Both the position numbers and the translations under genes were made by a program. Shown here one piece after another: positions 1 to 39,440 of a DNA stretch of 39,440 nt. Source of the DNA: a virus. The DNA lies in IMG/VR virus record IMGVR_UViG_3300048582_000255, positions 1 to 39,440 of that record. One strand, written 5' to 3'. How positions within the stretch are numbered: position 1 is the first letter of the stretch; every line of letters begins with the position of its first letter. Below the pieces are notes generated by a model. The model saw only the letters and a list, made by a program, of their open reading frames with translations, had not been told where the DNA came from and made no database searches.

Positions 1-358
1 TTATTTTATCTCTAACCAGCATCATGGAGCTAGGGTGCATTACTAAAACCTTCTGTTGTGATTTTAGATTTTCAATTTCAATAAATAGCTGATTGATTTT
101 GTGCAGAACTTCTTCCTCAAACATATTTATATTTAGATTAAAGTGTTTGGGTTCTGATAAAATTGTGATATACCTCGAACATTCAATAAAATTTAAACGC
201 TCAATTCTACCTGTTCCCATTTCTGATTCAGTAACCTGAAATATAGCTACATCTTTGCTATCATCGATACTAATAACAATCCCTTTCCAGGTATCTTCAT
301 TAACCTGAAAATAAACAGTATCTAGCTCTTTTAATTTTTTGTTTTTTTTATCAATCAT
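1..358 (-). CDS. Hypothetical protein, 3' end cut off by the window edge
   Basis: An open frame runs from an ATG at 358 to the left edge without a stop, giving 119 codons of an incomplete protein. It opens with a Lys-rich stretch (MIDKKNKKLKELDTVYF), followed by a likely beta-rich segment and then an acidic, probably helical segment (NMFEEEVLHKINQLFIEIENL). No family is recognised. It is the third gene of a same-strand series (1443 to 1126, 1012 to 557, 358 onward) in which attC-like palindromes separate the genes, so it may be a cassette gene. The composition looks protein-like, so the frame is probably real. Confidence 0.6.
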   Translation of the reverse strand, partial: MIDKKNKKLKELDTVYFQVNEDTWKGIVISIDDSKDVAIFQVTESEMGTGRIERLNFIECSRYITILSEPKHFNLNINMFEEEVLHKINQLFIEIENLKSQQKVLVMHPSSMMLVRDKI

Positions 359-437
359 TTTGAGTGATTATTTAATATTAAAAATAGAGGAAGCTTTTTT
401 TGAGGCAAAAAAATAAATGCGCCATTAAAACGGCTTC

Positions 438-490
438 ATAACAGTCAATAAGCGAGACTATCGCCATCGCTTATTTTGGTGTTATAGTCG
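438..490 (-). repeat. attC-like imperfect palindrome 1
   Basis: ATAACA (438-443) pairs with TGTTAT (480-485). Inside these, AATAAGCGA (447-455) pairs perfectly with TCGCTTATT (467-475), leaving an 11-nt loop and short unpaired spacers. Outer R-box-like ends, an unpaired spacer and an inner stem are the layout of integron attC sites. It lies 3' of the 557-1012 gene. There is no T-run, so it is not a normal terminator. The ends (GTTATGA on the minus strand) do not fit the GTTRRRY consensus well, so the integron reading is tentative. Confidence 0.4.
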
Positions 491-556
491 ATAGCTTAGT
501 TTCTCGCTCCAATACTATTTATCGCAGGAAAAAGAAATAAAAAGCCATCGCACTTG

Positions 557-1012
557 TTATATCGTGTTAATGTCTACTGCTAATCCCTGTTCAATTAGTC
601 CAAACACATCAAAATGATTTTCAAACAAATTTGGATATACTAAATAAGATATTTGTTCACTAAGCCAACATTTATTTTCCATTGCCCATTTTGTGAGTAT
701 ATCTCTTTCTCCACAAGGAAGAAACATCCCTTCAATAGGTACAACTAACTCATTATCTATTTGTACTTTTTTAATCAAATCAGATATAGGTCTAAGAATT
801 GGTTTTATACAACTATCATTTATACTTGATATGTAAACAAGCGTATCACTTTCAATATCAACATGAATATCTCCATCTTTTCTGATTTTCATTTTTGACA
901 TTTCTTGCTTATTCCTCAATTTTGTATGCCAAAAATTCAACTTATAAGGAAGATATGGTGCAATATGTTTTGCTTCTAATTTCCCCTCGCTTTTTTTTAT
1001 TTCTTTTTCCAT
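557..1012 (-). CDS. Hypothetical protein with a PILRPISDL motif
   Basis: A 151-aa soluble protein with a basic N-terminus. From memory, two segments are characteristic of a Bacteroidota mobile-element family of unknown function: APYLPYKLNFW near residue 18 and KPILRPISDLIKKV near residue 70. No catalytic motif or membrane segment is visible. The gene lies between two attC-like palindromes and runs in the same direction as its neighbours. Its role is unknown; its presence suggests mobile or phage accessory DNA. Confidence 0.75.
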   Translation of the reverse strand: MEKEIKKSEGKLEAKHIAPYLPYKLNFWHTKLRNKQEMSKMKIRKDGDIHVDIESDTLVYISSINDSCIKPILRPISDLIKKVQIDNELVVPIEGMFLPCGERDILTKWAMENKCWLSEQISYLVYPNLFENHFDVFGLIEQGLAVDINTI

Positions 1013-1057
1013 TTTTCGTTCTAATTAAATTTATTCTTTAAAGTCGCTACCAGACTA

Positions 1058-1116
1058 TAACAGCAATTTGGCGAAAATACGTACTGTGTTTAGGTTCGCC
1101 AAGTTGCGAAACGTTA
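1058..1116 (-). repeat. attC-like imperfect palindrome 2
   Basis: TTGGCGAA (1068-1075) pairs perfectly with TTCGCCAA (1095-1102). Outside these, GCAA (1063-1066) pairs with TTGC (1104-1107), and TAAC (1058-1061) pairs with GTTA (1113-1116), with single or few unpaired bases between blocks. The stepwise stem with extrahelical bases resembles an integron attC site. It begins about 10 nt after the stop of the 1126-1443 gene, where a cassette attC would sit. It shares the decamer GACTATAACA with palindrome 1 in inverted orientation. Confidence 0.4.
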
Positions 1117-1125
1117 CCTGCCATT

Positions 1126-1443
1126 TTAAGACAGTGCAACGTTAAGTTCTTCTTGAGTGGCATCACTTGGGAAAATATGGCTCGGTTCGTGACAAGTCAA
1201 GCATACTGCTCCCTTTTCAGAACTTTTTAAATACATCCCATTTATATGACCATTATTACAGCAATGTAATGGGTTTTCATACCATTCATCAGGAACTCCC
1301 ATAAAAAGTTCTTTACCTTCTTCTTTCGCTTTTTCAATGCGTTTGTTAAGCCATATTTCTAACTTTTCCTGACGAGAAAAAACGGCAGGTAACACATTAT
1401 TTGCGTCAGTGGGGTTTTCGTTTTTTAAATTATCTTTCTGCAT
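1126..1443 (-). CDS. Small zinc-ribbon-like hypothetical protein
   Basis: A 105-aa protein. The C-terminal half carries a likely metal site, CCNNGH around residues 61-66 followed by CLTC about 15 residues later and then a His, as in small treble-clef or zinc-ribbon proteins. The N-terminal half is polar and probably helical (RQEKLEIWLNKRIEKAKEEG). No specific function can be assigned. An attC-like palindrome follows the stop codon directly. It is the outermost gene of the cassette-like stretch next to the phage accessory operon. Confidence 0.7.
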   Translation of the reverse strand: MQKDNLKNENPTDANNVLPAVFSRQEKLEIWLNKRIEKAKEEGKELFMGVPDEWYENPLHCCNNGHINGMYLKSSEKGAVCLTCHEPSHIFPSDATQEELNVALS

Positions 1444-1526
1444 ATTATTAAGTTTTGTTTTTTAAATGAAGTTGAGTGGTTCAAATCCCCACCGAACGCA
1501 AATAATCGTAACGTTATGAATCCATT

Positions 1527-1679
1527 TCAAATCCTCTCATCCAAATACTTCTCAGGATATTTGATTCCTGTTTTTGGGGATGGAGTTTCAATTTTCTTAC
1601 GGCTGGTGTAACACAGTACCGCAAAGCTCAGCGCTATACATGCCAGCAAGCGAAGAGAAATTTTTTCGTAAGCGCTCAC
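1527..1679 (-). CDS. 50-aa single-pass membrane protein, GTG start
   Basis: The frame starts with GTG at 1679, and the stop TGA of the upstream gene (1676-1678) overlaps it as GTGA, an arrangement typical of translational coupling. The product starts with SAYEKISLRL, has one hydrophobic segment of about 18 residues (LLACIALSFAVLCY) and ends in a charged tail (KKIETPSPKTG...). It is the last gene of the 4932-to-1527 operon. Small membrane proteins in phage accessory regions can act in exclusion or lysis control, but nothing here identifies a function. Confidence 0.55.
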   Translation of the reverse strand: MSAYEKISLRLLACIALSFAVLCYTSRKKIETPSPKTGIKYPEKYLDERI

Positions 1680-2098
1680 GGTTTTTTGCTTTTCCAATAC
1701 GTAGTGATAACGGGGTACCAGCCTTCAGGTGTGCGCGCTTGGCTTTGGATGCGGCACGGAACAGATGAATCATTGCATCCTGCTATTCCCTTGATGAACT
1801 CTGTTAATGCTTTCCCGTGGCAAATCCATTCGTTTACGGTTTTGTGGCCTGATTGCTTTGGCTTCATAAATGCAGCGCCTTCCACATACTCCAGTGAAGC
1901 TCTTATGTGCAATTGAAGATTCTCTTCATCTTGGCCTAGCTCTATGTAGCAGGTCATTTTCTCATCAATGGTTTCGAGTTGAGGAAAAAAACACAACAAG
2001 GCTTCTTTGTTAATGGAAATCATGGCTTGGCGTGCTGTTAATACAGGTACTACATTCTTTTTTTTTACCTGAAGTGATTCTAAGTTAATCTTTTTCAT
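1676..2098 (-). CDS. Hypothetical phage protein
   Basis: A 140-aa protein with no recognised family. It is mixed alpha/beta with a basic N-terminus (MKKINLESLQVKKKN) and ends in WYPVITTYWKSKKP. It follows the 287-aa gene by 8 nt and overlaps the next small membrane-protein gene (GTGA), so the three are co-transcribed. A role linked to the 287-aa protein is possible but unsupported. Confidence 0.7.
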   Translation of the reverse strand: MKKINLESLQVKKKNVVPVLTARQAMISINKEALLCFFPQLETIDEKMTCYIELGQDEENLQLHIRASLEYVEGAAFMKPKQSGHKTVNEWICHGKALTEFIKGIAGCNDSSVPCRIQSQARTPEGWYPVITTYWKSKKP

Positions 2099-2106
2099 GG
2101 CTTTAT

Positions 2107-2970
2107 TTATTTACGTGAATTTTCAATGCGTTGTTTTGCAATATCTACTTGGCGGCTCATTTCGAAGAGCACGGTATACCAGTTCATTGCTTTGGTTTTT
2201 TCCAAATCTCCAAATTTTGTGTTGGACATTTCTAGGATCACACCAGGCCAACCGTAATTGTTACCTACGCGCACAACTTCTGGAGCACCTTCTTCTTTCT
2301 GTTCATCCACCGGAAAGAGGTTTTGGAATTTTTCCACCAATTGCACATCATGAAAGGATTTTGCGTAGAGGTAAACAGATGTTGCAGTGATCTTGGAAAC
2401 AGTGCGCTGTAATTTTTGAGCGCGCTCTTTTACTGTGTATTGGTTGAACGGTTCTCGCACGTCTCCATTCCATTCCGCTGATTTTTTGAACGTGTGTATA
2501 TCTTTGCGCATGGGCCTGAATAGGCATGCAATAATCTCATACACCTTCGTGAAATCTTTTTCCTTGGATGCAATCACAAAGGCATCATCCATGGTTGTCA
2601 TTTCTAAGATGGAAGAAGTTCGGAGCATTTCCACTGGAGCATGAAGATCTTTGTGGAGTTTGTCCAGGAAAGTAGAAGGCCATTTATTAAAGCGTGGCGT
2701 TTCAAAAATCCATTCCAAATGCGGATAAATATCTACCCAAGTTGCAGCTGGGATGTTTAACACAAGTTCCAAGGCTGGTTGTGGTGTGAGCATGTAAGGC
2801 AATAGCGCAATTTTCATGGCTTCTTTATCTTGCTGAGATAGTTTTGCAATGTGGTTTTTGTACAAAAACGAAATGCTTTGAAGCTGTTTTTCATTCAATT
2901 CAGAATAACACGAAGCCATTTGAAACAAGGCTGTTTTTCCTGTTGGTGATTGGAGGGTGATTGATTTCAT
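2107..2970 (-). CDS. Hypothetical phage protein, largely helical
   Basis: A 287-aa protein that appears mostly alpha-helical, with an aromatic, charged C-terminus (NWYTVLFEMSRQVDIAKQR). There are no transmembrane segments or nucleotide-binding motifs. It begins 2 nt after the stop of the ASCH-like gene and belongs to the repressor-controlled accessory operon. The C-terminal segment faintly recalls phage tail-assembly proteins, but the match is too weak for a name. Confidence 0.7.
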   Translation of the reverse strand: MKSITLQSPTGKTALFQMASCYSELNEKQLQSISFLYKNHIAKLSQQDKEAMKIALLPYMLTPQPALELVLNIPAATWVDIYPHLEWIFETPRFNKWPSTFLDKLHKDLHAPVEMLRTSSILEMTTMDDAFVIASKEKDFTKVYEIIACLFRPMRKDIHTFKKSAEWNGDVREPFNQYTVKERAQKLQRTVSKITATSVYLYAKSFHDVQLVEKFQNLFPVDEQKEEGAPEVVRVGNNYGWPGVILEMSNTKFGDLEKTKAMNWYTVLFEMSRQVDIAKQRIENSRK

Positions 2971-2972
2971 GC

Positions 2973-3596
2973 TTACTTTTTTATTTGTTTAAATTCGATT
3001 ACCCAAACCCAAGGATTTGAATCCCATGATTCAGCACCGTTGATTGATTCCCAAAGTGATTCAAATGATAATTTTGGATGAAATGTTGCAGAATTTTGAT
3101 CTAAATAATCTTTATATCCCATTCTATCCTCTGCTCCATCAATTCCTTCAGCAATTGCATCATCCTCCGAAATATCCTGCAAACGCTCCACTTTGATTGA
3201 TGTGATTTGTAGCCAAATGCGAGCTCTTGATTTCGGCATGTGAATAGAAGGTCTCCATCTTCCTTCAACAATATGTTCCTTTATATTAATTCCATTTAAA
3301 TTTAAAACTGAAGCCTTGTATGCTGTTGCCCCATGTTCAACAAAAAGGGGTGCCCAGGTTTCTCTCACCCAAAGCACATCTCCCACTCCTCCGTATGGGC
3401 AATGATACTCAGGTAGATGAAGTACCGAACCTGCTATAAATTCAAAATCGAATTGTCTACCTGTTCTCTGTCTTATTTCATAGCTTTTAGTCCAGTTTTT
3501 ATGTGGCTGAGGCTTCACTACTCGCCTCGTCATTGTTTTGCGCCCTTCCATGATTGCCTGAACCATGGGAGTGCTAAATAATATCGGTCTTTCCAT
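2973..3596 (-). CDS. ASCH-like phage protein
   Basis: A 207-aa protein with the signature of a widespread phage/prophage family that has an ASCH (PUA-related) fold. The N-terminus has PILFSTPMVQAIMEGRKTMTRR, and GDVLWVRETW follows near residue 93. The centre has RPSIHMPKSRARIWLQI and then a VERLQDISEDDAIAEGI segment. ASCH domains are thought to bind RNA or modified nucleotides. In phages these proteins are often mislabelled morphogenetic; their real role is unsettled. The gene is part of the accessory operon starting at 4932. Confidence 0.8.
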   Translation of the reverse strand: MERPILFSTPMVQAIMEGRKTMTRRVVKPQPHKNWTKSYEIRQRTGRQFDFEFIAGSVLHLPEYHCPYGGVGDVLWVRETWAPLFVEHGATAYKASVLNLNGINIKEHIVEGRWRPSIHMPKSRARIWLQITSIKVERLQDISEDDAIAEGIDGAEDRMGYKDYLDQNSATFHPKLSFESLWESINGAESWDSNPWVWVIEFKQIKK

Positions 3597-3743
3597 TTTA
3601 GTCTTGATCTATATCGTTGATACTTTTTTGAATTCTGCGTGGGAAATTAAGCCTCACGTCTCTTCTTGCTTGGTAGGAAGAAGTTTTCACCTTTCTTTGG
3701 AAAAAAGAAAAGCGCTTTTTGGGTCCAAGTGTTTTAACTGTTA

Positions 3744-4034
3744 TCATGCTTCAATTTTTACAGGATACACAGAAAGGTAAATCACATCCTCAACATACAA
3801 TTGTTCTGCTTCATCGTAATTGTTTGGATTGAAGAATTTTAATTCTTTTCCTATACATCTTGGATTTGCAAGGTTGTGTGTTGTAATTTCATCCATCAAC
3901 TCACGCTTGAATGTTTCAAGATGCTTCTTGTCTAAAAGCGTGCAATCGTGTTTTTTTAATTGCTCATAAATTGCCTTCTCAAGCTTATTCTTGGTGGCGT
4001 ATGTGCGCGTTACTTTTACAAAAAATTTGCTCAT
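3744..4034 (-). CDS. Hypothetical protein, 96 aa
   Basis: A basic N-terminal half (MSKFFVKVTRTYATKNKLEKAI...) precedes an acidic C-terminal half ending in VEDVIYLSVYPVKIEA. No motif is recognised. The start ATG overlaps the stop of the upstream 60-aa gene as ATGA, which supports both the start and co-translation. About 150 nt without a gene follow before the ASCH-like gene. Confidence 0.65.
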   Translation of the reverse strand: MSKFFVKVTRTYATKNKLEKAIYEQLKKHDCTLLDKKHLETFKRELMDEITTHNLANPRCIGKELKFFNPNNYDEAEQLYVEDVIYLSVYPVKIEA

Positions 4035-4213
4035 AAATTAATTTTTAATTGATTTTTGGATACTTGATTTTGAAGCGGTTTTCTAGCTTCTAAGTGTTTA
4101 TCTACTTTCTTTTCAAGATATGCAGCATCTTGCTTGAGGCTTTTGCATCTTTTAGAGTTGGCTTGCTTCTGCAATTCGCGCATCTTGAAAACTAATTCTT
4201 CAAATTCTGTCAT
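4031..4213 (-). CDS. Small coiled-coil hypothetical protein
   Basis: A 60-aa, strongly basic, Gln/Lys-rich protein that is probably one long helix (ELVFKMRELQKQANSKRCK...). Its stop overlaps the next start by 4 nt. It is a small accessory operon member of unknown function. Confidence 0.6.
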   Translation of the reverse strand: MTEFEELVFKMRELQKQANSKRCKSLKQDAAYLEKKVDKHLEARKPLQNQVSKNQLKINL

Positions 4214-4251
4214 TATTGTAAGCGCTTTTTGAGATTGTTACGGTTTTTGAG

Positions 4252-4380
4252 TTATAATTCTTTCCTACGGATGTAAGTTGCTACAAGCAATTCAATTTCT
4301 TGCAGTTCCAACAAGCTACAGTTTTCTAAAAACTGTTCCGGCTTAATCTCCAGTGTGAGTATTTTGTCAATTTTTGGCAT
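4252..4380 (-). CDS. Small hypothetical protein, 42 aa
   Basis: The ATG at 4380 (MPKIDKILTLEIK) is preferred over an upstream in-frame ATG. It has a good purine-rich site (AAGGAG, 6 nt upstream), and the longer form would extend far back into the preceding gene. The product ends LLVATYIRRKEL and is likely helical. The stop of the upstream gene lies in the AACATG junction just before the start. Function is unknown. Confidence 0.55.
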   Translation of the reverse strand: MPKIDKILTLEIKPEQFLENCSLLELQEIELLVATYIRRKEL

Positions 4381-4381
4381 G

Positions 4382-4690
4382 TTAATCTCCTTCTTCGTTA
4401 TTGATGTACTGCTTTTGTTTTCCAAATACCAATTTTTCAAGTACTTGAATATCACTGGGGCTTTTGATTCCTTGAAGTTCTACATGATTATCAGATTCTA
4501 GCCAAACGATTACCTTCCTATCTGTGTGGCAAATCGTTACATCAATAGAAAGAGTTCCTATCTTTTTTTTCCAAACTTCATAGTGAAGCTCAGATTCATT
4601 GTTTTTTCGGTCTTCCTTTTGGTGGTGACGATACGCGAAATCAAAACCAATAAGCTTCAGCTTGAGTGGTGTGTTTTTGGTGTACTTCAT
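4382..4690 (-). CDS. Hypothetical protein, possible paralogue of its upstream neighbour
   Basis: A 102-aa protein. After a basic N-terminus it has a beta-rich core (TLSIDVTICHTDRKVIVWL) and then HVELQGIKSPSDIQVLEKLV. The last segment resembles AELDFPGIKDARSLHNLIKFL of the 79-aa protein just upstream, so the pair may be a diverged duplication. Only 2 nt separate the genes. Function is unknown. Confidence 0.65.
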   Translation of the reverse strand: MKYTKNTPLKLKLIGFDFAYRHHQKEDRKNNESELHYEVWKKKIGTLSIDVTICHTDRKVIVWLESDNHVELQGIKSPSDIQVLEKLVFGKQKQYINNEEGD

Positions 4691-4692
4691 AG

Positions 4693-4932
4693 CTAAACAA
4701 TTTCGAGATCTAAAAATTTGATGAGATTGTGCAACGAGCGTGCATCTTTTATTCCTGGGAAGTCGAGTTCAGCGCCTTCCACAATGATATGCACGTTCAT
4801 AATCTCGTTCCTCTTTACAACGTGGATATTGTCTCGCTTCCACCTTTCTTCAATTAGATTTTCCTCGTAAACCTCTTTGCTTGAGTCAAATTCAAAATCA
4901 AGCTTTCTTAGTGCGTGTGTTGATATTGCCAT
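4693..4932 (-). CDS. Hypothetical protein, first gene of the accessory operon
   Basis: A 79-aa acidic protein with a probable beta-hairpin core and a C-terminal GIKDARSLHNLIKFLDL segment shared, loosely, with the next gene. It is the first gene behind a promoter whose -7 box ends 16 nt upstream of the ATG, and three 11-bp operator repeats overlap that promoter. Expression is therefore probably shut off in the lysogen. Confidence 0.65.
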   Translation of the reverse strand: MAISTHALRKLDFEFDSSKEVYEENLIEERWKRDNIHVVKRNEIMNVHIIVEGAELDFPGIKDARSLHNLIKFLDLEIV

Positions 4933-4948
4933 GTTTTTTTATTTGTTG

Positions 4949-4996
4949 CAAATATATACATCTTTGCAACACTTTTGCAACACTTTTGCAACATAT
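4949..4996 (-). promoter_or_regulatory. Early promoter with three tandem repressor-operator repeats
   Basis: On the minus strand, TATATTTG (4956-4949) is a perfect Bacteroidota -7 box (TAnnTTTG), with TTG triplets upstream for -33. Overlapping it are three 11-bp direct repeats on the plus strand: TTGCAACACTT at 4964 and 4975 and TTGCAACATAT at 4986. Eleven base pairs is one helical turn, so bound proteins would sit on one face. The same repeat occurs at the replication promoter near 33786. The rest of 4997-5214 is AT-rich and holds no gene I can support. Confidence 0.75.
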
Positions 4997-5214
4997 TTTT
5001 TAAATAATTTTTGTATATTTTTATAACTTACTGTTAATCAATTTGTTAAAATTTACATTTTATAAAAAAAATTGTTGCAAAATGTAGTGTAGCATTTTTT
5101 TAACTCATTCTGAACATGTTATAATTATATACGTCAAAATAAAAAGACGGCAATGGGTGTACGAATTTGTCAAAACAAAAGAACATTTTGAGGATAAATC
5201 CTTGATTCTTAATA

Positions 5215-6759
5215 TTATCGGATTTGATTGGGAATTGCTTGCCTGAATCCTGCTTTCATCAAGCGCATGTAGAGGCCTGAAACAATGATATCGGCAGTAT
5301 CTGAAAGGTGTGTTGCATGTTCCTGGGCAATGCTTTGGTTTTTCTCACTGCCTTTGTTCTTTTGAATCGCCACTTTCAAGCCGCGCTTGGCTGGAGCATT
5401 GGAAATAGACACTACCAAATCAAAGCAATTGGATTTATTGAAGCGCACTTTAGGAAGCCGCTCATCTTGTTCCTCCAGTAGCTTAGACCACAGCAAATAC
5501 TTATCTTCATGTGATTCATTGGAGATGCCTCTGGTCATTAGCTCTACATTGAAGCCTGCTTTATGAAGCAACTGCTTCACCTCCTGTGCATAGGTCAATC
5601 TACTATTTGCTTGTTCATAGTTACCGGTGGCATCATACCAAAGATAGATCACTCTGTTGAGCATGGGTTTGTAGTATGGTATGAAGTGATCGTTGATTAG
5701 ATCCTGAAGAATGGATGGAGACTTCACGAACATCGACTTCACAAAGCGCAATTCACCTGGATGTGTTTGGGCAACTGATAAACAATTGATTCGAGCTCCC
5801 CAATCCAATGATACATGCAAGGGCTCATTGAGTTGAAGGTCTTTGTCTCCAAGGCAATTGGGGTTGCTGCCTAACTCCAGATTGAGATAGTAATCAGAAT
5901 CAAATGAATTGTAGGTGTGGCGCTTCTCATCAAACCTTGGATAGAAGCCATCTTCAATCTTCTTCATACGGATGTTGCGCACTTCAGCATCGTACATAAA
6001 TGCAGGCATTATGCGCTTGGCATTCAAGAAGTAATCCTTTCCAAGGTTGTGCTTATTGAGAAATGCAGATGCCCGGATGAATACATACTTATCCGGTTCC
6101 TGCTCTGCTAGCTTCTCATACTTCAATACCCATTGGCCTGAAGTGGTAACGGGTGTGGTTGATGCCAATACTACTGAGTGGTGCAATGGGCAATCTTTGA
6201 AGTGTCTCCAGGTACCATCTGGATACTCAGCCTTGCGGAACTTGTTTCCCCTATTGGTAAGCACTACATCATTCATGAACTTGGTTTCATCCAAGCGCGC
6301 TGCTTCATCACCTACTACCCAGTCAACGTTCATACCTCTACCAGATCCAGCTCCAGCATCTTGAGAAAGGAAATGTAATACTGTTCCGTTCCAAAATATG
6401 ATACAGTTCCTGTAATCAAGTGGCGGCTCATACGGCTCAATCCAACCAAGATGTGCAGGAGGTCTCTCACCTACATGGAAATGTTGATTCTTATAAATGC
6501 CGTGTTGCTCCATCCCTGCAATGGTGGAAGGAAGTGTGCGCGTTTTAATGGATTGATACGTTTCACCAACCAACACGCCTGAAGATCTAGGGAGCTGAGT
6601 AACGCAATCAATGATGTACTTGCCCAGAATGGTAGACTTCCCAGTACCACGCCCCCATTCCAAGAATCTATACTTCTGTTGCGCGTACAAGAATAGAACC
6701 TGCGCGAAGTTGTAATCTAGGATTTTAGCTTCTGATATTTCAAGTTCTTCATCACTCAT
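5215..6759 (-). CDS. terL: Terminase large subunit
   Basis: A 514-aa packaging motor and nuclease. Walker A is GRGTGKST (about 36-43), Walker B is DWVVGDEAA (about 146-154, acidic pair near 151), and an ASTTP coupling motif lies near 199. The C-terminal RNase H-like nuclease is marked by SLDWGA (Asp near 319), WYDATGN near 377 and a late DTADIIVSG. Length fits the family. The start overlaps the end of the small-subunit candidate by 8 nt. Unusually, it is the last gene of the head operon rather than the first. The protein drives ATP-dependent DNA packaging at the portal. Confidence 0.9.
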   Translation of the reverse strand: MSDEELEISEAKILDYNFAQVLFLYAQQKYRFLEWGRGTGKSTILGKYIIDCVTQLPRSSGVLVGETYQSIKTRTLPSTIAGMEQHGIYKNQHFHVGERPPAHLGWIEPYEPPLDYRNCIIFWNGTVLHFLSQDAGAGSGRGMNVDWVVGDEAARLDETKFMNDVVLTNRGNKFRKAEYPDGTWRHFKDCPLHHSVVLASTTPVTTSGQWVLKYEKLAEQEPDKYVFIRASAFLNKHNLGKDYFLNAKRIMPAFMYDAEVRNIRMKKIEDGFYPRFDEKRHTYNSFDSDYYLNLELGSNPNCLGDKDLQLNEPLHVSLDWGARINCLSVAQTHPGELRFVKSMFVKSPSILQDLINDHFIPYYKPMLNRVIYLWYDATGNYEQANSRLTYAQEVKQLLHKAGFNVELMTRGISNESHEDKYLLWSKLLEEQDERLPKVRFNKSNCFDLVVSISNAPAKRGLKVAIQKNKGSEKNQSIAQEHATHLSDTADIIVSGLYMRLMKAGFRQAIPNQIR

Positions 6760-7387
6760 TGTCTTCAGCTTCAGCTATTGAATCTATATCTTCAAAGTGT
6801 GCATCTTCTGCCATCTCTGCATATAATTCTGAGGCATCAACCACACCTTTCTTGAGCATTTTACCAAATCCTTTCTCCACTTCTTTTGGTACATTGATTT
6901 GATATATATGTGCTTGAAGTTTAGCAAAATCAAATTTCTCTACATCTTCATCTTTTAATCCTGATGCACTAATGATTCGCTTTTCTGCTTTGTCTTTCAC
7001 TGCCTGAATGATACCGAAATCCTTCACATTGATTTCACTTCCATCTTCAGGATTCAATTTTCGTTCACATTCTGCAATATCACGCATTGCTGATTCAATA
7101 ATTACCATACGCAAGAAATCTTTGGTATATTTCTGCATAGGAGCAAATATATCTTCAGCAGCTTTGAAATCTTTGTAAGCTAATGGCAAAGAGATTGGCG
7201 GATCAAATGTTGCGATGTACTTCTGTATGGCAACTGATCTTATTTTGTTTTCACATAACAAGGCAAATGCACGCTCATATCGCATACAAATTTCACGTTC
7301 CTTATCTGACAACTTACCTGATTCGTGGTAATACTTCTGTATTTTATCAAACAAATCATCTTCTGGAGTTCTTTTATTTTTTTTCAT
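6752..7387 (-). CDS. Terminase small subunit candidate
   Basis: A 211-aa charged, helical protein directly upstream of and overlapping terL, the usual place for the DNA-recognising small subunit. The N-terminal half contains SDKEREICMRYERAFALL and KIRSVAIQKYIATF, which could form an HTH-like recognition region. The C-terminus is very acidic. No diagnostic motif confirms it, so the call rests mainly on position, size and charge pattern. Confidence 0.5.
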   Translation of the reverse strand: MKKNKRTPEDDLFDKIQKYYHESGKLSDKEREICMRYERAFALLCENKIRSVAIQKYIATFDPPISLPLAYKDFKAAEDIFAPMQKYTKDFLRMVIIESAMRDIAECERKLNPEDGSEINVKDFGIIQAVKDKAEKRIISASGLKDEDVEKFDFAKLQAHIYQINVPKEVEKGFGKMLKKGVVDASELYAEMAEDAHFEDIDSIAEAEDNE

Positions 7388-8025
7388 AATCTTTCTAATT
7401 CTGAATTGAATTTTTTGATTCGGTTTTCAATTTTGGCACGCTTGGCAGGGTCTGTTTCCTGGTCCAGCTTCTTGGTTTCGCGTTGGATGTAAACTTTCAG
7501 ATTCTTCACCCGGCTAAATACTTCTGCTGATGCTGAGACTTTCAAGTAATCATGCGGAACGATTCCATTATCAACCTCTTCTTTTTGTTTGTTCATGGAT
7601 TCAATTTTGTGTTGAACCTCCATGATTTCCTTGGCTATTTCATATCGTAGGTTATCAGTTGCAGCTTCATGCAAGCGCCCGTGTAAGTGACCGCGTTGTT
7701 TGTACAATAGCTTCCAATCTTCATAAAACTTTTCCTTAAATGTGGATACCTCTGCCGATGGGTAATGAATGCTTGGTTGAAGATGAATGGAAGATGCTAT
7801 ACTTATTTGCGGTTCTGGAACTGGAGGCGGCTCATGCTCCTGTACATATTGATTGAAAAAGTTTATCAAATATTGAATGTTGCTTTGGTTTGATCCAATC
7901 TTGAGCAACGTTTCTTTTACAACCTTTTTGCCTGATAAATCAAAAAAAAGGGAAACCCCGTTTTCATACGATTGTTTCCCTTCTTTAAAATTGTCAATGA
8001 ACGATTTAATTTCCTGTAGATTCAT
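7384..8025 (-). CDS. Hypothetical virion or assembly protein
   Basis: A 213-aa protein with a Pro-rich linker (HEPPPVPEP, about residue 64) between two helical parts. The C-terminal part is coiled-coil-like and very basic (KNLKVYIQRETKKLDQE...). Its ATG lies 20 nt inside the end of the 81-aa gene, in the +1 frame relative to it. It overlaps the TerS candidate by 4 nt. A tail-assembly chaperone or head-completion role is possible from position only. Confidence 0.55.
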   Translation of the reverse strand: MNLQEIKSFIDNFKEGKQSYENGVSLFFDLSGKKVVKETLLKIGSNQSNIQYLINFFNQYVQEHEPPPVPEPQISIASSIHLQPSIHYPSAEVSTFKEKFYEDWKLLYKQRGHLHGRLHEAATDNLRYEIAKEIMEVQHKIESMNKQKEEVDNGIVPHDYLKVSASAEVFSRVKNLKVYIQRETKKLDQETDPAKRAKIENRIKKFNSELERL

Positions 8026-8251
8026 CCTGAGAATTCTCTTTTTTGGTTATTTCCTCAATATGTGGGTAGCCTTGCTTAACCAATTGAGCGGCACGTGATA
8101 GTGACATTGTTTTGAAATTAACTTCTCCGTGTTTGGTTATGATCCTGGAAGAAAGTTGTTTTTCTAGTCCAACTATTCTATATCGTTGTGCCGTTTCAGA
8201 GGGAAGCAAGGAATTAAATTGCTTGCTTCCCAAATACTTCGGCTTACTCAT
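8006..8251 (-). CDS. Hypothetical small virion or assembly protein
   Basis: An 81-aa basic protein immediately after the tail-tube candidate, ending KKENSQDESTGN. Its last 20 nt overlap the next gene in another frame, just after a run of six A (ACC AAA AAA). This position, behind a tail tube, is where siphophages keep tail-assembly chaperones. The homology itself is not recognisable. Confidence 0.55.
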   Translation of the reverse strand: MSKPKYLGSKQFNSLLPSETAQRYRIVGLEKQLSSRIITKHGEVNFKTMSLSRAAQLVKQGYPHIEEITKKENSQDESTGN

Positions 8252-8259
8252 GGCAGAGA

Positions 8260-8784
8260 TTAAGGAGCTACAGGAAGCGTTCCAGTATAAATTAATGCTA
8301 CTTCACCAGTGTGAGCCATGAACTGTGAAGTCCACTCACTTGCTGTATCTGGTCCCATACCTGTTGTACCTTCAGCAGTCTCAATTTTAACAGGTGAACC
8401 TTTCCATCCCATTACTTTCTTTTGACCGTTTTTGGTCTCAACTACAGCAATTGCACACATATTTGCATGCTTGTTGAACCACTCAGCAACACCAACTGTG
8501 TTTGCTTTTTTGAAGTCCAAGGTTTGTTGAATGGATTTAGATCCATCTACTCCAACAAGTGTATCCTTCACCTCACCTGTTTTTGTGATAATATCGAACT
8601 CAGCGAAATACTTTCCAGTTTTCGGTACGATGTTACCATCTAAGGTGATAGAGTCATCAACTCCTGTTGTAGCCAAACGATCTGGCCACGTTTCAACATC
8701 ACATTCACAAATCAAGTGAATGCGCGTTTTGATTCCTGGGATGTTTTTTTCTCCACAGTTGTGGATTGAACTTTGAATATCCAT
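8260..8784 (-). CDS. Tail tube (major tail) protein candidate
   Basis: A 174-aa, beta-rich protein with no membrane segment. It contains GKYFAEFDIITKTGEVKDT and HANMCAIAVVETKNGQKKVMG, and ends with SQFMAHTGEVALIYTGTLP. This pattern of alternating strands ending in an xYTG-type segment resembles major tail or tube subunits of Bacteroidota siphophages as I know them. Its place in the head operon after the capsid gene fits. A different virion subunit is possible. Confidence 0.45.
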   Translation of the reverse strand: MDIQSSIHNCGEKNIPGIKTRIHLICECDVETWPDRLATTGVDDSITLDGNIVPKTGKYFAEFDIITKTGEVKDTLVGVDGSKSIQQTLDFKKANTVGVAEWFNKHANMCAIAVVETKNGQKKVMGWKGSPVKIETAEGTTGMGPDTASEWTSQFMAHTGEVALIYTGTLPVAP

Positions 8785-8811
8785 GATTTTAAGGGTATTA
8801 AAAGGGGTTAA

Positions 8812-9192
8812 TTACTCTGTTACTTCTTCGATTGAACCTGCACGCATTTCAATCAATGCTTCCATTGCTTTTGAATCTTTCAACAAATCAGCTGCAGCAA
8901 CTTTTTCACCATTGAAAACGATGTGGAATCTACCTTTCTTGAAGCGGTATTCTTTTTTCGTTTTGTTGGATTTGTATGTTCCTGGTACTTCTTTGGTAAC
9001 AGCTGCAATGGTTTCTTTTTGTGCTGCCAATTCAAGTTTCAAGGCTTCCACCTCTTCCAAAGCTTCTTCCAAAACCTTGTTTTTTCCAGCCTTTGTTTTC
9101 AAATCAGCATTTTCTGATTTCAAAGCTGCATTTTCTTTTGTCAATTCTTGCACTTGCGCAAGAGCTTGATCTAATGTGATTTCTTCAGCCAT
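8812..9192 (-). CDS. Coiled-coil virion-associated protein
   Basis: A 126-aa protein. Residues 1-60 form a clear heptad-repeat coiled coil (LAQVQELTKENAALKSENADLK...). The rest is a small basic/beta region (YRFKKGRFHIVFNGEKVAAADLL). It sits directly after the major capsid gene, so a head decoration or maturation role is plausible, but no family is recognised. Confidence 0.6.
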   Translation of the reverse strand: MAEEITLDQALAQVQELTKENAALKSENADLKTKAGKNKVLEEALEEVEALKLELAAQKETIAAVTKEVPGTYKSNKTKKEYRFKKGRFHIVFNGEKVAAADLLKDSKAMEALIEMRAGSIEEVTE

Positions 9193-9248
9193 TTTTGCTA
9201 AAATTTATTTGATTAAAAATGAGGGAGTATATTTCAACTCCCATTGAA

Positions 9249-10352
9249 TTACTCTTGATCGTTCACGTAAACTTCAGCCAACGTTTTGAATCCGTAACCA
9301 CGAACGAAATCAGCCAATAAGTTAACTACACGCTTTTCTTGTTGAACATCCATGCTATTTGGTGTATAGATTTTATCGTAACCAACTACCATGTTTCCAA
9401 CTGGTGTAGTCATGATTCTATTTTTACCAGCAAAAGCATCTAATCCAACTACTTCGATGTCGTAGTAATCAAGTTTCAAGTTTCCTTTAGACATTGGATC
9501 ATTGGTAGAACCAAACAATGCACGGTAGTTTTTATGGTAAAAACGAGCATTTGTTTTGTTCATGAAGAGGTGCTTACAGTTTTTCAACACTTTGTCATCG
9601 ATGCTATCTAAGAACAACTCAGTTTTTTCAACTGCATTTGATACAGTAATTGCTCCAGTTACAATCTCATCAAGATTTGTAGCTGTAATTTCATTTTCAA
9701 CAATCGTTAAGATTCCGTTTGCTCCATCAATTGAAGCACCAGCAGTACCAGGAGTAGGTGCAGCGTGTACACCTTGAGCAGATTGAATATTTAATTCTTC
9801 AATCACTTGTGGCATGATGTGTTGCTCCATGATGTAGCGAACCAATGGCCAATCTTTACGAAGTAACGTTTCATCACCCATGAAGTTTAAGTATCCATCA
9901 AAAACCTCGTCGATGTTGTCAATAGTAAAATCAATCTTTTGGTGGAAAGCCTCGTTGATGTAAGGTTCAAATGCTACCTCACCTTTTGGAGTCCACGCTT
10001 TTTGCCAAGGTTGCAATACCTCTGTGCTGGATGAATTAAGGAAGGAGAATTTACCTCGAACACCTGATTTTTTGAACATGTATTGCTCAAACTCAAGTTG
10101 CTGCATTGCACGTTTCCATATGTCGCGCAAATTGTAACCTGTGTGAATGTATTCATTCAACTGAGATGCTACCTCAGATACATCCAATCCTGCTGCAAAC
10201 GAACCCTTTGGTTTTTTTACCAAAAGTGTTAACACAACTGCTACTGCTCCGAATGTTAATGGCTCAAAACCAACGGCCATTCCGATAAATGCCGATACTG
10301 TGAACACAATAGCCAAGGCTAATGTCATTCCGATTAATGCTAATCTTTTCAC
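9249..10352 (-). CDS. Major capsid protein with hydrophobic N-terminal extension
   Basis: A 367-aa protein placed after the protease and scaffold-like genes, as HK97-type capsid subunits are. The C-terminal half has a typical capsid pattern (LFMNKTNARFYHKNYRALFG, YDIEVVGLDAFAGKNRI, GYDKIYTPNSMDV, NLLADFVRGYGF). Unusually, residues 1-46 form two hydrophobic segments (LALIGMTLALAIVFTVSAFI and TFGAVAVVLTLLV) followed by KKPKGSFAAG. This looks like a membrane-spanning or removable leader. The S49 protease encoded upstream could cleave it. Confidence 0.7.
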   Translation of the reverse strand: MKRLALIGMTLALAIVFTVSAFIGMAVGFEPLTFGAVAVVLTLLVKKPKGSFAAGLDVSEVASQLNEYIHTGYNLRDIWKRAMQQLEFEQYMFKKSGVRGKFSFLNSSSTEVLQPWQKAWTPKGEVAFEPYINEAFHQKIDFTIDNIDEVFDGYLNFMGDETLLRKDWPLVRYIMEQHIMPQVIEELNIQSAQGVHAAPTPGTAGASIDGANGILTIVENEITATNLDEIVTGAITVSNAVEKTELFLDSIDDKVLKNCKHLFMNKTNARFYHKNYRALFGSTNDPMSKGNLKLDYYDIEVVGLDAFAGKNRIMTTPVGNMVVGYDKIYTPNSMDVQQEKRVVNLLADFVRGYGFKTLAEVYVNDQE

Positions 10353-10376
10353 TGTTTCTTAAAATTAAAAGGTGAA

Positions 10377-10853
10377 TTAATTACCTAAACTTTCATCAAT
10401 CAATTGATTGATTTTGTTGTTAGGATCTAAATAACTTGGAACTTTTTCACCGCCTTGGGTTTCTGTTCCATTTTGAGGTGCAGCAGTAGCCACTGGAGCT
10501 CCTGCACTTACTTCCAAATCATCGATTCGAGAGTTAACAGCCGCTAAGCCTTGATCTACTTTTTGCGTTAATGACTGAATAGCAGTCAAAAGCTCTTGAT
10601 TTGGGTTTTCTGTTGTAGCTTCAGCTGAAGCAGTAGCAGAAGCACCCCCGTTTTCTTGTACGTTGGCAGTTGCTTCAATTGGGTTAGGTAAAGCTGCTGC
10701 GATTGTTTCCAAATCTTCAGCAGATAATGCCTCACCAACATTCACATCACGACCAAGAATCGCACTGAATTTTGCGTGTTTCATTTTTGTATTTGTTTTT
10801 GGGTTAAACACCTTGAAGCCTAGCGTTTTTAGGCTGAAATTTTTAAAGTCCAT
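10377..10853 (-). CDS. Scaffold-like protein
   Basis: A 158-aa protein, low-complexity and rich in Ala, Gln, Asn and Glu in the middle. A predicted coiled coil (LTAIQSLTQKVDQGLAAVNSRIDDLEV) precedes a C-terminal tail KINQLIDESLGN. Composition, size and position between prohead protease and major capsid fit an assembly scaffold, which the protease would later remove. The start lies 1 nt after the protease stop. An internal ATG (MKHAKFS) is an alternative start. Confidence 0.5.
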   Translation of the reverse strand: MDFKNFSLKTLGFKVFNPKTNTKMKHAKFSAILGRDVNVGEALSAEDLETIAAALPNPIEATANVQENGGASATASAEATTENPNQELLTAIQSLTQKVDQGLAAVNSRIDDLEVSAGAPVATAAPQNGTETQGGEKVPSYLDPNNKINQLIDESLGN

Positions 10854-10854
10854 A

Positions 10855-11673
10855 TCACTGATTTATTAAGGTAAATGCTTCTTCTATTACATCATCTAAG
10901 CGCTTGATTCCATCAATCAGATTGAGTTTTATTCCTTCATCTGCCATCACATCTGCACCGCCAAAAACAGATTCATCCACCTGTGGCCTACCTAATAGAA
11001 TATCTTGATGAAATTGTTTGTTGAATGGATCTAGCAACTTTTCTTTGATAGGCTCTGTATCTCCATCCAATGCGGCACGGTATGCACCGTTTTTTTCAGT
11101 GGATTTGGTTGCATATACAGATACCAATTGATATTCAGCGCGTGAATTTTCGTTTGGCTTGTGGAAGCCCCACATGGTACCGATGGAACCAACGCGATCG
11201 GTTGGAGCTGAAGCATAAATCTTTGTGGCTTGAGATGCGATGTAATAAGCAGCCGATGCGCATACACCAGAGAAATGCACCAATACTGGTTTCTCATTTC
11301 TCAATTGTCTCATTGCTTCTGCTACGTGTGGCATGTGCGTTGCTTCACCACCTCCACTATCGATATCCAAAACCACTGCACCTACAGTAGGATCACTCTT
11401 TAATTGATTGAGAATTGATTCAAAAGATTTCATTCCCATGTCACCGCAATAATCATATTTGAGAATCATTCCGTAGATTTCAATTACAACTACACGTTGT
11501 TCCTGAGAACCGCCTCCACTCTTGTAGCCATGAATGCGTTGCTCGGTTGTGTAAATGGATAAATCAACATTATTCCCATTCAGGAAAGAAGTGATTACAG
11601 GTTGTAGAGCTACAGCCTCCGTTTCGGAAACCATCCATACGCCTTTTAAGATATCGCTGTATAAATTTGCCAT
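10855..11673 (-). CDS. Prohead protease, S49 (SppA/ClpP-like) family
   Basis: A 272-aa serine protease. GAVVLDIDSGGGEATHM is the oxyanion-strand motif, and SGVCASAAYYIAS carries the nucleophile Ser in the usual ASAAYY context. The Lys in VYATKSTEKNGAY is the likely general base. S49 enzymes process capsid and scaffold proteins in many phages. I place the start at 11673 (MANLYSDIL) because an in-frame ATG at 11688 lies inside the promoter -7 region. It is the first gene of the head operon, 4 nt downstream of a late promoter element. Confidence 0.85.
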   Translation of the reverse strand: MANLYSDILKGVWMVSETEAVALQPVITSFLNGNNVDLSIYTTEQRIHGYKSGGGSQEQRVVVIEIYGMILKYDYCGDMGMKSFESILNQLKSDPTVGAVVLDIDSGGGEATHMPHVAEAMRQLRNEKPVLVHFSGVCASAAYYIASQATKIYASAPTDRVGSIGTMWGFHKPNENSRAEYQLVSVYATKSTEKNGAYRAALDGDTEPIKEKLLDPFNKQFHQDILLGRPQVDESVFGGADVMADEGIKLNLIDGIKRLDDVIEEAFTLINQ

Positions 11674-11677
11674 ACCA

Positions 11678-11712
11678 CAAAATTCCATATATCAACGTGC
11701 GCGCGAAAGGAC
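11678..11712 (-). promoter_or_regulatory. Late promoter element A (head operon)
   Basis: Minus strand: GTCCTTT, a 20-bp spacer (11705-11686) with an alternating CGCGCGCACGT tract, then GAATTTTG (11685-11678), 4 nt before the protease ATG. It is the most diverged of four copies (TTT instead of TTG at the -33 position). It begins a few nt after the T-run of the preceding terminator. Confidence 0.7.
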
Positions 11713-11715
11713 ACT

Positions 11716-11743
11716 AAAAAAGCCGCACATTCTTGCACGGCTT
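11716..11743 (-). terminator. Rho-independent terminator before the head operon
   Basis: On the minus strand AAGCCG pairs with CGGCTT (11743-11738 with 11725-11720), extended by four inner pairs including two wobbles, and is followed by a run of T. It ends the transcript of the QLSLF gene at 11809-12318 and insulates late promoter A. Confidence 0.7.
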
Positions 11744-11808
11744 ATAAATAAGAAAACCTCTCAAGTGTGCTACTGTTGTGCAAGCATGAAAGGTGTATTA
11801 TTGGAATC

Positions 11809-12318
11809 CTAAGCAACGAATAAACTCAATTGCTCATATTCTTTCATTGTTGGGATCTTTTTAGGCATCTCCAAATTATCTTTTGATTTTCTATACCGGT
11901 AATACGATTTAACCAGCGTTTCAAATTTTACCATTTCTTCATCTATCTCATAAAACTTCATGAAACGAAGAATTCCATTATAGTAATCTCCTTTTACTTC
12001 ATATTGCATCGTAACGAAATCAAATAAGGTTTGGTGAAATAGATCATCTAGTCTACCATCTATTTGCCAGATGGTTTCATCATCTATTAAGAAGCGTCCA
12101 TGCTTTGCAGCTGTGGAACTCATGGAAATGATAAGTGAATCATTTAGATGTTTTTCTTCTTTGAGTGATACACTCTTGAAGTTTTCTTTGAAACTCTCAA
12201 AAATGATTGCTGAAATATGACACTTTCCAATCGATAATTTGAAAGGATCTACATCATGATTTTTGGCAATAAACTGCTTCAAATAACTTCTAATCGGAAT
12301 TGAACATGTTATTTCCAT
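11809..12318 (-). CDS. Hypothetical protein ending in a QLSLF clamp-binding motif
   Basis: A 169-aa protein, mostly helical and charged. The last residues are EQLSLFVA, the consensus eubacterial beta-sliding-clamp-binding pentapeptide (QL[SD]LF) at a C-terminus, where such motifs normally act. The gene sits beside the GTGCTA hexamer cluster and is driven by a promoter overlapping one repressor operator (12440-12450). This suggests a replication role or an interaction with the host replisome, perhaps as an origin-associated factor. No DNA-binding motif is clear. Confidence 0.65.
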   Translation of the reverse strand: MEITCSIPIRSYLKQFIAKNHDVDPFKLSIGKCHISAIIFESFKENFKSVSLKEEKHLNDSLIISMSSTAAKHGRFLIDDETIWQIDGRLDDLFHQTLFDFVTMQYEVKGDYYNGILRFMKFYEIDEEMVKFETLVKSYYRYRKSKDNLEMPKKIPTMKEYEQLSLFVA

Positions 12319-12416
12319 ATCTGGGCATTTAATTGGTTACATTTTCGCACCTTATTTTCTATTATTTTATACTCAAAAAGCATGTTTTTTGACGTTGAAA
12401 AAACAATAGTTGCCAT
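12309..12416 (-). CDS. Possible 35-aa leader or small protein
   Basis: An ATG at 12416 opens a 35-codon frame (MATIVFSTSKNMLFEYKII...) that ends 10 nt inside the start of the QLSLF gene, an arrangement allowing translational coupling. It lies directly downstream of the promoter at 12448. No homology is recognised and the composition is AT-driven, so it could be a chance frame. Confidence 0.3.
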   Translation of the reverse strand: MATIVFSTSKNMLFEYKIIENKVRKCNQLNAQIWK

Positions 12417-12439
12417 TTTTGAGACATTTTTTAAAAAAT

Positions 12440-12478
12440 AAGTGTTGCAAAAATACAAAAAACAAAAATCACGTGCAA
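12440..12478 (-). promoter_or_regulatory. Promoter with one repressor operator
   Basis: Minus strand: TTG (12478-12476), a 20-nt spacer and TATTTTTG (12455-12448), matching the Bacteroidota consensus. AAGTGTTGCAA at 12440-12450 is an exact reverse copy of the 11-bp operator and covers the -7 box, so the QLSLF gene should belong to the repressor regulon. Confidence 0.6.
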
Positions 12479-12493
12479 CAAAATGCAATTTTT

Positions 12494-12740
12494 GTGCTAC
12501 CCGTGCTACCGTGCTACCAAAAAGGGTTAAGTTTCTGATAATGAGAGGTAGCACGGTTAGCACGGTGTGCTAATTTGTGCTGTTTTGGTTAGCACAAATT
12601 AGCACGACCAACTAAAGATTTTTTCGACCGTGCTAATTTGTGCTAACTTGTGCTAACCTGTGCTAACTTCATAAAGTATTGATTTATATATATATAAGTA
12701 CTTTTTTATACTAAAAGTTAGCACGGTAGCACGGTAGCAC
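12494..12740. repeat. Cluster of 15 GTGCTA/TAGCAC hexamers, iteron-like
   Basis: GTGCTA starts at 12494, 12503, 12511, 12567, 12630, 12640, 12650 and 12660. TAGCAC starts at 12549, 12558, 12590, 12600, 12719, 12727 and 12735. Spacing within groups is 8-10 bp, with four copies exactly 10 bp apart. An AT-only stretch (12680-12715, with TATATATATAT) lies between the last two groups. Iterons plus an AT-rich segment are the layout of replication origins and of dense operator arrays. No gene fits here. Confidence 0.7.
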
Positions 12741-13095
12741 ACCTTTTTATAAATTTTTGAAAGTTGAAAAAAAAAATCTCAAAAATGCCGATTTTTAAAA
12801 ATTTAACAAGAGTGTTAAAAATTTAGGAATCCAAGAATGATTTTATAAAAAAACTGAAATTTTGGAAAAGGTTTTTGAATGGTTGTTGCAGGAATGTTGC
12901 GTTGATTTTTCTTTTGTTGAATTTGTGCAACAAAATGCAACAAATTGCAACGTAATTTTTTTGGCAGTTTCAGTTATTAGATTTAACATTGCAACGACAA
13001 ACAAAATCACAGGGTACAAATACATCCTGATTTATTATATTAACAACATGCCAGTGCTAAAGCGTTTTGGAGACGTATCTTTCTTCCCTGTGAAG
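12741..13095. other. AT-rich non-coding stretch with scattered TTGCAAC half-sites
   Basis: This stretch is very AT-rich with long A and T runs. Between about 12895 and 12955 it has several GTTGC/GCAAC motifs related to the repressor operator (for example TGCAAC repeated at 9-10 bp steps), and one more near 12990. I see no convincing gene; an open frame on the plus strand here is made largely of these repeats. It may be part of an origin or a weak operator array. Confidence 0.4.
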
Positions 13096-13127
13096 TTGTT
13101 TGTCAGGTTAGCATTGGCATATATTTG
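13096..13127 (+). promoter_or_regulatory. Bacteroidota-type promoter for the 89-aa gene
   Basis: TATATTTG (13120-13127) is a perfect -7 box. TTTG at 13099-13102 lies 17 nt upstream and TTG at 13096 lies 21 nt upstream. The ATG follows 7 nt after the -7 box, so the mRNA leader would be very short or absent. Confidence 0.6.
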
Positions 13128-13134
13128 AAAAGTT

Positions 13135-13404
13135 ATGACAGACGTAAAAGATTTAAGAGATCAAGCATTAGAAGATTTCAAGAAGAAGATGGATGCTCAC
13201 ATCTCATGCGATGAGCAAATCAAACTAATGAAAGGCCTAGAAATTCTAGTAGAGAATTTTGAGAATGGTGGAGTGCGTAAGTTCCAAGAAGAGTTGATGC
13301 GAATGAGTTTTGAATACCTGCACAAAGCCAGTGAGGAAACGGTAACAGAACACGATTGTATTTCGCTGTATATTTTGAATACAGCTTTCACACGAATGTT
13401 GTAA
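13135..13404 (+). CDS. Small acidic hypothetical protein
   Basis: An 89-aa, mostly helical, acidic protein (MTDVKDLRDQALEDFKKKMDAH...). No HTH or enzymatic motif is visible. It forms a single-gene unit with its own promoter and the terminator at 13453-13482, between the hexamer cluster and the tail operon. Its position just ahead of a late promoter would suit a late regulator or anti-host protein, but this is inference only. Confidence 0.65.
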   Translation: MTDVKDLRDQALEDFKKKMDAHISCDEQIKLMKGLEILVENFENGGVRKFQEELMRMSFEYLHKASEETVTEHDCISLYILNTAFTRML

Positions 13405-13452
13405 CTTTGAGCAACTTCTTTTACGAGTTGCTTGCATAGTTCTACAAATGAA

Positions 13453-13482
13453 AAGCCTGAGTGTAATGCTCAGGCTTTTTTT
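13453..13482 (+). terminator. Rho-independent terminator before the tail operon
   Basis: AAGCCTGAG (13453-13461) pairs with CTCAGGCTT across a 7-nt loop, followed by a T-run. It ends the 89-aa gene transcript. Late promoter B starts 4 nt after it. Confidence 0.85.
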
Positions 13483-13485
13483 ATT

Positions 13486-13520
13486 GTCCTTGCGCGCGCG
13501 CGTACGTATGTGGAAATTTG
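13486..13520 (+). promoter_or_regulatory. Late promoter element B (tail operon)
   Basis: GTCC then TTG (13490-13492), 20 bp of alternating purine-pyrimidine (CG repeats then TACGTATGTG), GAAATTTG (13513-13520), 4 nt, ATG at 13525. Spacer length and boxes match the other three copies. It resembles a Bacteroidota promoter with G for the first T of the -7 box. Confidence 0.75.
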
Positions 13521-13524
13521 TTTC

Positions 13525-14034
13525 ATGGCAACGTACAAAAATTTAAACGATTACATGCTGGAATTGGCTACCTTGAACAAGGGCATTCTGCATTCATCCA
13601 CTCAAAAAAGATTCTACACCATGAGCATGGAAGAGTTTGTTTTGGGTGTAGCCTCTGAGCTTCCTACAGCTGGAGAGAAGTGCAACATGATTATGATCAA
13701 GTTTCACAACAAATTACAACACACCACGCACACCTGGAACAACCTTCAGGTATTATTTTACATCGTAAAAAATTGCACCAACCAAACCGCTGAAGATGAA
13801 TTGGAGGCAATGGATGTTTGTGAAAATGTGCTGGATCAAATCTTGAACCGCATGAACTTTGATTCCTTAGAAGGGCATCCGTTGTTTGATGGTTCGTTTG
13901 ATGAAATTGATGATGTTACGATCGCTCCTGAAGAAATCTATTACAATGGAATCAAGTTCGTTGGTTGGAGCGCTTACCTTGAATTGAAAAATCAACGCAC
14001 TTTGTGTTATAATCCTAATGACTTCGAAGAATGA
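13525..14034 (+). CDS. Hypothetical tail-operon protein
   Basis: A 169-aa protein, helical in its first two thirds, with an acidic C-terminus (YNPNDFEE). The ATG at 13525 (MATYKNLNDYM) is chosen because an earlier in-frame ATG at 13432 precedes the terminator and late promoter. It is the first gene of the tail/fibre operon and its stop overlaps the next ATG (GAATGA). A tail-completion role is plausible by position; no family is recognised. Confidence 0.65.
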   Translation: MATYKNLNDYMLELATLNKGILHSSTQKRFYTMSMEEFVLGVASELPTAGEKCNMIMIKFHNKLQHTTHTWNNLQVLFYIVKNCTNQTAEDELEAMDVCENVLDQILNRMNFDSLEGHPLFDGSFDEIDDVTIAPEEIYYNGIKFVGWSAYLELKNQRTLCYNPNDFEE

Positions 14035-16505
14035 TAACTATCAATCAACATCCTTATCCGTGCTCATTTACCAAAAATGGAATTGAATTCGGTATCAGTA
14101 GCAATCAACTGTTTGTTGCTCCAAAGATTTTCCCATCCATGCAGTTGGAAATTATGGATCTTGCTTTGCTCGGAAATTTCTGCAGCTTCAAATTCATCAA
14201 TCCAGAAACCTTGGAAATTGAAAGCATTCGCGTGTTGGCAGTACAAGCTCCTGAGTTTCCCGGTGAGGTGGCAGATGGTGCAAGTGTACCACCTTTAACC
14301 ACAACTGCTGATTATGCAGACATGGTACTTCAAGCGCTGAAAAAAATCAAAATTTTGAACGCTTACTACACCTTGAGCAGAACCGGAACCGTAATTGATC
14401 TTGTTGCCAAATACCCGATATCGGAATTGGTATTCACTGATTTTACAACAAATGGCGGAGGTTCTTATTTTCAAGCAACGATTCAAGAAGGTGTGCATGA
14501 TCCAAGCGAACGCGAAGGTTACGAATGTAAGGCGGTGATATACATCCAAAATGCCTATGAATCGGAATACTACGAAATTGCAGGAACGATTGATGTTGTG
14601 TTGGATCCAATGGCAACTGCTCAGGTTGACATATCTGAGATTTTGCACGAAGCAATTCAAAACCAACTTGAAAACACGCCCATCCCAATAGATAGCGAAT
14701 TGATCTATTTTTCTAAAAACCTTCGCAAATACTACGTTGAATTTGTGGAGTACTGGGATTTGGAAGCGCTTGTTGATCGCACAACATCTGATATCTATTT
14801 TGCGCACTTTGGAGGTGTAAGTGAAACGGATGAGCAAGAAACCGAACCAGTAACCTTAATTGCTGGAAATCGAAATTTCCTTACATGGTTGCCAAGTGGT
14901 AAACGAATTTCCGAAAATCAGAAAGATTGGTTGAGTTGGATGAATACGCGTGCATTGTCTCGCTTCTTGATTCGCATCAAAGTATATGCAAGCACCGGTG
15001 TAGTGGATATCGATTACCACATCACAGAATTCTTTCCCCTTTGGCATACAATTACCTTTCAAACCAATTGGAAAGACATTGCCCTGGATGATGCTCTTTC
15101 AGGAGAACTGTACAACAAGTATTCTTTTCAGATATGGAACTCAGCAGGAGAAGAGGCAATTTCTGAAGAATTCATTTATTACAAAGATCAAGTTCCTTGC
15201 ATCAGGAAAACGATACTGTATTTCAATCCATTCTATGTGCCTGAAACATTCGTAACATTTGGTCCATGGAGCGAGAATTTGGAAATATCTCAAGAGCTCG
15301 CACAACGAAGCCAGCAATACAACCTTACAAGAAGTAGAGCCAGTCGCTTTTCATTCAACAAAACAAGTGGCTTCTCCATCTCAGCCGAAACGCAAGAAAT
15401 GAAGCAACTGGAAGCAGAGCGCTTGAGTTCTATGATTTCAGCATCTGAAGCATTTGTATTTGAAAACAACCGTTGGATTCCCATTCTATTTTCTGCTGAA
15501 AGCGTGAATGTGTACATCAGCAACAATTGGTTTAGACGTGTAGCATTTTCGGCAGTGAAAGCAGAAATCAATGAAAACGTTTCTTTCTTCAACGGTCATC
15601 CGCATTTGGTCATCACTCAATTGGATTCAGGTGTATTCCACTTTACAGTTGAAGGCAATGGAATCGAAATAGAAACGTATGGCAATATGCTTCTTTACAT
15701 TGGAAATACATTTTCTGGAACGTATGTTCATGATGGAGAAAAATACGAAGCAAGTACGTTAAACGAAACAGAGTATCAAGCGCGCGTGGATGTAACAGAT
15801 GTAAATGGTAGAACGTATTTGATTGTGAAGAATTTCAGGTACCAGAAGCCAATAGTATCTTGGATACATGACGAAACATTTGGAGATTACCAATTTGTAT
15901 TAGGAAAAGAAGCAGCTGCTTTTGTATCAACGGTGGCTGTAGATTGGGGCTTAGGAACAGGATTCGAAGATGAAACCTACAACGCATCAACCACCATCCT
16001 AAAAACAATTCTCTTAGCTGGACAAAAAACAGTGCGCTTGAAGAAAACCAATTTCAACGATATCATTGAATTCAAATTTATTGGTTCGGCATCTCTTGTA
16101 AGAAGTACAGGAAGAGAGATGAATATTTCAGCGCTTCCAAACTTACAAGTTCTACATTTTGTAGCGTGTGCAATCAATCAAACGGTATATCTTAATTCGC
16201 TGCTTTCATTGGAAGAAGTTGTGATAACAGGAAATCCAGATCTTACAGATGTAGAAATTGGATATCACAAAAATTTAGAAATTCTAAATCTCGAGAACAA
16301 CAATCTTTCTTCAGATGCCATTGAGCGCATACTGCTCCAGCTCGCAACATTCTCAGGAATGAATACAGCGGTACCAGTAATCACATTCACAGACAATCCT
16401 GGAGCAAGCGACCTCACAACAATTTCCAATGATATTATCAATGGTTTGGGAGAATATGCAGGCAAAGGCTTGGTTGCTGATTTAGGTTGGACCATAAACG
16501 TGTAA
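14031..16505 (+). CDS. Large tail protein with C-terminal leucine-rich repeats
   Basis: An 824-aa, beta-rich structural protein. Residues from about 680 to the end contain LRR-like units: LPNLQVLHFVACAI, LLSLEEVVITGNPDL and HKNLEILNLENNNL follow the LxxLxxLxLxxN pattern. The first 650 residues look like repeated beta domains with many aromatic residues. LRRs in a virion protein suggest binding to a host surface ligand. It precedes the 595-aa tail protein by 3 nt. It is most likely a distal tail or receptor-binding component. Confidence 0.65.
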   Translation: MITINQHPYPCSFTKNGIEFGISSNQLFVAPKIFPSMQLEIMDLALLGNFCSFKFINPETLEIESIRVLAVQAPEFPGEVADGASVPPLTTTADYADMVLQALKKIKILNAYYTLSRTGTVIDLVAKYPISELVFTDFTTNGGGSYFQATIQEGVHDPSEREGYECKAVIYIQNAYESEYYEIAGTIDVVLDPMATAQVDISEILHEAIQNQLENTPIPIDSELIYFSKNLRKYYVEFVEYWDLEALVDRTTSDIYFAHFGGVSETDEQETEPVTLIAGNRNFLTWLPSGKRISENQKDWLSWMNTRALSRFLIRIKVYASTGVVDIDYHITEFFPLWHTITFQTNWKDIALDDALSGELYNKYSFQIWNSAGEEAISEEFIYYKDQVPCIRKTILYFNPFYVPETFVTFGPWSENLEISQELAQRSQQYNLTRSRASRFSFNKTSGFSISAETQEMKQLEAERLSSMISASEAFVFENNRWIPILFSAESVNVYISNNWFRRVAFSAVKAEINENVSFFNGHPHLVITQLDSGVFHFTVEGNGIEIETYGNMLLYIGNTFSGTYVHDGEKYEASTLNETEYQARVDVTDVNGRTYLIVKNFRYQKPIVSWIHDETFGDYQFVLGKEAAAFVSTVAVDWGLGTGFEDETYNASTTILKTILLAGQKTVRLKKTNFNDIIEFKFIGSASLVRSTGREMNISALPNLQVLHFVACAINQTVYLNSLLSLEEVVITGNPDLTDVEIGYHKNLEILNLENNNLSSDAIERILLQLATFSGMNTAVPVITFTDNPGASDLTTISNDIINGLGEYAGKGLVADLGWTINV

Positions 16506-16508
16506 ATC

Positions 16509-18296
16509 ATGATAACAATCAAAATAGACAATCGCATCATAGACATTGATCCTGATTTGGCAATTACGTTCAACTGGATAAATCCATTGTTTAGCGAAGA
16601 TGGAATCAATGAAGGCTACAGCTATTCGTTTACTTTGCCATTGACAGCGAGGAATAAACGATTGATTGATACCAAGAAACAAGATTTAAGTGTGCAAATT
16701 TACTTCAAGGGCATCTTGCTTGAGACTGGCAGAACCGTAAAGGTAAAAGATAACACTTCCAACATTGAAGTGAATATCTTAACTGAAGGCAGTGGATTCA
16801 GAAGAGATGTTGAAGGTACACTTTTACCTGATCTAACATTAGACATTGTTCCGGTATGCTCCGATGCAGATTCACCCACTGAGAAGCTGGACAAATGGAA
16901 AGCGCACATGGAGCAGATTCTTGCTGAAGCAGAACCAAAGTACCAATTCCCTCAAATGTTGGTGAACTCTTATTTTGATGAGTTGGGAACAGACGAAGCA
17001 AATAGCATGTTTGAATCGATGGGAGGAAGAGTGAATGCTTTTGTTATGGGTGAAGTTCGGAGCAATTACCTGGTACCTGCATCATTTGGCTCAGGAAAAG
17101 AATGGGCAACAACTGTGGCTCCGTGTCCAATGGTAGATTATTTGCTAAAATTCATCATCAAGTATTTTGGATTCAAGCTTAAACATTCGGACCTGGAGCA
17201 AATCCAAGAGTACAAGCAACTGCTTATCTTCAACAACTATGTAAAAGATAGACACGAAATTGATGGAGCTGATTCATTCAACACGCATGGAACTGAAATC
17301 AATCTTACAGAGCACGTTCCAAAATGCGATTCTTGGAAGGTTTTCAAGTTAGTGAATGAGTTGTATGATTGCTATTTTGTGGTAAACAACAAAAGGATTC
17401 ACATCTATTCAGCAAAACAGCAATTGCAAGGTTCATATACTGATTTTTCCAAATATGTATTGGATGGAGTCACGAATGAAGATTCTTCCATTGGCACGGT
17501 AAAATACATCTATCCAATTGATGAGCAGGAAGTACTTCGCTTTCGTGATCCATTGAATGCAGTGAGGCCATTTGCACCGCAATTCTTTCCTGAAGAAACT
17601 TCCATCTTTGAGGAAAAAACATTAAGCCACGAAGCACTTAAATCTACGTATGGAATCAATTCAATTGGATTTGATCTTGATTTTGATACGCATGAGAGTG
17701 CTCCACTTCCTGAAGATAGAACAGGAACATTTGAGTACCAAGCAATCTATTTTCAAAATCAACCGCCAAAAAGCGATGAGTATGATAATGATGCAGAAAT
17801 ATTTGAGCTACTAAAAGCAGGTTACTTCAGAGGGCTTCTTGAAACAGTGGAATGGATACCAGGTGAGCCAGAACCATCTTCACCAATTCCGCATCCATTT
17901 GCATACTCTTTCAAAGAATTAATGTATTTCGCACAAAACACGGGTGTAGATATTGGAATTGATTATTCATGGGGAGCGGCTTCAATCTATCTCAATGGAG
18001 AAGATAACATGTTTGATTTTTACAAGCTGCAAAAGCTCAAATTGATTTCAGGAGATTCAATTACACGTACAAAAATCCTCAAACTTTCGCTTGCTCAACT
18101 CTTACAATTAAAGCGTTGGGAGCGCACTAAACATTATATTTCACAGAAAAATCAGTCCTTTAAAGGCATAGTGAAAGAGCTTACTTTTACTGTAACAAAT
18201 AAGGGAATATCTCCAGCTTCAGTTTCCTACTATGTAGCATCAAGTAGCAAGCGAGGAGAGTTCTCAGATGATTACACGAATGATTTTAATACATAG
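16509..18296 (+). CDS. Tail/baseplate structural protein
   Basis: A 595-aa protein whose N-terminus (IDPDLAITFNWINPLF, then GYSYSFTLPLTARNKRLI) is the kind seen in Bacteroidota phage tail proteins that occupy the hub or baseplate position. It has no transmembrane or enzymatic motif. It lies between the LRR tail protein and the fibre-like protein, in the same operon. The hub assignment is by position and general resemblance. Confidence 0.55.
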   Translation: MITIKIDNRIIDIDPDLAITFNWINPLFSEDGINEGYSYSFTLPLTARNKRLIDTKKQDLSVQIYFKGILLETGRTVKVKDNTSNIEVNILTEGSGFRRDVEGTLLPDLTLDIVPVCSDADSPTEKLDKWKAHMEQILAEAEPKYQFPQMLVNSYFDELGTDEANSMFESMGGRVNAFVMGEVRSNYLVPASFGSGKEWATTVAPCPMVDYLLKFIIKYFGFKLKHSDLEQIQEYKQLLIFNNYVKDRHEIDGADSFNTHGTEINLTEHVPKCDSWKVFKLVNELYDCYFVVNNKRIHIYSAKQQLQGSYTDFSKYVLDGVTNEDSSIGTVKYIYPIDEQEVLRFRDPLNAVRPFAPQFFPEETSIFEEKTLSHEALKSTYGINSIGFDLDFDTHESAPLPEDRTGTFEYQAIYFQNQPPKSDEYDNDAEIFELLKAGYFRGLLETVEWIPGEPEPSSPIPHPFAYSFKELMYFAQNTGVDIGIDYSWGAASIYLNGEDNMFDFYKLQKLKLISGDSITRTKILKLSLAQLLQLKRWERTKHYISQKNQSFKGIVKELTFTVTNKGISPASVSYYVASSSKRGEFSDDYTNDFNT

Positions 18297-18302
18297 TCAG
18301 TC

Positions 18303-19124
18303 ATGCCATTAACAAAAATTCAAATCGAAAGCAAAATTGATTCTTTTGTGAAAAAGAACAACAGAAAGCTGATTTCTGCTGTGAAGGTAAATGAACTCTT
18401 GCATGATATCTTAGATGCTTCTTTCAACGATGGCTCAGGCGCTGCTGAAGACACTCATCTTTTTTCTGAAAACAAAATTCTTGCAAATAATAGAAGCCAT
18501 GACATGAATGGTTTTTCAATGACTTTTCTGAAGAGTAAAGTGGAGTTTAGGGCAACTGATGGAAGTGACACTAAAGTTTTTTGGATAAGAAGGCATGATG
18601 ATGGATATGATGCTTTCTCACTCAGCGGTAGTAATATGATATCCAATATTCCAGCTGTTTTTAATCCAACTTCAGCTGGTTATGGAGTTGCAATATATGG
18701 TGCTAATTATGCTGCTCTACTTTTAGATCCAAGGAATTTTTCAGGAGGTTTTGGAAGATTTGGATTGTACGGCCAATATGCAGGATTTCAAGGATATATA
18801 TCAAATGACCTAGGCGGTGGTGATTATAATAGAAATATGATTCATTGGAGTAATGCTTTAAATACTCCTTATGATGTTGTTGGTTTAGATTGGCATGGAA
18901 CAAATTCAGGAAGTGGAGGTAATTATATTATAAAGGCCTCACATGGTGATATTAAGCTGCCTACTTCAGGTAATGGTACAAAAATAGGAACGTCAACTAA
19001 TGAAAAGTTTGCTTTTTGGGGGTCTACACCTCAAACACAGCAAGTACTTGCAACAGCAACAGGTAAATCAGTTGACGATGTAATAACTTTCTTACAAAGC
19101 ATAGGGCTTTGCAGACAATCTTAA
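18303..19124 (+). CDS. Tail fibre-like protein
   Basis: A 273-aa protein. The N-terminus (ESKIDSFVKKNNRKLISA) is a probable trimerising or attachment helix. The middle is Gly/Asn/Tyr-rich beta sequence. The C-terminus has GTKIGTSTNEKFAFWGSTP followed by KSVDDVITFLQSIGL, an ending I know from many phage fibre and appendage proteins. Likely function: host adsorption. Confidence 0.65.
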   Translation: MPLTKIQIESKIDSFVKKNNRKLISAVKVNELLHDILDASFNDGSGAAEDTHLFSENKILANNRSHDMNGFSMTFLKSKVEFRATDGSDTKVFWIRRHDDGYDAFSLSGSNMISNIPAVFNPTSAGYGVAIYGANYAALLLDPRNFSGGFGRFGLYGQYAGFQGYISNDLGGGDYNRNMIHWSNALNTPYDVVGLDWHGTNSGSGGNYIIKASHGDIKLPTSGNGTKIGTSTNEKFAFWGSTPQTQQVLATATGKSVDDVITFLQSIGLCRQS

Positions 19125-19134
19125 CACATAAACC

Positions 19135-19491
19135 ATGGCAACACAAGCACAAATTGATCAATACCTGGAAGATGGTAGTTTATGGATTACGAATGATCCG
19201 GAATTCAATTACAGAAGAAAATTCACTTTTAAGTTGATTTTTGATCCAATTGAAAAGAAAATATGGTTGGATGGAAAAGTAACCTTCCACCAAGAAGATG
19301 GAAACTTGGTTCAGATGGCAAGATTCAAAAACAACTATTGGAGAAGCCTCATTGCAGACAAAAAGCCACGCCCAGATGGTACAACAGAATATGACCATTT
19401 TGTTGAAAATGCGCGCGAACCAATTCAAATATTCAATCTAATAATTGACACAGCGCTATGGAACGCTTCACAAGGAAAGTTTGATATTTAA
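19135..19491 (+). CDS. Hypothetical tail-operon protein
   Basis: A 118-aa protein with aromatic beta-rich sequence (RRKFTFKLIFDPIEKKIWLDGK...). No family is recognised. It lies 10 nt after the fibre-like gene and is co-transcribed with it. It could be a fibre chaperone or minor virion protein; neither is shown by sequence. Confidence 0.6.
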   Translation: MATQAQIDQYLEDGSLWITNDPEFNYRRKFTFKLIFDPIEKKIWLDGKVTFHQEDGNLVQMARFKNNYWRSLIADKKPRPDGTTEYDHFVENAREPIQIFNLIIDTALWNASQGKFDI

Positions 19492-19502
19492 CACAAAAAA
19501 TC

Positions 19503-19775
19503 ATGGCAGAAGAAAACAACAACACAGAATCACCAGAGCAAAACTTGAGAAAAGAAACGCTCAAGGAGCAATCTCAAAGAGTGCTTGCTGAATTCAACGA
19601 CATCAAACAACAATTGATTGATGTGCGTAAAAAAGAATTTGAAGAATTCCAAAACAAAATTCATGCGCTTCAGCAAGAGTATGGTTTCTCCATCGAAACG
19701 CAATATACAACGCGCCATGATGGAATCATCACAGATTATTATTTCGTGGACCTCAAAAAGATTCTCAATGCTTAA
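19503..19775 (+). CDS. Coiled-coil hypothetical protein
   Basis: A 90-aa protein with a polar N-terminus (MAEENNNTESPEQN), a coiled coil over about residues 18-60 (LKEQSQRVLAEFNDIKQQL...) and a short C-terminal domain ending YYFVDLKKILNA. Its last 8 nt overlap the start of the peptidase gene, so the two may act together. Confidence 0.6.
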   Translation: MAEENNNTESPEQNLRKETLKEQSQRVLAEFNDIKQQLIDVRKKEFEEFQNKIHALQQEYGFSIETQYTTRHDGIITDYYFVDLKKILNA

Positions 19776-20328
19776 TATCCAAAACATATACATCGTTCTT
19801 TGTCGTAGGCCATTGGTATGGTACAATCTACGCACGTGGGTTCACTTCATCATTCGTGTTGTGACCAATTCACCAATAGATCATGTTGGGTTTATTTATT
19901 GGGATGAGCATGCACAACGCTGGATGCAAGCAGAAATGACCACGGGTAAATGCAAAGTAATTCCATTTGACAATTGGCTAAAGCAAACAAAATTTCAAGC
20001 ATTCATTCAAGCGCATACATACTATTCTTGGAAGCGAAAAGATATGATTGAGTTTGCCTTGGAATGCGAAGGAGTTGTGAAATACAATTTTTTCGGCTTG
20101 CTTCAGATGCTTTTTTGGCTCAAAAGAAAAGTGTGGTTTGGGAAAATATCTCCTACCTATTCACGCCAATTCTGTTCTGAGTTTTTAGCCAATGCGGCTA
20201 AAGTAGCAGGAGCACACAAAAAAACGCCCAAAGACATTATGCTATCTGGTGGAGAAGTATTAGGCTATGTTTTCCTGAATGATGACCAAATGATTTGCAT
20301 TGATAAATCTTCAAAAGTAACCGTTTAA
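19768..20328 (+). CDS. Permuted papain-fold (NlpC/P60 or YiiX-like) peptidase
   Basis: A 186-aa protein. NSPIDHVGFIYWDE gives the catalytic His (about 39), and YSRQFCSEFLANAAK gives the catalytic Cys (about 136). His before Cys is the permuted order of YiiX/YaeF-type papain-fold enzymes, which cleave peptidoglycan peptides or amide/ester bonds. The start ATG at 19768 overlaps the preceding gene. In a tail operon the enzyme may assist wall penetration. An N-terminal hydrophobic patch is present but there is no clear signal peptide. Confidence 0.65.
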   Translation: MLNIQNIYIVLCRRPLVWYNLRTWVHFIIRVVTNSPIDHVGFIYWDEHAQRWMQAEMTTGKCKVIPFDNWLKQTKFQAFIQAHTYYSWKRKDMIEFALECEGVVKYNFFGLLQMLFWLKRKVWFGKISPTYSRQFCSEFLANAAKVAGAHKKTPKDIMLSGGEVLGYVFLNDDQMICIDKSSKVTV

Positions 20329-20338
20329 ATATTATAAT

Positions 20339-21502
20339 ATGTTCCCAGAAAGAAACGTAAGAATTTTAACAGATACATTTATTCACGATGCAGGTGGCCG
20401 CATACGTGTTAGTCAAATGACAACTTTGTTAGATGGTAAGATACTTGGCGCTGATGATCCTACACTTTTTGAGAATGTAGGAACAGGAACAGCTACTTAT
20501 GCTAACAATAAGGTTAACTTAAGTGTCACGCCTGGGCAATATATGATTAGGCAATCAAAACGCTTTAATCCTTATTTTAGTGGTAAATCACAAATTATTG
20601 AAACCACAAATGATAATTTTCAATTTGAAGCTGGGGTTATAAAAAGAATTGGATATTTCAGTTCAAATGCGGTTGCACCTTATGATTCTAATTTTGATGG
20701 ATATTTCTTTGAAAGCAATGGAGAAACAAATGAATTTAGATTTAAGATGTTTCGATTCGGAACTTTGACTTATAACTTAGATTTAACAGATGAAATAGGT
20801 GATTATGATTTAGAGAATTTTAGTGTTGAGGCGAGTGATTTTCTTTGGTTAGGTGGTGCATTAGCAAGAGCGTTTTTGAAAATTGCAAACACTTTTAAAT
20901 TGCTTGACCAATTCGATTATGCTGGTACAGCTAAAGACACATTTATGTTAAGCCCAAACCAACCAATACGCTATGAAATTCGAAGCACAACAGGAACTGG
21001 AAGCCTTAGATATATTTGTTGTCAGGTTGCAACAGAGGGAAGCTTTAACGAATCAGGTAAAACGCTATCTCTTTACAACTCAACGGCAATTACAACGAAT
21101 GCAGTGGGTACAATTTTCGCACTTAAATCGGTTCGTAAACAAGTTTCATTTAGAGACACAGCGGTTCAAATTTTGGATATTTCGCTATCAATTACAGCCA
21201 CAGTTGATGCTGGAATTTTGATGCTTATTGTAAATCCAACTTTGTCAGCACCTTTAACGTATGTAAATAACTCAAAAATTCAGGAAGGAACAGGTACAAC
21301 TCAAACCATTACACCTGGAACAGGTCGTGTTGTTTGTGCAGTTCCTGTAAATGGTAGCGGATCAACTGATATTATCAAAGAGAATTTTCTTTCATTCCTT
21401 AGTCAATCTATAAACAACACAATGGATGAATATGTACTAGCATACATGCCAACTACAAACAACCAATCAGTTAACGGAGTACTAACCATCAAAGAGTATT
21501 AG
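20339..21502 (+). CDS. Virion structural protein, probable appendage
   Basis: A 387-aa, beta-rich, Thr/Asn-rich protein with no enzymatic or membrane motif (for example TTQTITPGTGRVVCAVPVNG). Its style is that of phage fibre or decoration proteins. It lies between the peptidase and a 94-aa gene in the tail operon. The exact role is unknown. Confidence 0.6.
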   Translation: MFPERNVRILTDTFIHDAGGRIRVSQMTTLLDGKILGADDPTLFENVGTGTATYANNKVNLSVTPGQYMIRQSKRFNPYFSGKSQIIETTNDNFQFEAGVIKRIGYFSSNAVAPYDSNFDGYFFESNGETNEFRFKMFRFGTLTYNLDLTDEIGDYDLENFSVEASDFLWLGGALARAFLKIANTFKLLDQFDYAGTAKDTFMLSPNQPIRYEIRSTTGTGSLRYICCQVATEGSFNESGKTLSLYNSTAITTNAVGTIFALKSVRKQVSFRDTAVQILDISLSITATVDAGILMLIVNPTLSAPLTYVNNSKIQEGTGTTQTITPGTGRVVCAVPVNGSGSTDIIKENFLSFLSQSINNTMDEYVLAYMPTTNNQSVNGVLTIKEY

Positions 21503-21503
21503 A

Positions 21504-21788
21504 ATGAGTGCAATTAATTTAACAGCCTTAACGAATGGTATTTTATTTGACCTTTCAGCGAGAGTAGGTGCAGGAACCACAAATGCAAAATATGTATTTA
21601 GGCCATCACATTTCCATACAATTACAAAAATTGAATTTTGGAATAACAGAATGAGTTATACTACAGTAGAAGGAACAGATTTTAATTTTTCTTACGATGG
21701 TACAGATTTTTCTAAGTTGCAAATTGATGGAGCAGATGCCACAGATAATTACGATTTATTTAACAAGTTTATAGCTAAATTAGATTAA
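21504..21788 (+). CDS. Hypothetical small virion-associated protein
   Basis: A 94-aa beta-rich protein (YVFRPSHFHTITKIEFWNN...). It starts 1 nt after the preceding stop, so it is tightly coupled to the 387-aa structural protein and may be its partner. No family is recognised. Confidence 0.6.
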   Translation: MSAINLTALTNGILFDLSARVGAGTTNAKYVFRPSHFHTITKIEFWNNRMSYTTVEGTDFNFSYDGTDFSKLQIDGADATDNYDLFNKFIAKLD

Positions 21789-21794
21789 TAAACC

Positions 21795-22406
21795 ATGAAC
21801 AATTACAGAGAATTAGTGCCATTCTTCTACAAGTGGGAAGGTGGCTTATCAAGAGACGTGAACGATTCACAAGCTAAATTTCCGTGCCCAACGCCTTACA
21901 AAGGAAAGAGTGGCTACCACACTAATAAAGGAATTGCCTATTCTACGTGGGTGAGCTTTTTCGGTAAAACCAATGATTTGCGATTTTTGGAAATGAATCA
22001 CGAAGATTGGGGAGATATTTTCAAAGCTGGCTACTGGAACAAAGTACTTGGTGATCATGCTCCTTATCAATCATTGGCTGAAGTATTGACTTCTTGGGCT
22101 TGGGGTTCTGGAAGCGTAACAGCAATTAGACAATTGCAAGGCATGTTAAGAAAGCAAGGAAAGAACATTGCTAGAGATGGAAAACTTTCTGCAACTGGAG
22201 AAACATTCAGAGCATGTGCTGAGTTTAGCGAATTAGGATTGTTTAATCTGTGTGTTGCTCACAGACGTGCATTTTTCCACTATATCACCACTGAAGCCAA
22301 CGGAAAAACGGCAGCCGAACGCCAACGCTTCAGAAACAACCGGGTGTTCCTTCGTGGTTGGTTAAATCGCTTGGATGAATTTGAAAAAACTTTTAAGCCT
22401 AAATAG
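21795..22406 (+). CDS. GH108-family lysozyme (endolysin)
   Basis: A 203-aa muramidase. FFYKWEGGLS carries the catalytic Glu (about residue 15) of the glycoside hydrolase 108 family, followed by GYHTNKGIAYSTW, the equivalent of the TNxGIT motif. The C-terminal part (about 75-200) has the helical peptidoglycan-binding look typical of the family (WAWGSGSVTAIRQLQGML, ALxxRRAFF-like segment). There is no signal peptide, so release needs the holin encoded at 36115-36690. It is the last gene of the tail operon. Confidence 0.85.
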   Translation: MNNYRELVPFFYKWEGGLSRDVNDSQAKFPCPTPYKGKSGYHTNKGIAYSTWVSFFGKTNDLRFLEMNHEDWGDIFKAGYWNKVLGDHAPYQSLAEVLTSWAWGSGSVTAIRQLQGMLRKQGKNIARDGKLSATGETFRACAEFSELGLFNLCVAHRRAFFHYITTEANGKTAAERQRFRNNRVFLRGWLNRLDEFEKTFKPK

Positions 22407-22419
22407 TTACACAAAAACG

Positions 22420-22455
22420 AAAAGCCCGATTTCAAATGAAGTCGGGCTTTTTTGC
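22420..22455. terminator. Bidirectional terminator between lysozyme and tape measure genes
   Basis: AAAAGCCCGA (22420-22429) pairs with TCGGGCTTTT (22442-22451), with A-runs to the left and T-runs to the right. It can therefore end both the plus-strand tail operon and the converging minus-strand tape-measure operon. Confidence 0.9.
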
Positions 22456-22457
22456 GT

Positions 22458-25400
22458 TTATGATTTGAGCTGATCCAATTGCGTTTCTCGCTTTCTCAAA
22501 TCTTCAATTTCTGAATCTCCAATCTTAGCGCGTAGGTGTGGGAGATATTGCAACAAGGCTCTATTTACTGCGCTTGCTTCCTTAATTGCTTGCATATACA
22601 TATCACCGCTTCCAGCTGGCAAACTTCCCATATTCACACCACCATCAGCAAACTGATTTAATCGTATCGCTTCAATGGCTTGCACATGTGCCAATACTTG
22701 TGGATTTCGAAGCAAGTGATTTGGCGTGTAATATTCAGGACCTCGCTCACTTGCTAATACCACAGGCCTATTTGGCAACATGCCACCGCGATGCGTTCCA
22801 ATGTACTTGGCTCTGTAGTTCCTGCCATCTTTAGCACCTGTTACGTTGTGATATCCACCATCCGCAAACTGTGGAATTGGCTGTGAAGCAATCAAGGCAA
22901 CTTGTGCCGCTCCAGCTGCAAGAGCAATCCCCATTGTGATAGGATTTGGAGCTGCCTTTACAACTGCCAAAGCTGCTGCAATTGTTGCTTGTACAATAGC
23001 CAATTGCTTTTCTTTTTCAGCCTGTTCGGTTTTGATGCGATTCTGTTCGGCCAAAGAATCTTCTTCAATTTGTTTGCGCTGTAAATCGTATTCCTCTTGG
23101 CTTAAAATCTTGTTTTGAAGCTCTTCATCCAAGGCGCTTATCTGAGCATCTTTGCGCTCATCAATTCGGCTCAATTCGCGGTTTGCTTCAGCTTGGTTGA
23201 GTTGTCCAATGATATCCAACACTTGCGACATGGAAGAAAGCATATTTTCAATGCGTTCGCGATCCATTGCCTTGAGCTTATCAACGTGTGTTCTGTGGTT
23301 CTGCTCAATCAATGCTTTGTGCTCAACATCCAGTTGCTCCATGCGCGTGTCGAATTCCTCTTGGGAAATTTCATCCTGTGCATATTGGCTTGCAAGTGCC
23401 GATTTTTTGGCTTCAGTTTCTTTTTGAATTCGTTCATCCAACAAAGTCAACAACTGGGCTTGTGCTTTTCTGTAGCCTTGCACATCACCTTCCAAAACAG
23501 AATCAAGTGCCAATTGAGCCTTGGAGATCTTCAAATCCAGAATCGCATCTTCAAGCGTAACGCGTTGCTTCAGTTCCTTCTCGTTTTGCTCACGTGTTGA
23601 AGCCTCTTTTGCATTTTTGGCTAAGGTGTCGTATTTCGCTTGGATTTCGGCTTTCTTGCTTTCCAGTTCCTCAGCTTTCATTTGCTCCAACAACGCCAAT
23701 TGCTCTTGAGCTCTCAGTCCAATATCACCTTTTGTTTTGGCAATTTTGGCCGCTGCTTCGATATCTTTTTGGTATTTATCGTTGATTGTTTTGTCCAGGA
23801 TAAACAATTCTTTTTCTGCACCTTCCTGAAGCTTGGAAAGTTTCTCTTCATAGATTCTATCAACGTTCAATTTCTCTGCATTCTCAATGATTGAGTTCAA
23901 ATCATCTTGAAGCTTTTTCATGTTGTCGTTGTGCTTCTTCTGTGCAGCGCGTTGTTTCTCCAAGGATTTTTCCTTGTTTTCGGCTGCTTTTGTTTCTGCT
24001 TCTTCTTTCTTCTTTTCGGCAGAAGTTTGAGCATTTAGCGCCTCTTGATTCGCTTTTTCTGCCATGCGCAACGAAGCATTCAAGCCTTTTATTTCGGCTT
24101 CCATCGCTTTGCGCTTCTTTGGATCAGTCACCTTTTCCATGCGCTTGGTAATAAGCTCAATGTTCTTTCTTGCATTTTCTGCCATTTCGGCATGTACTGC
24201 ATAACTAGAACCTGCAGAAAGGTTCATGGATTCGATGGATTTTTTTACGGTGGCAAAATCAGCATCTAAATTGCGCAAATTCTTTTGGGCTTTCTTTTGG
24301 TTTTCATCTGCATCAGAATAATCCCATGCGGCCATCAATTTTCCGAAGCTAGCAATCATACCATCGTTGCTCTTGTTTAATATCTCGGAGCGCAAACGCT
24401 GTTTTTCGATGGTAGTTGAAATGATTTCCTGAAGGAGTTTTTCCTGCTCAGCCACCTTTGCAGTTTCAATGGCTTGTTGCACCATAGTAGCGTTCATTTC
24501 TTTCTGAAGCGCGTTCATTTCCTCCGTTGTGATTTTATGAAAATCAACGTTTGCAGTAAGCTCAGGATATTTCTCATTCAACTTCGCAATGATGCTTTCA
24601 TTTTCTTCCTGCAAGCGTGCTTTTTCGGCTTCACTGATATTGCTTGCCTTCAGCGCTTCGTTATTCTTCATCAACGATTCAGTAAGCACCGTGTTTGCTT
24701 CTGTTTCAGCCAGCACCAAATCAAGCACCTCTTGTGTGATATCGTTTAATCTGATTTTTGCCTCAAACATTTCTGAGAGTGGTCCAATGCCAAAGGTCAA
24801 CGCATTTGCGAATTTCAAGAATTGCGTTTCCAATTGCAAGGTATCACCTTCTTTGAGGGCTGTAATCAAGTCGCTTGTCCAGTTTAGTACATCGGTACCC
24901 ACTTGCACAACTCCACGGAAAACGCCACTAGCTCCACCCATGGAAAGCGTTAATCCTTCCCATGCAGAACCAAGAGATTTTAAATCTCCATCCAAGTTGT
25001 CGTTGTTGATTTTTTGTTGCTCGTAAGCGGTATTTGTTCCGGTAACGGCATCGGTCAACGCTTCCACTTTATCCACGTTTCCAAGGATGGTTTTGGCAGC
25101 TACAATGTTTTCTTTTCCGAAAATCTGCATCATGGCGGTTGCATCACCAGCCACTTTGCTCATTTCAGCCAAACGCTCATTCAATGGAATTTGTGTGTTT
25201 GTAACCTTCGCTGCATCCACGCCATATTTCTCCAATTGCTTCACAGCATTTGCAGGCAACGCTTCAAGGCCTTGCATGGTAAGAATCACGTTTCGGAGTT
25301 GTGTTCCTGCTTCAGCTCCTTTGAGGTTTTTTTCAGCAAGGAGTTCGGCCAATGCAACCGATTCTTCGATACCAACATTGTAGCCATTCAATACAGCTCC

Positions 25401-26132
25401 TGATTTATCAATCGTATCGCTCAAATGCGTAATCTCAGCAGAACCAGCCAACGAACCTGCCGCCAATACATTCACAGCCCTTGCAGTATGATCTGCTGAA
25501 AGTTCATATTGATTGAGTATTCCAGTAACAGCACGTGCCGCTGGTTCCAAGTCCATTTCGGCAGCTTCAGCCAGTGTGATTGTTTCTTTGGTAACATCGT
25601 TCAATGCCTGTTTATTTGCCAACAATTCAGGCTTAGCTCCACCAATAATCTTGTAAGCCTCCACTACTTGCGTAGCAGATAGCGTGGTTGATTTTCCAAG
25701 ATCAATGGCTTCTTTCTTGTAGAAAGCTAAATCTTCAGCACTTGCATTTGTTAAGGATTTCAAGCTTGAAAGCCCTTTTTCCATCTCCTTGTTGTTGTTG
25801 TACCAAGAAGAGATTCCAGCGGTAAGTCCACCAATAGCCATTGTAGCTACACCAATAACACCGGCAACGGGTGCCATCTCAGAAATTAGGCTTTTTAGGT
25901 TGGATTGTGCAGGCTTGTAGGCATCGGCAACGCCTCTAATTTGCGTGCGGTGAGCTGTCAAGGCTTGAGAAGCTTGCGAAAGTTCACCCATTTTCTTCTT
26001 GTACTCATCAGAGTTTCGTGGAAGATCTTTGATTTCGCGATTCAGGATATTTACTTTCTTCTTGAGCTCAGTAAGCGTTGCTCCAGCTTGTGAGCCATCA
26101 ATCCAAACGTTTGTTTTTTGTGTGGTAGCCAT
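22458..26132 (-). CDS. Tail tape measure protein
   Basis: A 1224-aa protein. About residues 80-400 match the TP901-type tape-measure core (STTLSATQVVEAYKIIGGA, ARAVTGILNQYELSADH, TQLRNVILTMQGLEALP). Long coiled coils fill roughly 560-1010, and a short hydrophobic helix region (VQATIAAALAVVKAAPNP) lies near 1060-1090. Near the C-terminus are two QFADGG repeats. By the usual rule of about 1.5 angstrom per residue the tail would be near 180 nm, so the particle is a siphovirus. Unlike most siphophages, the gene sits in its own minus-strand operon, convergent with the other tail genes. Confidence 0.9.
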   Translation of the reverse strand: MATTQKTNVWIDGSQAGATLTELKKKVNILNREIKDLPRNSDEYKKKMGELSQASQALTAHRTQIRGVADAYKPAQSNLKSLISEMAPVAGVIGVATMAIGGLTAGISSWYNNNKEMEKGLSSLKSLTNASAEDLAFYKKEAIDLGKSTTLSATQVVEAYKIIGGAKPELLANKQALNDVTKETITLAEAAEMDLEPAARAVTGILNQYELSADHTARAVNVLAAGSLAGSAEITHLSDTIDKSGAVLNGYNVGIEESVALAELLAEKNLKGAEAGTQLRNVILTMQGLEALPANAVKQLEKYGVDAAKVTNTQIPLNERLAEMSKVAGDATAMMQIFGKENIVAAKTILGNVDKVEALTDAVTGTNTAYEQQKINNDNLDGDLKSLGSAWEGLTLSMGGASGVFRGVVQVGTDVLNWTSDLITALKEGDTLQLETQFLKFANALTFGIGPLSEMFEAKIRLNDITQEVLDLVLAETEANTVLTESLMKNNEALKASNISEAEKARLQEENESIIAKLNEKYPELTANVDFHKITTEEMNALQKEMNATMVQQAIETAKVAEQEKLLQEIISTTIEKQRLRSEILNKSNDGMIASFGKLMAAWDYSDADENQKKAQKNLRNLDADFATVKKSIESMNLSAGSSYAVHAEMAENARKNIELITKRMEKVTDPKKRKAMEAEIKGLNASLRMAEKANQEALNAQTSAEKKKEEAETKAAENKEKSLEKQRAAQKKHNDNMKKLQDDLNSIIENAEKLNVDRIYEEKLSKLQEGAEKELFILDKTINDKYQKDIEAAAKIAKTKGDIGLRAQEQLALLEQMKAEELESKKAEIQAKYDTLAKNAKEASTREQNEKELKQRVTLEDAILDLKISKAQLALDSVLEGDVQGYRKAQAQLLTLLDERIQKETEAKKSALASQYAQDEISQEEFDTRMEQLDVEHKALIEQNHRTHVDKLKAMDRERIENMLSSMSQVLDIIGQLNQAEANRELSRIDERKDAQISALDEELQNKILSQEEYDLQRKQIEEDSLAEQNRIKTEQAEKEKQLAIVQATIAAALAVVKAAPNPITMGIALAAGAAQVALIASQPIPQFADGGYHNVTGAKDGRNYRAKYIGTHRGGMLPNRPVVLASERGPEYYTPNHLLRNPQVLAHVQAIEAIRLNQFADGGVNMGSLPAGSGDMYMQAIKEASAVNRALLQYLPHLRAKIGDSEIEDLRKRETQLDQLKS

Positions 26133-26518
26133 TACATTTCCATTTTAGCAGATGAAATTTCCAATTCATCCAGAATTAATTTTGCGTAGAACTCATTGAA
26201 ATTTGAATCAAGTTCACCTTTGTTTTTTTCGATGGCAGGAGTACGCCAGGGAGTAGGTTTTAGGGTTACGTTTTTGCCAAAGACATTCGAAGCTCCATTT
26301 TCATGGAAACGCCCGTAAAATTCATAAGCGAATTGGATTCTATCGACCTCAATGCCTGTTTTGCGCACTGAATCTTTGAGTGAAGTGAGTAGCTTTTTTT
26401 TATCCAATAATCCCATTTTTTGGATATTGATGGCCATATCTTGCAAAACATCCTTGCTGAATTTCCGTGCAATTGCCACGGCTTCCTTCTGATCGTATTT
26501 ATTCCAGTCTACACGCAT
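26132..26518 (-). CDS. Tail completion/head-tail joining protein candidate
   Basis: A 128-aa protein starting MRVDWNKYDQKEAV. YEFYGRFHENGASNVFGKN followed by PTPWRTPAIEKNK resembles the R-xG-xxxG ... W-x-P-A pattern of HK97-gp10-like tail-completion proteins. The ATG at 26518 is preferred because upstream in-frame ATGs lie within late promoter C. The stop overlaps the tape-measure start by 1 nt. Confidence 0.55.
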   Translation of the reverse strand: MRVDWNKYDQKEAVAIARKFSKDVLQDMAINIQKMGLLDKKKLLTSLKDSVRKTGIEVDRIQFAYEFYGRFHENGASNVFGKNVTLKPTPWRTPAIEKNKGELDSNFNEFYAKLILDELEISSAKMEM

Positions 26519-26523
26519 AAATA

Positions 26524-26558
26524 CAAAATTCCGCATACGTACGCGCGCACGCAAGGAC
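26524..26558 (-). promoter_or_regulatory. Late promoter element C (tape-measure operon)
   Basis: Minus strand: GTCC, TTG (26554-26552), 20 bp that alternate purine-pyrimidine, GAATTTTG (26531-26524), 5 nt, ATG. The copy and its neighbouring terminator are nearly identical to element D at 39221-39288. Confidence 0.75.
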
Positions 26559-26594
26559 AAAAAAAAGCCCAGTGAAATAATCACCGGGCTTTTG
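26559..26594. terminator. Terminator upstream of late promoter C
   Basis: AAGCCC(A)GTGA pairs with TCAC(C)GGGCTT (26565-26591) around an AATAA loop. A-runs on the left give an eight-T tail on the minus strand. The hairpin is identical to that at 39262-39288, so terminator plus promoter is a repeated cassette. Confidence 0.85.
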
Positions 26595-26601
26595 ATTTTC
26601 A

Positions 26602-27047
26602 GTTATGGGGCTGAGCACCACAACTGATAAGAAATAACTTGTTTTTAATTATCACCTGCATTGTCTAAATAGACAATGCAGGTGGTTTTTTAACTGTTGT
26701 GCTCAGCACAATGGTTGAATCTTACATTTGTTTATTTAATTCATCTGCTCCAGTTATTTGCTGTTTAGCAACAAACTGAGACAAAATTCCGTCTTCTTTC
26801 AAGTTCTGAAATTGTCTCCAAAAAGCAAAGTACTGGACTTTTTTATCCAGTACTTTTATAAAAAAACAAGTTACTTGTGATATATGGTCTCTGTAGACCA
26901 TACATCTTATAAATCAACTGTAATGCTAAGCGTTACAGTTGATCTCAAATCTTGCCTCAAATTTACCTGCACTGTTTGGCAGGTAATTCGTTCAAAATTG
27001 TCTGCAAATAGTATAATCGCCGTTTTTTTTAACGCCGATGTTCTGTA
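26602..27047. repeat. Array of seven hairpins
   Basis: Perfect or near-perfect stems are: 26610-26618/26699-26707 (9 bp); 26653-26667/26670-26684 (15 bp, 2-nt loop, then six T on the plus strand); 26827-26837/26846-26856 (11 bp); 26883-26890/26895-26902 (8 bp); 26913-26923/26933-26943 (11 bp, extendable inward to about 14); 27863-free but separate 26963-26970/26979-26986 (8 bp); and 27016-27024/27031-27039 (8 of 9 pairs). Such density is far beyond ordinary terminators. Two stems share ACCTGC/GCAGGT. The region may be a structured RNA, a terminator array or protein-binding DNA. Confidence 0.6.
26722..26901 (-). CDS. Possible 59-aa protein inside the hairpin array
   Basis: An ATG at 26901 opens a 59-codon frame (MVYRDHISQVTCFF...) ending with TAA at 26722-26724. 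The second half is convincingly protein-like (YFAFWRQFQNLKEDGILSQF, then TGADELNKQM), with normal codon variety. The first half is encoded by two of the hairpins. It may be a real small gene whose mRNA is strongly structured, or the end of an older gene into which hairpins were added. No family is recognised. Confidence 0.4.
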   Translation of the reverse strand: MVYRDHISQVTCFFIKVLDKKVQYFAFWRQFQNLKEDGILSQFVAKQQITGADELNKQM

Positions 27048-27608
27048 TTAATCATTTAAAGGTTCAACAACTTCTTCAGCTCTGAATAATTCCAATTGAG
27101 AAACATTCATTTTGGAACGAGCGTAACTTGCTTGGCGTTCACGTAGCTTCAGCATTTCCAATTCTAAAAATCTAGGATCTTGGTTTAATTCTTCCTGAAG
27201 CTTTTCAATTTGGTTTTTTCGCTTGGCTGATTCTTTCAAGCTATCTTCTAATTTCTGATAATGGTCAAAAAGAAGTTTGTCAATTGTGGTGTAAACCCAA
27301 AGTTCAAATTCAGGACTTAACCACGCGGCAAATTTTAAAGCCAAAATTCGGTGCATAAAAGTACTAACACCATTCTTTGTTTGAATAATTTCTTCCCTCG
27401 ATAAAGTTGCCGAGCTTCCACCTACAGGTGTAAGCTCTAATAATTTTATGAACTCTTTTGTTGGCTCAATTTTAAGAAAAACGTCAATTCTTTTATTAAA
27501 AATTTTTGCCATTTGAGTAGCGTTCACCATTACTCCATTTTTACCTTTCAAGGTAAATTCAATTTCTGTATCTCTGTACAGAAAATTGGTTGTTTGTTTT
27601 ACTTCCAT
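27048..27608 (-). CDS. KilA-N domain protein with C-terminal QLELF motif
   Basis: A 186-aa protein. The KilA-N DNA-binding domain covers about residues 10-105 (GVMVNATQMAKIFNK, GVSTFMHRILALKFAAWLSPEFELWV). A coiled coil follows, with IEKLQEELNQDPRFLELEML, and then SQLELFRAEEV near the end. The QLELF fits the beta-clamp-binding consensus. Its C-terminal module resembles that of the antirepressor at 28208-28738. KilA-N proteins of phages act as regulators or antirepressors. It starts 3 nt after the stop of the 74-aa gene. Confidence 0.8.
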   Translation of the reverse strand: MEVKQTTNFLYRDTEIEFTLKGKNGVMVNATQMAKIFNKRIDVFLKIEPTKEFIKLLELTPVGGSSATLSREEIIQTKNGVSTFMHRILALKFAAWLSPEFELWVYTTIDKLLFDHYQKLEDSLKESAKRKNQIEKLQEELNQDPRFLELEMLKLRERQASYARSKMNVSQLELFRAEEVVEPLND

Positions 27609-27611
27609 TTG

Positions 27612-27836
27612 TTAATTATTTACGAATTGATAATTTACCACACGTTGCTTCAAAAGTTGCAAGGCTTCTGCTTGGCTGGAGGCGGATGCTCCGAATGTGC
27701 GCCCTTGAATTTTGCAGGCGGCCGAAACTTTGTTCATTTTGAAAACTAATGTGATTTTGGTAGCATTGAATAATGCTGTTGCTTTGCGCAGCACATCTAA
27801 GTTGATGTGTTCTGCATTTCCTTTTTTGGTTTGCAT
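27612..27836 (-). CDS. Hypothetical basic protein, 74 aa
   Basis: A basic protein (MQTKKGNAEHINLDVLRKATALF...). I start it at 27836 rather than at an in-frame ATG at 27875, because the latter lies in a stable stem of the leader RNA. It has a mixed alpha/beta look with the segment KITLVFKMNKVSAACKIQGR. No family is recognised. The gene is first in a unit with KilA-N, behind a promoter overlapped by an operator and a long structured leader. Confidence 0.6.
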   Translation of the reverse strand: MQTKKGNAEHINLDVLRKATALFNATKITLVFKMNKVSAACKIQGRTFGASASSQAEALQLLKQRVVNYQFVNN

Positions 27837-27855
27837 ATTAAAAAAGTGTATGCGC

Positions 27856-27967
27856 CGCACCCTGTAGGGTTGCAAACCCTTTTCAGAGAAAAGAATTGCG
27901 ACCTTTCGGTTACGCTACCCATGGGGTGCGACTATCGTAAATAAATTAATTCAGATTTTCATCTGAA
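27856..27967 (-). ncRNA. Candidate structured leader RNA with multi-helix junction
   Basis: On the minus strand, TTCAGAT-GAAA-ATCTGAA (27967-27950) is a 7-bp GNRA-capped hairpin. Then a closing stem CGCACCC/GGGTGCG (27930-27924 with 27862-27856) encloses three hairpins: GCG-ACC-GAAA-GGT-CGC (27915-27898, 2-nt bulge, GNRA loop), CTTTTC/GAAAAG (27893-27879) and AGGGTT/AACCCT (27880-27866). Promoter and first start codon (27836) flank it, so it lies in a 5' UTR of about 140 nt. No known riboswitch class is recognised. A REP-like DNA palindrome is the alternative. Confidence 0.45.
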
Positions 27968-27981
27968 AAGAGTTTGCACGA

Positions 27982-28014
27982 CAAACATACATCTTTTTTT
28001 TAATTGCAACACTT
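27982..28014 (-). promoter_or_regulatory. Promoter with one repressor operator, upstream of the KilA-N unit
   Basis: Minus strand: TTG (28009-28007), 17-nt spacer, TATGTTTG (27989-27982). An exact operator copy, TTGCAACACTT, occupies 28004-28014 over the -33 box. This places the KilA-N unit in the repressor regulon. The stretch 28015-28207 holds no supported gene. Confidence 0.65.
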
Positions 28015-28207
28015 TTTTTTGAAAGTTTTATCTTTTGTAAGGTTTCAAAAATTAATTTTCGTTAGGGCAAACAGATTATATTTCTTCGCTGAATTATGGG
28101 GTTTTTTTCGACCTGAATGGACAGGGTGTCCAAATAGGTAGCAAAAAAACTCTCTTTTCATATTTTTGAGATACCTGTTTGCCTACAAGTTAATATAAAA
28201 GAATCTG

Positions 28208-28738
28208 TTAATTAAACAATGCCAATTGTGAAGCTGTAACTTCTTTATCTAATGAGTTTAATTGCTTTTTTGTTTGATTGACGTTTGATTTTAATTCTTG
28301 CAAACGTTTGTATTCAGGATTATCATTCAAAGCCGCTTGAAGTTTTTCAATTTCTACTTCTGTTTTTGTTTTTTCTAAAAGTATCTTTTCCCTTCTAGTA
28401 ACAGAACCATGAAAATGATTGTATATAATTCTGTAGCATTCCCATTTGTACTGTTGTAATTCTTGATTTTTAGAATTTATGCTAAAAATCCAACCGTAAA
28501 TAAAAAATTCTGGCAAGCATGTCATTTTTTGAAGTCGGTTTGAGCTATCGTGCATTGTGTGGGTACACAATACACCGCTTAGAAAAATGTCATTTTTTAA
28601 GTTCTTATATTGTTGAATATAATCTATTCCCAATGCTTCGCAAATTGGTTTCACTGCAATCCAGTTTGTACCTTCTACATCTAGGAAAAATATTGTTTTC
28701 CCATTAAATTCTAAAAATTTTCTAATCTCGTTTTTCAT
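28208..28738 (-). CDS. Phage antirepressor-like protein with C-terminal QLALF motif
   Basis: A 176-aa protein. The N-terminal half fits the P22-antirepressor/BRO-N type: IFFLDVEGTNWIAVKPICEALGIDYIQQYKNLKND, then CLPEFFIYGWIFSINSKN and LQQYKWECYRIIYNHFHGS. A coiled coil follows with IEKLQAALNDNPEYKRLQEL, and the end is TASQLALFN. The QLALF end resembles a sliding-clamp-binding motif and matches the KilA-N protein design. Antirepressors inactivate phage repressors, so it may control the HTH repressor at 33888-34253. It is the last gene of the replication operon. Confidence 0.8.
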   Translation of the reverse strand: MKNEIRKFLEFNGKTIFFLDVEGTNWIAVKPICEALGIDYIQQYKNLKNDIFLSGVLCTHTMHDSSNRLQKMTCLPEFFIYGWIFSINSKNQELQQYKWECYRIIYNHFHGSVTRREKILLEKTKTEVEIEKLQAALNDNPEYKRLQELKSNVNQTKKQLNSLDKEVTASQLALFN

Positions 28739-28913
28739 GCTTCTTCTCCTTTAAGTTCTTAAATTGATTTTTCACTGAATTCAGGCAATCGCTCCATATT
28801 TCTTTGCATTGGTGCTTGTTCACACCAATGCTTTTGAAATAGGCTTCGTTTTTTTGCCAATATGCTCCGAAGGTTGGAGCACTACTTACTACCTTCTTTT
28901 CCCGCAATAACAT
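28722..28913 (-). CDS. Small hypothetical protein, 63 aa
   Basis: A basic helical protein (FGAYWQKNEAYFKSIGVNKHQCKEI...). It overlaps the upstream gene by 32 nt and the downstream antirepressor start by 17 nt, showing tight packing within the replication operon. No family is recognised. No other in-frame ATG is available for the start. Confidence 0.55.
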   Translation of the reverse strand: MLLREKKVVSSAPTFGAYWQKNEAYFKSIGVNKHQCKEIWSDCLNSVKNQFKNLKEKKHEKRD

Positions 28914-29274
28914 CTTTCAACGTATCAAAAATTCCATTTACTTCCTTTGTGAATTGTGAAGGATATAATACTTCTGCAAGAAAAGCATCAGATACAGATC
29001 TTGTAAACTTTCCACCAGGATGTAGTGATTCTAAAAAATCTTGCATATTCAATTGCTTATTTTTCTCTAATTCATCTATTTTATCTCTCATTTTTGCATC
29101 ATGCAATAGATCCAGGAAAGAAATGAGTTCTAGCATCTCATTCATGCGGTTGCAGTTTTCGTAATCTTCTGGGTGCTCAATAGCATCTCTGTAGAGTATA
29201 GATACAAGCGTTGTTCTGGTTGCTCTCAAGTCGTTTTCTTGCGTAAAGACTTCTGTAATTGATTTTACTTCCAT
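28882..29274 (-). CDS. Hypothetical helical protein of the replication operon
   Basis: A 130-aa acidic, helical protein (MEVKSITEVFTQENDLRATRTT...). It contains ELISFLDLLHDAKMRDKIDEL and then LHPGGKFTRSVSDAFLAEVLYPSQF. No family is recognised. It lies 4 nt after the DnaA-domain-like gene. A DNA-metabolism role is suggested by context only. Confidence 0.6.
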   Translation of the reverse strand: MEVKSITEVFTQENDLRATRTTLVSILYRDAIEHPEDYENCNRMNEMLELISFLDLLHDAKMRDKIDELEKNKQLNMQDFLESLHPGGKFTRSVSDAFLAEVLYPSQFTKEVNGIFDTLKDVIAGKEGSK

Positions 29275-29278
29275 TGTT

Positions 29279-29704
29279 TTAAGATTTGATTGTTTTGAAA
29301 ATTTGAGCTTCCATCATGCTCAATGCGTTGATAATTGGTGAATGCGAATGATAGTAGTTATCTTCCACGAATGAATCTCTTTTGAGTTTTGAGATGCAAT
29401 TCTTCAGCTCCACAGCATACGGATGTTTGATTTCATTTTTCAGGCATGGAACAACTGTTCTGGAGAAATGCAGCACAGTATAGCGCGTAGCTCCGATATC
29501 ATCTAAGCGGTATTTACATTTCTTATCCAAGGCAATCCACATCGATGCTAAGCTTCTCCAAACTACAATTTCATGTTTGCGCGTATTCTTTTTCATTTCT
29601 GGAATCGTAAAAGGGCAGATTTCAATAAACTTTTCAAAATTGAAATCGAATTCCGAAAATATTTCTTTGAATTCGCACAGAGGTGTACTTCTTTTATTTT
29701 TCAT
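29279..29704 (-). CDS. Stand-alone DnaA domain IV-like DNA-binding protein
   Basis: A 141-aa protein. About residues 39-86 (RKHEIVVWRSLASMWIALD, then RLDDIGATRYTVLHFSRTV) follow the order of bacterial DnaA domain IV: basic loop, long helix with R..A...A, L..IG, and the TVLH..R.V recognition helix. The GRDH part of the DnaA signature is shortened. There is no AAA+ domain. It sits just after the primase-helicase gene, so it is a likely origin-binding initiator that loads the phage helicase. Confidence 0.65.
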   Translation of the reverse strand: MKNKRSTPLCEFKEIFSEFDFNFEKFIEICPFTIPEMKKNTRKHEIVVWRSLASMWIALDKKCKYRLDDIGATRYTVLHFSRTVVPCLKNEIKHPYAVELKNCISKLKRDSFVEDNYYHSHSPIINALSMMEAQIFKTIKS

Positions 29705-29717
29705 GGGTAATTGGGTG

Positions 29718-32700
29718 TTAAATTGGGAATTCGTCTTCCTGTTTATACTTATCGAAAAGATTAGGGTCTTTTTGCGGTTGTTTGTGCAATGTATCGTTGG
29801 TCATGGTTGCAGCTATTTCCTCACGTGTTGGTGCATCTTCCAAAATTTCAACGCCTTCCAATTGCATATTCAAGGCATCATATCTAAATGCGTATGCACT
29901 TGATTTGTTTCCCTCAAAACTCACAACTGCTACAGGTCCAAGCCATGCTTTATCTGCTTTCATGTAACTCATTATTGAGCTCTCAGGAATTCCAATTTCT
30001 CCTGTTTGCTTTCTAATTGTTTCCATGTACAGTGGATGGATTTTGTTGAATTTGAAATACACAACTCTCGTTGGTTCTGGAAATTGAACCACGCTTTTTT
30101 CCTTGCTCGAAATACGGATTGATACTTTTGATTCGGTGACAACCTTGTAATCCACATTGTTTCTGATTTGGTGATTTGAAGCCATGAATTCGATAATTTT
30201 CCAGTACTTGGAAAGCGTGTTGCTCTCTTGAATTTGGCTTGATTGAAGAATAATGTTTCTCATACTGATCTTCTCCAAGCTCTCATACGATACATGCAGA
30301 TTCAATTCTGTAGAAACAAGCTTGTACACAGCCAGTACAATAGAATAAAGTTCAATCACACGCCCGTTTCTCACTCTTCCTTCCAATTGTCGGTTGATGT
30401 GGCTTTCAATCTCATACCTGGTACTTACAAACCGCTCACATATCAAATCCCGAAAGCGAATAATTTCAACGATCAATTGAGACAATCCTTTGCCTTGAAT
30501 CTCCATCAGCTGTTCGTACAGTTTCTTTTCTTCTTCGCTGTACTCATCCGATGTTTTGGTGAACTGAAGCAAGATTGAGCGTGTGTACAATGAGTTATCA
30601 TCTCGCGTGGGAAGATATTGCCCGGATAACATTGCAGATGAATTGATACGTGTTGTTTTGGTTCTGTTTGAATTCTCTTTGATACCTGCTTCGTGGCCTG
30701 TTCCATCATAGATACCTTTCAGTGATTGGAATTTCTTTTCATCCAGCGCATTCGTGTACTCATCCAAGTGAATGATCGCATTCTTTACCGCTGCCAATTT
30801 ACGCTGAAAACCTACGACTGTACCGTTGTTCAAGTTGAAAGGCGTTGTATCTGCAAAAAATACAGATGAAATGGAGCGCGCACACGTTGTTTTTCCTGTT
30901 CCTGGTCTACCAAACATGAACAGCATCGGAAAAGATTTGAATTCTTGGTAGATGAAATCACGAAATACTGCCGAAATCATAAAAGCAACTGCAATTGTTC
31001 CGTTGTCTCCATAGATGGTATCCATCCATCTGCTCCAATCTTTCATGCTTAATTTCGATGCCCGGAACACGTTTTTTCTATCTGAAGCGTAGTTGTCGTT
31101 TTCTTCAGGTAAATCTTCATAGATGGAAGAAAAAGCAGGAAGAAAGTAATGTTTATCCGCATAAGCAACAGAGCCGTATTTGTCTACTTTCTTAAAAGTT
31201 CCATCGATAATCCCATCAGCAAACGCCCAAAAGCCATCTCGATGCCAACCCAGTGAAGTAATTTCTTCGTGCATCACAAATTTGGGATACAGTTTGGCTC
31301 TGATTTTCTGTAAATGTTTTTTGATTCCATCAAATCGAAAATCTCCAAGAATAGAAAGTTCGTTTTCAAATACGCTTGGATTGTTGAAGGTATCTTTTGG
31401 CAAAATTCTCACACGTGTTTTTTTTCCGTTTGTAATTTCACACACACGGCCACCTTCAGAAGCAGAACCAAGTTGGAATATTGGCCGAATCAGAAAATTT
31501 GTAATTCTTTCGAAGTTAGAACCGCTCGATCCAGGGAAGTAATATCCAATTTTGCCAACTGTAGGATCTTCGTAAAACATGAAATCCTTAAACTCCAGCT
31601 TGATATCTTCAGAAATGTATGAAGGGATCTTATATCCTTCGTTTTCTTCTTCTTCCTCTTTTTGTTTGCTTTGGATGGTTGCCGAAACTTCACTTTCTAC
31701 GTTCTTTTTTTCAATTCCGTAGTTTTTAGCAATCGTTTTGATGTACTCATTTCTGATTTTCTGATTTGGAATCAAAGCAATGAGTTTCGCTAGCTCTGTT
31801 TCTGCTTTCGATTTTTGAGAAACTGTTTTGGCATCCTTGAAAAACAATTCAGCCATATACTCCACACCATCCACAGCCTGTTCATCAATCAATTGCTTCA
31901 GCTCATCTTGTTCGAAATTGGCTTCTCGCACAAATGAATCTGCATCTACTTTGGAATCTTCATTTTCTTTCTCAGGAATAAATACCAGCACTTCCAAATC
32001 ATTTTCAAGGCAAACACGAATATCTGTGTTTAATGCTTTGATTCCTGCTTTGTCATTGTCAGCGAAAATTACAACTTGATGCGCAAATTTTTTCAGGATT
32101 TTTGCTTGCAAAGGTGTAAAGGCTGTTCCAAGCGGTGCAACTGTATTTGGCAATCCTGCAAAAGCAAGCCCTAGCACATCAAAATTACCTTCAACCTTAT
32201 ACACGCATTCAGCTTTTCGAATGTGTTCTTTGGCCACAGAAATTCCAAGCAATGAATCTGATTTCGAATAAGCTTCGTTTTCACCTGTGTTTAGGTATTT
32301 TGGAATCTTTTTACCTTCAATTTCAGGAAGAATATTCCTACCAGAGAAACCAATCAACACGCCTGCAAAGGTGAAAATTGGAAACATGATTCTTCCTCTG
32401 AAGAAAGAATAAATTTTCGTTTTCTCTTGATTTTCTTTTGCAAGTCCACTGGTGAGAAGTTGTTGTTTTGAGAAACCTTTTTGCAACATATACGAAACAA
32501 ATTCATCGAATGAATCAGGAGCATAGCCAACACGGTATTGTTCCAATATTTGTTCCGGGTATCGCAATAATTCAGGAGCTACATCCTTTCGTTTTGATTC
32601 AAAAAACTTCAACGCTTCTTCATTCACTTCAGAAATATCACGAATGAGCTCCTGTTTGATGATGTACTTCTTGCTTCGCTCTGAATCATCATACTCCACA

Positions 32701-32978
32701 ATCACATTGCACATTTCAGCAATTGTTTTGAGTGCTTCAGGATAGGTTAATCCTTTGAGCTCCATCACAAACGTAACAGGATTATTCGAGCCTTTCCCAG
32801 TTGAGAAGCACTTCCATACTCCTTTGGATGGAGATACAGAAAAAGAGGGTGATTTTTCCTCTGTAAAAGGAGAAAGCCCCATGTAATTAGCACCAGCCTT
32901 TTTGAGATCAACGAATTTCGATATCACTTCAAAAAGATCTAGGTCCTTGATTTGGTCAATCGTTCGTTGTGATATCAT
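29718..32978 (-). CDS. DnaG-type primase fused to an AAA+/SF3-like helicase
   Basis: A 1086-aa replication enzyme. Residues about 5-95 match the DnaG zinc domain (IDQIKDLDLFEVISKFVDL, SPFTEEKSPSFSVSPSKG), but the usual CPFH and CxxC ligands are mostly replaced (SPFT, KCFSTG). The catalytic RNAP/Toprim region follows, with KVEGNFDV near 260 and IFADNDKAG near 304. The C-terminal ATPase has Walker A GRPGTGKTT near 688 and Walker B IIHLDEYT near 738. It should prime and unwind phage DNA. Its 3' neighbour is the DnaA-like initiator. Confidence 0.85.
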   Translation of the reverse strand: MISQRTIDQIKDLDLFEVISKFVDLKKAGANYMGLSPFTEEKSPSFSVSPSKGVWKCFSTGKGSNNPVTFVMELKGLTYPEALKTIAEMCNVIVEYDDSERSKKYIIKQELIRDISEVNEEALKFFESKRKDVAPELLRYPEQILEQYRVGYAPDSFDEFVSYMLQKGFSKQQLLTSGLAKENQEKTKIYSFFRGRIMFPIFTFAGVLIGFSGRNILPEIEGKKIPKYLNTGENEAYSKSDSLLGISVAKEHIRKAECVYKVEGNFDVLGLAFAGLPNTVAPLGTAFTPLQAKILKKFAHQVVIFADNDKAGIKALNTDIRVCLENDLEVLVFIPEKENEDSKVDADSFVREANFEQDELKQLIDEQAVDGVEYMAELFFKDAKTVSQKSKAETELAKLIALIPNQKIRNEYIKTIAKNYGIEKKNVESEVSATIQSKQKEEEEENEGYKIPSYISEDIKLEFKDFMFYEDPTVGKIGYYFPGSSGSNFERITNFLIRPIFQLGSASEGGRVCEITNGKKTRVRILPKDTFNNPSVFENELSILGDFRFDGIKKHLQKIRAKLYPKFVMHEEITSLGWHRDGFWAFADGIIDGTFKKVDKYGSVAYADKHYFLPAFSSIYEDLPEENDNYASDRKNVFRASKLSMKDWSRWMDTIYGDNGTIAVAFMISAVFRDFIYQEFKSFPMLFMFGRPGTGKTTCARSISSVFFADTTPFNLNNGTVVGFQRKLAAVKNAIIHLDEYTNALDEKKFQSLKGIYDGTGHEAGIKENSNRTKTTRINSSAMLSGQYLPTRDDNSLYTRSILLQFTKTSDEYSEEEKKLYEQLMEIQGKGLSQLIVEIIRFRDLICERFVSTRYEIESHINRQLEGRVRNGRVIELYSIVLAVYKLVSTELNLHVSYESLEKISMRNIILQSSQIQESNTLSKYWKIIEFMASNHQIRNNVDYKVVTESKVSIRISSKEKSVVQFPEPTRVVYFKFNKIHPLYMETIRKQTGEIGIPESSIMSYMKADKAWLGPVAVVSFEGNKSSAYAFRYDALNMQLEGVEILEDAPTREEIAATMTNDTLHKQPQKDPNLFDKYKQEDEFPI

Positions 32979-33273
32979 TTTTTGTGAATCTTGAATGGTG
33001 AATAATTTCGATGTCTAACATGCGAGCAACACGCATGATTTGTGTGCATGAATTACTAGCACAACAGGTATCAAAGTTTACAATCAATGTTGATCGCGTG
33101 ACCTTTCTAATGTTCGACATCAAAGTGGCTTCTGCCGTTCTTGATTCAGTTGGAAAATCCATCCATCTCACGCGCTTCGTTTGTTCTGTGGTGAATTGCG
33201 CAATTGGAAATTCTTGTTGATTCTCTTCAGTTCCTATGAGCAGAATCGAAGTGTAATTAATACAGTTGTTCAT
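32956..33273 (-). CDS. Hypothetical protein of the replication operon
   Basis: A 105-aa protein starting MNNCINYTSILLIGTEENQQ. The ATG at 33273 overlaps the stop of the upstream gene by 17 nt, and an earlier ATG at 33351 would extend into that gene. It contains CCASNSC near residue 70 and a beta-strand pattern (STLIVNFDT, MLDIEIIHHSRF). It has the look of a small nucleotide-metabolism or recombination accessory protein, but no family is certain. It overlaps the primase start by 23 nt. Confidence 0.6.
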   Translation of the reverse strand: MNNCINYTSILLIGTEENQQEFPIAQFTTEQTKRVRWMDFPTESRTAEATLMSNIRKVTRSTLIVNFDTCCASNSCTQIMRVARMLDIEIIHHSRFTKNDITTND

Positions 33274-33520
33274 ATAGTTCTTTTTTAAGCGTGTCACCAG
33301 CTTTTGATCCTGGAATGAGGTATTCAATTTGAGAAATTTGCCGTTTTGCAAAATTTTTCCACCCTTCTTCGTTCCATTTTTTGCCGTGTACTTGCATTAA
33401 TAACTCAATTTCTTGCGTGTATTTTATACACAATGCAACGTTTTTGTTGCATTTTTGCAACTTGATTAGATTCTTTCTTACACGTAGAATCTTTGCGATT
33501 GTTTTAGCCGTTGTTGTCAT
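33257..33520 (-). CDS. Hypothetical basic protein of the replication operon
   Basis: An 87-aa, basic, helical protein (MTTTAKTIAKILRVRKNLIKLQKCNKN...) ending KAGDTLKKELYEQLY. It overlaps both neighbours by 17 nt. A nucleic-acid-binding role would suit its charge; nothing more specific can be said. Confidence 0.6.
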   Translation of the reverse strand: MTTTAKTIAKILRVRKNLIKLQKCNKNVALCIKYTQEIELLMQVHGKKWNEEGWKNFAKRQISQIEYLIPGSKAGDTLKKELYEQLY

Positions 33521-33740
33521 TGTGCAAACGTTTAAAAAGAGATGGATTGTGTTTTTGCGCGAGCCATTGCGCTTCTTTCACAATTACAGGGTCTTGAAAG
33601 CGAGGCATCAACGCCCTACGAATAACATCAGTTCTTTTTTCGATGTCGTATTTCTTCTTCAATCGTTGTTGAAGAATCTTACTGTACCTTGTGGGCAAGC
33701 AAGCCTTAATTTTCTCCAGTTGTTTCTCAGAATATACCAT
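33504..33740 (-). CDS. Hypothetical DNA-binding-like protein, first gene of the replication operon
   Basis: A 78-aa basic protein starting MVYSEKQLEKIKACLPTRYSK. The ATG at 33740 is used; a start further upstream would lie in the promoter -7 box. The segment YSKILQQRLKKKYDIEKRTDVIRRAL looks like a small helical DNA-binding domain. It is the first gene behind the early promoter and its four operators, so it is an early protein. Confidence 0.65.
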   Translation of the reverse strand: MVYSEKQLEKIKACLPTRYSKILQQRLKKKYDIEKRTDVIRRALMPRFQDPVIVKEAQWLAQKHNPSLFKRLHNDNNG

Positions 33741-33761
33741 TGTTTTAAGATTTATTTGTTG

Positions 33762-33828
33762 CAAATATACAAACTTGTTTCATTCTTGCAACACTTTTGC
33801 AACATTTTTGCAACATTTTGCAACAAAA
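33762..33828 (-). promoter_or_regulatory. Early replication promoter with four tandem operators
   Basis: Minus strand: TTG (33791-33789), 19-nt spacer, TATATTTG (33769-33762), 21 nt upstream of the first gene ATG. Four operator copies on the plus strand start at 33786 (TTGCAACACTT), 33797 and 33808 (TTGCAACATTT) and 33818 (TTGCAACAAAA), spaced 11, 11 and 10 bp. They lie between this promoter and the divergent repressor promoter, as in a lambda-like immunity switch. Confidence 0.8.
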
Positions 33829-33857
33829 AAAATGCAGTATATTCGAAATGAATGGTA

Positions 33858-33865
33858 TATCTTTG
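33858..33865 (+). promoter_or_regulatory. -7 box of the repressor promoter
   Basis: TATCTTTG matches TAnnTTTG, 22 nt upstream of the repressor ATG at 33888. The -33 region (near 33835) is poor, having TTC rather than TTG, which would suit a promoter that needs activation or is weak. It is divergent from the replication promoter. Confidence 0.5.
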
Positions 33866-33887
33866 CTTCATACAAACACAGAAAATT

Positions 33888-34253
33888 ATGCACGTAGGCA
33901 ATAGATTAAAGGAGATAATCAAAGAATCTGGTTACTCATTGGACATGATTGGGCAACATATCAAAGTTGATAAATCAACAATTTCGAGATGGTTGAAAGA
34001 GCAAGAATTAGACTGGAGCAAGGTGCACCGGATCATGGATTTCATCGAATTAGACACGAAGGAATATTTTGGAAATGCGAAAAATTTCAAGGATCTAAAA
34101 TCCCTAGTTCGCAACAATGACAATGTAGAATTGATGGATAAATACATCAAATCGCTAGAAAATATCAACACATTAAAGGATGAACTAACAGAAGCTCACA
34201 AGCTAATTAAGGAGCTTCAAGAAGAATTGACACGCGCCAAAAACGAGTCATAA
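33888..34253 (+). CDS. HTH (cI/Cro-type) repressor, short form
   Basis: A 121-aa protein. Residues about 4-58 form an XRE/HTH_3 domain (RLKEIIKESGYSLDMIGQHI, then VDKSTISRWLKEQ as the recognition helix). The C-terminal third is a coiled coil (LENINTLKDELTEAHKLI...) likely used for dimerisation. There is no LexA/S24 self-cleavage domain, so induction must work another way, for example by the antirepressor-like proteins encoded here. ATG at 33888 is chosen because the promoter lies just upstream of it. It probably binds the TTGCAACACTT repeats. Confidence 0.8.
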   Translation: MHVGNRLKEIIKESGYSLDMIGQHIKVDKSTISRWLKEQELDWSKVHRIMDFIELDTKEYFGNAKNFKDLKSLVRNNDNVELMDKYIKSLENINTLKDELTEAHKLIKELQEELTRAKNES

Positions 34254-34262
34254 AATTGCAGT

Positions 34263-34273
34263 AAGTGTTGCAA
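34263..34273 (+). promoter_or_regulatory. Single repressor operator downstream of the repressor gene
   Basis: AAGTGTTGCAA is an exact reverse copy of the 11-bp operator, followed by a half-match (AAGTGTTGTTA, 34276-34286). It lies 10 nt after the repressor stop and well upstream of the integrase promoter. A role in integrase or autoregulation is inferred. Confidence 0.45.
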
Positions 34274-34349
34274 TCAAGTGTTGTTAAGCTTGTAATTGTG
34301 GATGCGTTTGGAGTGAAAAAGAATCCCTCATTCTCCGCTTCAAATGAAG

Positions 34350-34376
34350 AAAGCCCTGATAATTCAGGGCTTTTTT
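34350..34376 (+). terminator. Terminator after the repressor gene
   Basis: AAAGCCCTGA (34350-34359) pairs with TCAGGGCTTT (34364-34373) around a 4-nt loop, followed by more T. A second hairpin, GGCGTGT/ACGCGCC (34392-34398/34404-34410), follows about 15 nt later with six T behind it. The two isolate the integrase from repressor transcription. Confidence 0.85.
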
Positions 34377-34418
34377 GGTAAATGGCAAAAAGGCGTGTCT
34401 AAAACGCGCCAGTGTTTT

Positions 34419-34446
34419 TTGGGATTCAGAGTAAAAAATATTTTTG
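34419..34446 (+). promoter_or_regulatory. Integrase promoter
   Basis: TTG (34419-34421), 17-nt spacer, TATTTTTG (34439-34446), then 5 nt to the ATG at 34452. Both boxes match the Bacteroidota consensus. The short distance predicts a leaderless or nearly leaderless mRNA. Confidence 0.65.
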
Positions 34447-34451
34447 AAACT

Positions 34452-35582
34452 ATGGCCAAAAATTCAATACTAGATTTTAAACCTGCTAGACTGCAAGAAG
34501 GAAACGTGTGGCAAATTGTGTACTACGCAACAAATCCATTGACAGATAAAATGGAAAGGGTACGCATCAAAATCAATCACATCAAGGACCTGAAACAACG
34601 AAAGAAATATGCTAATACGCTCATCTCTCAACTCAATGCGAAATTATACGATGGATGGAATCCTTGGAATGAAAAAAGCTCACCCAAGGGAACTGTGACC
34701 ATTCAAAAAGCCCTTCAGAAATTTATTGAGAAGAAAGATCAACAACTCAGAAATGATTCCATGAGAAGCTACAGGAGCTACAATAAATCATTGAATGAAT
34801 GGTTGATTTCTTGCAACAAACAGGAAACAATTTGCGCCAAATTCAACAAATCAATGGCACTTGACTTCATGGATTGGATTTTTGATAAAAAGTACACCAA
34901 TAGAACTTACAATAACTACTTGAATTTTATGAAAGGTTTGTTCAATTGGTTGGTGGAAAATGGATACACAAGCGAAAATTGGTTTGCTGGCTTGGAAAAA
35001 TTGAAAAAGGAACAGAAGGAGCGCGAGCCAATTCCAATTAAAACACGCGAACAAATCATTCAATACCTAGAGGCGAAAGATTATGATTTCCTGATTGTGT
35101 GCGTGCTGGTATTTCATGCGCTCATTCGGCCAAAAGAAATTACCATGCTGAAGAAGAATGATTTCAATTTGAAAAAACAAATCATTCATATTTCTGCTGA
35201 ATCTTCCAAAAATAGAAAGCAGAGAATCACAACGATCCCTAATAGCATGATGCCTTACCTCGTTTCTTGGAATTGGAACTCAGCGAGTGAAGATCAATAT
35301 TTATTTGGCAAAGACTTTAAGCCAGGAACAGAACCGCTCAATCCAAGGAGATTTTCCAAGAAATGGGATGCCATGCGAAAAGCCTTGAAACTTCCACAGA
35401 AATACAAGCTCTATTCGCTGAGAGATTCAGGAATCATTCAAATGTTAAATGATGGAATTTCTCCTGAAGAAATCATGAAGCAAGCAGATCATTCCAGCCT
35501 TGAAATCACAACCATATACGCGAAGCACATCAACGCCGAAGGAAGTGAACAAATCAAGACAAAATCTACAGGATTCAAATAA
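34452..35582 (+). CDS. int: Tyrosine recombinase integrase
   Basis: A 376-aa site-specific recombinase. The N-terminal arm-type and core-binding domains span about residues 1-190 (NDSMRSYRSYNKSLNEWL). The catalytic domain shows HALIRPKEI (first Arg), SSKNRKQRIT (Lys), YSLRDSGI (second Arg box, with Tyr in place of the first His), ADHSS (His) and TTIYAKH (nucleophilic Tyr). The ATG at 34452 (MAKNSILDF) is used because an earlier ATG at 34344 lies before a terminator and the promoter. The enzyme inserts and excises the phage genome; the att site is not identified. Confidence 0.9.
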   Translation: MAKNSILDFKPARLQEGNVWQIVYYATNPLTDKMERVRIKINHIKDLKQRKKYANTLISQLNAKLYDGWNPWNEKSSPKGTVTIQKALQKFIEKKDQQLRNDSMRSYRSYNKSLNEWLISCNKQETICAKFNKSMALDFMDWIFDKKYTNRTYNNYLNFMKGLFNWLVENGYTSENWFAGLEKLKKEQKEREPIPIKTREQIIQYLEAKDYDFLIVCVLVFHALIRPKEITMLKKNDFNLKKQIIHISAESSKNRKQRITTIPNSMMPYLVSWNWNSASEDQYLFGKDFKPGTEPLNPRRFSKKWDAMRKALKLPQKYKLYSLRDSGIIQMLNDGISPEEIMKQADHSSLEITTIYAKHINAEGSEQIKTKSTGFK

Positions 35583-35584
35583 AA

Positions 35585-35608
35585 AAAGCGAACCTTTCGA
35601 TTCGCTTT
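35585..35608. terminator. Terminator between integrase and the lysis/portal operon
   Basis: AAAGCGAA (35585-35592) pairs with TTCGCTTT (35601-35608). The minus strand continues with a seven-T run, so it is strongest for the minus-strand operon ending at 35628. It may also stop integrase transcription. Confidence 0.8.
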
Positions 35609-35627
35609 ACTTCATTACGTCAAAGAA

Positions 35628-36125
35628 CTAGCGGTACAACCACCTAACGAAAAAAACACACGCTAAAATTCCTGAGACTAAGCCCAATAAATATATGAGA
35701 ATTAAGTCTTTCCAGGATCTTGATTTCTCCTTGCTTTTGCTCTTTTGGATTTTAGCTTCTTTAGTTGTGTTTTGGTTGTTGATCTTAATTTCCTTTTTGT
35801 TGTAATCTCTCATCAGCTTCAATTCGTGGTCCAGGGATTCCCAGTACATTTTGCGAATGTGCTTCATCGAATCTGCAAAACGCCTGTTGTCGAAACGTGT
35901 TTGCCATTTGGTACGGTATTGAATCAAGGTATCTTTTACAATGATTTGGCGCTCAATGATTGAATCTTTTCCATCTTTGCCGGGAATGGTATCATGAACA
36001 GTTACAATTCTTTCAACTGCTTCAATTTTACCACCTTTCTGCTTAAATTTTTCAAAGTGCCATTGAGCACTACGGCATGAGCTAAGCAGAACCACTGCCA
36101 GCAACATAAACAAACTATTCTTCAT
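35628..36125 (-). CDS. Unimolecular spanin (u-spanin) candidate
   Basis: A 165-aa protein. The N-terminus is a lipoprotein signal (MKNSLFMLLAVVLLSSC), with the lipobox Cys at 17. The centre is charged and helical (KHIRKMYWESLDHELKLMRDY...), and the C-terminus (about 138-165) is a transmembrane helix (ILIYLLGLVSGILACVFFV). An outer-membrane lipid anchor plus an inner-membrane C-terminal helix in one chain is the topology of T1 gp11-type u-spanins, which fuse the membranes at the end of lysis. It overlaps the holin gene by 11 nt, a supporting context. Confidence 0.7.
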   Translation of the reverse strand: MKNSLFMLLAVVLLSSCRSAQWHFEKFKQKGGKIEAVERIVTVHDTIPGKDGKDSIIERQIIVKDTLIQYRTKWQTRFDNRRFADSMKHIRKMYWESLDHELKLMRDYNKKEIKINNQNTTKEAKIQKSKSKEKSRSWKDLILIYLLGLVSGILACVFFVRWLYR

Positions 36126-36690
36126 CGTTTGATTTTTTAGATTTGATTTTTCTCAATACTTCTTGCCATTTTTCAGGAAGGAAACCCGAAAACCAATAAG
36201 ATGCTTTCTTCAGCCAGTTTACTCCTCCAGCTTCTTCAATGTTTTCAAAAATGCTCCAAAATTCTACACCCGTAAAGAATAATATTGCTGCACTTGGAGG
36301 TGAAAGCTTCAAGGTTAACAAATCGAAATGAATTGCATTCTTGAATACCAAGGTGTCTATGCAGAAAATAACAAGCACCGGAATAGAGTAATCCAAGAAG
36401 ATTTTTCTTCCCATGAGCTTCAGTCCTGGGCTTTCAATTTGAAGCCAAAATATTTTCCTGAAGGGATTGAATGGAATCTTTCTGCTTTTGGCTACTGCAT
36501 GAATTTTGGTTAAGGTGTCCAAGCAGGTCATGATTCCGAATAGCAACAAAATATCTTCAATTGGATAAGTTGAGAAAAACCAACTGGCAAAGGCCAAAAA
36601 GAAAATATACACTTTACTGCATTTCACAAAGGCTAAAATAGTGGCAGTGATTTCAACTGCATATTCGTGAAGGGATTGAGGCTCTTTCAT
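36115..36690 (-). CDS. Phage holin, likely toxin-secretion/holin-4 type
   Basis: A 191-aa membrane protein with about four hydrophobic segments: VYIFFLAFASWFF, IEDILLLFGIMTCLDTLTKI, YSIPVLVIFCIDTLVF and PPSAAILFFTGVEFWSIF. The D-x-LTK-like segment and layout fit the large holin-4 family, which makes holes for the endolysin. The C-terminus is basic then acidic (KIKSKKSNDEE). The start at 36690 overlaps the upstream stop as TAATG; an upstream TTG is a less likely start. It sits directly before the u-spanin gene. Confidence 0.7.
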   Translation of the reverse strand: MKEPQSLHEYAVEITATILAFVKCSKVYIFFLAFASWFFSTYPIEDILLLFGIMTCLDTLTKIHAVAKSRKIPFNPFRKIFWLQIESPGLKLMGRKIFLDYSIPVLVIFCIDTLVFKNAIHFDLLTLKLSPPSAAILFFTGVEFWSIFENIEEAGGVNWLKKASYWFSGFLPEKWQEVLRKIKSKKSNDEE

Positions 36691-37598
36691 TACATCCAAG
36701 GTTTTTGTTTTTTGTATTTATCGGCAATTGGAGTAAATACAGATTGATTGTTTCTAATTGTTGTTTTTGCTTCTTCCAGGTACTTGTTTGCTTTGCTTTT
36801 GGCTGAAGTTAATGCTTGATATGCTGCAACTGGATCAAGTGCTGATTCAATGGTTCGGCTAGTGTTGTAATCATGGGAAATGATGCGAATGCCATCAGAA
36901 CCAACTTGAATGGATGCGTTTTCCAATTCATCCGCAATTGTGAAATGTGCCAATGCTCCTTTCACGTAGCGAAGCACATGTTTCTTCAAATCTGTATCAG
37001 CATCCTTGATAATGTTGAGATTAGAAGTTGTGATTTCCTTTTCAATCTTGATTGTTTGAACAGTTTCCAGCGAAGCAAGCAAGCCTTTGAAGGTTACAGA
37101 TGGCCTGAAAAGTTTAAAATACCTGTTGAAATCATTGCTTGTTTGAATCAGTAAATGAGAAGTTGAAGCATATCCTGGAGAATCTTCCCAGTTTGTGAAA
37201 TCACTTGAATTTTCATTCATGAGATCTACAAGCAATTCAAAATTCATGAAACCAATTTCTTCCATGGAGTTTTGCAAATTCTTGATTTGCCCTGAATATG
37301 CTGTTTTGGATTGTTGATTTTCGTTGCGCGTGATTCCTCCATCTGTTACAACTACCTCAATGGATGGCATTGCCTCCTTGATGAGCAAGTGTGCGAATGA
37401 AATCATATACAAGTTGTAAGCATCTTTTTTTATTCCTGTTGCGGTGGAATAAGAAAGGAGCTCAGCAATCAAGGCATCAGAAAAATAATTTTTGAAGTAC
37501 TTGTTTTTGGTGATTTCGTTGAAAGGTGAAATCTTCTTGTAAGTAAGCTGAGCACTTACACTTACCAAGTCTTGGAGTTGGGCAATTGTAGATATCAT
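36690..37598 (-). CDS. Head-tail connector candidate (DUF6712-like)
   Basis: A 302-aa protein. The N-terminus (LTYKKISPFNEITKNKYF, then LIAELLSYSTATG) resembles proteins I know from Bacteroidota phages as DUF6712-like connectors, although this resemblance is from memory. The rest is helical with no motif. It lies between portal (1-nt overlap) and holin, as expected for a neck protein. Confidence 0.5.
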   Translation of the reverse strand: MISTIAQLQDLVSVSAQLTYKKISPFNEITKNKYFKNYFSDALIAELLSYSTATGIKKDAYNLYMISFAHLLIKEAMPSIEVVVTDGGITRNENQQSKTAYSGQIKNLQNSMEEIGFMNFELLVDLMNENSSDFTNWEDSPGYASTSHLLIQTSNDFNRYFKLFRPSVTFKGLLASLETVQTIKIEKEITTSNLNIIKDADTDLKKHVLRYVKGALAHFTIADELENASIQVGSDGIRIISHDYNTSRTIESALDPVAAYQALTSAKSKANKYLEEAKTTIRNNQSVFTPIADKYKKQKPWM

Positions 37599-38899
37599 TA
37601 TGCTTCGTTTTCGAGTGAATTAATAACTGGAGTTGGATCAATAAATCCAAATTTCACTTTTGGCCAACCGTTGATTCTTCCAACATGGTAGAGTTGATCA
37701 AAAATAACAAGTGCAGCTGCATAGCTCATCTTTTTGGTATTGTCGAACCCTGCTTCTTTATCAGAGCCTGAACCAGCTCCAAGTTTTCCGCCTGTGGCTT
37801 GGATGCCTGCCATGGATACATCCACACCAATTGCACGCGCCAATTGCACATCTGCTTCCTGCACGGATGTTAGGAATTTATCCTTTTTGTCTTTATCATC
37901 CAATACTTGAATCTCCCAACCGGTCATTGGTTTTCCTGTTACTGGATCTACGTTGTAATGCGTGTAGAATGTTTTGCCTGCTTTCTCCAAGCCCACAAAC
38001 CAATCATCCATTTCCTGCATTTTCTCATCAATGTAAGCTTCGCGCTCTTCTTGCGTGAGATTCTCCCATCCTTTGTGGTTGAGCGACCAATAATTTTCAG
38101 GAATGCGCACGTGGTGACGAATGTTTTGAGCATTCTTGTTGATGGCATTCATGATTTTAGGAACAGAAACGGCATACGTTAACCAGCCATCATCTTCAAA
38201 AATAGCATTGTGAGGAGGAACAGCATACAACGAATGCCCTGGAGAAGGGAAGCAAGAGTGAATGGCAAATTTCTTTTTGCTTTTCAACGTTGGAAGTACT
38301 TTGTCTTTGAGTAAAAGCAATTCTTTTGCATCTAAATATGGAATTTCTTCCGCTTTATCTGTTCCAGTCCAATCTCCTTTGTAGAGAATGTTTTCAATTT
38401 CGTTTTTTTCGTTGATTTTTCCAAAGCGTGAAAACTCAGCTTCGAGGTGCTGCATGCGCACAATCTTTGTTCCAAGCTTGTTGGCAATGAGTTCGCAAAA
38501 TATATTTCCATGCACTTTGAAATCCATTATCCGTTCCAAGGTCATGTATTCCGCACGGTTTGCATCTAAGAACTCATCAATCTCTTTGTATTCTGGAAAT
38601 TGCAATTCAATTCTACCGTTCACACGTTTTTCTTCGTAGTAGAAGATTCCACGCCCAAACATGGTTTCAGCCCAGCGCGTAATGAGAGGAAGAGCCGTGG
38701 TAGATTTTTCCAATTTTTCACGGTTCTTTTTTGGGCGAAGGTTATCAGCTCCCCACATCTGATACTCTGCTGTTCTGTTTTGCGTATCATATTGATTTCC
38801 TGCTGGAGCTTTCGCTTCGTCAAAATCCATTCCCATCTTTAAGCCAGTACTTACTGCAACTTTGGACTTGGGAAGAAAGTACATTTTCTGTTTACTCAT
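37598..38899 (-). CDS. Portal protein
   Basis: A 433-aa protein with the alternating helix/strand look of portals. LERIMDFKVHGNIFCELIA and AEFSRFGKINEKNEI are wing-like. The C-terminal region LARAIGVDVSMAGIQATGGKLGAGSGSDKEAGFDN carries the GxGSGSDK loop common in Bacteroidota portal proteins as I recall them. It forms the packaging and ejection channel at one capsid vertex. Its gene is 31 kb away from terL, which is unusual. The start overlaps the upstream gene as ATGA. Confidence 0.65.
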   Translation of the reverse strand: MSKQKMYFLPKSKVAVSTGLKMGMDFDEAKAPAGNQYDTQNRTAEYQMWGADNLRPKKNREKLEKSTTALPLITRWAETMFGRGIFYYEEKRVNGRIELQFPEYKEIDEFLDANRAEYMTLERIMDFKVHGNIFCELIANKLGTKIVRMQHLEAEFSRFGKINEKNEIENILYKGDWTGTDKAEEIPYLDAKELLLLKDKVLPTLKSKKKFAIHSCFPSPGHSLYAVPPHNAIFEDDGWLTYAVSVPKIMNAINKNAQNIRHHVRIPENYWSLNHKGWENLTQEEREAYIDEKMQEMDDWFVGLEKAGKTFYTHYNVDPVTGKPMTGWEIQVLDDKDKKDKFLTSVQEADVQLARAIGVDVSMAGIQATGGKLGAGSGSDKEAGFDNTKKMSYAAALVIFDQLYHVGRINGWPKVKFGFIDPTPVINSLENEA

Positions 38900-39216
38900 A
38901 ACATCAGTTTTTTGCCGTTGATTTCAAGAATTAAAAAAACATGTACGGTTCTGAAGGAATTCGTCACCAAGCCATCAATCACAATCAAGAGTGTTCTCGT
39001 CATGTTTTCATAATGGTTTCGAGACTTCGAAGCAAGTGGATCTGTATTTTTCTCCAGCACCTTGTTTCTCGTTTCTTCAGTAGAACCTACCATGGAAGGC
39101 ATGTATTTAATTTTTCCACCTGTTTTGCGTTTCTTATCAAATTGAACCCACTTGATAGAAAAAGGCTTTCCAGATGAAATAATACTAAGCGCTTCTTTCA
39201 AATCTATGATCTCCAT
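38896..39216 (-). CDS. Hypothetical protein preceding the portal gene
   Basis: A 106-aa protein with a basic core (FDKKRKTGGKIKYM), then SRNHYENMTRTLLIVI and a beta-rich end (TVHVFLILEINGK). I know this pattern from small unassigned proteins next to phage structural genes in Bacteroidota. It is the first gene behind late promoter D (4 nt from the -7-like box). Confidence 0.65.
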   Translation of the reverse strand: MEIIDLKEALSIISSGKPFSIKWVQFDKKRKTGGKIKYMPSMVGSTEETRNKVLEKNTDPLASKSRNHYENMTRTLLIVIDGLVTNSFRTVHVFLILEINGKKLML

Positions 39217-39220
39217 GAAG

Positions 39221-39255
39221 CAAAATTCGTGATACGTACGCGCGCGCGCAAGGAC
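39221..39255 (-). promoter_or_regulatory. Late promoter element D (portal/lysis operon)
   Basis: Minus strand: GTCC, TTG (39251-39249), 20 bp with a (CG)n tract followed by TACGTATCAC, GAATTTTG (39228-39221), 4 nt, ATG at 39216. It is the fourth copy of the late element. Confidence 0.75.
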
Positions 39256-39256
39256 A

Positions 39257-39288
39257 CAAAAAAGCCCAGTGAAATAATCACCGGGCTT
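39257..39288. terminator. Terminator upstream of late promoter D
   Basis: AAGCCC(A)GTGA pairs with TCAC(C)GGGCTT (39262-39288), identical to the hairpin at 26565-26591, with an A-run to the left that becomes a T-run on the minus strand. The remaining 39289-39440 is AT-rich with a -7-like TAACTTTG on the minus strand and no gene I can support. Confidence 0.8.
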
Positions 39289-39440
39289 TGTTTTAATTCA
39301 AATCAGCCAACTTAAAAAGATGAAGAATCTACCTTTTTTCAAATTCTTGATATTCTTGATTTGTCATAACAGCAAAGTTATGCAATGGTAATTTAAAAGA
39401 TGTGTAAACAGGTATTTTGTTTTTAAATAAAAAAGATTCT

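Follow-up and report, generated by a model that had tools for sequence, protein, structure and literature searches.

Three genes of one virus encode proteins that carry, at or near the C-terminus, a short peptide of the type found in clients of the bacterial sliding clamp, and two of the three belong to regulator families. Do these peptides bind the clamp of the host, and, if so, what would a phage regulator gain by it? The question was addressed on a stretch of 39,440 nucleotides (the window), positions 1 to 39,440 of IMG/VR record IMGVR_UViG_3300048582_000255, a linear virus record, possibly a fragment. An initial annotation, made from the letters alone, had described the three proteins as ending in clamp-binding QLxLF motifs, and had proposed a clamp-linked regulation or a takeover of the host replisome.

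Three proteins and their C-terminal peptides

The three open reading frames were confirmed, all on the minus strand; their positions are reported in Table 1, along with those of the peptides and of two neighboring features. Ant matches PF10547 with E=1.8e-18 (67 bits, cut-off 30.7) and PHROG 524 (anti-repressor Ant) with 2.6e-19, and shares with the P22 Ant-type antirepressors the P22_AR_N/BRO-N N-terminal domain. The likeness stops there: by tblastn, only residues 8-109 align to P22, the C-terminal part of P22 Ant was not found in the window protein, and P22 Ant (300 aa) has no motif at its end. The KilA-N protein scores 59.5 bits with PF04383 (cut-off 23.8), and thus contains a KilA-N domain. 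For the third protein, p169, no match was found in Pfam or NCBIfam, nor in PHROG below E=0.01 (best E=0.04).

Table 1. Positions of the three proteins, their putative clamp-binding peptides and neighboring features in the window
Feature	Position	Strand	Description
Ant, 176-aa antirepressor-like protein	28208..28738	minus	P22_AR_N/BRO-N domain at about residues 5-111, coiled-coil helices, C-terminal SQLALFN
Putative clamp peptide QLALF-N, Ant residues 171-176	28211..28228	minus	motif position 171 of 176
KilA-N protein of 186 aa with a C-terminal coil	27048..27608	minus	PF04383, E=3.3e-16
Putative clamp peptide QLELF, KilA-N protein residues 171-175	27084..27098	minus	motif position 171 of 186
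p169, 169-aa protein of a Bacteroidota phage family without a name	11809..12318	minus	ends EQLSLFVA; family by HMM
Putative clamp peptide QLSLF, p169 residues 163-167	11818..11832	minus	window motif count
Array of 15 GTGCTA half-sites (GTGCTAAC / GTGCTACC)	12494..12740	both orientations	half-sites spaced 8-10 bp within clusters, AT-rich spacer
DnaG-type primase with putative AAA/helicase part	29718..32978	minus	PF08275, PF01807, Toprim; upstream of Ant and KilA-N

Clamp-binding peptides follow the consensus Q-phi-x-[LM]-[FL], or a hexameric form of it, Q-phi-x-[LM]-x-[FL]; binding is carried by Q, by position 4 and by the final hydrophobic residue (PMC11139829). QLSLF, QLELF and QLALF all agree with this consensus. 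The QLxLF tails noticed initially are present in all three proteins, although the strict form QL[SD]LF is matched by p169 alone. The motif is near the C-terminus in each of them: Ant ends in ...TASQLALFN and p169 in ...MKEYEQLSLFVA, but in the KilA-N protein, where SQLELF is followed by 11 residues beyond F, it is not at the very end. Of the 47 annotatable genes of the window, only these three feature QLxLF within their last 22 residues; shuffling at constant composition generates on average 0.01 such genes, and never more than one in 2000 trials.

Conservation and specificity of the tail

Collections of genomes and of viruses were queried for Ant homologues with N-terminal patterns, and for KilA-N homologues likewise through the N-terminal domain, in both cases blind to the tail; viral contigs scanned with the KilA-N protein or p169 singly gave no matches, and alignment queries were successful. 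Named relatives of Ant and of the KilA-N protein are nearly all from Bacteroidota. After thinning to 60% identity, a tail was considered of the clamp type if Q..[LMI][FW] or Q..[LIMF].F occurred within the last 30 residues. Such tails (QLxLF or QLxLxF) are present in 46 of 82 non-redundant Ant homologues, against 2.4 expected from shuffled tails, and in 21 of 40 KilA-N homologues, against 1.1; in 300 trials the shuffles never exceeded 7 and 5, respectively. Chance as the source of the tails is ruled out by the shuffles, for the window as well as for these two families. The reversed motif, or the motif with N, K or D replacing Q, occurs 0-2 times in the same tails. About 30% of the Ant homologues do not feature a recognisable peptide, and in a further 15% the tail is an LF variant of E, R or P type. 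Tails of the form "M-x-x-LF", frequent in KilA-N proteins from phages of Bacteroides type, may be variants and were excluded from the motif counts.

The forms encountered include pentapeptides (QLNLF, QLDLF, QPSLF), hexapeptides (QLKIDF, QLSIDF) and variants (EPQLF, EKTLF); the antirepressor gp31 of Polaribacter phage Leef_1, for instance, ends in EQLDLFKKE. These tail classes turn over fast: on the tree of the Ant N-terminal domain they require 36 changes, against 44 with shuffled labels, and supported sister pairs may differ in class, as in L041 (pentapeptide) and L053 (hexapeptide). The motif is followed by 0-14 residues, and for this reason an end-specific reading, such as an SSB-tip or degron-like signal, was dropped. 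When homologues are aligned in pairs, with the partner sequence chosen regardless of the motif, identity is highest at Q, L and F (0.48, 0.46 and 0.53 for Ant; 0.58, 0.52 and 0.62 for KilA-N), and ranges from 0.13 to 0.37 at position 3 and at most of the flanking positions: this is what a clamp peptide would be expected to show.

The tail is also specific to this set of phage proteins. In a scan of the two regulator families and of 2420 other genes from the same loci, the strict C-terminal motif was found in 77 of 197 family members and in 22 of the other genes. These 22 include five DinB sequences fetched as controls and one further DinB (L058), one DNA adenine methylase and two PcfK-like proteins; among the rest are several sequences that are related to p169 or are Ant proteins not retrieved by the initial search. 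Only one of 20 KilA-N or Ant proteins from phages of other phyla has a clamp-like peptide (Moraxella, QPFLPF), and none of 24 other KilA-N proteins of Bacteroidota genomes has a clamp-type tail (Fisher test: 67/122 vs 1/20, P=2e-5; 21/40 vs 0/24, P=4e-6). ORF6N proteins were also considered as carriers of the tail, with no support: the matches, 4 out of 23, lie in an internal helix or are chance-like.

KilA-N and Ant proteins share more than the peptide, as a module of about 70 residues, composed of a coiled coil plus the peptide, is common to both. When the last 75 residues are compared, a KilA-N protein and an Ant protein from different loci match with E=1.5e-21 (L208 and L031) or E=3.6e-19 (L229 and L066); for the pair from the window the value is 1e-4. 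The two genes are frequently neighbors in the relatives, as they are in the window. Scanning with the tail module alone revealed no third N-terminal domain. The swapping of N-terminal domains over a common C-terminal part is frequent among such regulators: the putative clamp-binding end is a new element of the module common to KilA-N and Ant.

The same peptide forms are found in the Y-family polymerases of the hosts (QLNLF, QINLF, QLDLF, QPDLF, QPTLF, QLKFDF, QLSFPF), a family of established clamp clients. A Bacteroidota DnaN aligns well with solved clamps and keeps the pocket segments (TDAHKL for TD-x-H-x-L, LVMPVM for the MP segment), so that binding is plausible. In the AF2 model of Ant (pLDDT 88) a long helix extends to residue 175 and closes with the motif, which is not drawn as a free tail, and confidence is lower in the last block; known clamp peptides bind in extended form. 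Taken together, the recurrence in two unrelated families, the conservation in orthologues, the maintenance of the clamp-contact residues alone and the alternation of known forms indicate that the tails of Ant and KilA-N are very probably sliding-clamp-binding peptides, and their binding to DnaN may be predicted, from sequence, with considerable confidence.

The p169 family and its repeat array

A profile built from four members found about 40 relatives of p169 in the collected loci; a search of annotated phages with p169 gave no hit. A clamp-type tail is present in 4 of 31 non-redundant members, against 0.66 expected, and one of 300 shuffles reaches four: the enrichment is suggestive, not strong. 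Poor conservation of the pentapeptide in orthologues, which according to the initial annotation would speak against clamp binding, was not found for Ant (46/82) and KilA-N (21/40), and affects p169 only. Docking on the clamp is the best reading of all these tails, very probable for the two regulators, and weakest for p169, where the tail is a minority trait.

The p169 gene was said to be adjacent to an origin, on no stated grounds; what can be observed is that the gene adjoins, on its upstream side, a dense array of short repeats, with 15 half-sites of the unit GTGCTA(A/C)C in 247 bp (Table 1). Such arrays, made of family-specific heptamers in both orientations, are found in 26 of 39 regions upstream of p169-family genes, and in one of 33 downstream regions. 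An AT-rich stretch and a local switch in GC skew are also located beside p169; the skew switch coincides with a change in gene direction. In the window the gene directly precedes that of the head maturation protease, located 121 bp downstream, and the same order is found in 16 of the 17 loci with enough sequence. In most loci the p169-family gene lies downstream of Ant/KilA-N and primase, a count biased by the fact that the loci were mostly collected through Ant.

The AF2 model of p169 (pLDDT 89) starts with a beta-alpha-alpha arrangement, which recalls ribbon-helix-helix proteins, although this fold assignment is a guess. A fold search identified one viral relative, in Leef_1, and no solved one, the best PDB match being a chain of the F-plasmid relaxosome with E=0.8. 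A repeat array beside the gene is a feature of TrfA-like initiators; a recognisable Rep or winged-helix initiator fold was not found in p169, either by Pfam or by this fold search. p169 is likely a sequence-specific DNA-binding protein, acting on the array upstream of its own gene, at a late promoter or at an origin.

Possible roles of clamp docking and known systems

The phage encodes a primase. DnaN (PF00712), and hence a clamp of its own as in T4, Pol A and Pol III alpha were not found in the record, which may be a fragment, so that absence is no proof; presumably, the phage copies its DNA via the host replisome. A candidate repressor is present, an HTH protein at 33852-34253. In E. coli and B. 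subtilis, according to work cited in PMC4776307, host clamps stay on newly copied DNA.

The preferred explanation, to which as a whole we assign a probability of about 0.6, is that phage DNA-binding regulators are tethered to the host clamp, and in this way coupled to replication. Bacteroidota phages would have set one module, made of coiled coil and clamp peptide, behind BRO-N and KilA-N domains. Through its C-terminal peptide, each of the two regulators, Ant and KilA-N, would dock in the pocket of host DnaN, as might, with less certainty, p169; the regulator would be retained on phage DNA by the clamps loaded during replication of that DNA, and its action, be it the removal of a repressor or an early-to-late switch, would be coupled to phage DNA replication. 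The coiled coil may offer two peptides to the two pockets of the clamp ring. Tethering, taken by itself as the purpose of the tails, stands at about even odds, and the regulatory outcome, which would be a replication-timed antirepression or a control of late genes, is the weakest part of the explanation.

The closest rival in strength, yet an unlikely one, is a recruitment of the replisome, where the proteins would bind the phage origin and bring there the host clamp or clamp loader, in the manner of TrfA, whose clamp-binding motif is needed for replisome assembly at oriV (PMC4980987). The vicinity of Ant and KilA-N to the primase would fit, as would the location of the p169 gene, which adjoins the repeat array and, at a local skew switch, a stretch rich in AT; this switch, however, coincides with the change in gene direction. 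Ant and KilA-N are moreover regulator families, to our knowledge not including initiators, no array was found belonging to them, and most of the array-bearing p169 relatives lack the tail. The takeover of the host replisome proposed in the initial annotation is not supported.

The tails might alternatively fill the DnaN pockets of the host, slowing its replication, blocking translesion polymerases or killing the cell. Strong consensus peptides inhibit the clamp by themselves, and Gp168 of phage Twort inhibits a clamp, but through the DNA channel (PMC11139829). This is quite unlikely here, because the clamp of the host is apparently required by the phage too; many tails, in addition, are not optimal (E or R at position 1), and they sit on conserved domains of DNA-binding type with common coils, rather than being free small inhibitors. 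Finally, the tails may be some other short linear motif or the end of a coiled coil, serving a different partner, degradation or packing. The helix modeled to residue 175 of Ant, and the deviation of about half of the homologues from the strict pattern, are compatible with this reading, which is very unlikely all the same: a free position 3 and an optional extra residue between L and F (QLxLF/QLxLxF) point to the clamp pocket and not to heptad packing, the variable number of residues beyond the motif argues against an end-specific signal, and known host clamp clients have the same forms.

Few regulator-type proteins of DNA viruses are as widespread as those with KilA-N and BRO-N domains, and a function is known for a minority of them. 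A docking peptide that is conserved, and whose partner in the host is defined, offers a direct and cheap test of their function. Clamp-type tails on regulators of Bacteroidota phages suggest, within the limits of sequence evidence, that gene switches may be tied to DNA replication. If this is true, temperate phages read the replication clamp of their host, and lytic switching timed to phage replication would be explained with no need for a phage-encoded clamp; the tails would also be a collection of natural ligands of the clamp, shaped by evolution in many hosts. A second testable element, at the boundary between early and late genes, would be the p169 family and its repeat array.

Clamp-binding tails on proteins of mobile elements are of a known kind; for KilA-N and BRO-N families, no earlier report was found. 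A search of open-licence papers gave none linking KilA-N, BRO-N or antirepressors with the clamp, in agreement with the initial statement that they are not described as clamp clients. Among host proteins, Pol II, Pol IV/DinB and Pol III alpha likewise end, or nearly end, in a short peptide of the form Q-phi-x-[LM]-[FL] or of its hexameric version (PMC11139829), but they are replication and repair enzymes, while here the putative peptide is found on phage proteins of regulator type. P22 Ant and the KilA-N phage proteins from outside Bacteroidota have the same N-terminal domain (PF10547 or PF04383), with unrelated C-termini. RK2 TrfA (PMC4980987) similarly comes from a mobile element, binds DNA and has a clamp-binding motif, but it is an iteron initiator, which Ant and KilA-N are not known to be. 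Clamp-binding IS transposases (PMC4549789) are also mobile-element proteins, and share the C-terminal Q-L-x-L-F tail and its repeated, convergent acquisition; they belong to other families and serve another purpose, transposition. The system closest in logic may be that of T4, where gp33 and gp55, late transcription factors activated by the clamp gp45, feature interchangeable C-terminal clamp-binding tails (PMC2988020): in both cases small phage regulators would bear such tails, putative here, in a replication-coupled scheme. T4, however, uses its own clamp and factors that bind RNA polymerase, as opposed to the host clamp and KilA-N or BRO-N domains, and no sequence relation is claimed. As a tentative generalization, replication-coupled switches may have been repeatedly built in Bacteroidota phages by placing an exchangeable clamp-docking module on BRO-N, on KilA-N and, in some lineages, on p169 as a putative array-binding protein, with the host clamp as both sensor and tether, in a host-clamp counterpart of T4 late transcription.

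Heptamer arrays at genes of the p169 family

Dense, family-specific heptamer arrays, with the heptamers present in both orientations, lie directly upstream of the genes for the 169-aa protein (p169) and its relatives: they are found in 26 of 39 upstream regions, against 1 of 33 downstream regions. These arrays suggest that p169 and its relatives are DNA-binding proteins of an unnamed family, and that in Bacteroidota phages their cognate array sits at the early/late boundary. Where enough sequence is available, a head maturation protease follows within 2.5 kb downstream of the family gene (16 of 17 loci; examples are L036, L018, L143, L061 and gp39 of Polaribacter phage Leef_1).

Coordinates of arrays and tailed proteins (L, collected loci)
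Feature	Locus	Position	Heptamer orientation	Location or C-terminus
p169 array	window	12494-12740	both	upstream of p169
p169-relative array	L036	9127-9445	both	upstream of relative
p169-relative array	L018	7635-7889	both	upstream of relative
p169-relative array	L175	5446-5737	both	upstream of relative
p169-relative arrays	L143, L100, L061, L048		both	upstream of relatives
KilA-N protein	L038; also L175, L179, L198, L229, others	7291-7893 (L038)		LTxExxxxMxxLF
Antirepressor, Leef_1	L004	15527-16060		EQLDLFKKE
KilA-N protein, Leef_1	L004	8992-9537		QIKLDLGGI
PcfK-like (PF14058)	L129	4659-5060		QQMSLF
PcfK-like (PF14058)	L131	1-402		QQMSLF
D12-class DNA adenine methyltransferase, phage	L008	5756-6580		QPTLF

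Other candidate clamp peptides

The LTxExxxxMxxLF tail, conserved in many members of a second KilA-N subgroup and also carried by one antirepressor-like protein (L066), is possibly a Gln-less variant of the clamp peptide. The PcfK-like ending is a further candidate on a mobile-element protein, and the methyltransferase may be clamp-tethered.

Polaribacter phage Leef_1

Leef_1, being cultured and encoding both an antirepressor and a KilA-N protein, offers a workable laboratory system; the C-terminus of the latter contrasts with that of the antirepressor.

Follow-up and report, generated by a model that had tools for sequence, protein, structure and literature searches.

The locus described here raises the question of what a dense cluster of one short hexamer, repeated in both orientations between two sets of late genes, does for the phage that carries it. 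The window, i.e., the whole stretch of DNA that was analysed, is a virus record of 39,440 bases with the genes of a temperate tailed phage, including an integrase, an HTH repressor, a terminase, a head protease, tail genes and a DNA primase of 1086 aa. Its proteins resemble those of phages of Polaribacter, Cellulophaga, Flavobacterium and Porphyromonas, and thus the host is very probably a Bacteroidota species. The replication origins of phages from this phylum appear to be largely undescribed. A nucleotide search for relatives of the window among named phages returned no match. Its contig ends fall within the late gene region, and comparison of the gene order with that of a 40.7-kb contig bearing a 123-bp terminal repeat (G001, also L127) suggests that the window is a nearly complete, circularly permuted genome.

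An earlier note on this DNA had proposed the cluster as a candidate phage origin. A helix-stability minimum, a GC-skew minimum and an initiator-linked architecture in dozens of relatives all lend support to that proposal, and on these sequence features we hold with high confidence that the array is the replication origin of the phage.

The array contains exactly 15 GTGCTA/TAGCAC hexamers, eight on the plus strand and seven on the minus strand (Table 1), in agreement with the number, the two orientations and the extent of about 250 bp given previously. The spacing of 8–10 bp reported for many copies is also correct, measured start to start within blocks. Over the whole window the hexamer occurs 23 times, compared with 11.2 ± 3.0 times in dinucleotide shuffles, and none of 100 shuffles reached 23. 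The local cluster score was 28.1 (−log10 Poisson), while the best score for any hexamer in 100 shuffles of the window was 8.5. Two blocks of opposite orientation, the inner block of four copies and the outer right block, face one another across the AT-rich element. This element was originally described as AT-only, which applies to a short run within it. The array is intergenic, as had been claimed, with a mechanical 84-aa ORF as its sole overlap, and lies between the leftward operon of the 169-aa protein and head genes and the rightward tail genes. Such a position between divergent units was likewise pointed out in the earlier note; it holds for the window but is not a conserved trait, since the tail genes of G001 and of two further contigs (L327 and L329) are co-directional with the head genes and point at the array.

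Table 1: Features of the putative origin locus and of the proposed initiator gene in the window.
Feature	Position	Strand	Basis or remark
169-aa conserved phage protein, first head-operon gene, C-end QLSLF	11809..12318	-	homologues often adjoin array
Probable head-operon promoter: -7-like box TATTTTTG then CAAC, with TGCAAC sites	12443..12488	-	sequence only
Iteron array, 15 GTGCTA/TAGCAC, extended sites TTGTGCTAAC / CCGTGCTACC	12494..12740	.	sequence count
Left outer block of 3 iterons, spacing 8-9 bp	12494..12516	+	
Inner iterons, order - - + - - (+ is the degenerate GTGCTG at 12577, the one near-copy besides the 15 exact hexamers)	12549..12605	.	
Inner block of 4 iterons at an exact 10-bp spacing, left of AT segment	12630..12665	+	
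AT-rich unwinding element, 85% A+T	12666..12718	.	AT-only run 12682-12697
IHF/HU-type consensus site AATCAATACTTTA	12672..12684	-	consensus match
Right outer block of 3 iterons, spacing 8 bp	12719..12740	-	
GTTGCA/TGCAAC site cluster 5' of tail genes, possible tail-operon promoter region	12884..12996	+	sequence only
C-terminal winged-helix-like domain (about aa 920-1040), proposed iteron reader	29859..30221	-	predicted model
Primase-helicase, 1086 aa, proposed initiator	29718..32978	-	DnaG Zn ribbon, DNAG_N, Toprim, then AAA+ helicase

Iteron-type origins are recognised as a compact non-coding region with several short repeats of one motif and an adjacent AT-rich, easily melted element, and the window has both. 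Based on nearest-neighbour energies, the least stable 50-mer of the whole 39.4 kb lies at 12671–12720 (−46.8 kcal/mol). Cumulative GC skew had been suggested as a check on the origin reading. The detrended curve does reach its minimum at 12518, just 100 bp from the array centre, although skew in the window is confounded with gene orientation because the tail genes run right and the head genes run left. For six other genomes, the distance from the array to an extremum, in some cases a maximum, was 0.4–3.6 kb. The single IHF/HU-type site in the window array carries little weight, given 20 occurrences of the consensus over the whole window; across 49 non-redundant arrays, however, it was present in 22, as against 2.0 ± 1.4 after shuffling and 10% of windows of matched AT content taken elsewhere. 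No DnaA box (TTATNCACA, allowing one mismatch) was found inside the array, nor was there any enrichment of DnaA boxes in the window, where their total was below chance. DnaA boxes are not required where the initiator itself is a helicase.

The association of such arrays with an initiator gene extends across the family. Alignment of the primase yielded a survey set of 80 viral and 4 prophage loci that encode a fused DnaG primase-helicase of this type, with 76 host dnaG loci as the control, and all were scanned for hexamers without bias towards any motif, requiring both orientations. Two-orientation arrays were present at 52 of the 80 viral loci and all four prophage loci (56 of 84 altogether), compared with 5 of the 76 host loci and none of 252 shuffled loci. 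The other 28 surveyed loci had no array above the threshold; some of them are truncated or have their array elsewhere. Placement relative to the initiator gene was possible for 55 arrays; every one is on its 3' side, 38 of them within 700 bp (2.9 expected). Those 38 share with SaPI and SCCmec elements the placing of the putative origin directly downstream of the initiator gene, but the window does not: here and in its nearest relatives the array is far from that gene (17 kb in the window). The least stable 50-mer of the locus fell inside the array in 31 of 52 non-redundant arrays, a count that includes the individually examined genomes, and a top-five rank was obtained in 43 of the 52.

The likely reader of the iterons is the C-half of the primase-helicase, because its predicted fold is most like those of Cch and SaPIbov1 Rep, the initiator helicases of iteron origins. 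An AlphaFold model of aa 560–1086 (pLDDT 89.7) has an AAA+ helicase of this fold and a terminal helix-helix-hairpin, winged-helix-like domain. Its best PDB matches were Cch (5dgk, Z 24.1, 373 residues aligned) and SaPIbov1 Rep (8tch, Z 19.9, 364 aligned), followed by MCM helicases at Z 16.5 and below. With the whole C-half as query, the alignment to Cch and Rep extends to residues 488–489. The protein scored 14.4 bits against Pfam DUF927, under the curated cut-off of 22.6, and is therefore not filed as a member. The earlier note had named a 141-aa DnaA-like protein as candidate binder, but neither Pfam nor PHROGs returned a match for it, leaving the label unsupported, and the 1086-aa primase-helicase replaces it as the likely binder. 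We have fairly high confidence in this assignment.

We infer that the array is used as an origin, that the primase-helicase binds it and that the DNA is melted in the following manner. The C-terminal winged-helix-like domain would bind the GTGCTA iterons, and oligomers would assemble on the iteron blocks either side of 12666–12718 and melt the AT-rich element, possibly aided by IHF/HU bending. The primase-helicase would next serve as the helicase, and its DnaG domain would lay the first primers. The joint reading, that of a temperate Bacteroidota phage origin bound, melted and primed by the phage's own primase-helicase, appears to us very probable from the sequence evidence.

A different division of labour is conceivable in which the array is still the origin but the 169-aa protein, or another accessory protein, reads the iterons and loads the helicase. 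Members of the 169-aa family occur in many of these phages, with their gene often the first after the array, and it is this gene, not the primase, that the array has stayed beside in the window and its nearest relatives. The sequences of the Porphyromonas phage members also group with the motif type, although linkage could also produce such a pattern. Cellulophaga phage Ingeline and Flavobacterium phage laban6-1, however, have the gene kilobases off near the head protease, with the array nearer the primase. The model of the 169-aa protein (pLDDT 80) matches no PDB entry convincingly. We consider it unlikely that an accessory protein takes the place of the primase-helicase as reader.

Still less probable is that the array is a regulatory region shared by the divergent head and tail operons, with a regulator (e.g., KilA-N or Ant) acting on the 15 sites to switch late promoters. 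Its place between two divergent late units in the window, the promoter-like elements on both of its sides and its location at the boundary of replication and late genes in many relatives would all be in keeping with this. Against it, the divergent arrangement is not conserved, the array is directly behind the primase gene in many relatives, and a regulator array would predict neither the stability minimum of the locus nor the link to the primase gene. The flanking elements themselves share the motif TTGCAAC with two other intergenic, putative promoter regions that are without GTGCTA, and hence the array has probable late promoters on either side but is not the element they have in common. A late-promoter role of the array thus seems secondary at best, and promoters in the flanks would not conflict with an origin. 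A packaging (pac/cos) site, which the position at the start of the head operon in the window might suggest, is highly improbable: about 6 kb separate the array from the large terminase gene, across relatives it is the primase gene and not the terminase gene that precedes the array, and packaging predicts neither the stability minimum nor the link to the primase gene.

The TTGCAAC repeats deserve mention in their own right. They occur at 4944–4993 (−), 33757–33826 (−), 12443–12488 (−) and 12884–12996 (+), 11 bp apart in the first two, and adjoin TATATTTG or TATTTTTG boxes (the Bacteroidota −7 type, TAnnTTTG) just upstream of genes. Promoter-like TATTTTTGCAAC is found at 12444–12455 on the minus strand, and exact TANNTTTGCAAC has only three matches in the window, all at these places, which look like a small set of co-regulated promoters.

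Arrays syntenic with the TTGTGCTAAC array of the window read TGTTGGCA, TAGCGGAA and AAGCGGAA. The last two belong to L327 and L329; these contigs come from the phages whose primases are most similar to that of the window (46% and 44%). Their arrays are in the same position as the window's, and TTGATTTATATATA lies within the AT core of all three. In G001, repeats of TGCCAAC adjoin the local copy of the 169-aa gene. The arrays of the nearest relatives had escaped a pattern search for TTGT-type arrays, since they are built on a different motif, and came to light in the unbiased hexamer scan. Further motifs are TGTAATC in Leef_1, GTTGGAAC in Ingeline, GTTGAGA in laban6-1, and GTTGGAC and GTAGGAC in two Porphyromonas phages, whose arrays have a nearly identical left flank yet differ in the spelling of almost every core copy. 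The motif is phage-specific yet largely uniform inside each array, and the nearest relatives have a different motif at the equivalent position, as if a lock and key had often been re-cut. The tail-gene block of the window (about 12.8–22.4 kb) is inverted relative to G001, L327 and L329, and one breakpoint adjoins the origin. Some Porphyromonas phages have a second, partial copy of the iteron array near the other genome end (BK068104, 43375–43490; BK068097–BK068100, near 46.5–48.2 kb).

Within a clade of primases of about 1300 aa, one residue of the wing tracks the fourth base of the iteron. Valine (once threonine) accompanies TGTAG and N or Q accompanies TGTTGG, including in three of four sister-type pairs with 56–71% identity. 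K1025 of the window aligns to this V/N residue and goes with TGTG, and R goes with TGTC in three related phages. There are exceptions, namely L172 and L243 (N with A) and L186/L249 (F with G). The covariation is suggestive only, since it was spotted post hoc within one clade and the unbiased scans ranked the column high but not first (of 1003 columns it came 11th with all four bases, 19th when A was set against T and 103rd under a looser weighting). A partial Mantel test of motif against primase peaked mostly in the Toprim region and was not decisive. With slightly more doubt than belief, we put forward a broader proposal: phage origins of a widespread class that has apparently gone unreported, at which a DnaG-helicase fusion reads a short iteron that has been re-spelled repeatedly, nearly all copies together and within an otherwise conserved architecture, with a few wing residues setting the spelling (V for TGTAG and N or Q for TGTTGG in the one clade, K for TGTG in the window). 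No reports of such arrays were found in the open-access literature searched.

Several known systems resemble parts of this arrangement. Iteron plasmid origins of the R6K and pSC101 type have direct repeats, an AT-rich unwinding element and IHF-type sites, all of which they have in common with the window. Their Rep proteins are not helicases and need DnaA, whereas the window lacks DnaA-box enrichment. SaPI origins, in work of Ubeda from 2007, are reported to have iterons around an AT-rich region. The likeness to SaPI and SCCmec (Cch/Cch2) elements lies in an AAA+ initiator helicase of the fold predicted for the window's protein, and SaPI Rep uses its C-terminal domain to recognise short iterons immediately downstream of its own gene (PMC7581432). 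The window helicase, in contrast, is fused to a DnaG-type primase, while SaPI primases are of the AEP type (PMC7581432); its host phylum is Bacteroidota, the arrays have up to about 15 copies in both orientations, and the distance between origin and initiator gene is that given above. The parallel is a functional one, with DUF927 under the cut-off and the window origin not beside the gene. The window system is probably a variant, and a new one, among the known helicase-initiator iteron origins. Satellite phage P4 likewise unites a Toprim primase, a helicase and a C-terminal winged helix in one protein, alpha, with an iteron origin (PMC4234260). P4 has its own motif and the likeness to alpha is by description, no P4 alpha structure being among the matches listed for the C-half. 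ORF904 of plasmid pRN1 is also a primase, SF3 helicase and winged-helix protein with an origin just 3' of its gene (PMC4234260), but its primase domain is archaeo-eukaryotic, and the pRN1 origin is a stem-loop with no iterons.

The rule of a two-orientation array with a stability minimum, 3' of a DnaG-helicase gene, would permit origin prediction in dozens of phages. The phage-specific motifs offer a natural series for following how initiator and origin specificity change together, and they point to a basis for origin incompatibility, for plasmid vectors and for defence aimed at origins in Bacteroidota. If true, motif switching would render related phages replication-compatible or -incompatible.

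A scan of viral contigs for exact GTGCTA triples returned mostly one-orientation, triplet-spaced runs that are probably coding. Exceptions with both orientations were seen in G002 (L017), an unrelated phage contig of 46.9 kb whose array lies at 10925–11236, and in the alphaproteobacterial L057/L066. Alphaproteobacterial-type phages (L057 at 7084–7184, L335, L336, L338, L340 and L341) have CTGTAGCAC arrays in both orientations; these are just 3' of a DUF927 helicase gene yet fall within a small open frame, and the array is absent from one relative, L339.

Homologues of the 169-aa family were seen at many loci, often between the origin and the head protease. The family has no Pfam or PHROGs match, and a direct search with the protein in viral contigs and named phages returned no match. 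The protein had been described as a clamp-motif neighbour of the array. It does end in EQLSLFVA, but QLSLF is not a family feature, and homologues such as Leef_1 gp39 are without it. QL(S/E/A)LF, which has the shape of a sliding-clamp binding motif, lies at or near the C-end of three small window proteins: the 169-aa protein, KilA-N (27048–27608) and P22_AR_N/Ant (28208–28738). The end of Leef_1 gp31 (Ant) is similar, reading QLDLF.
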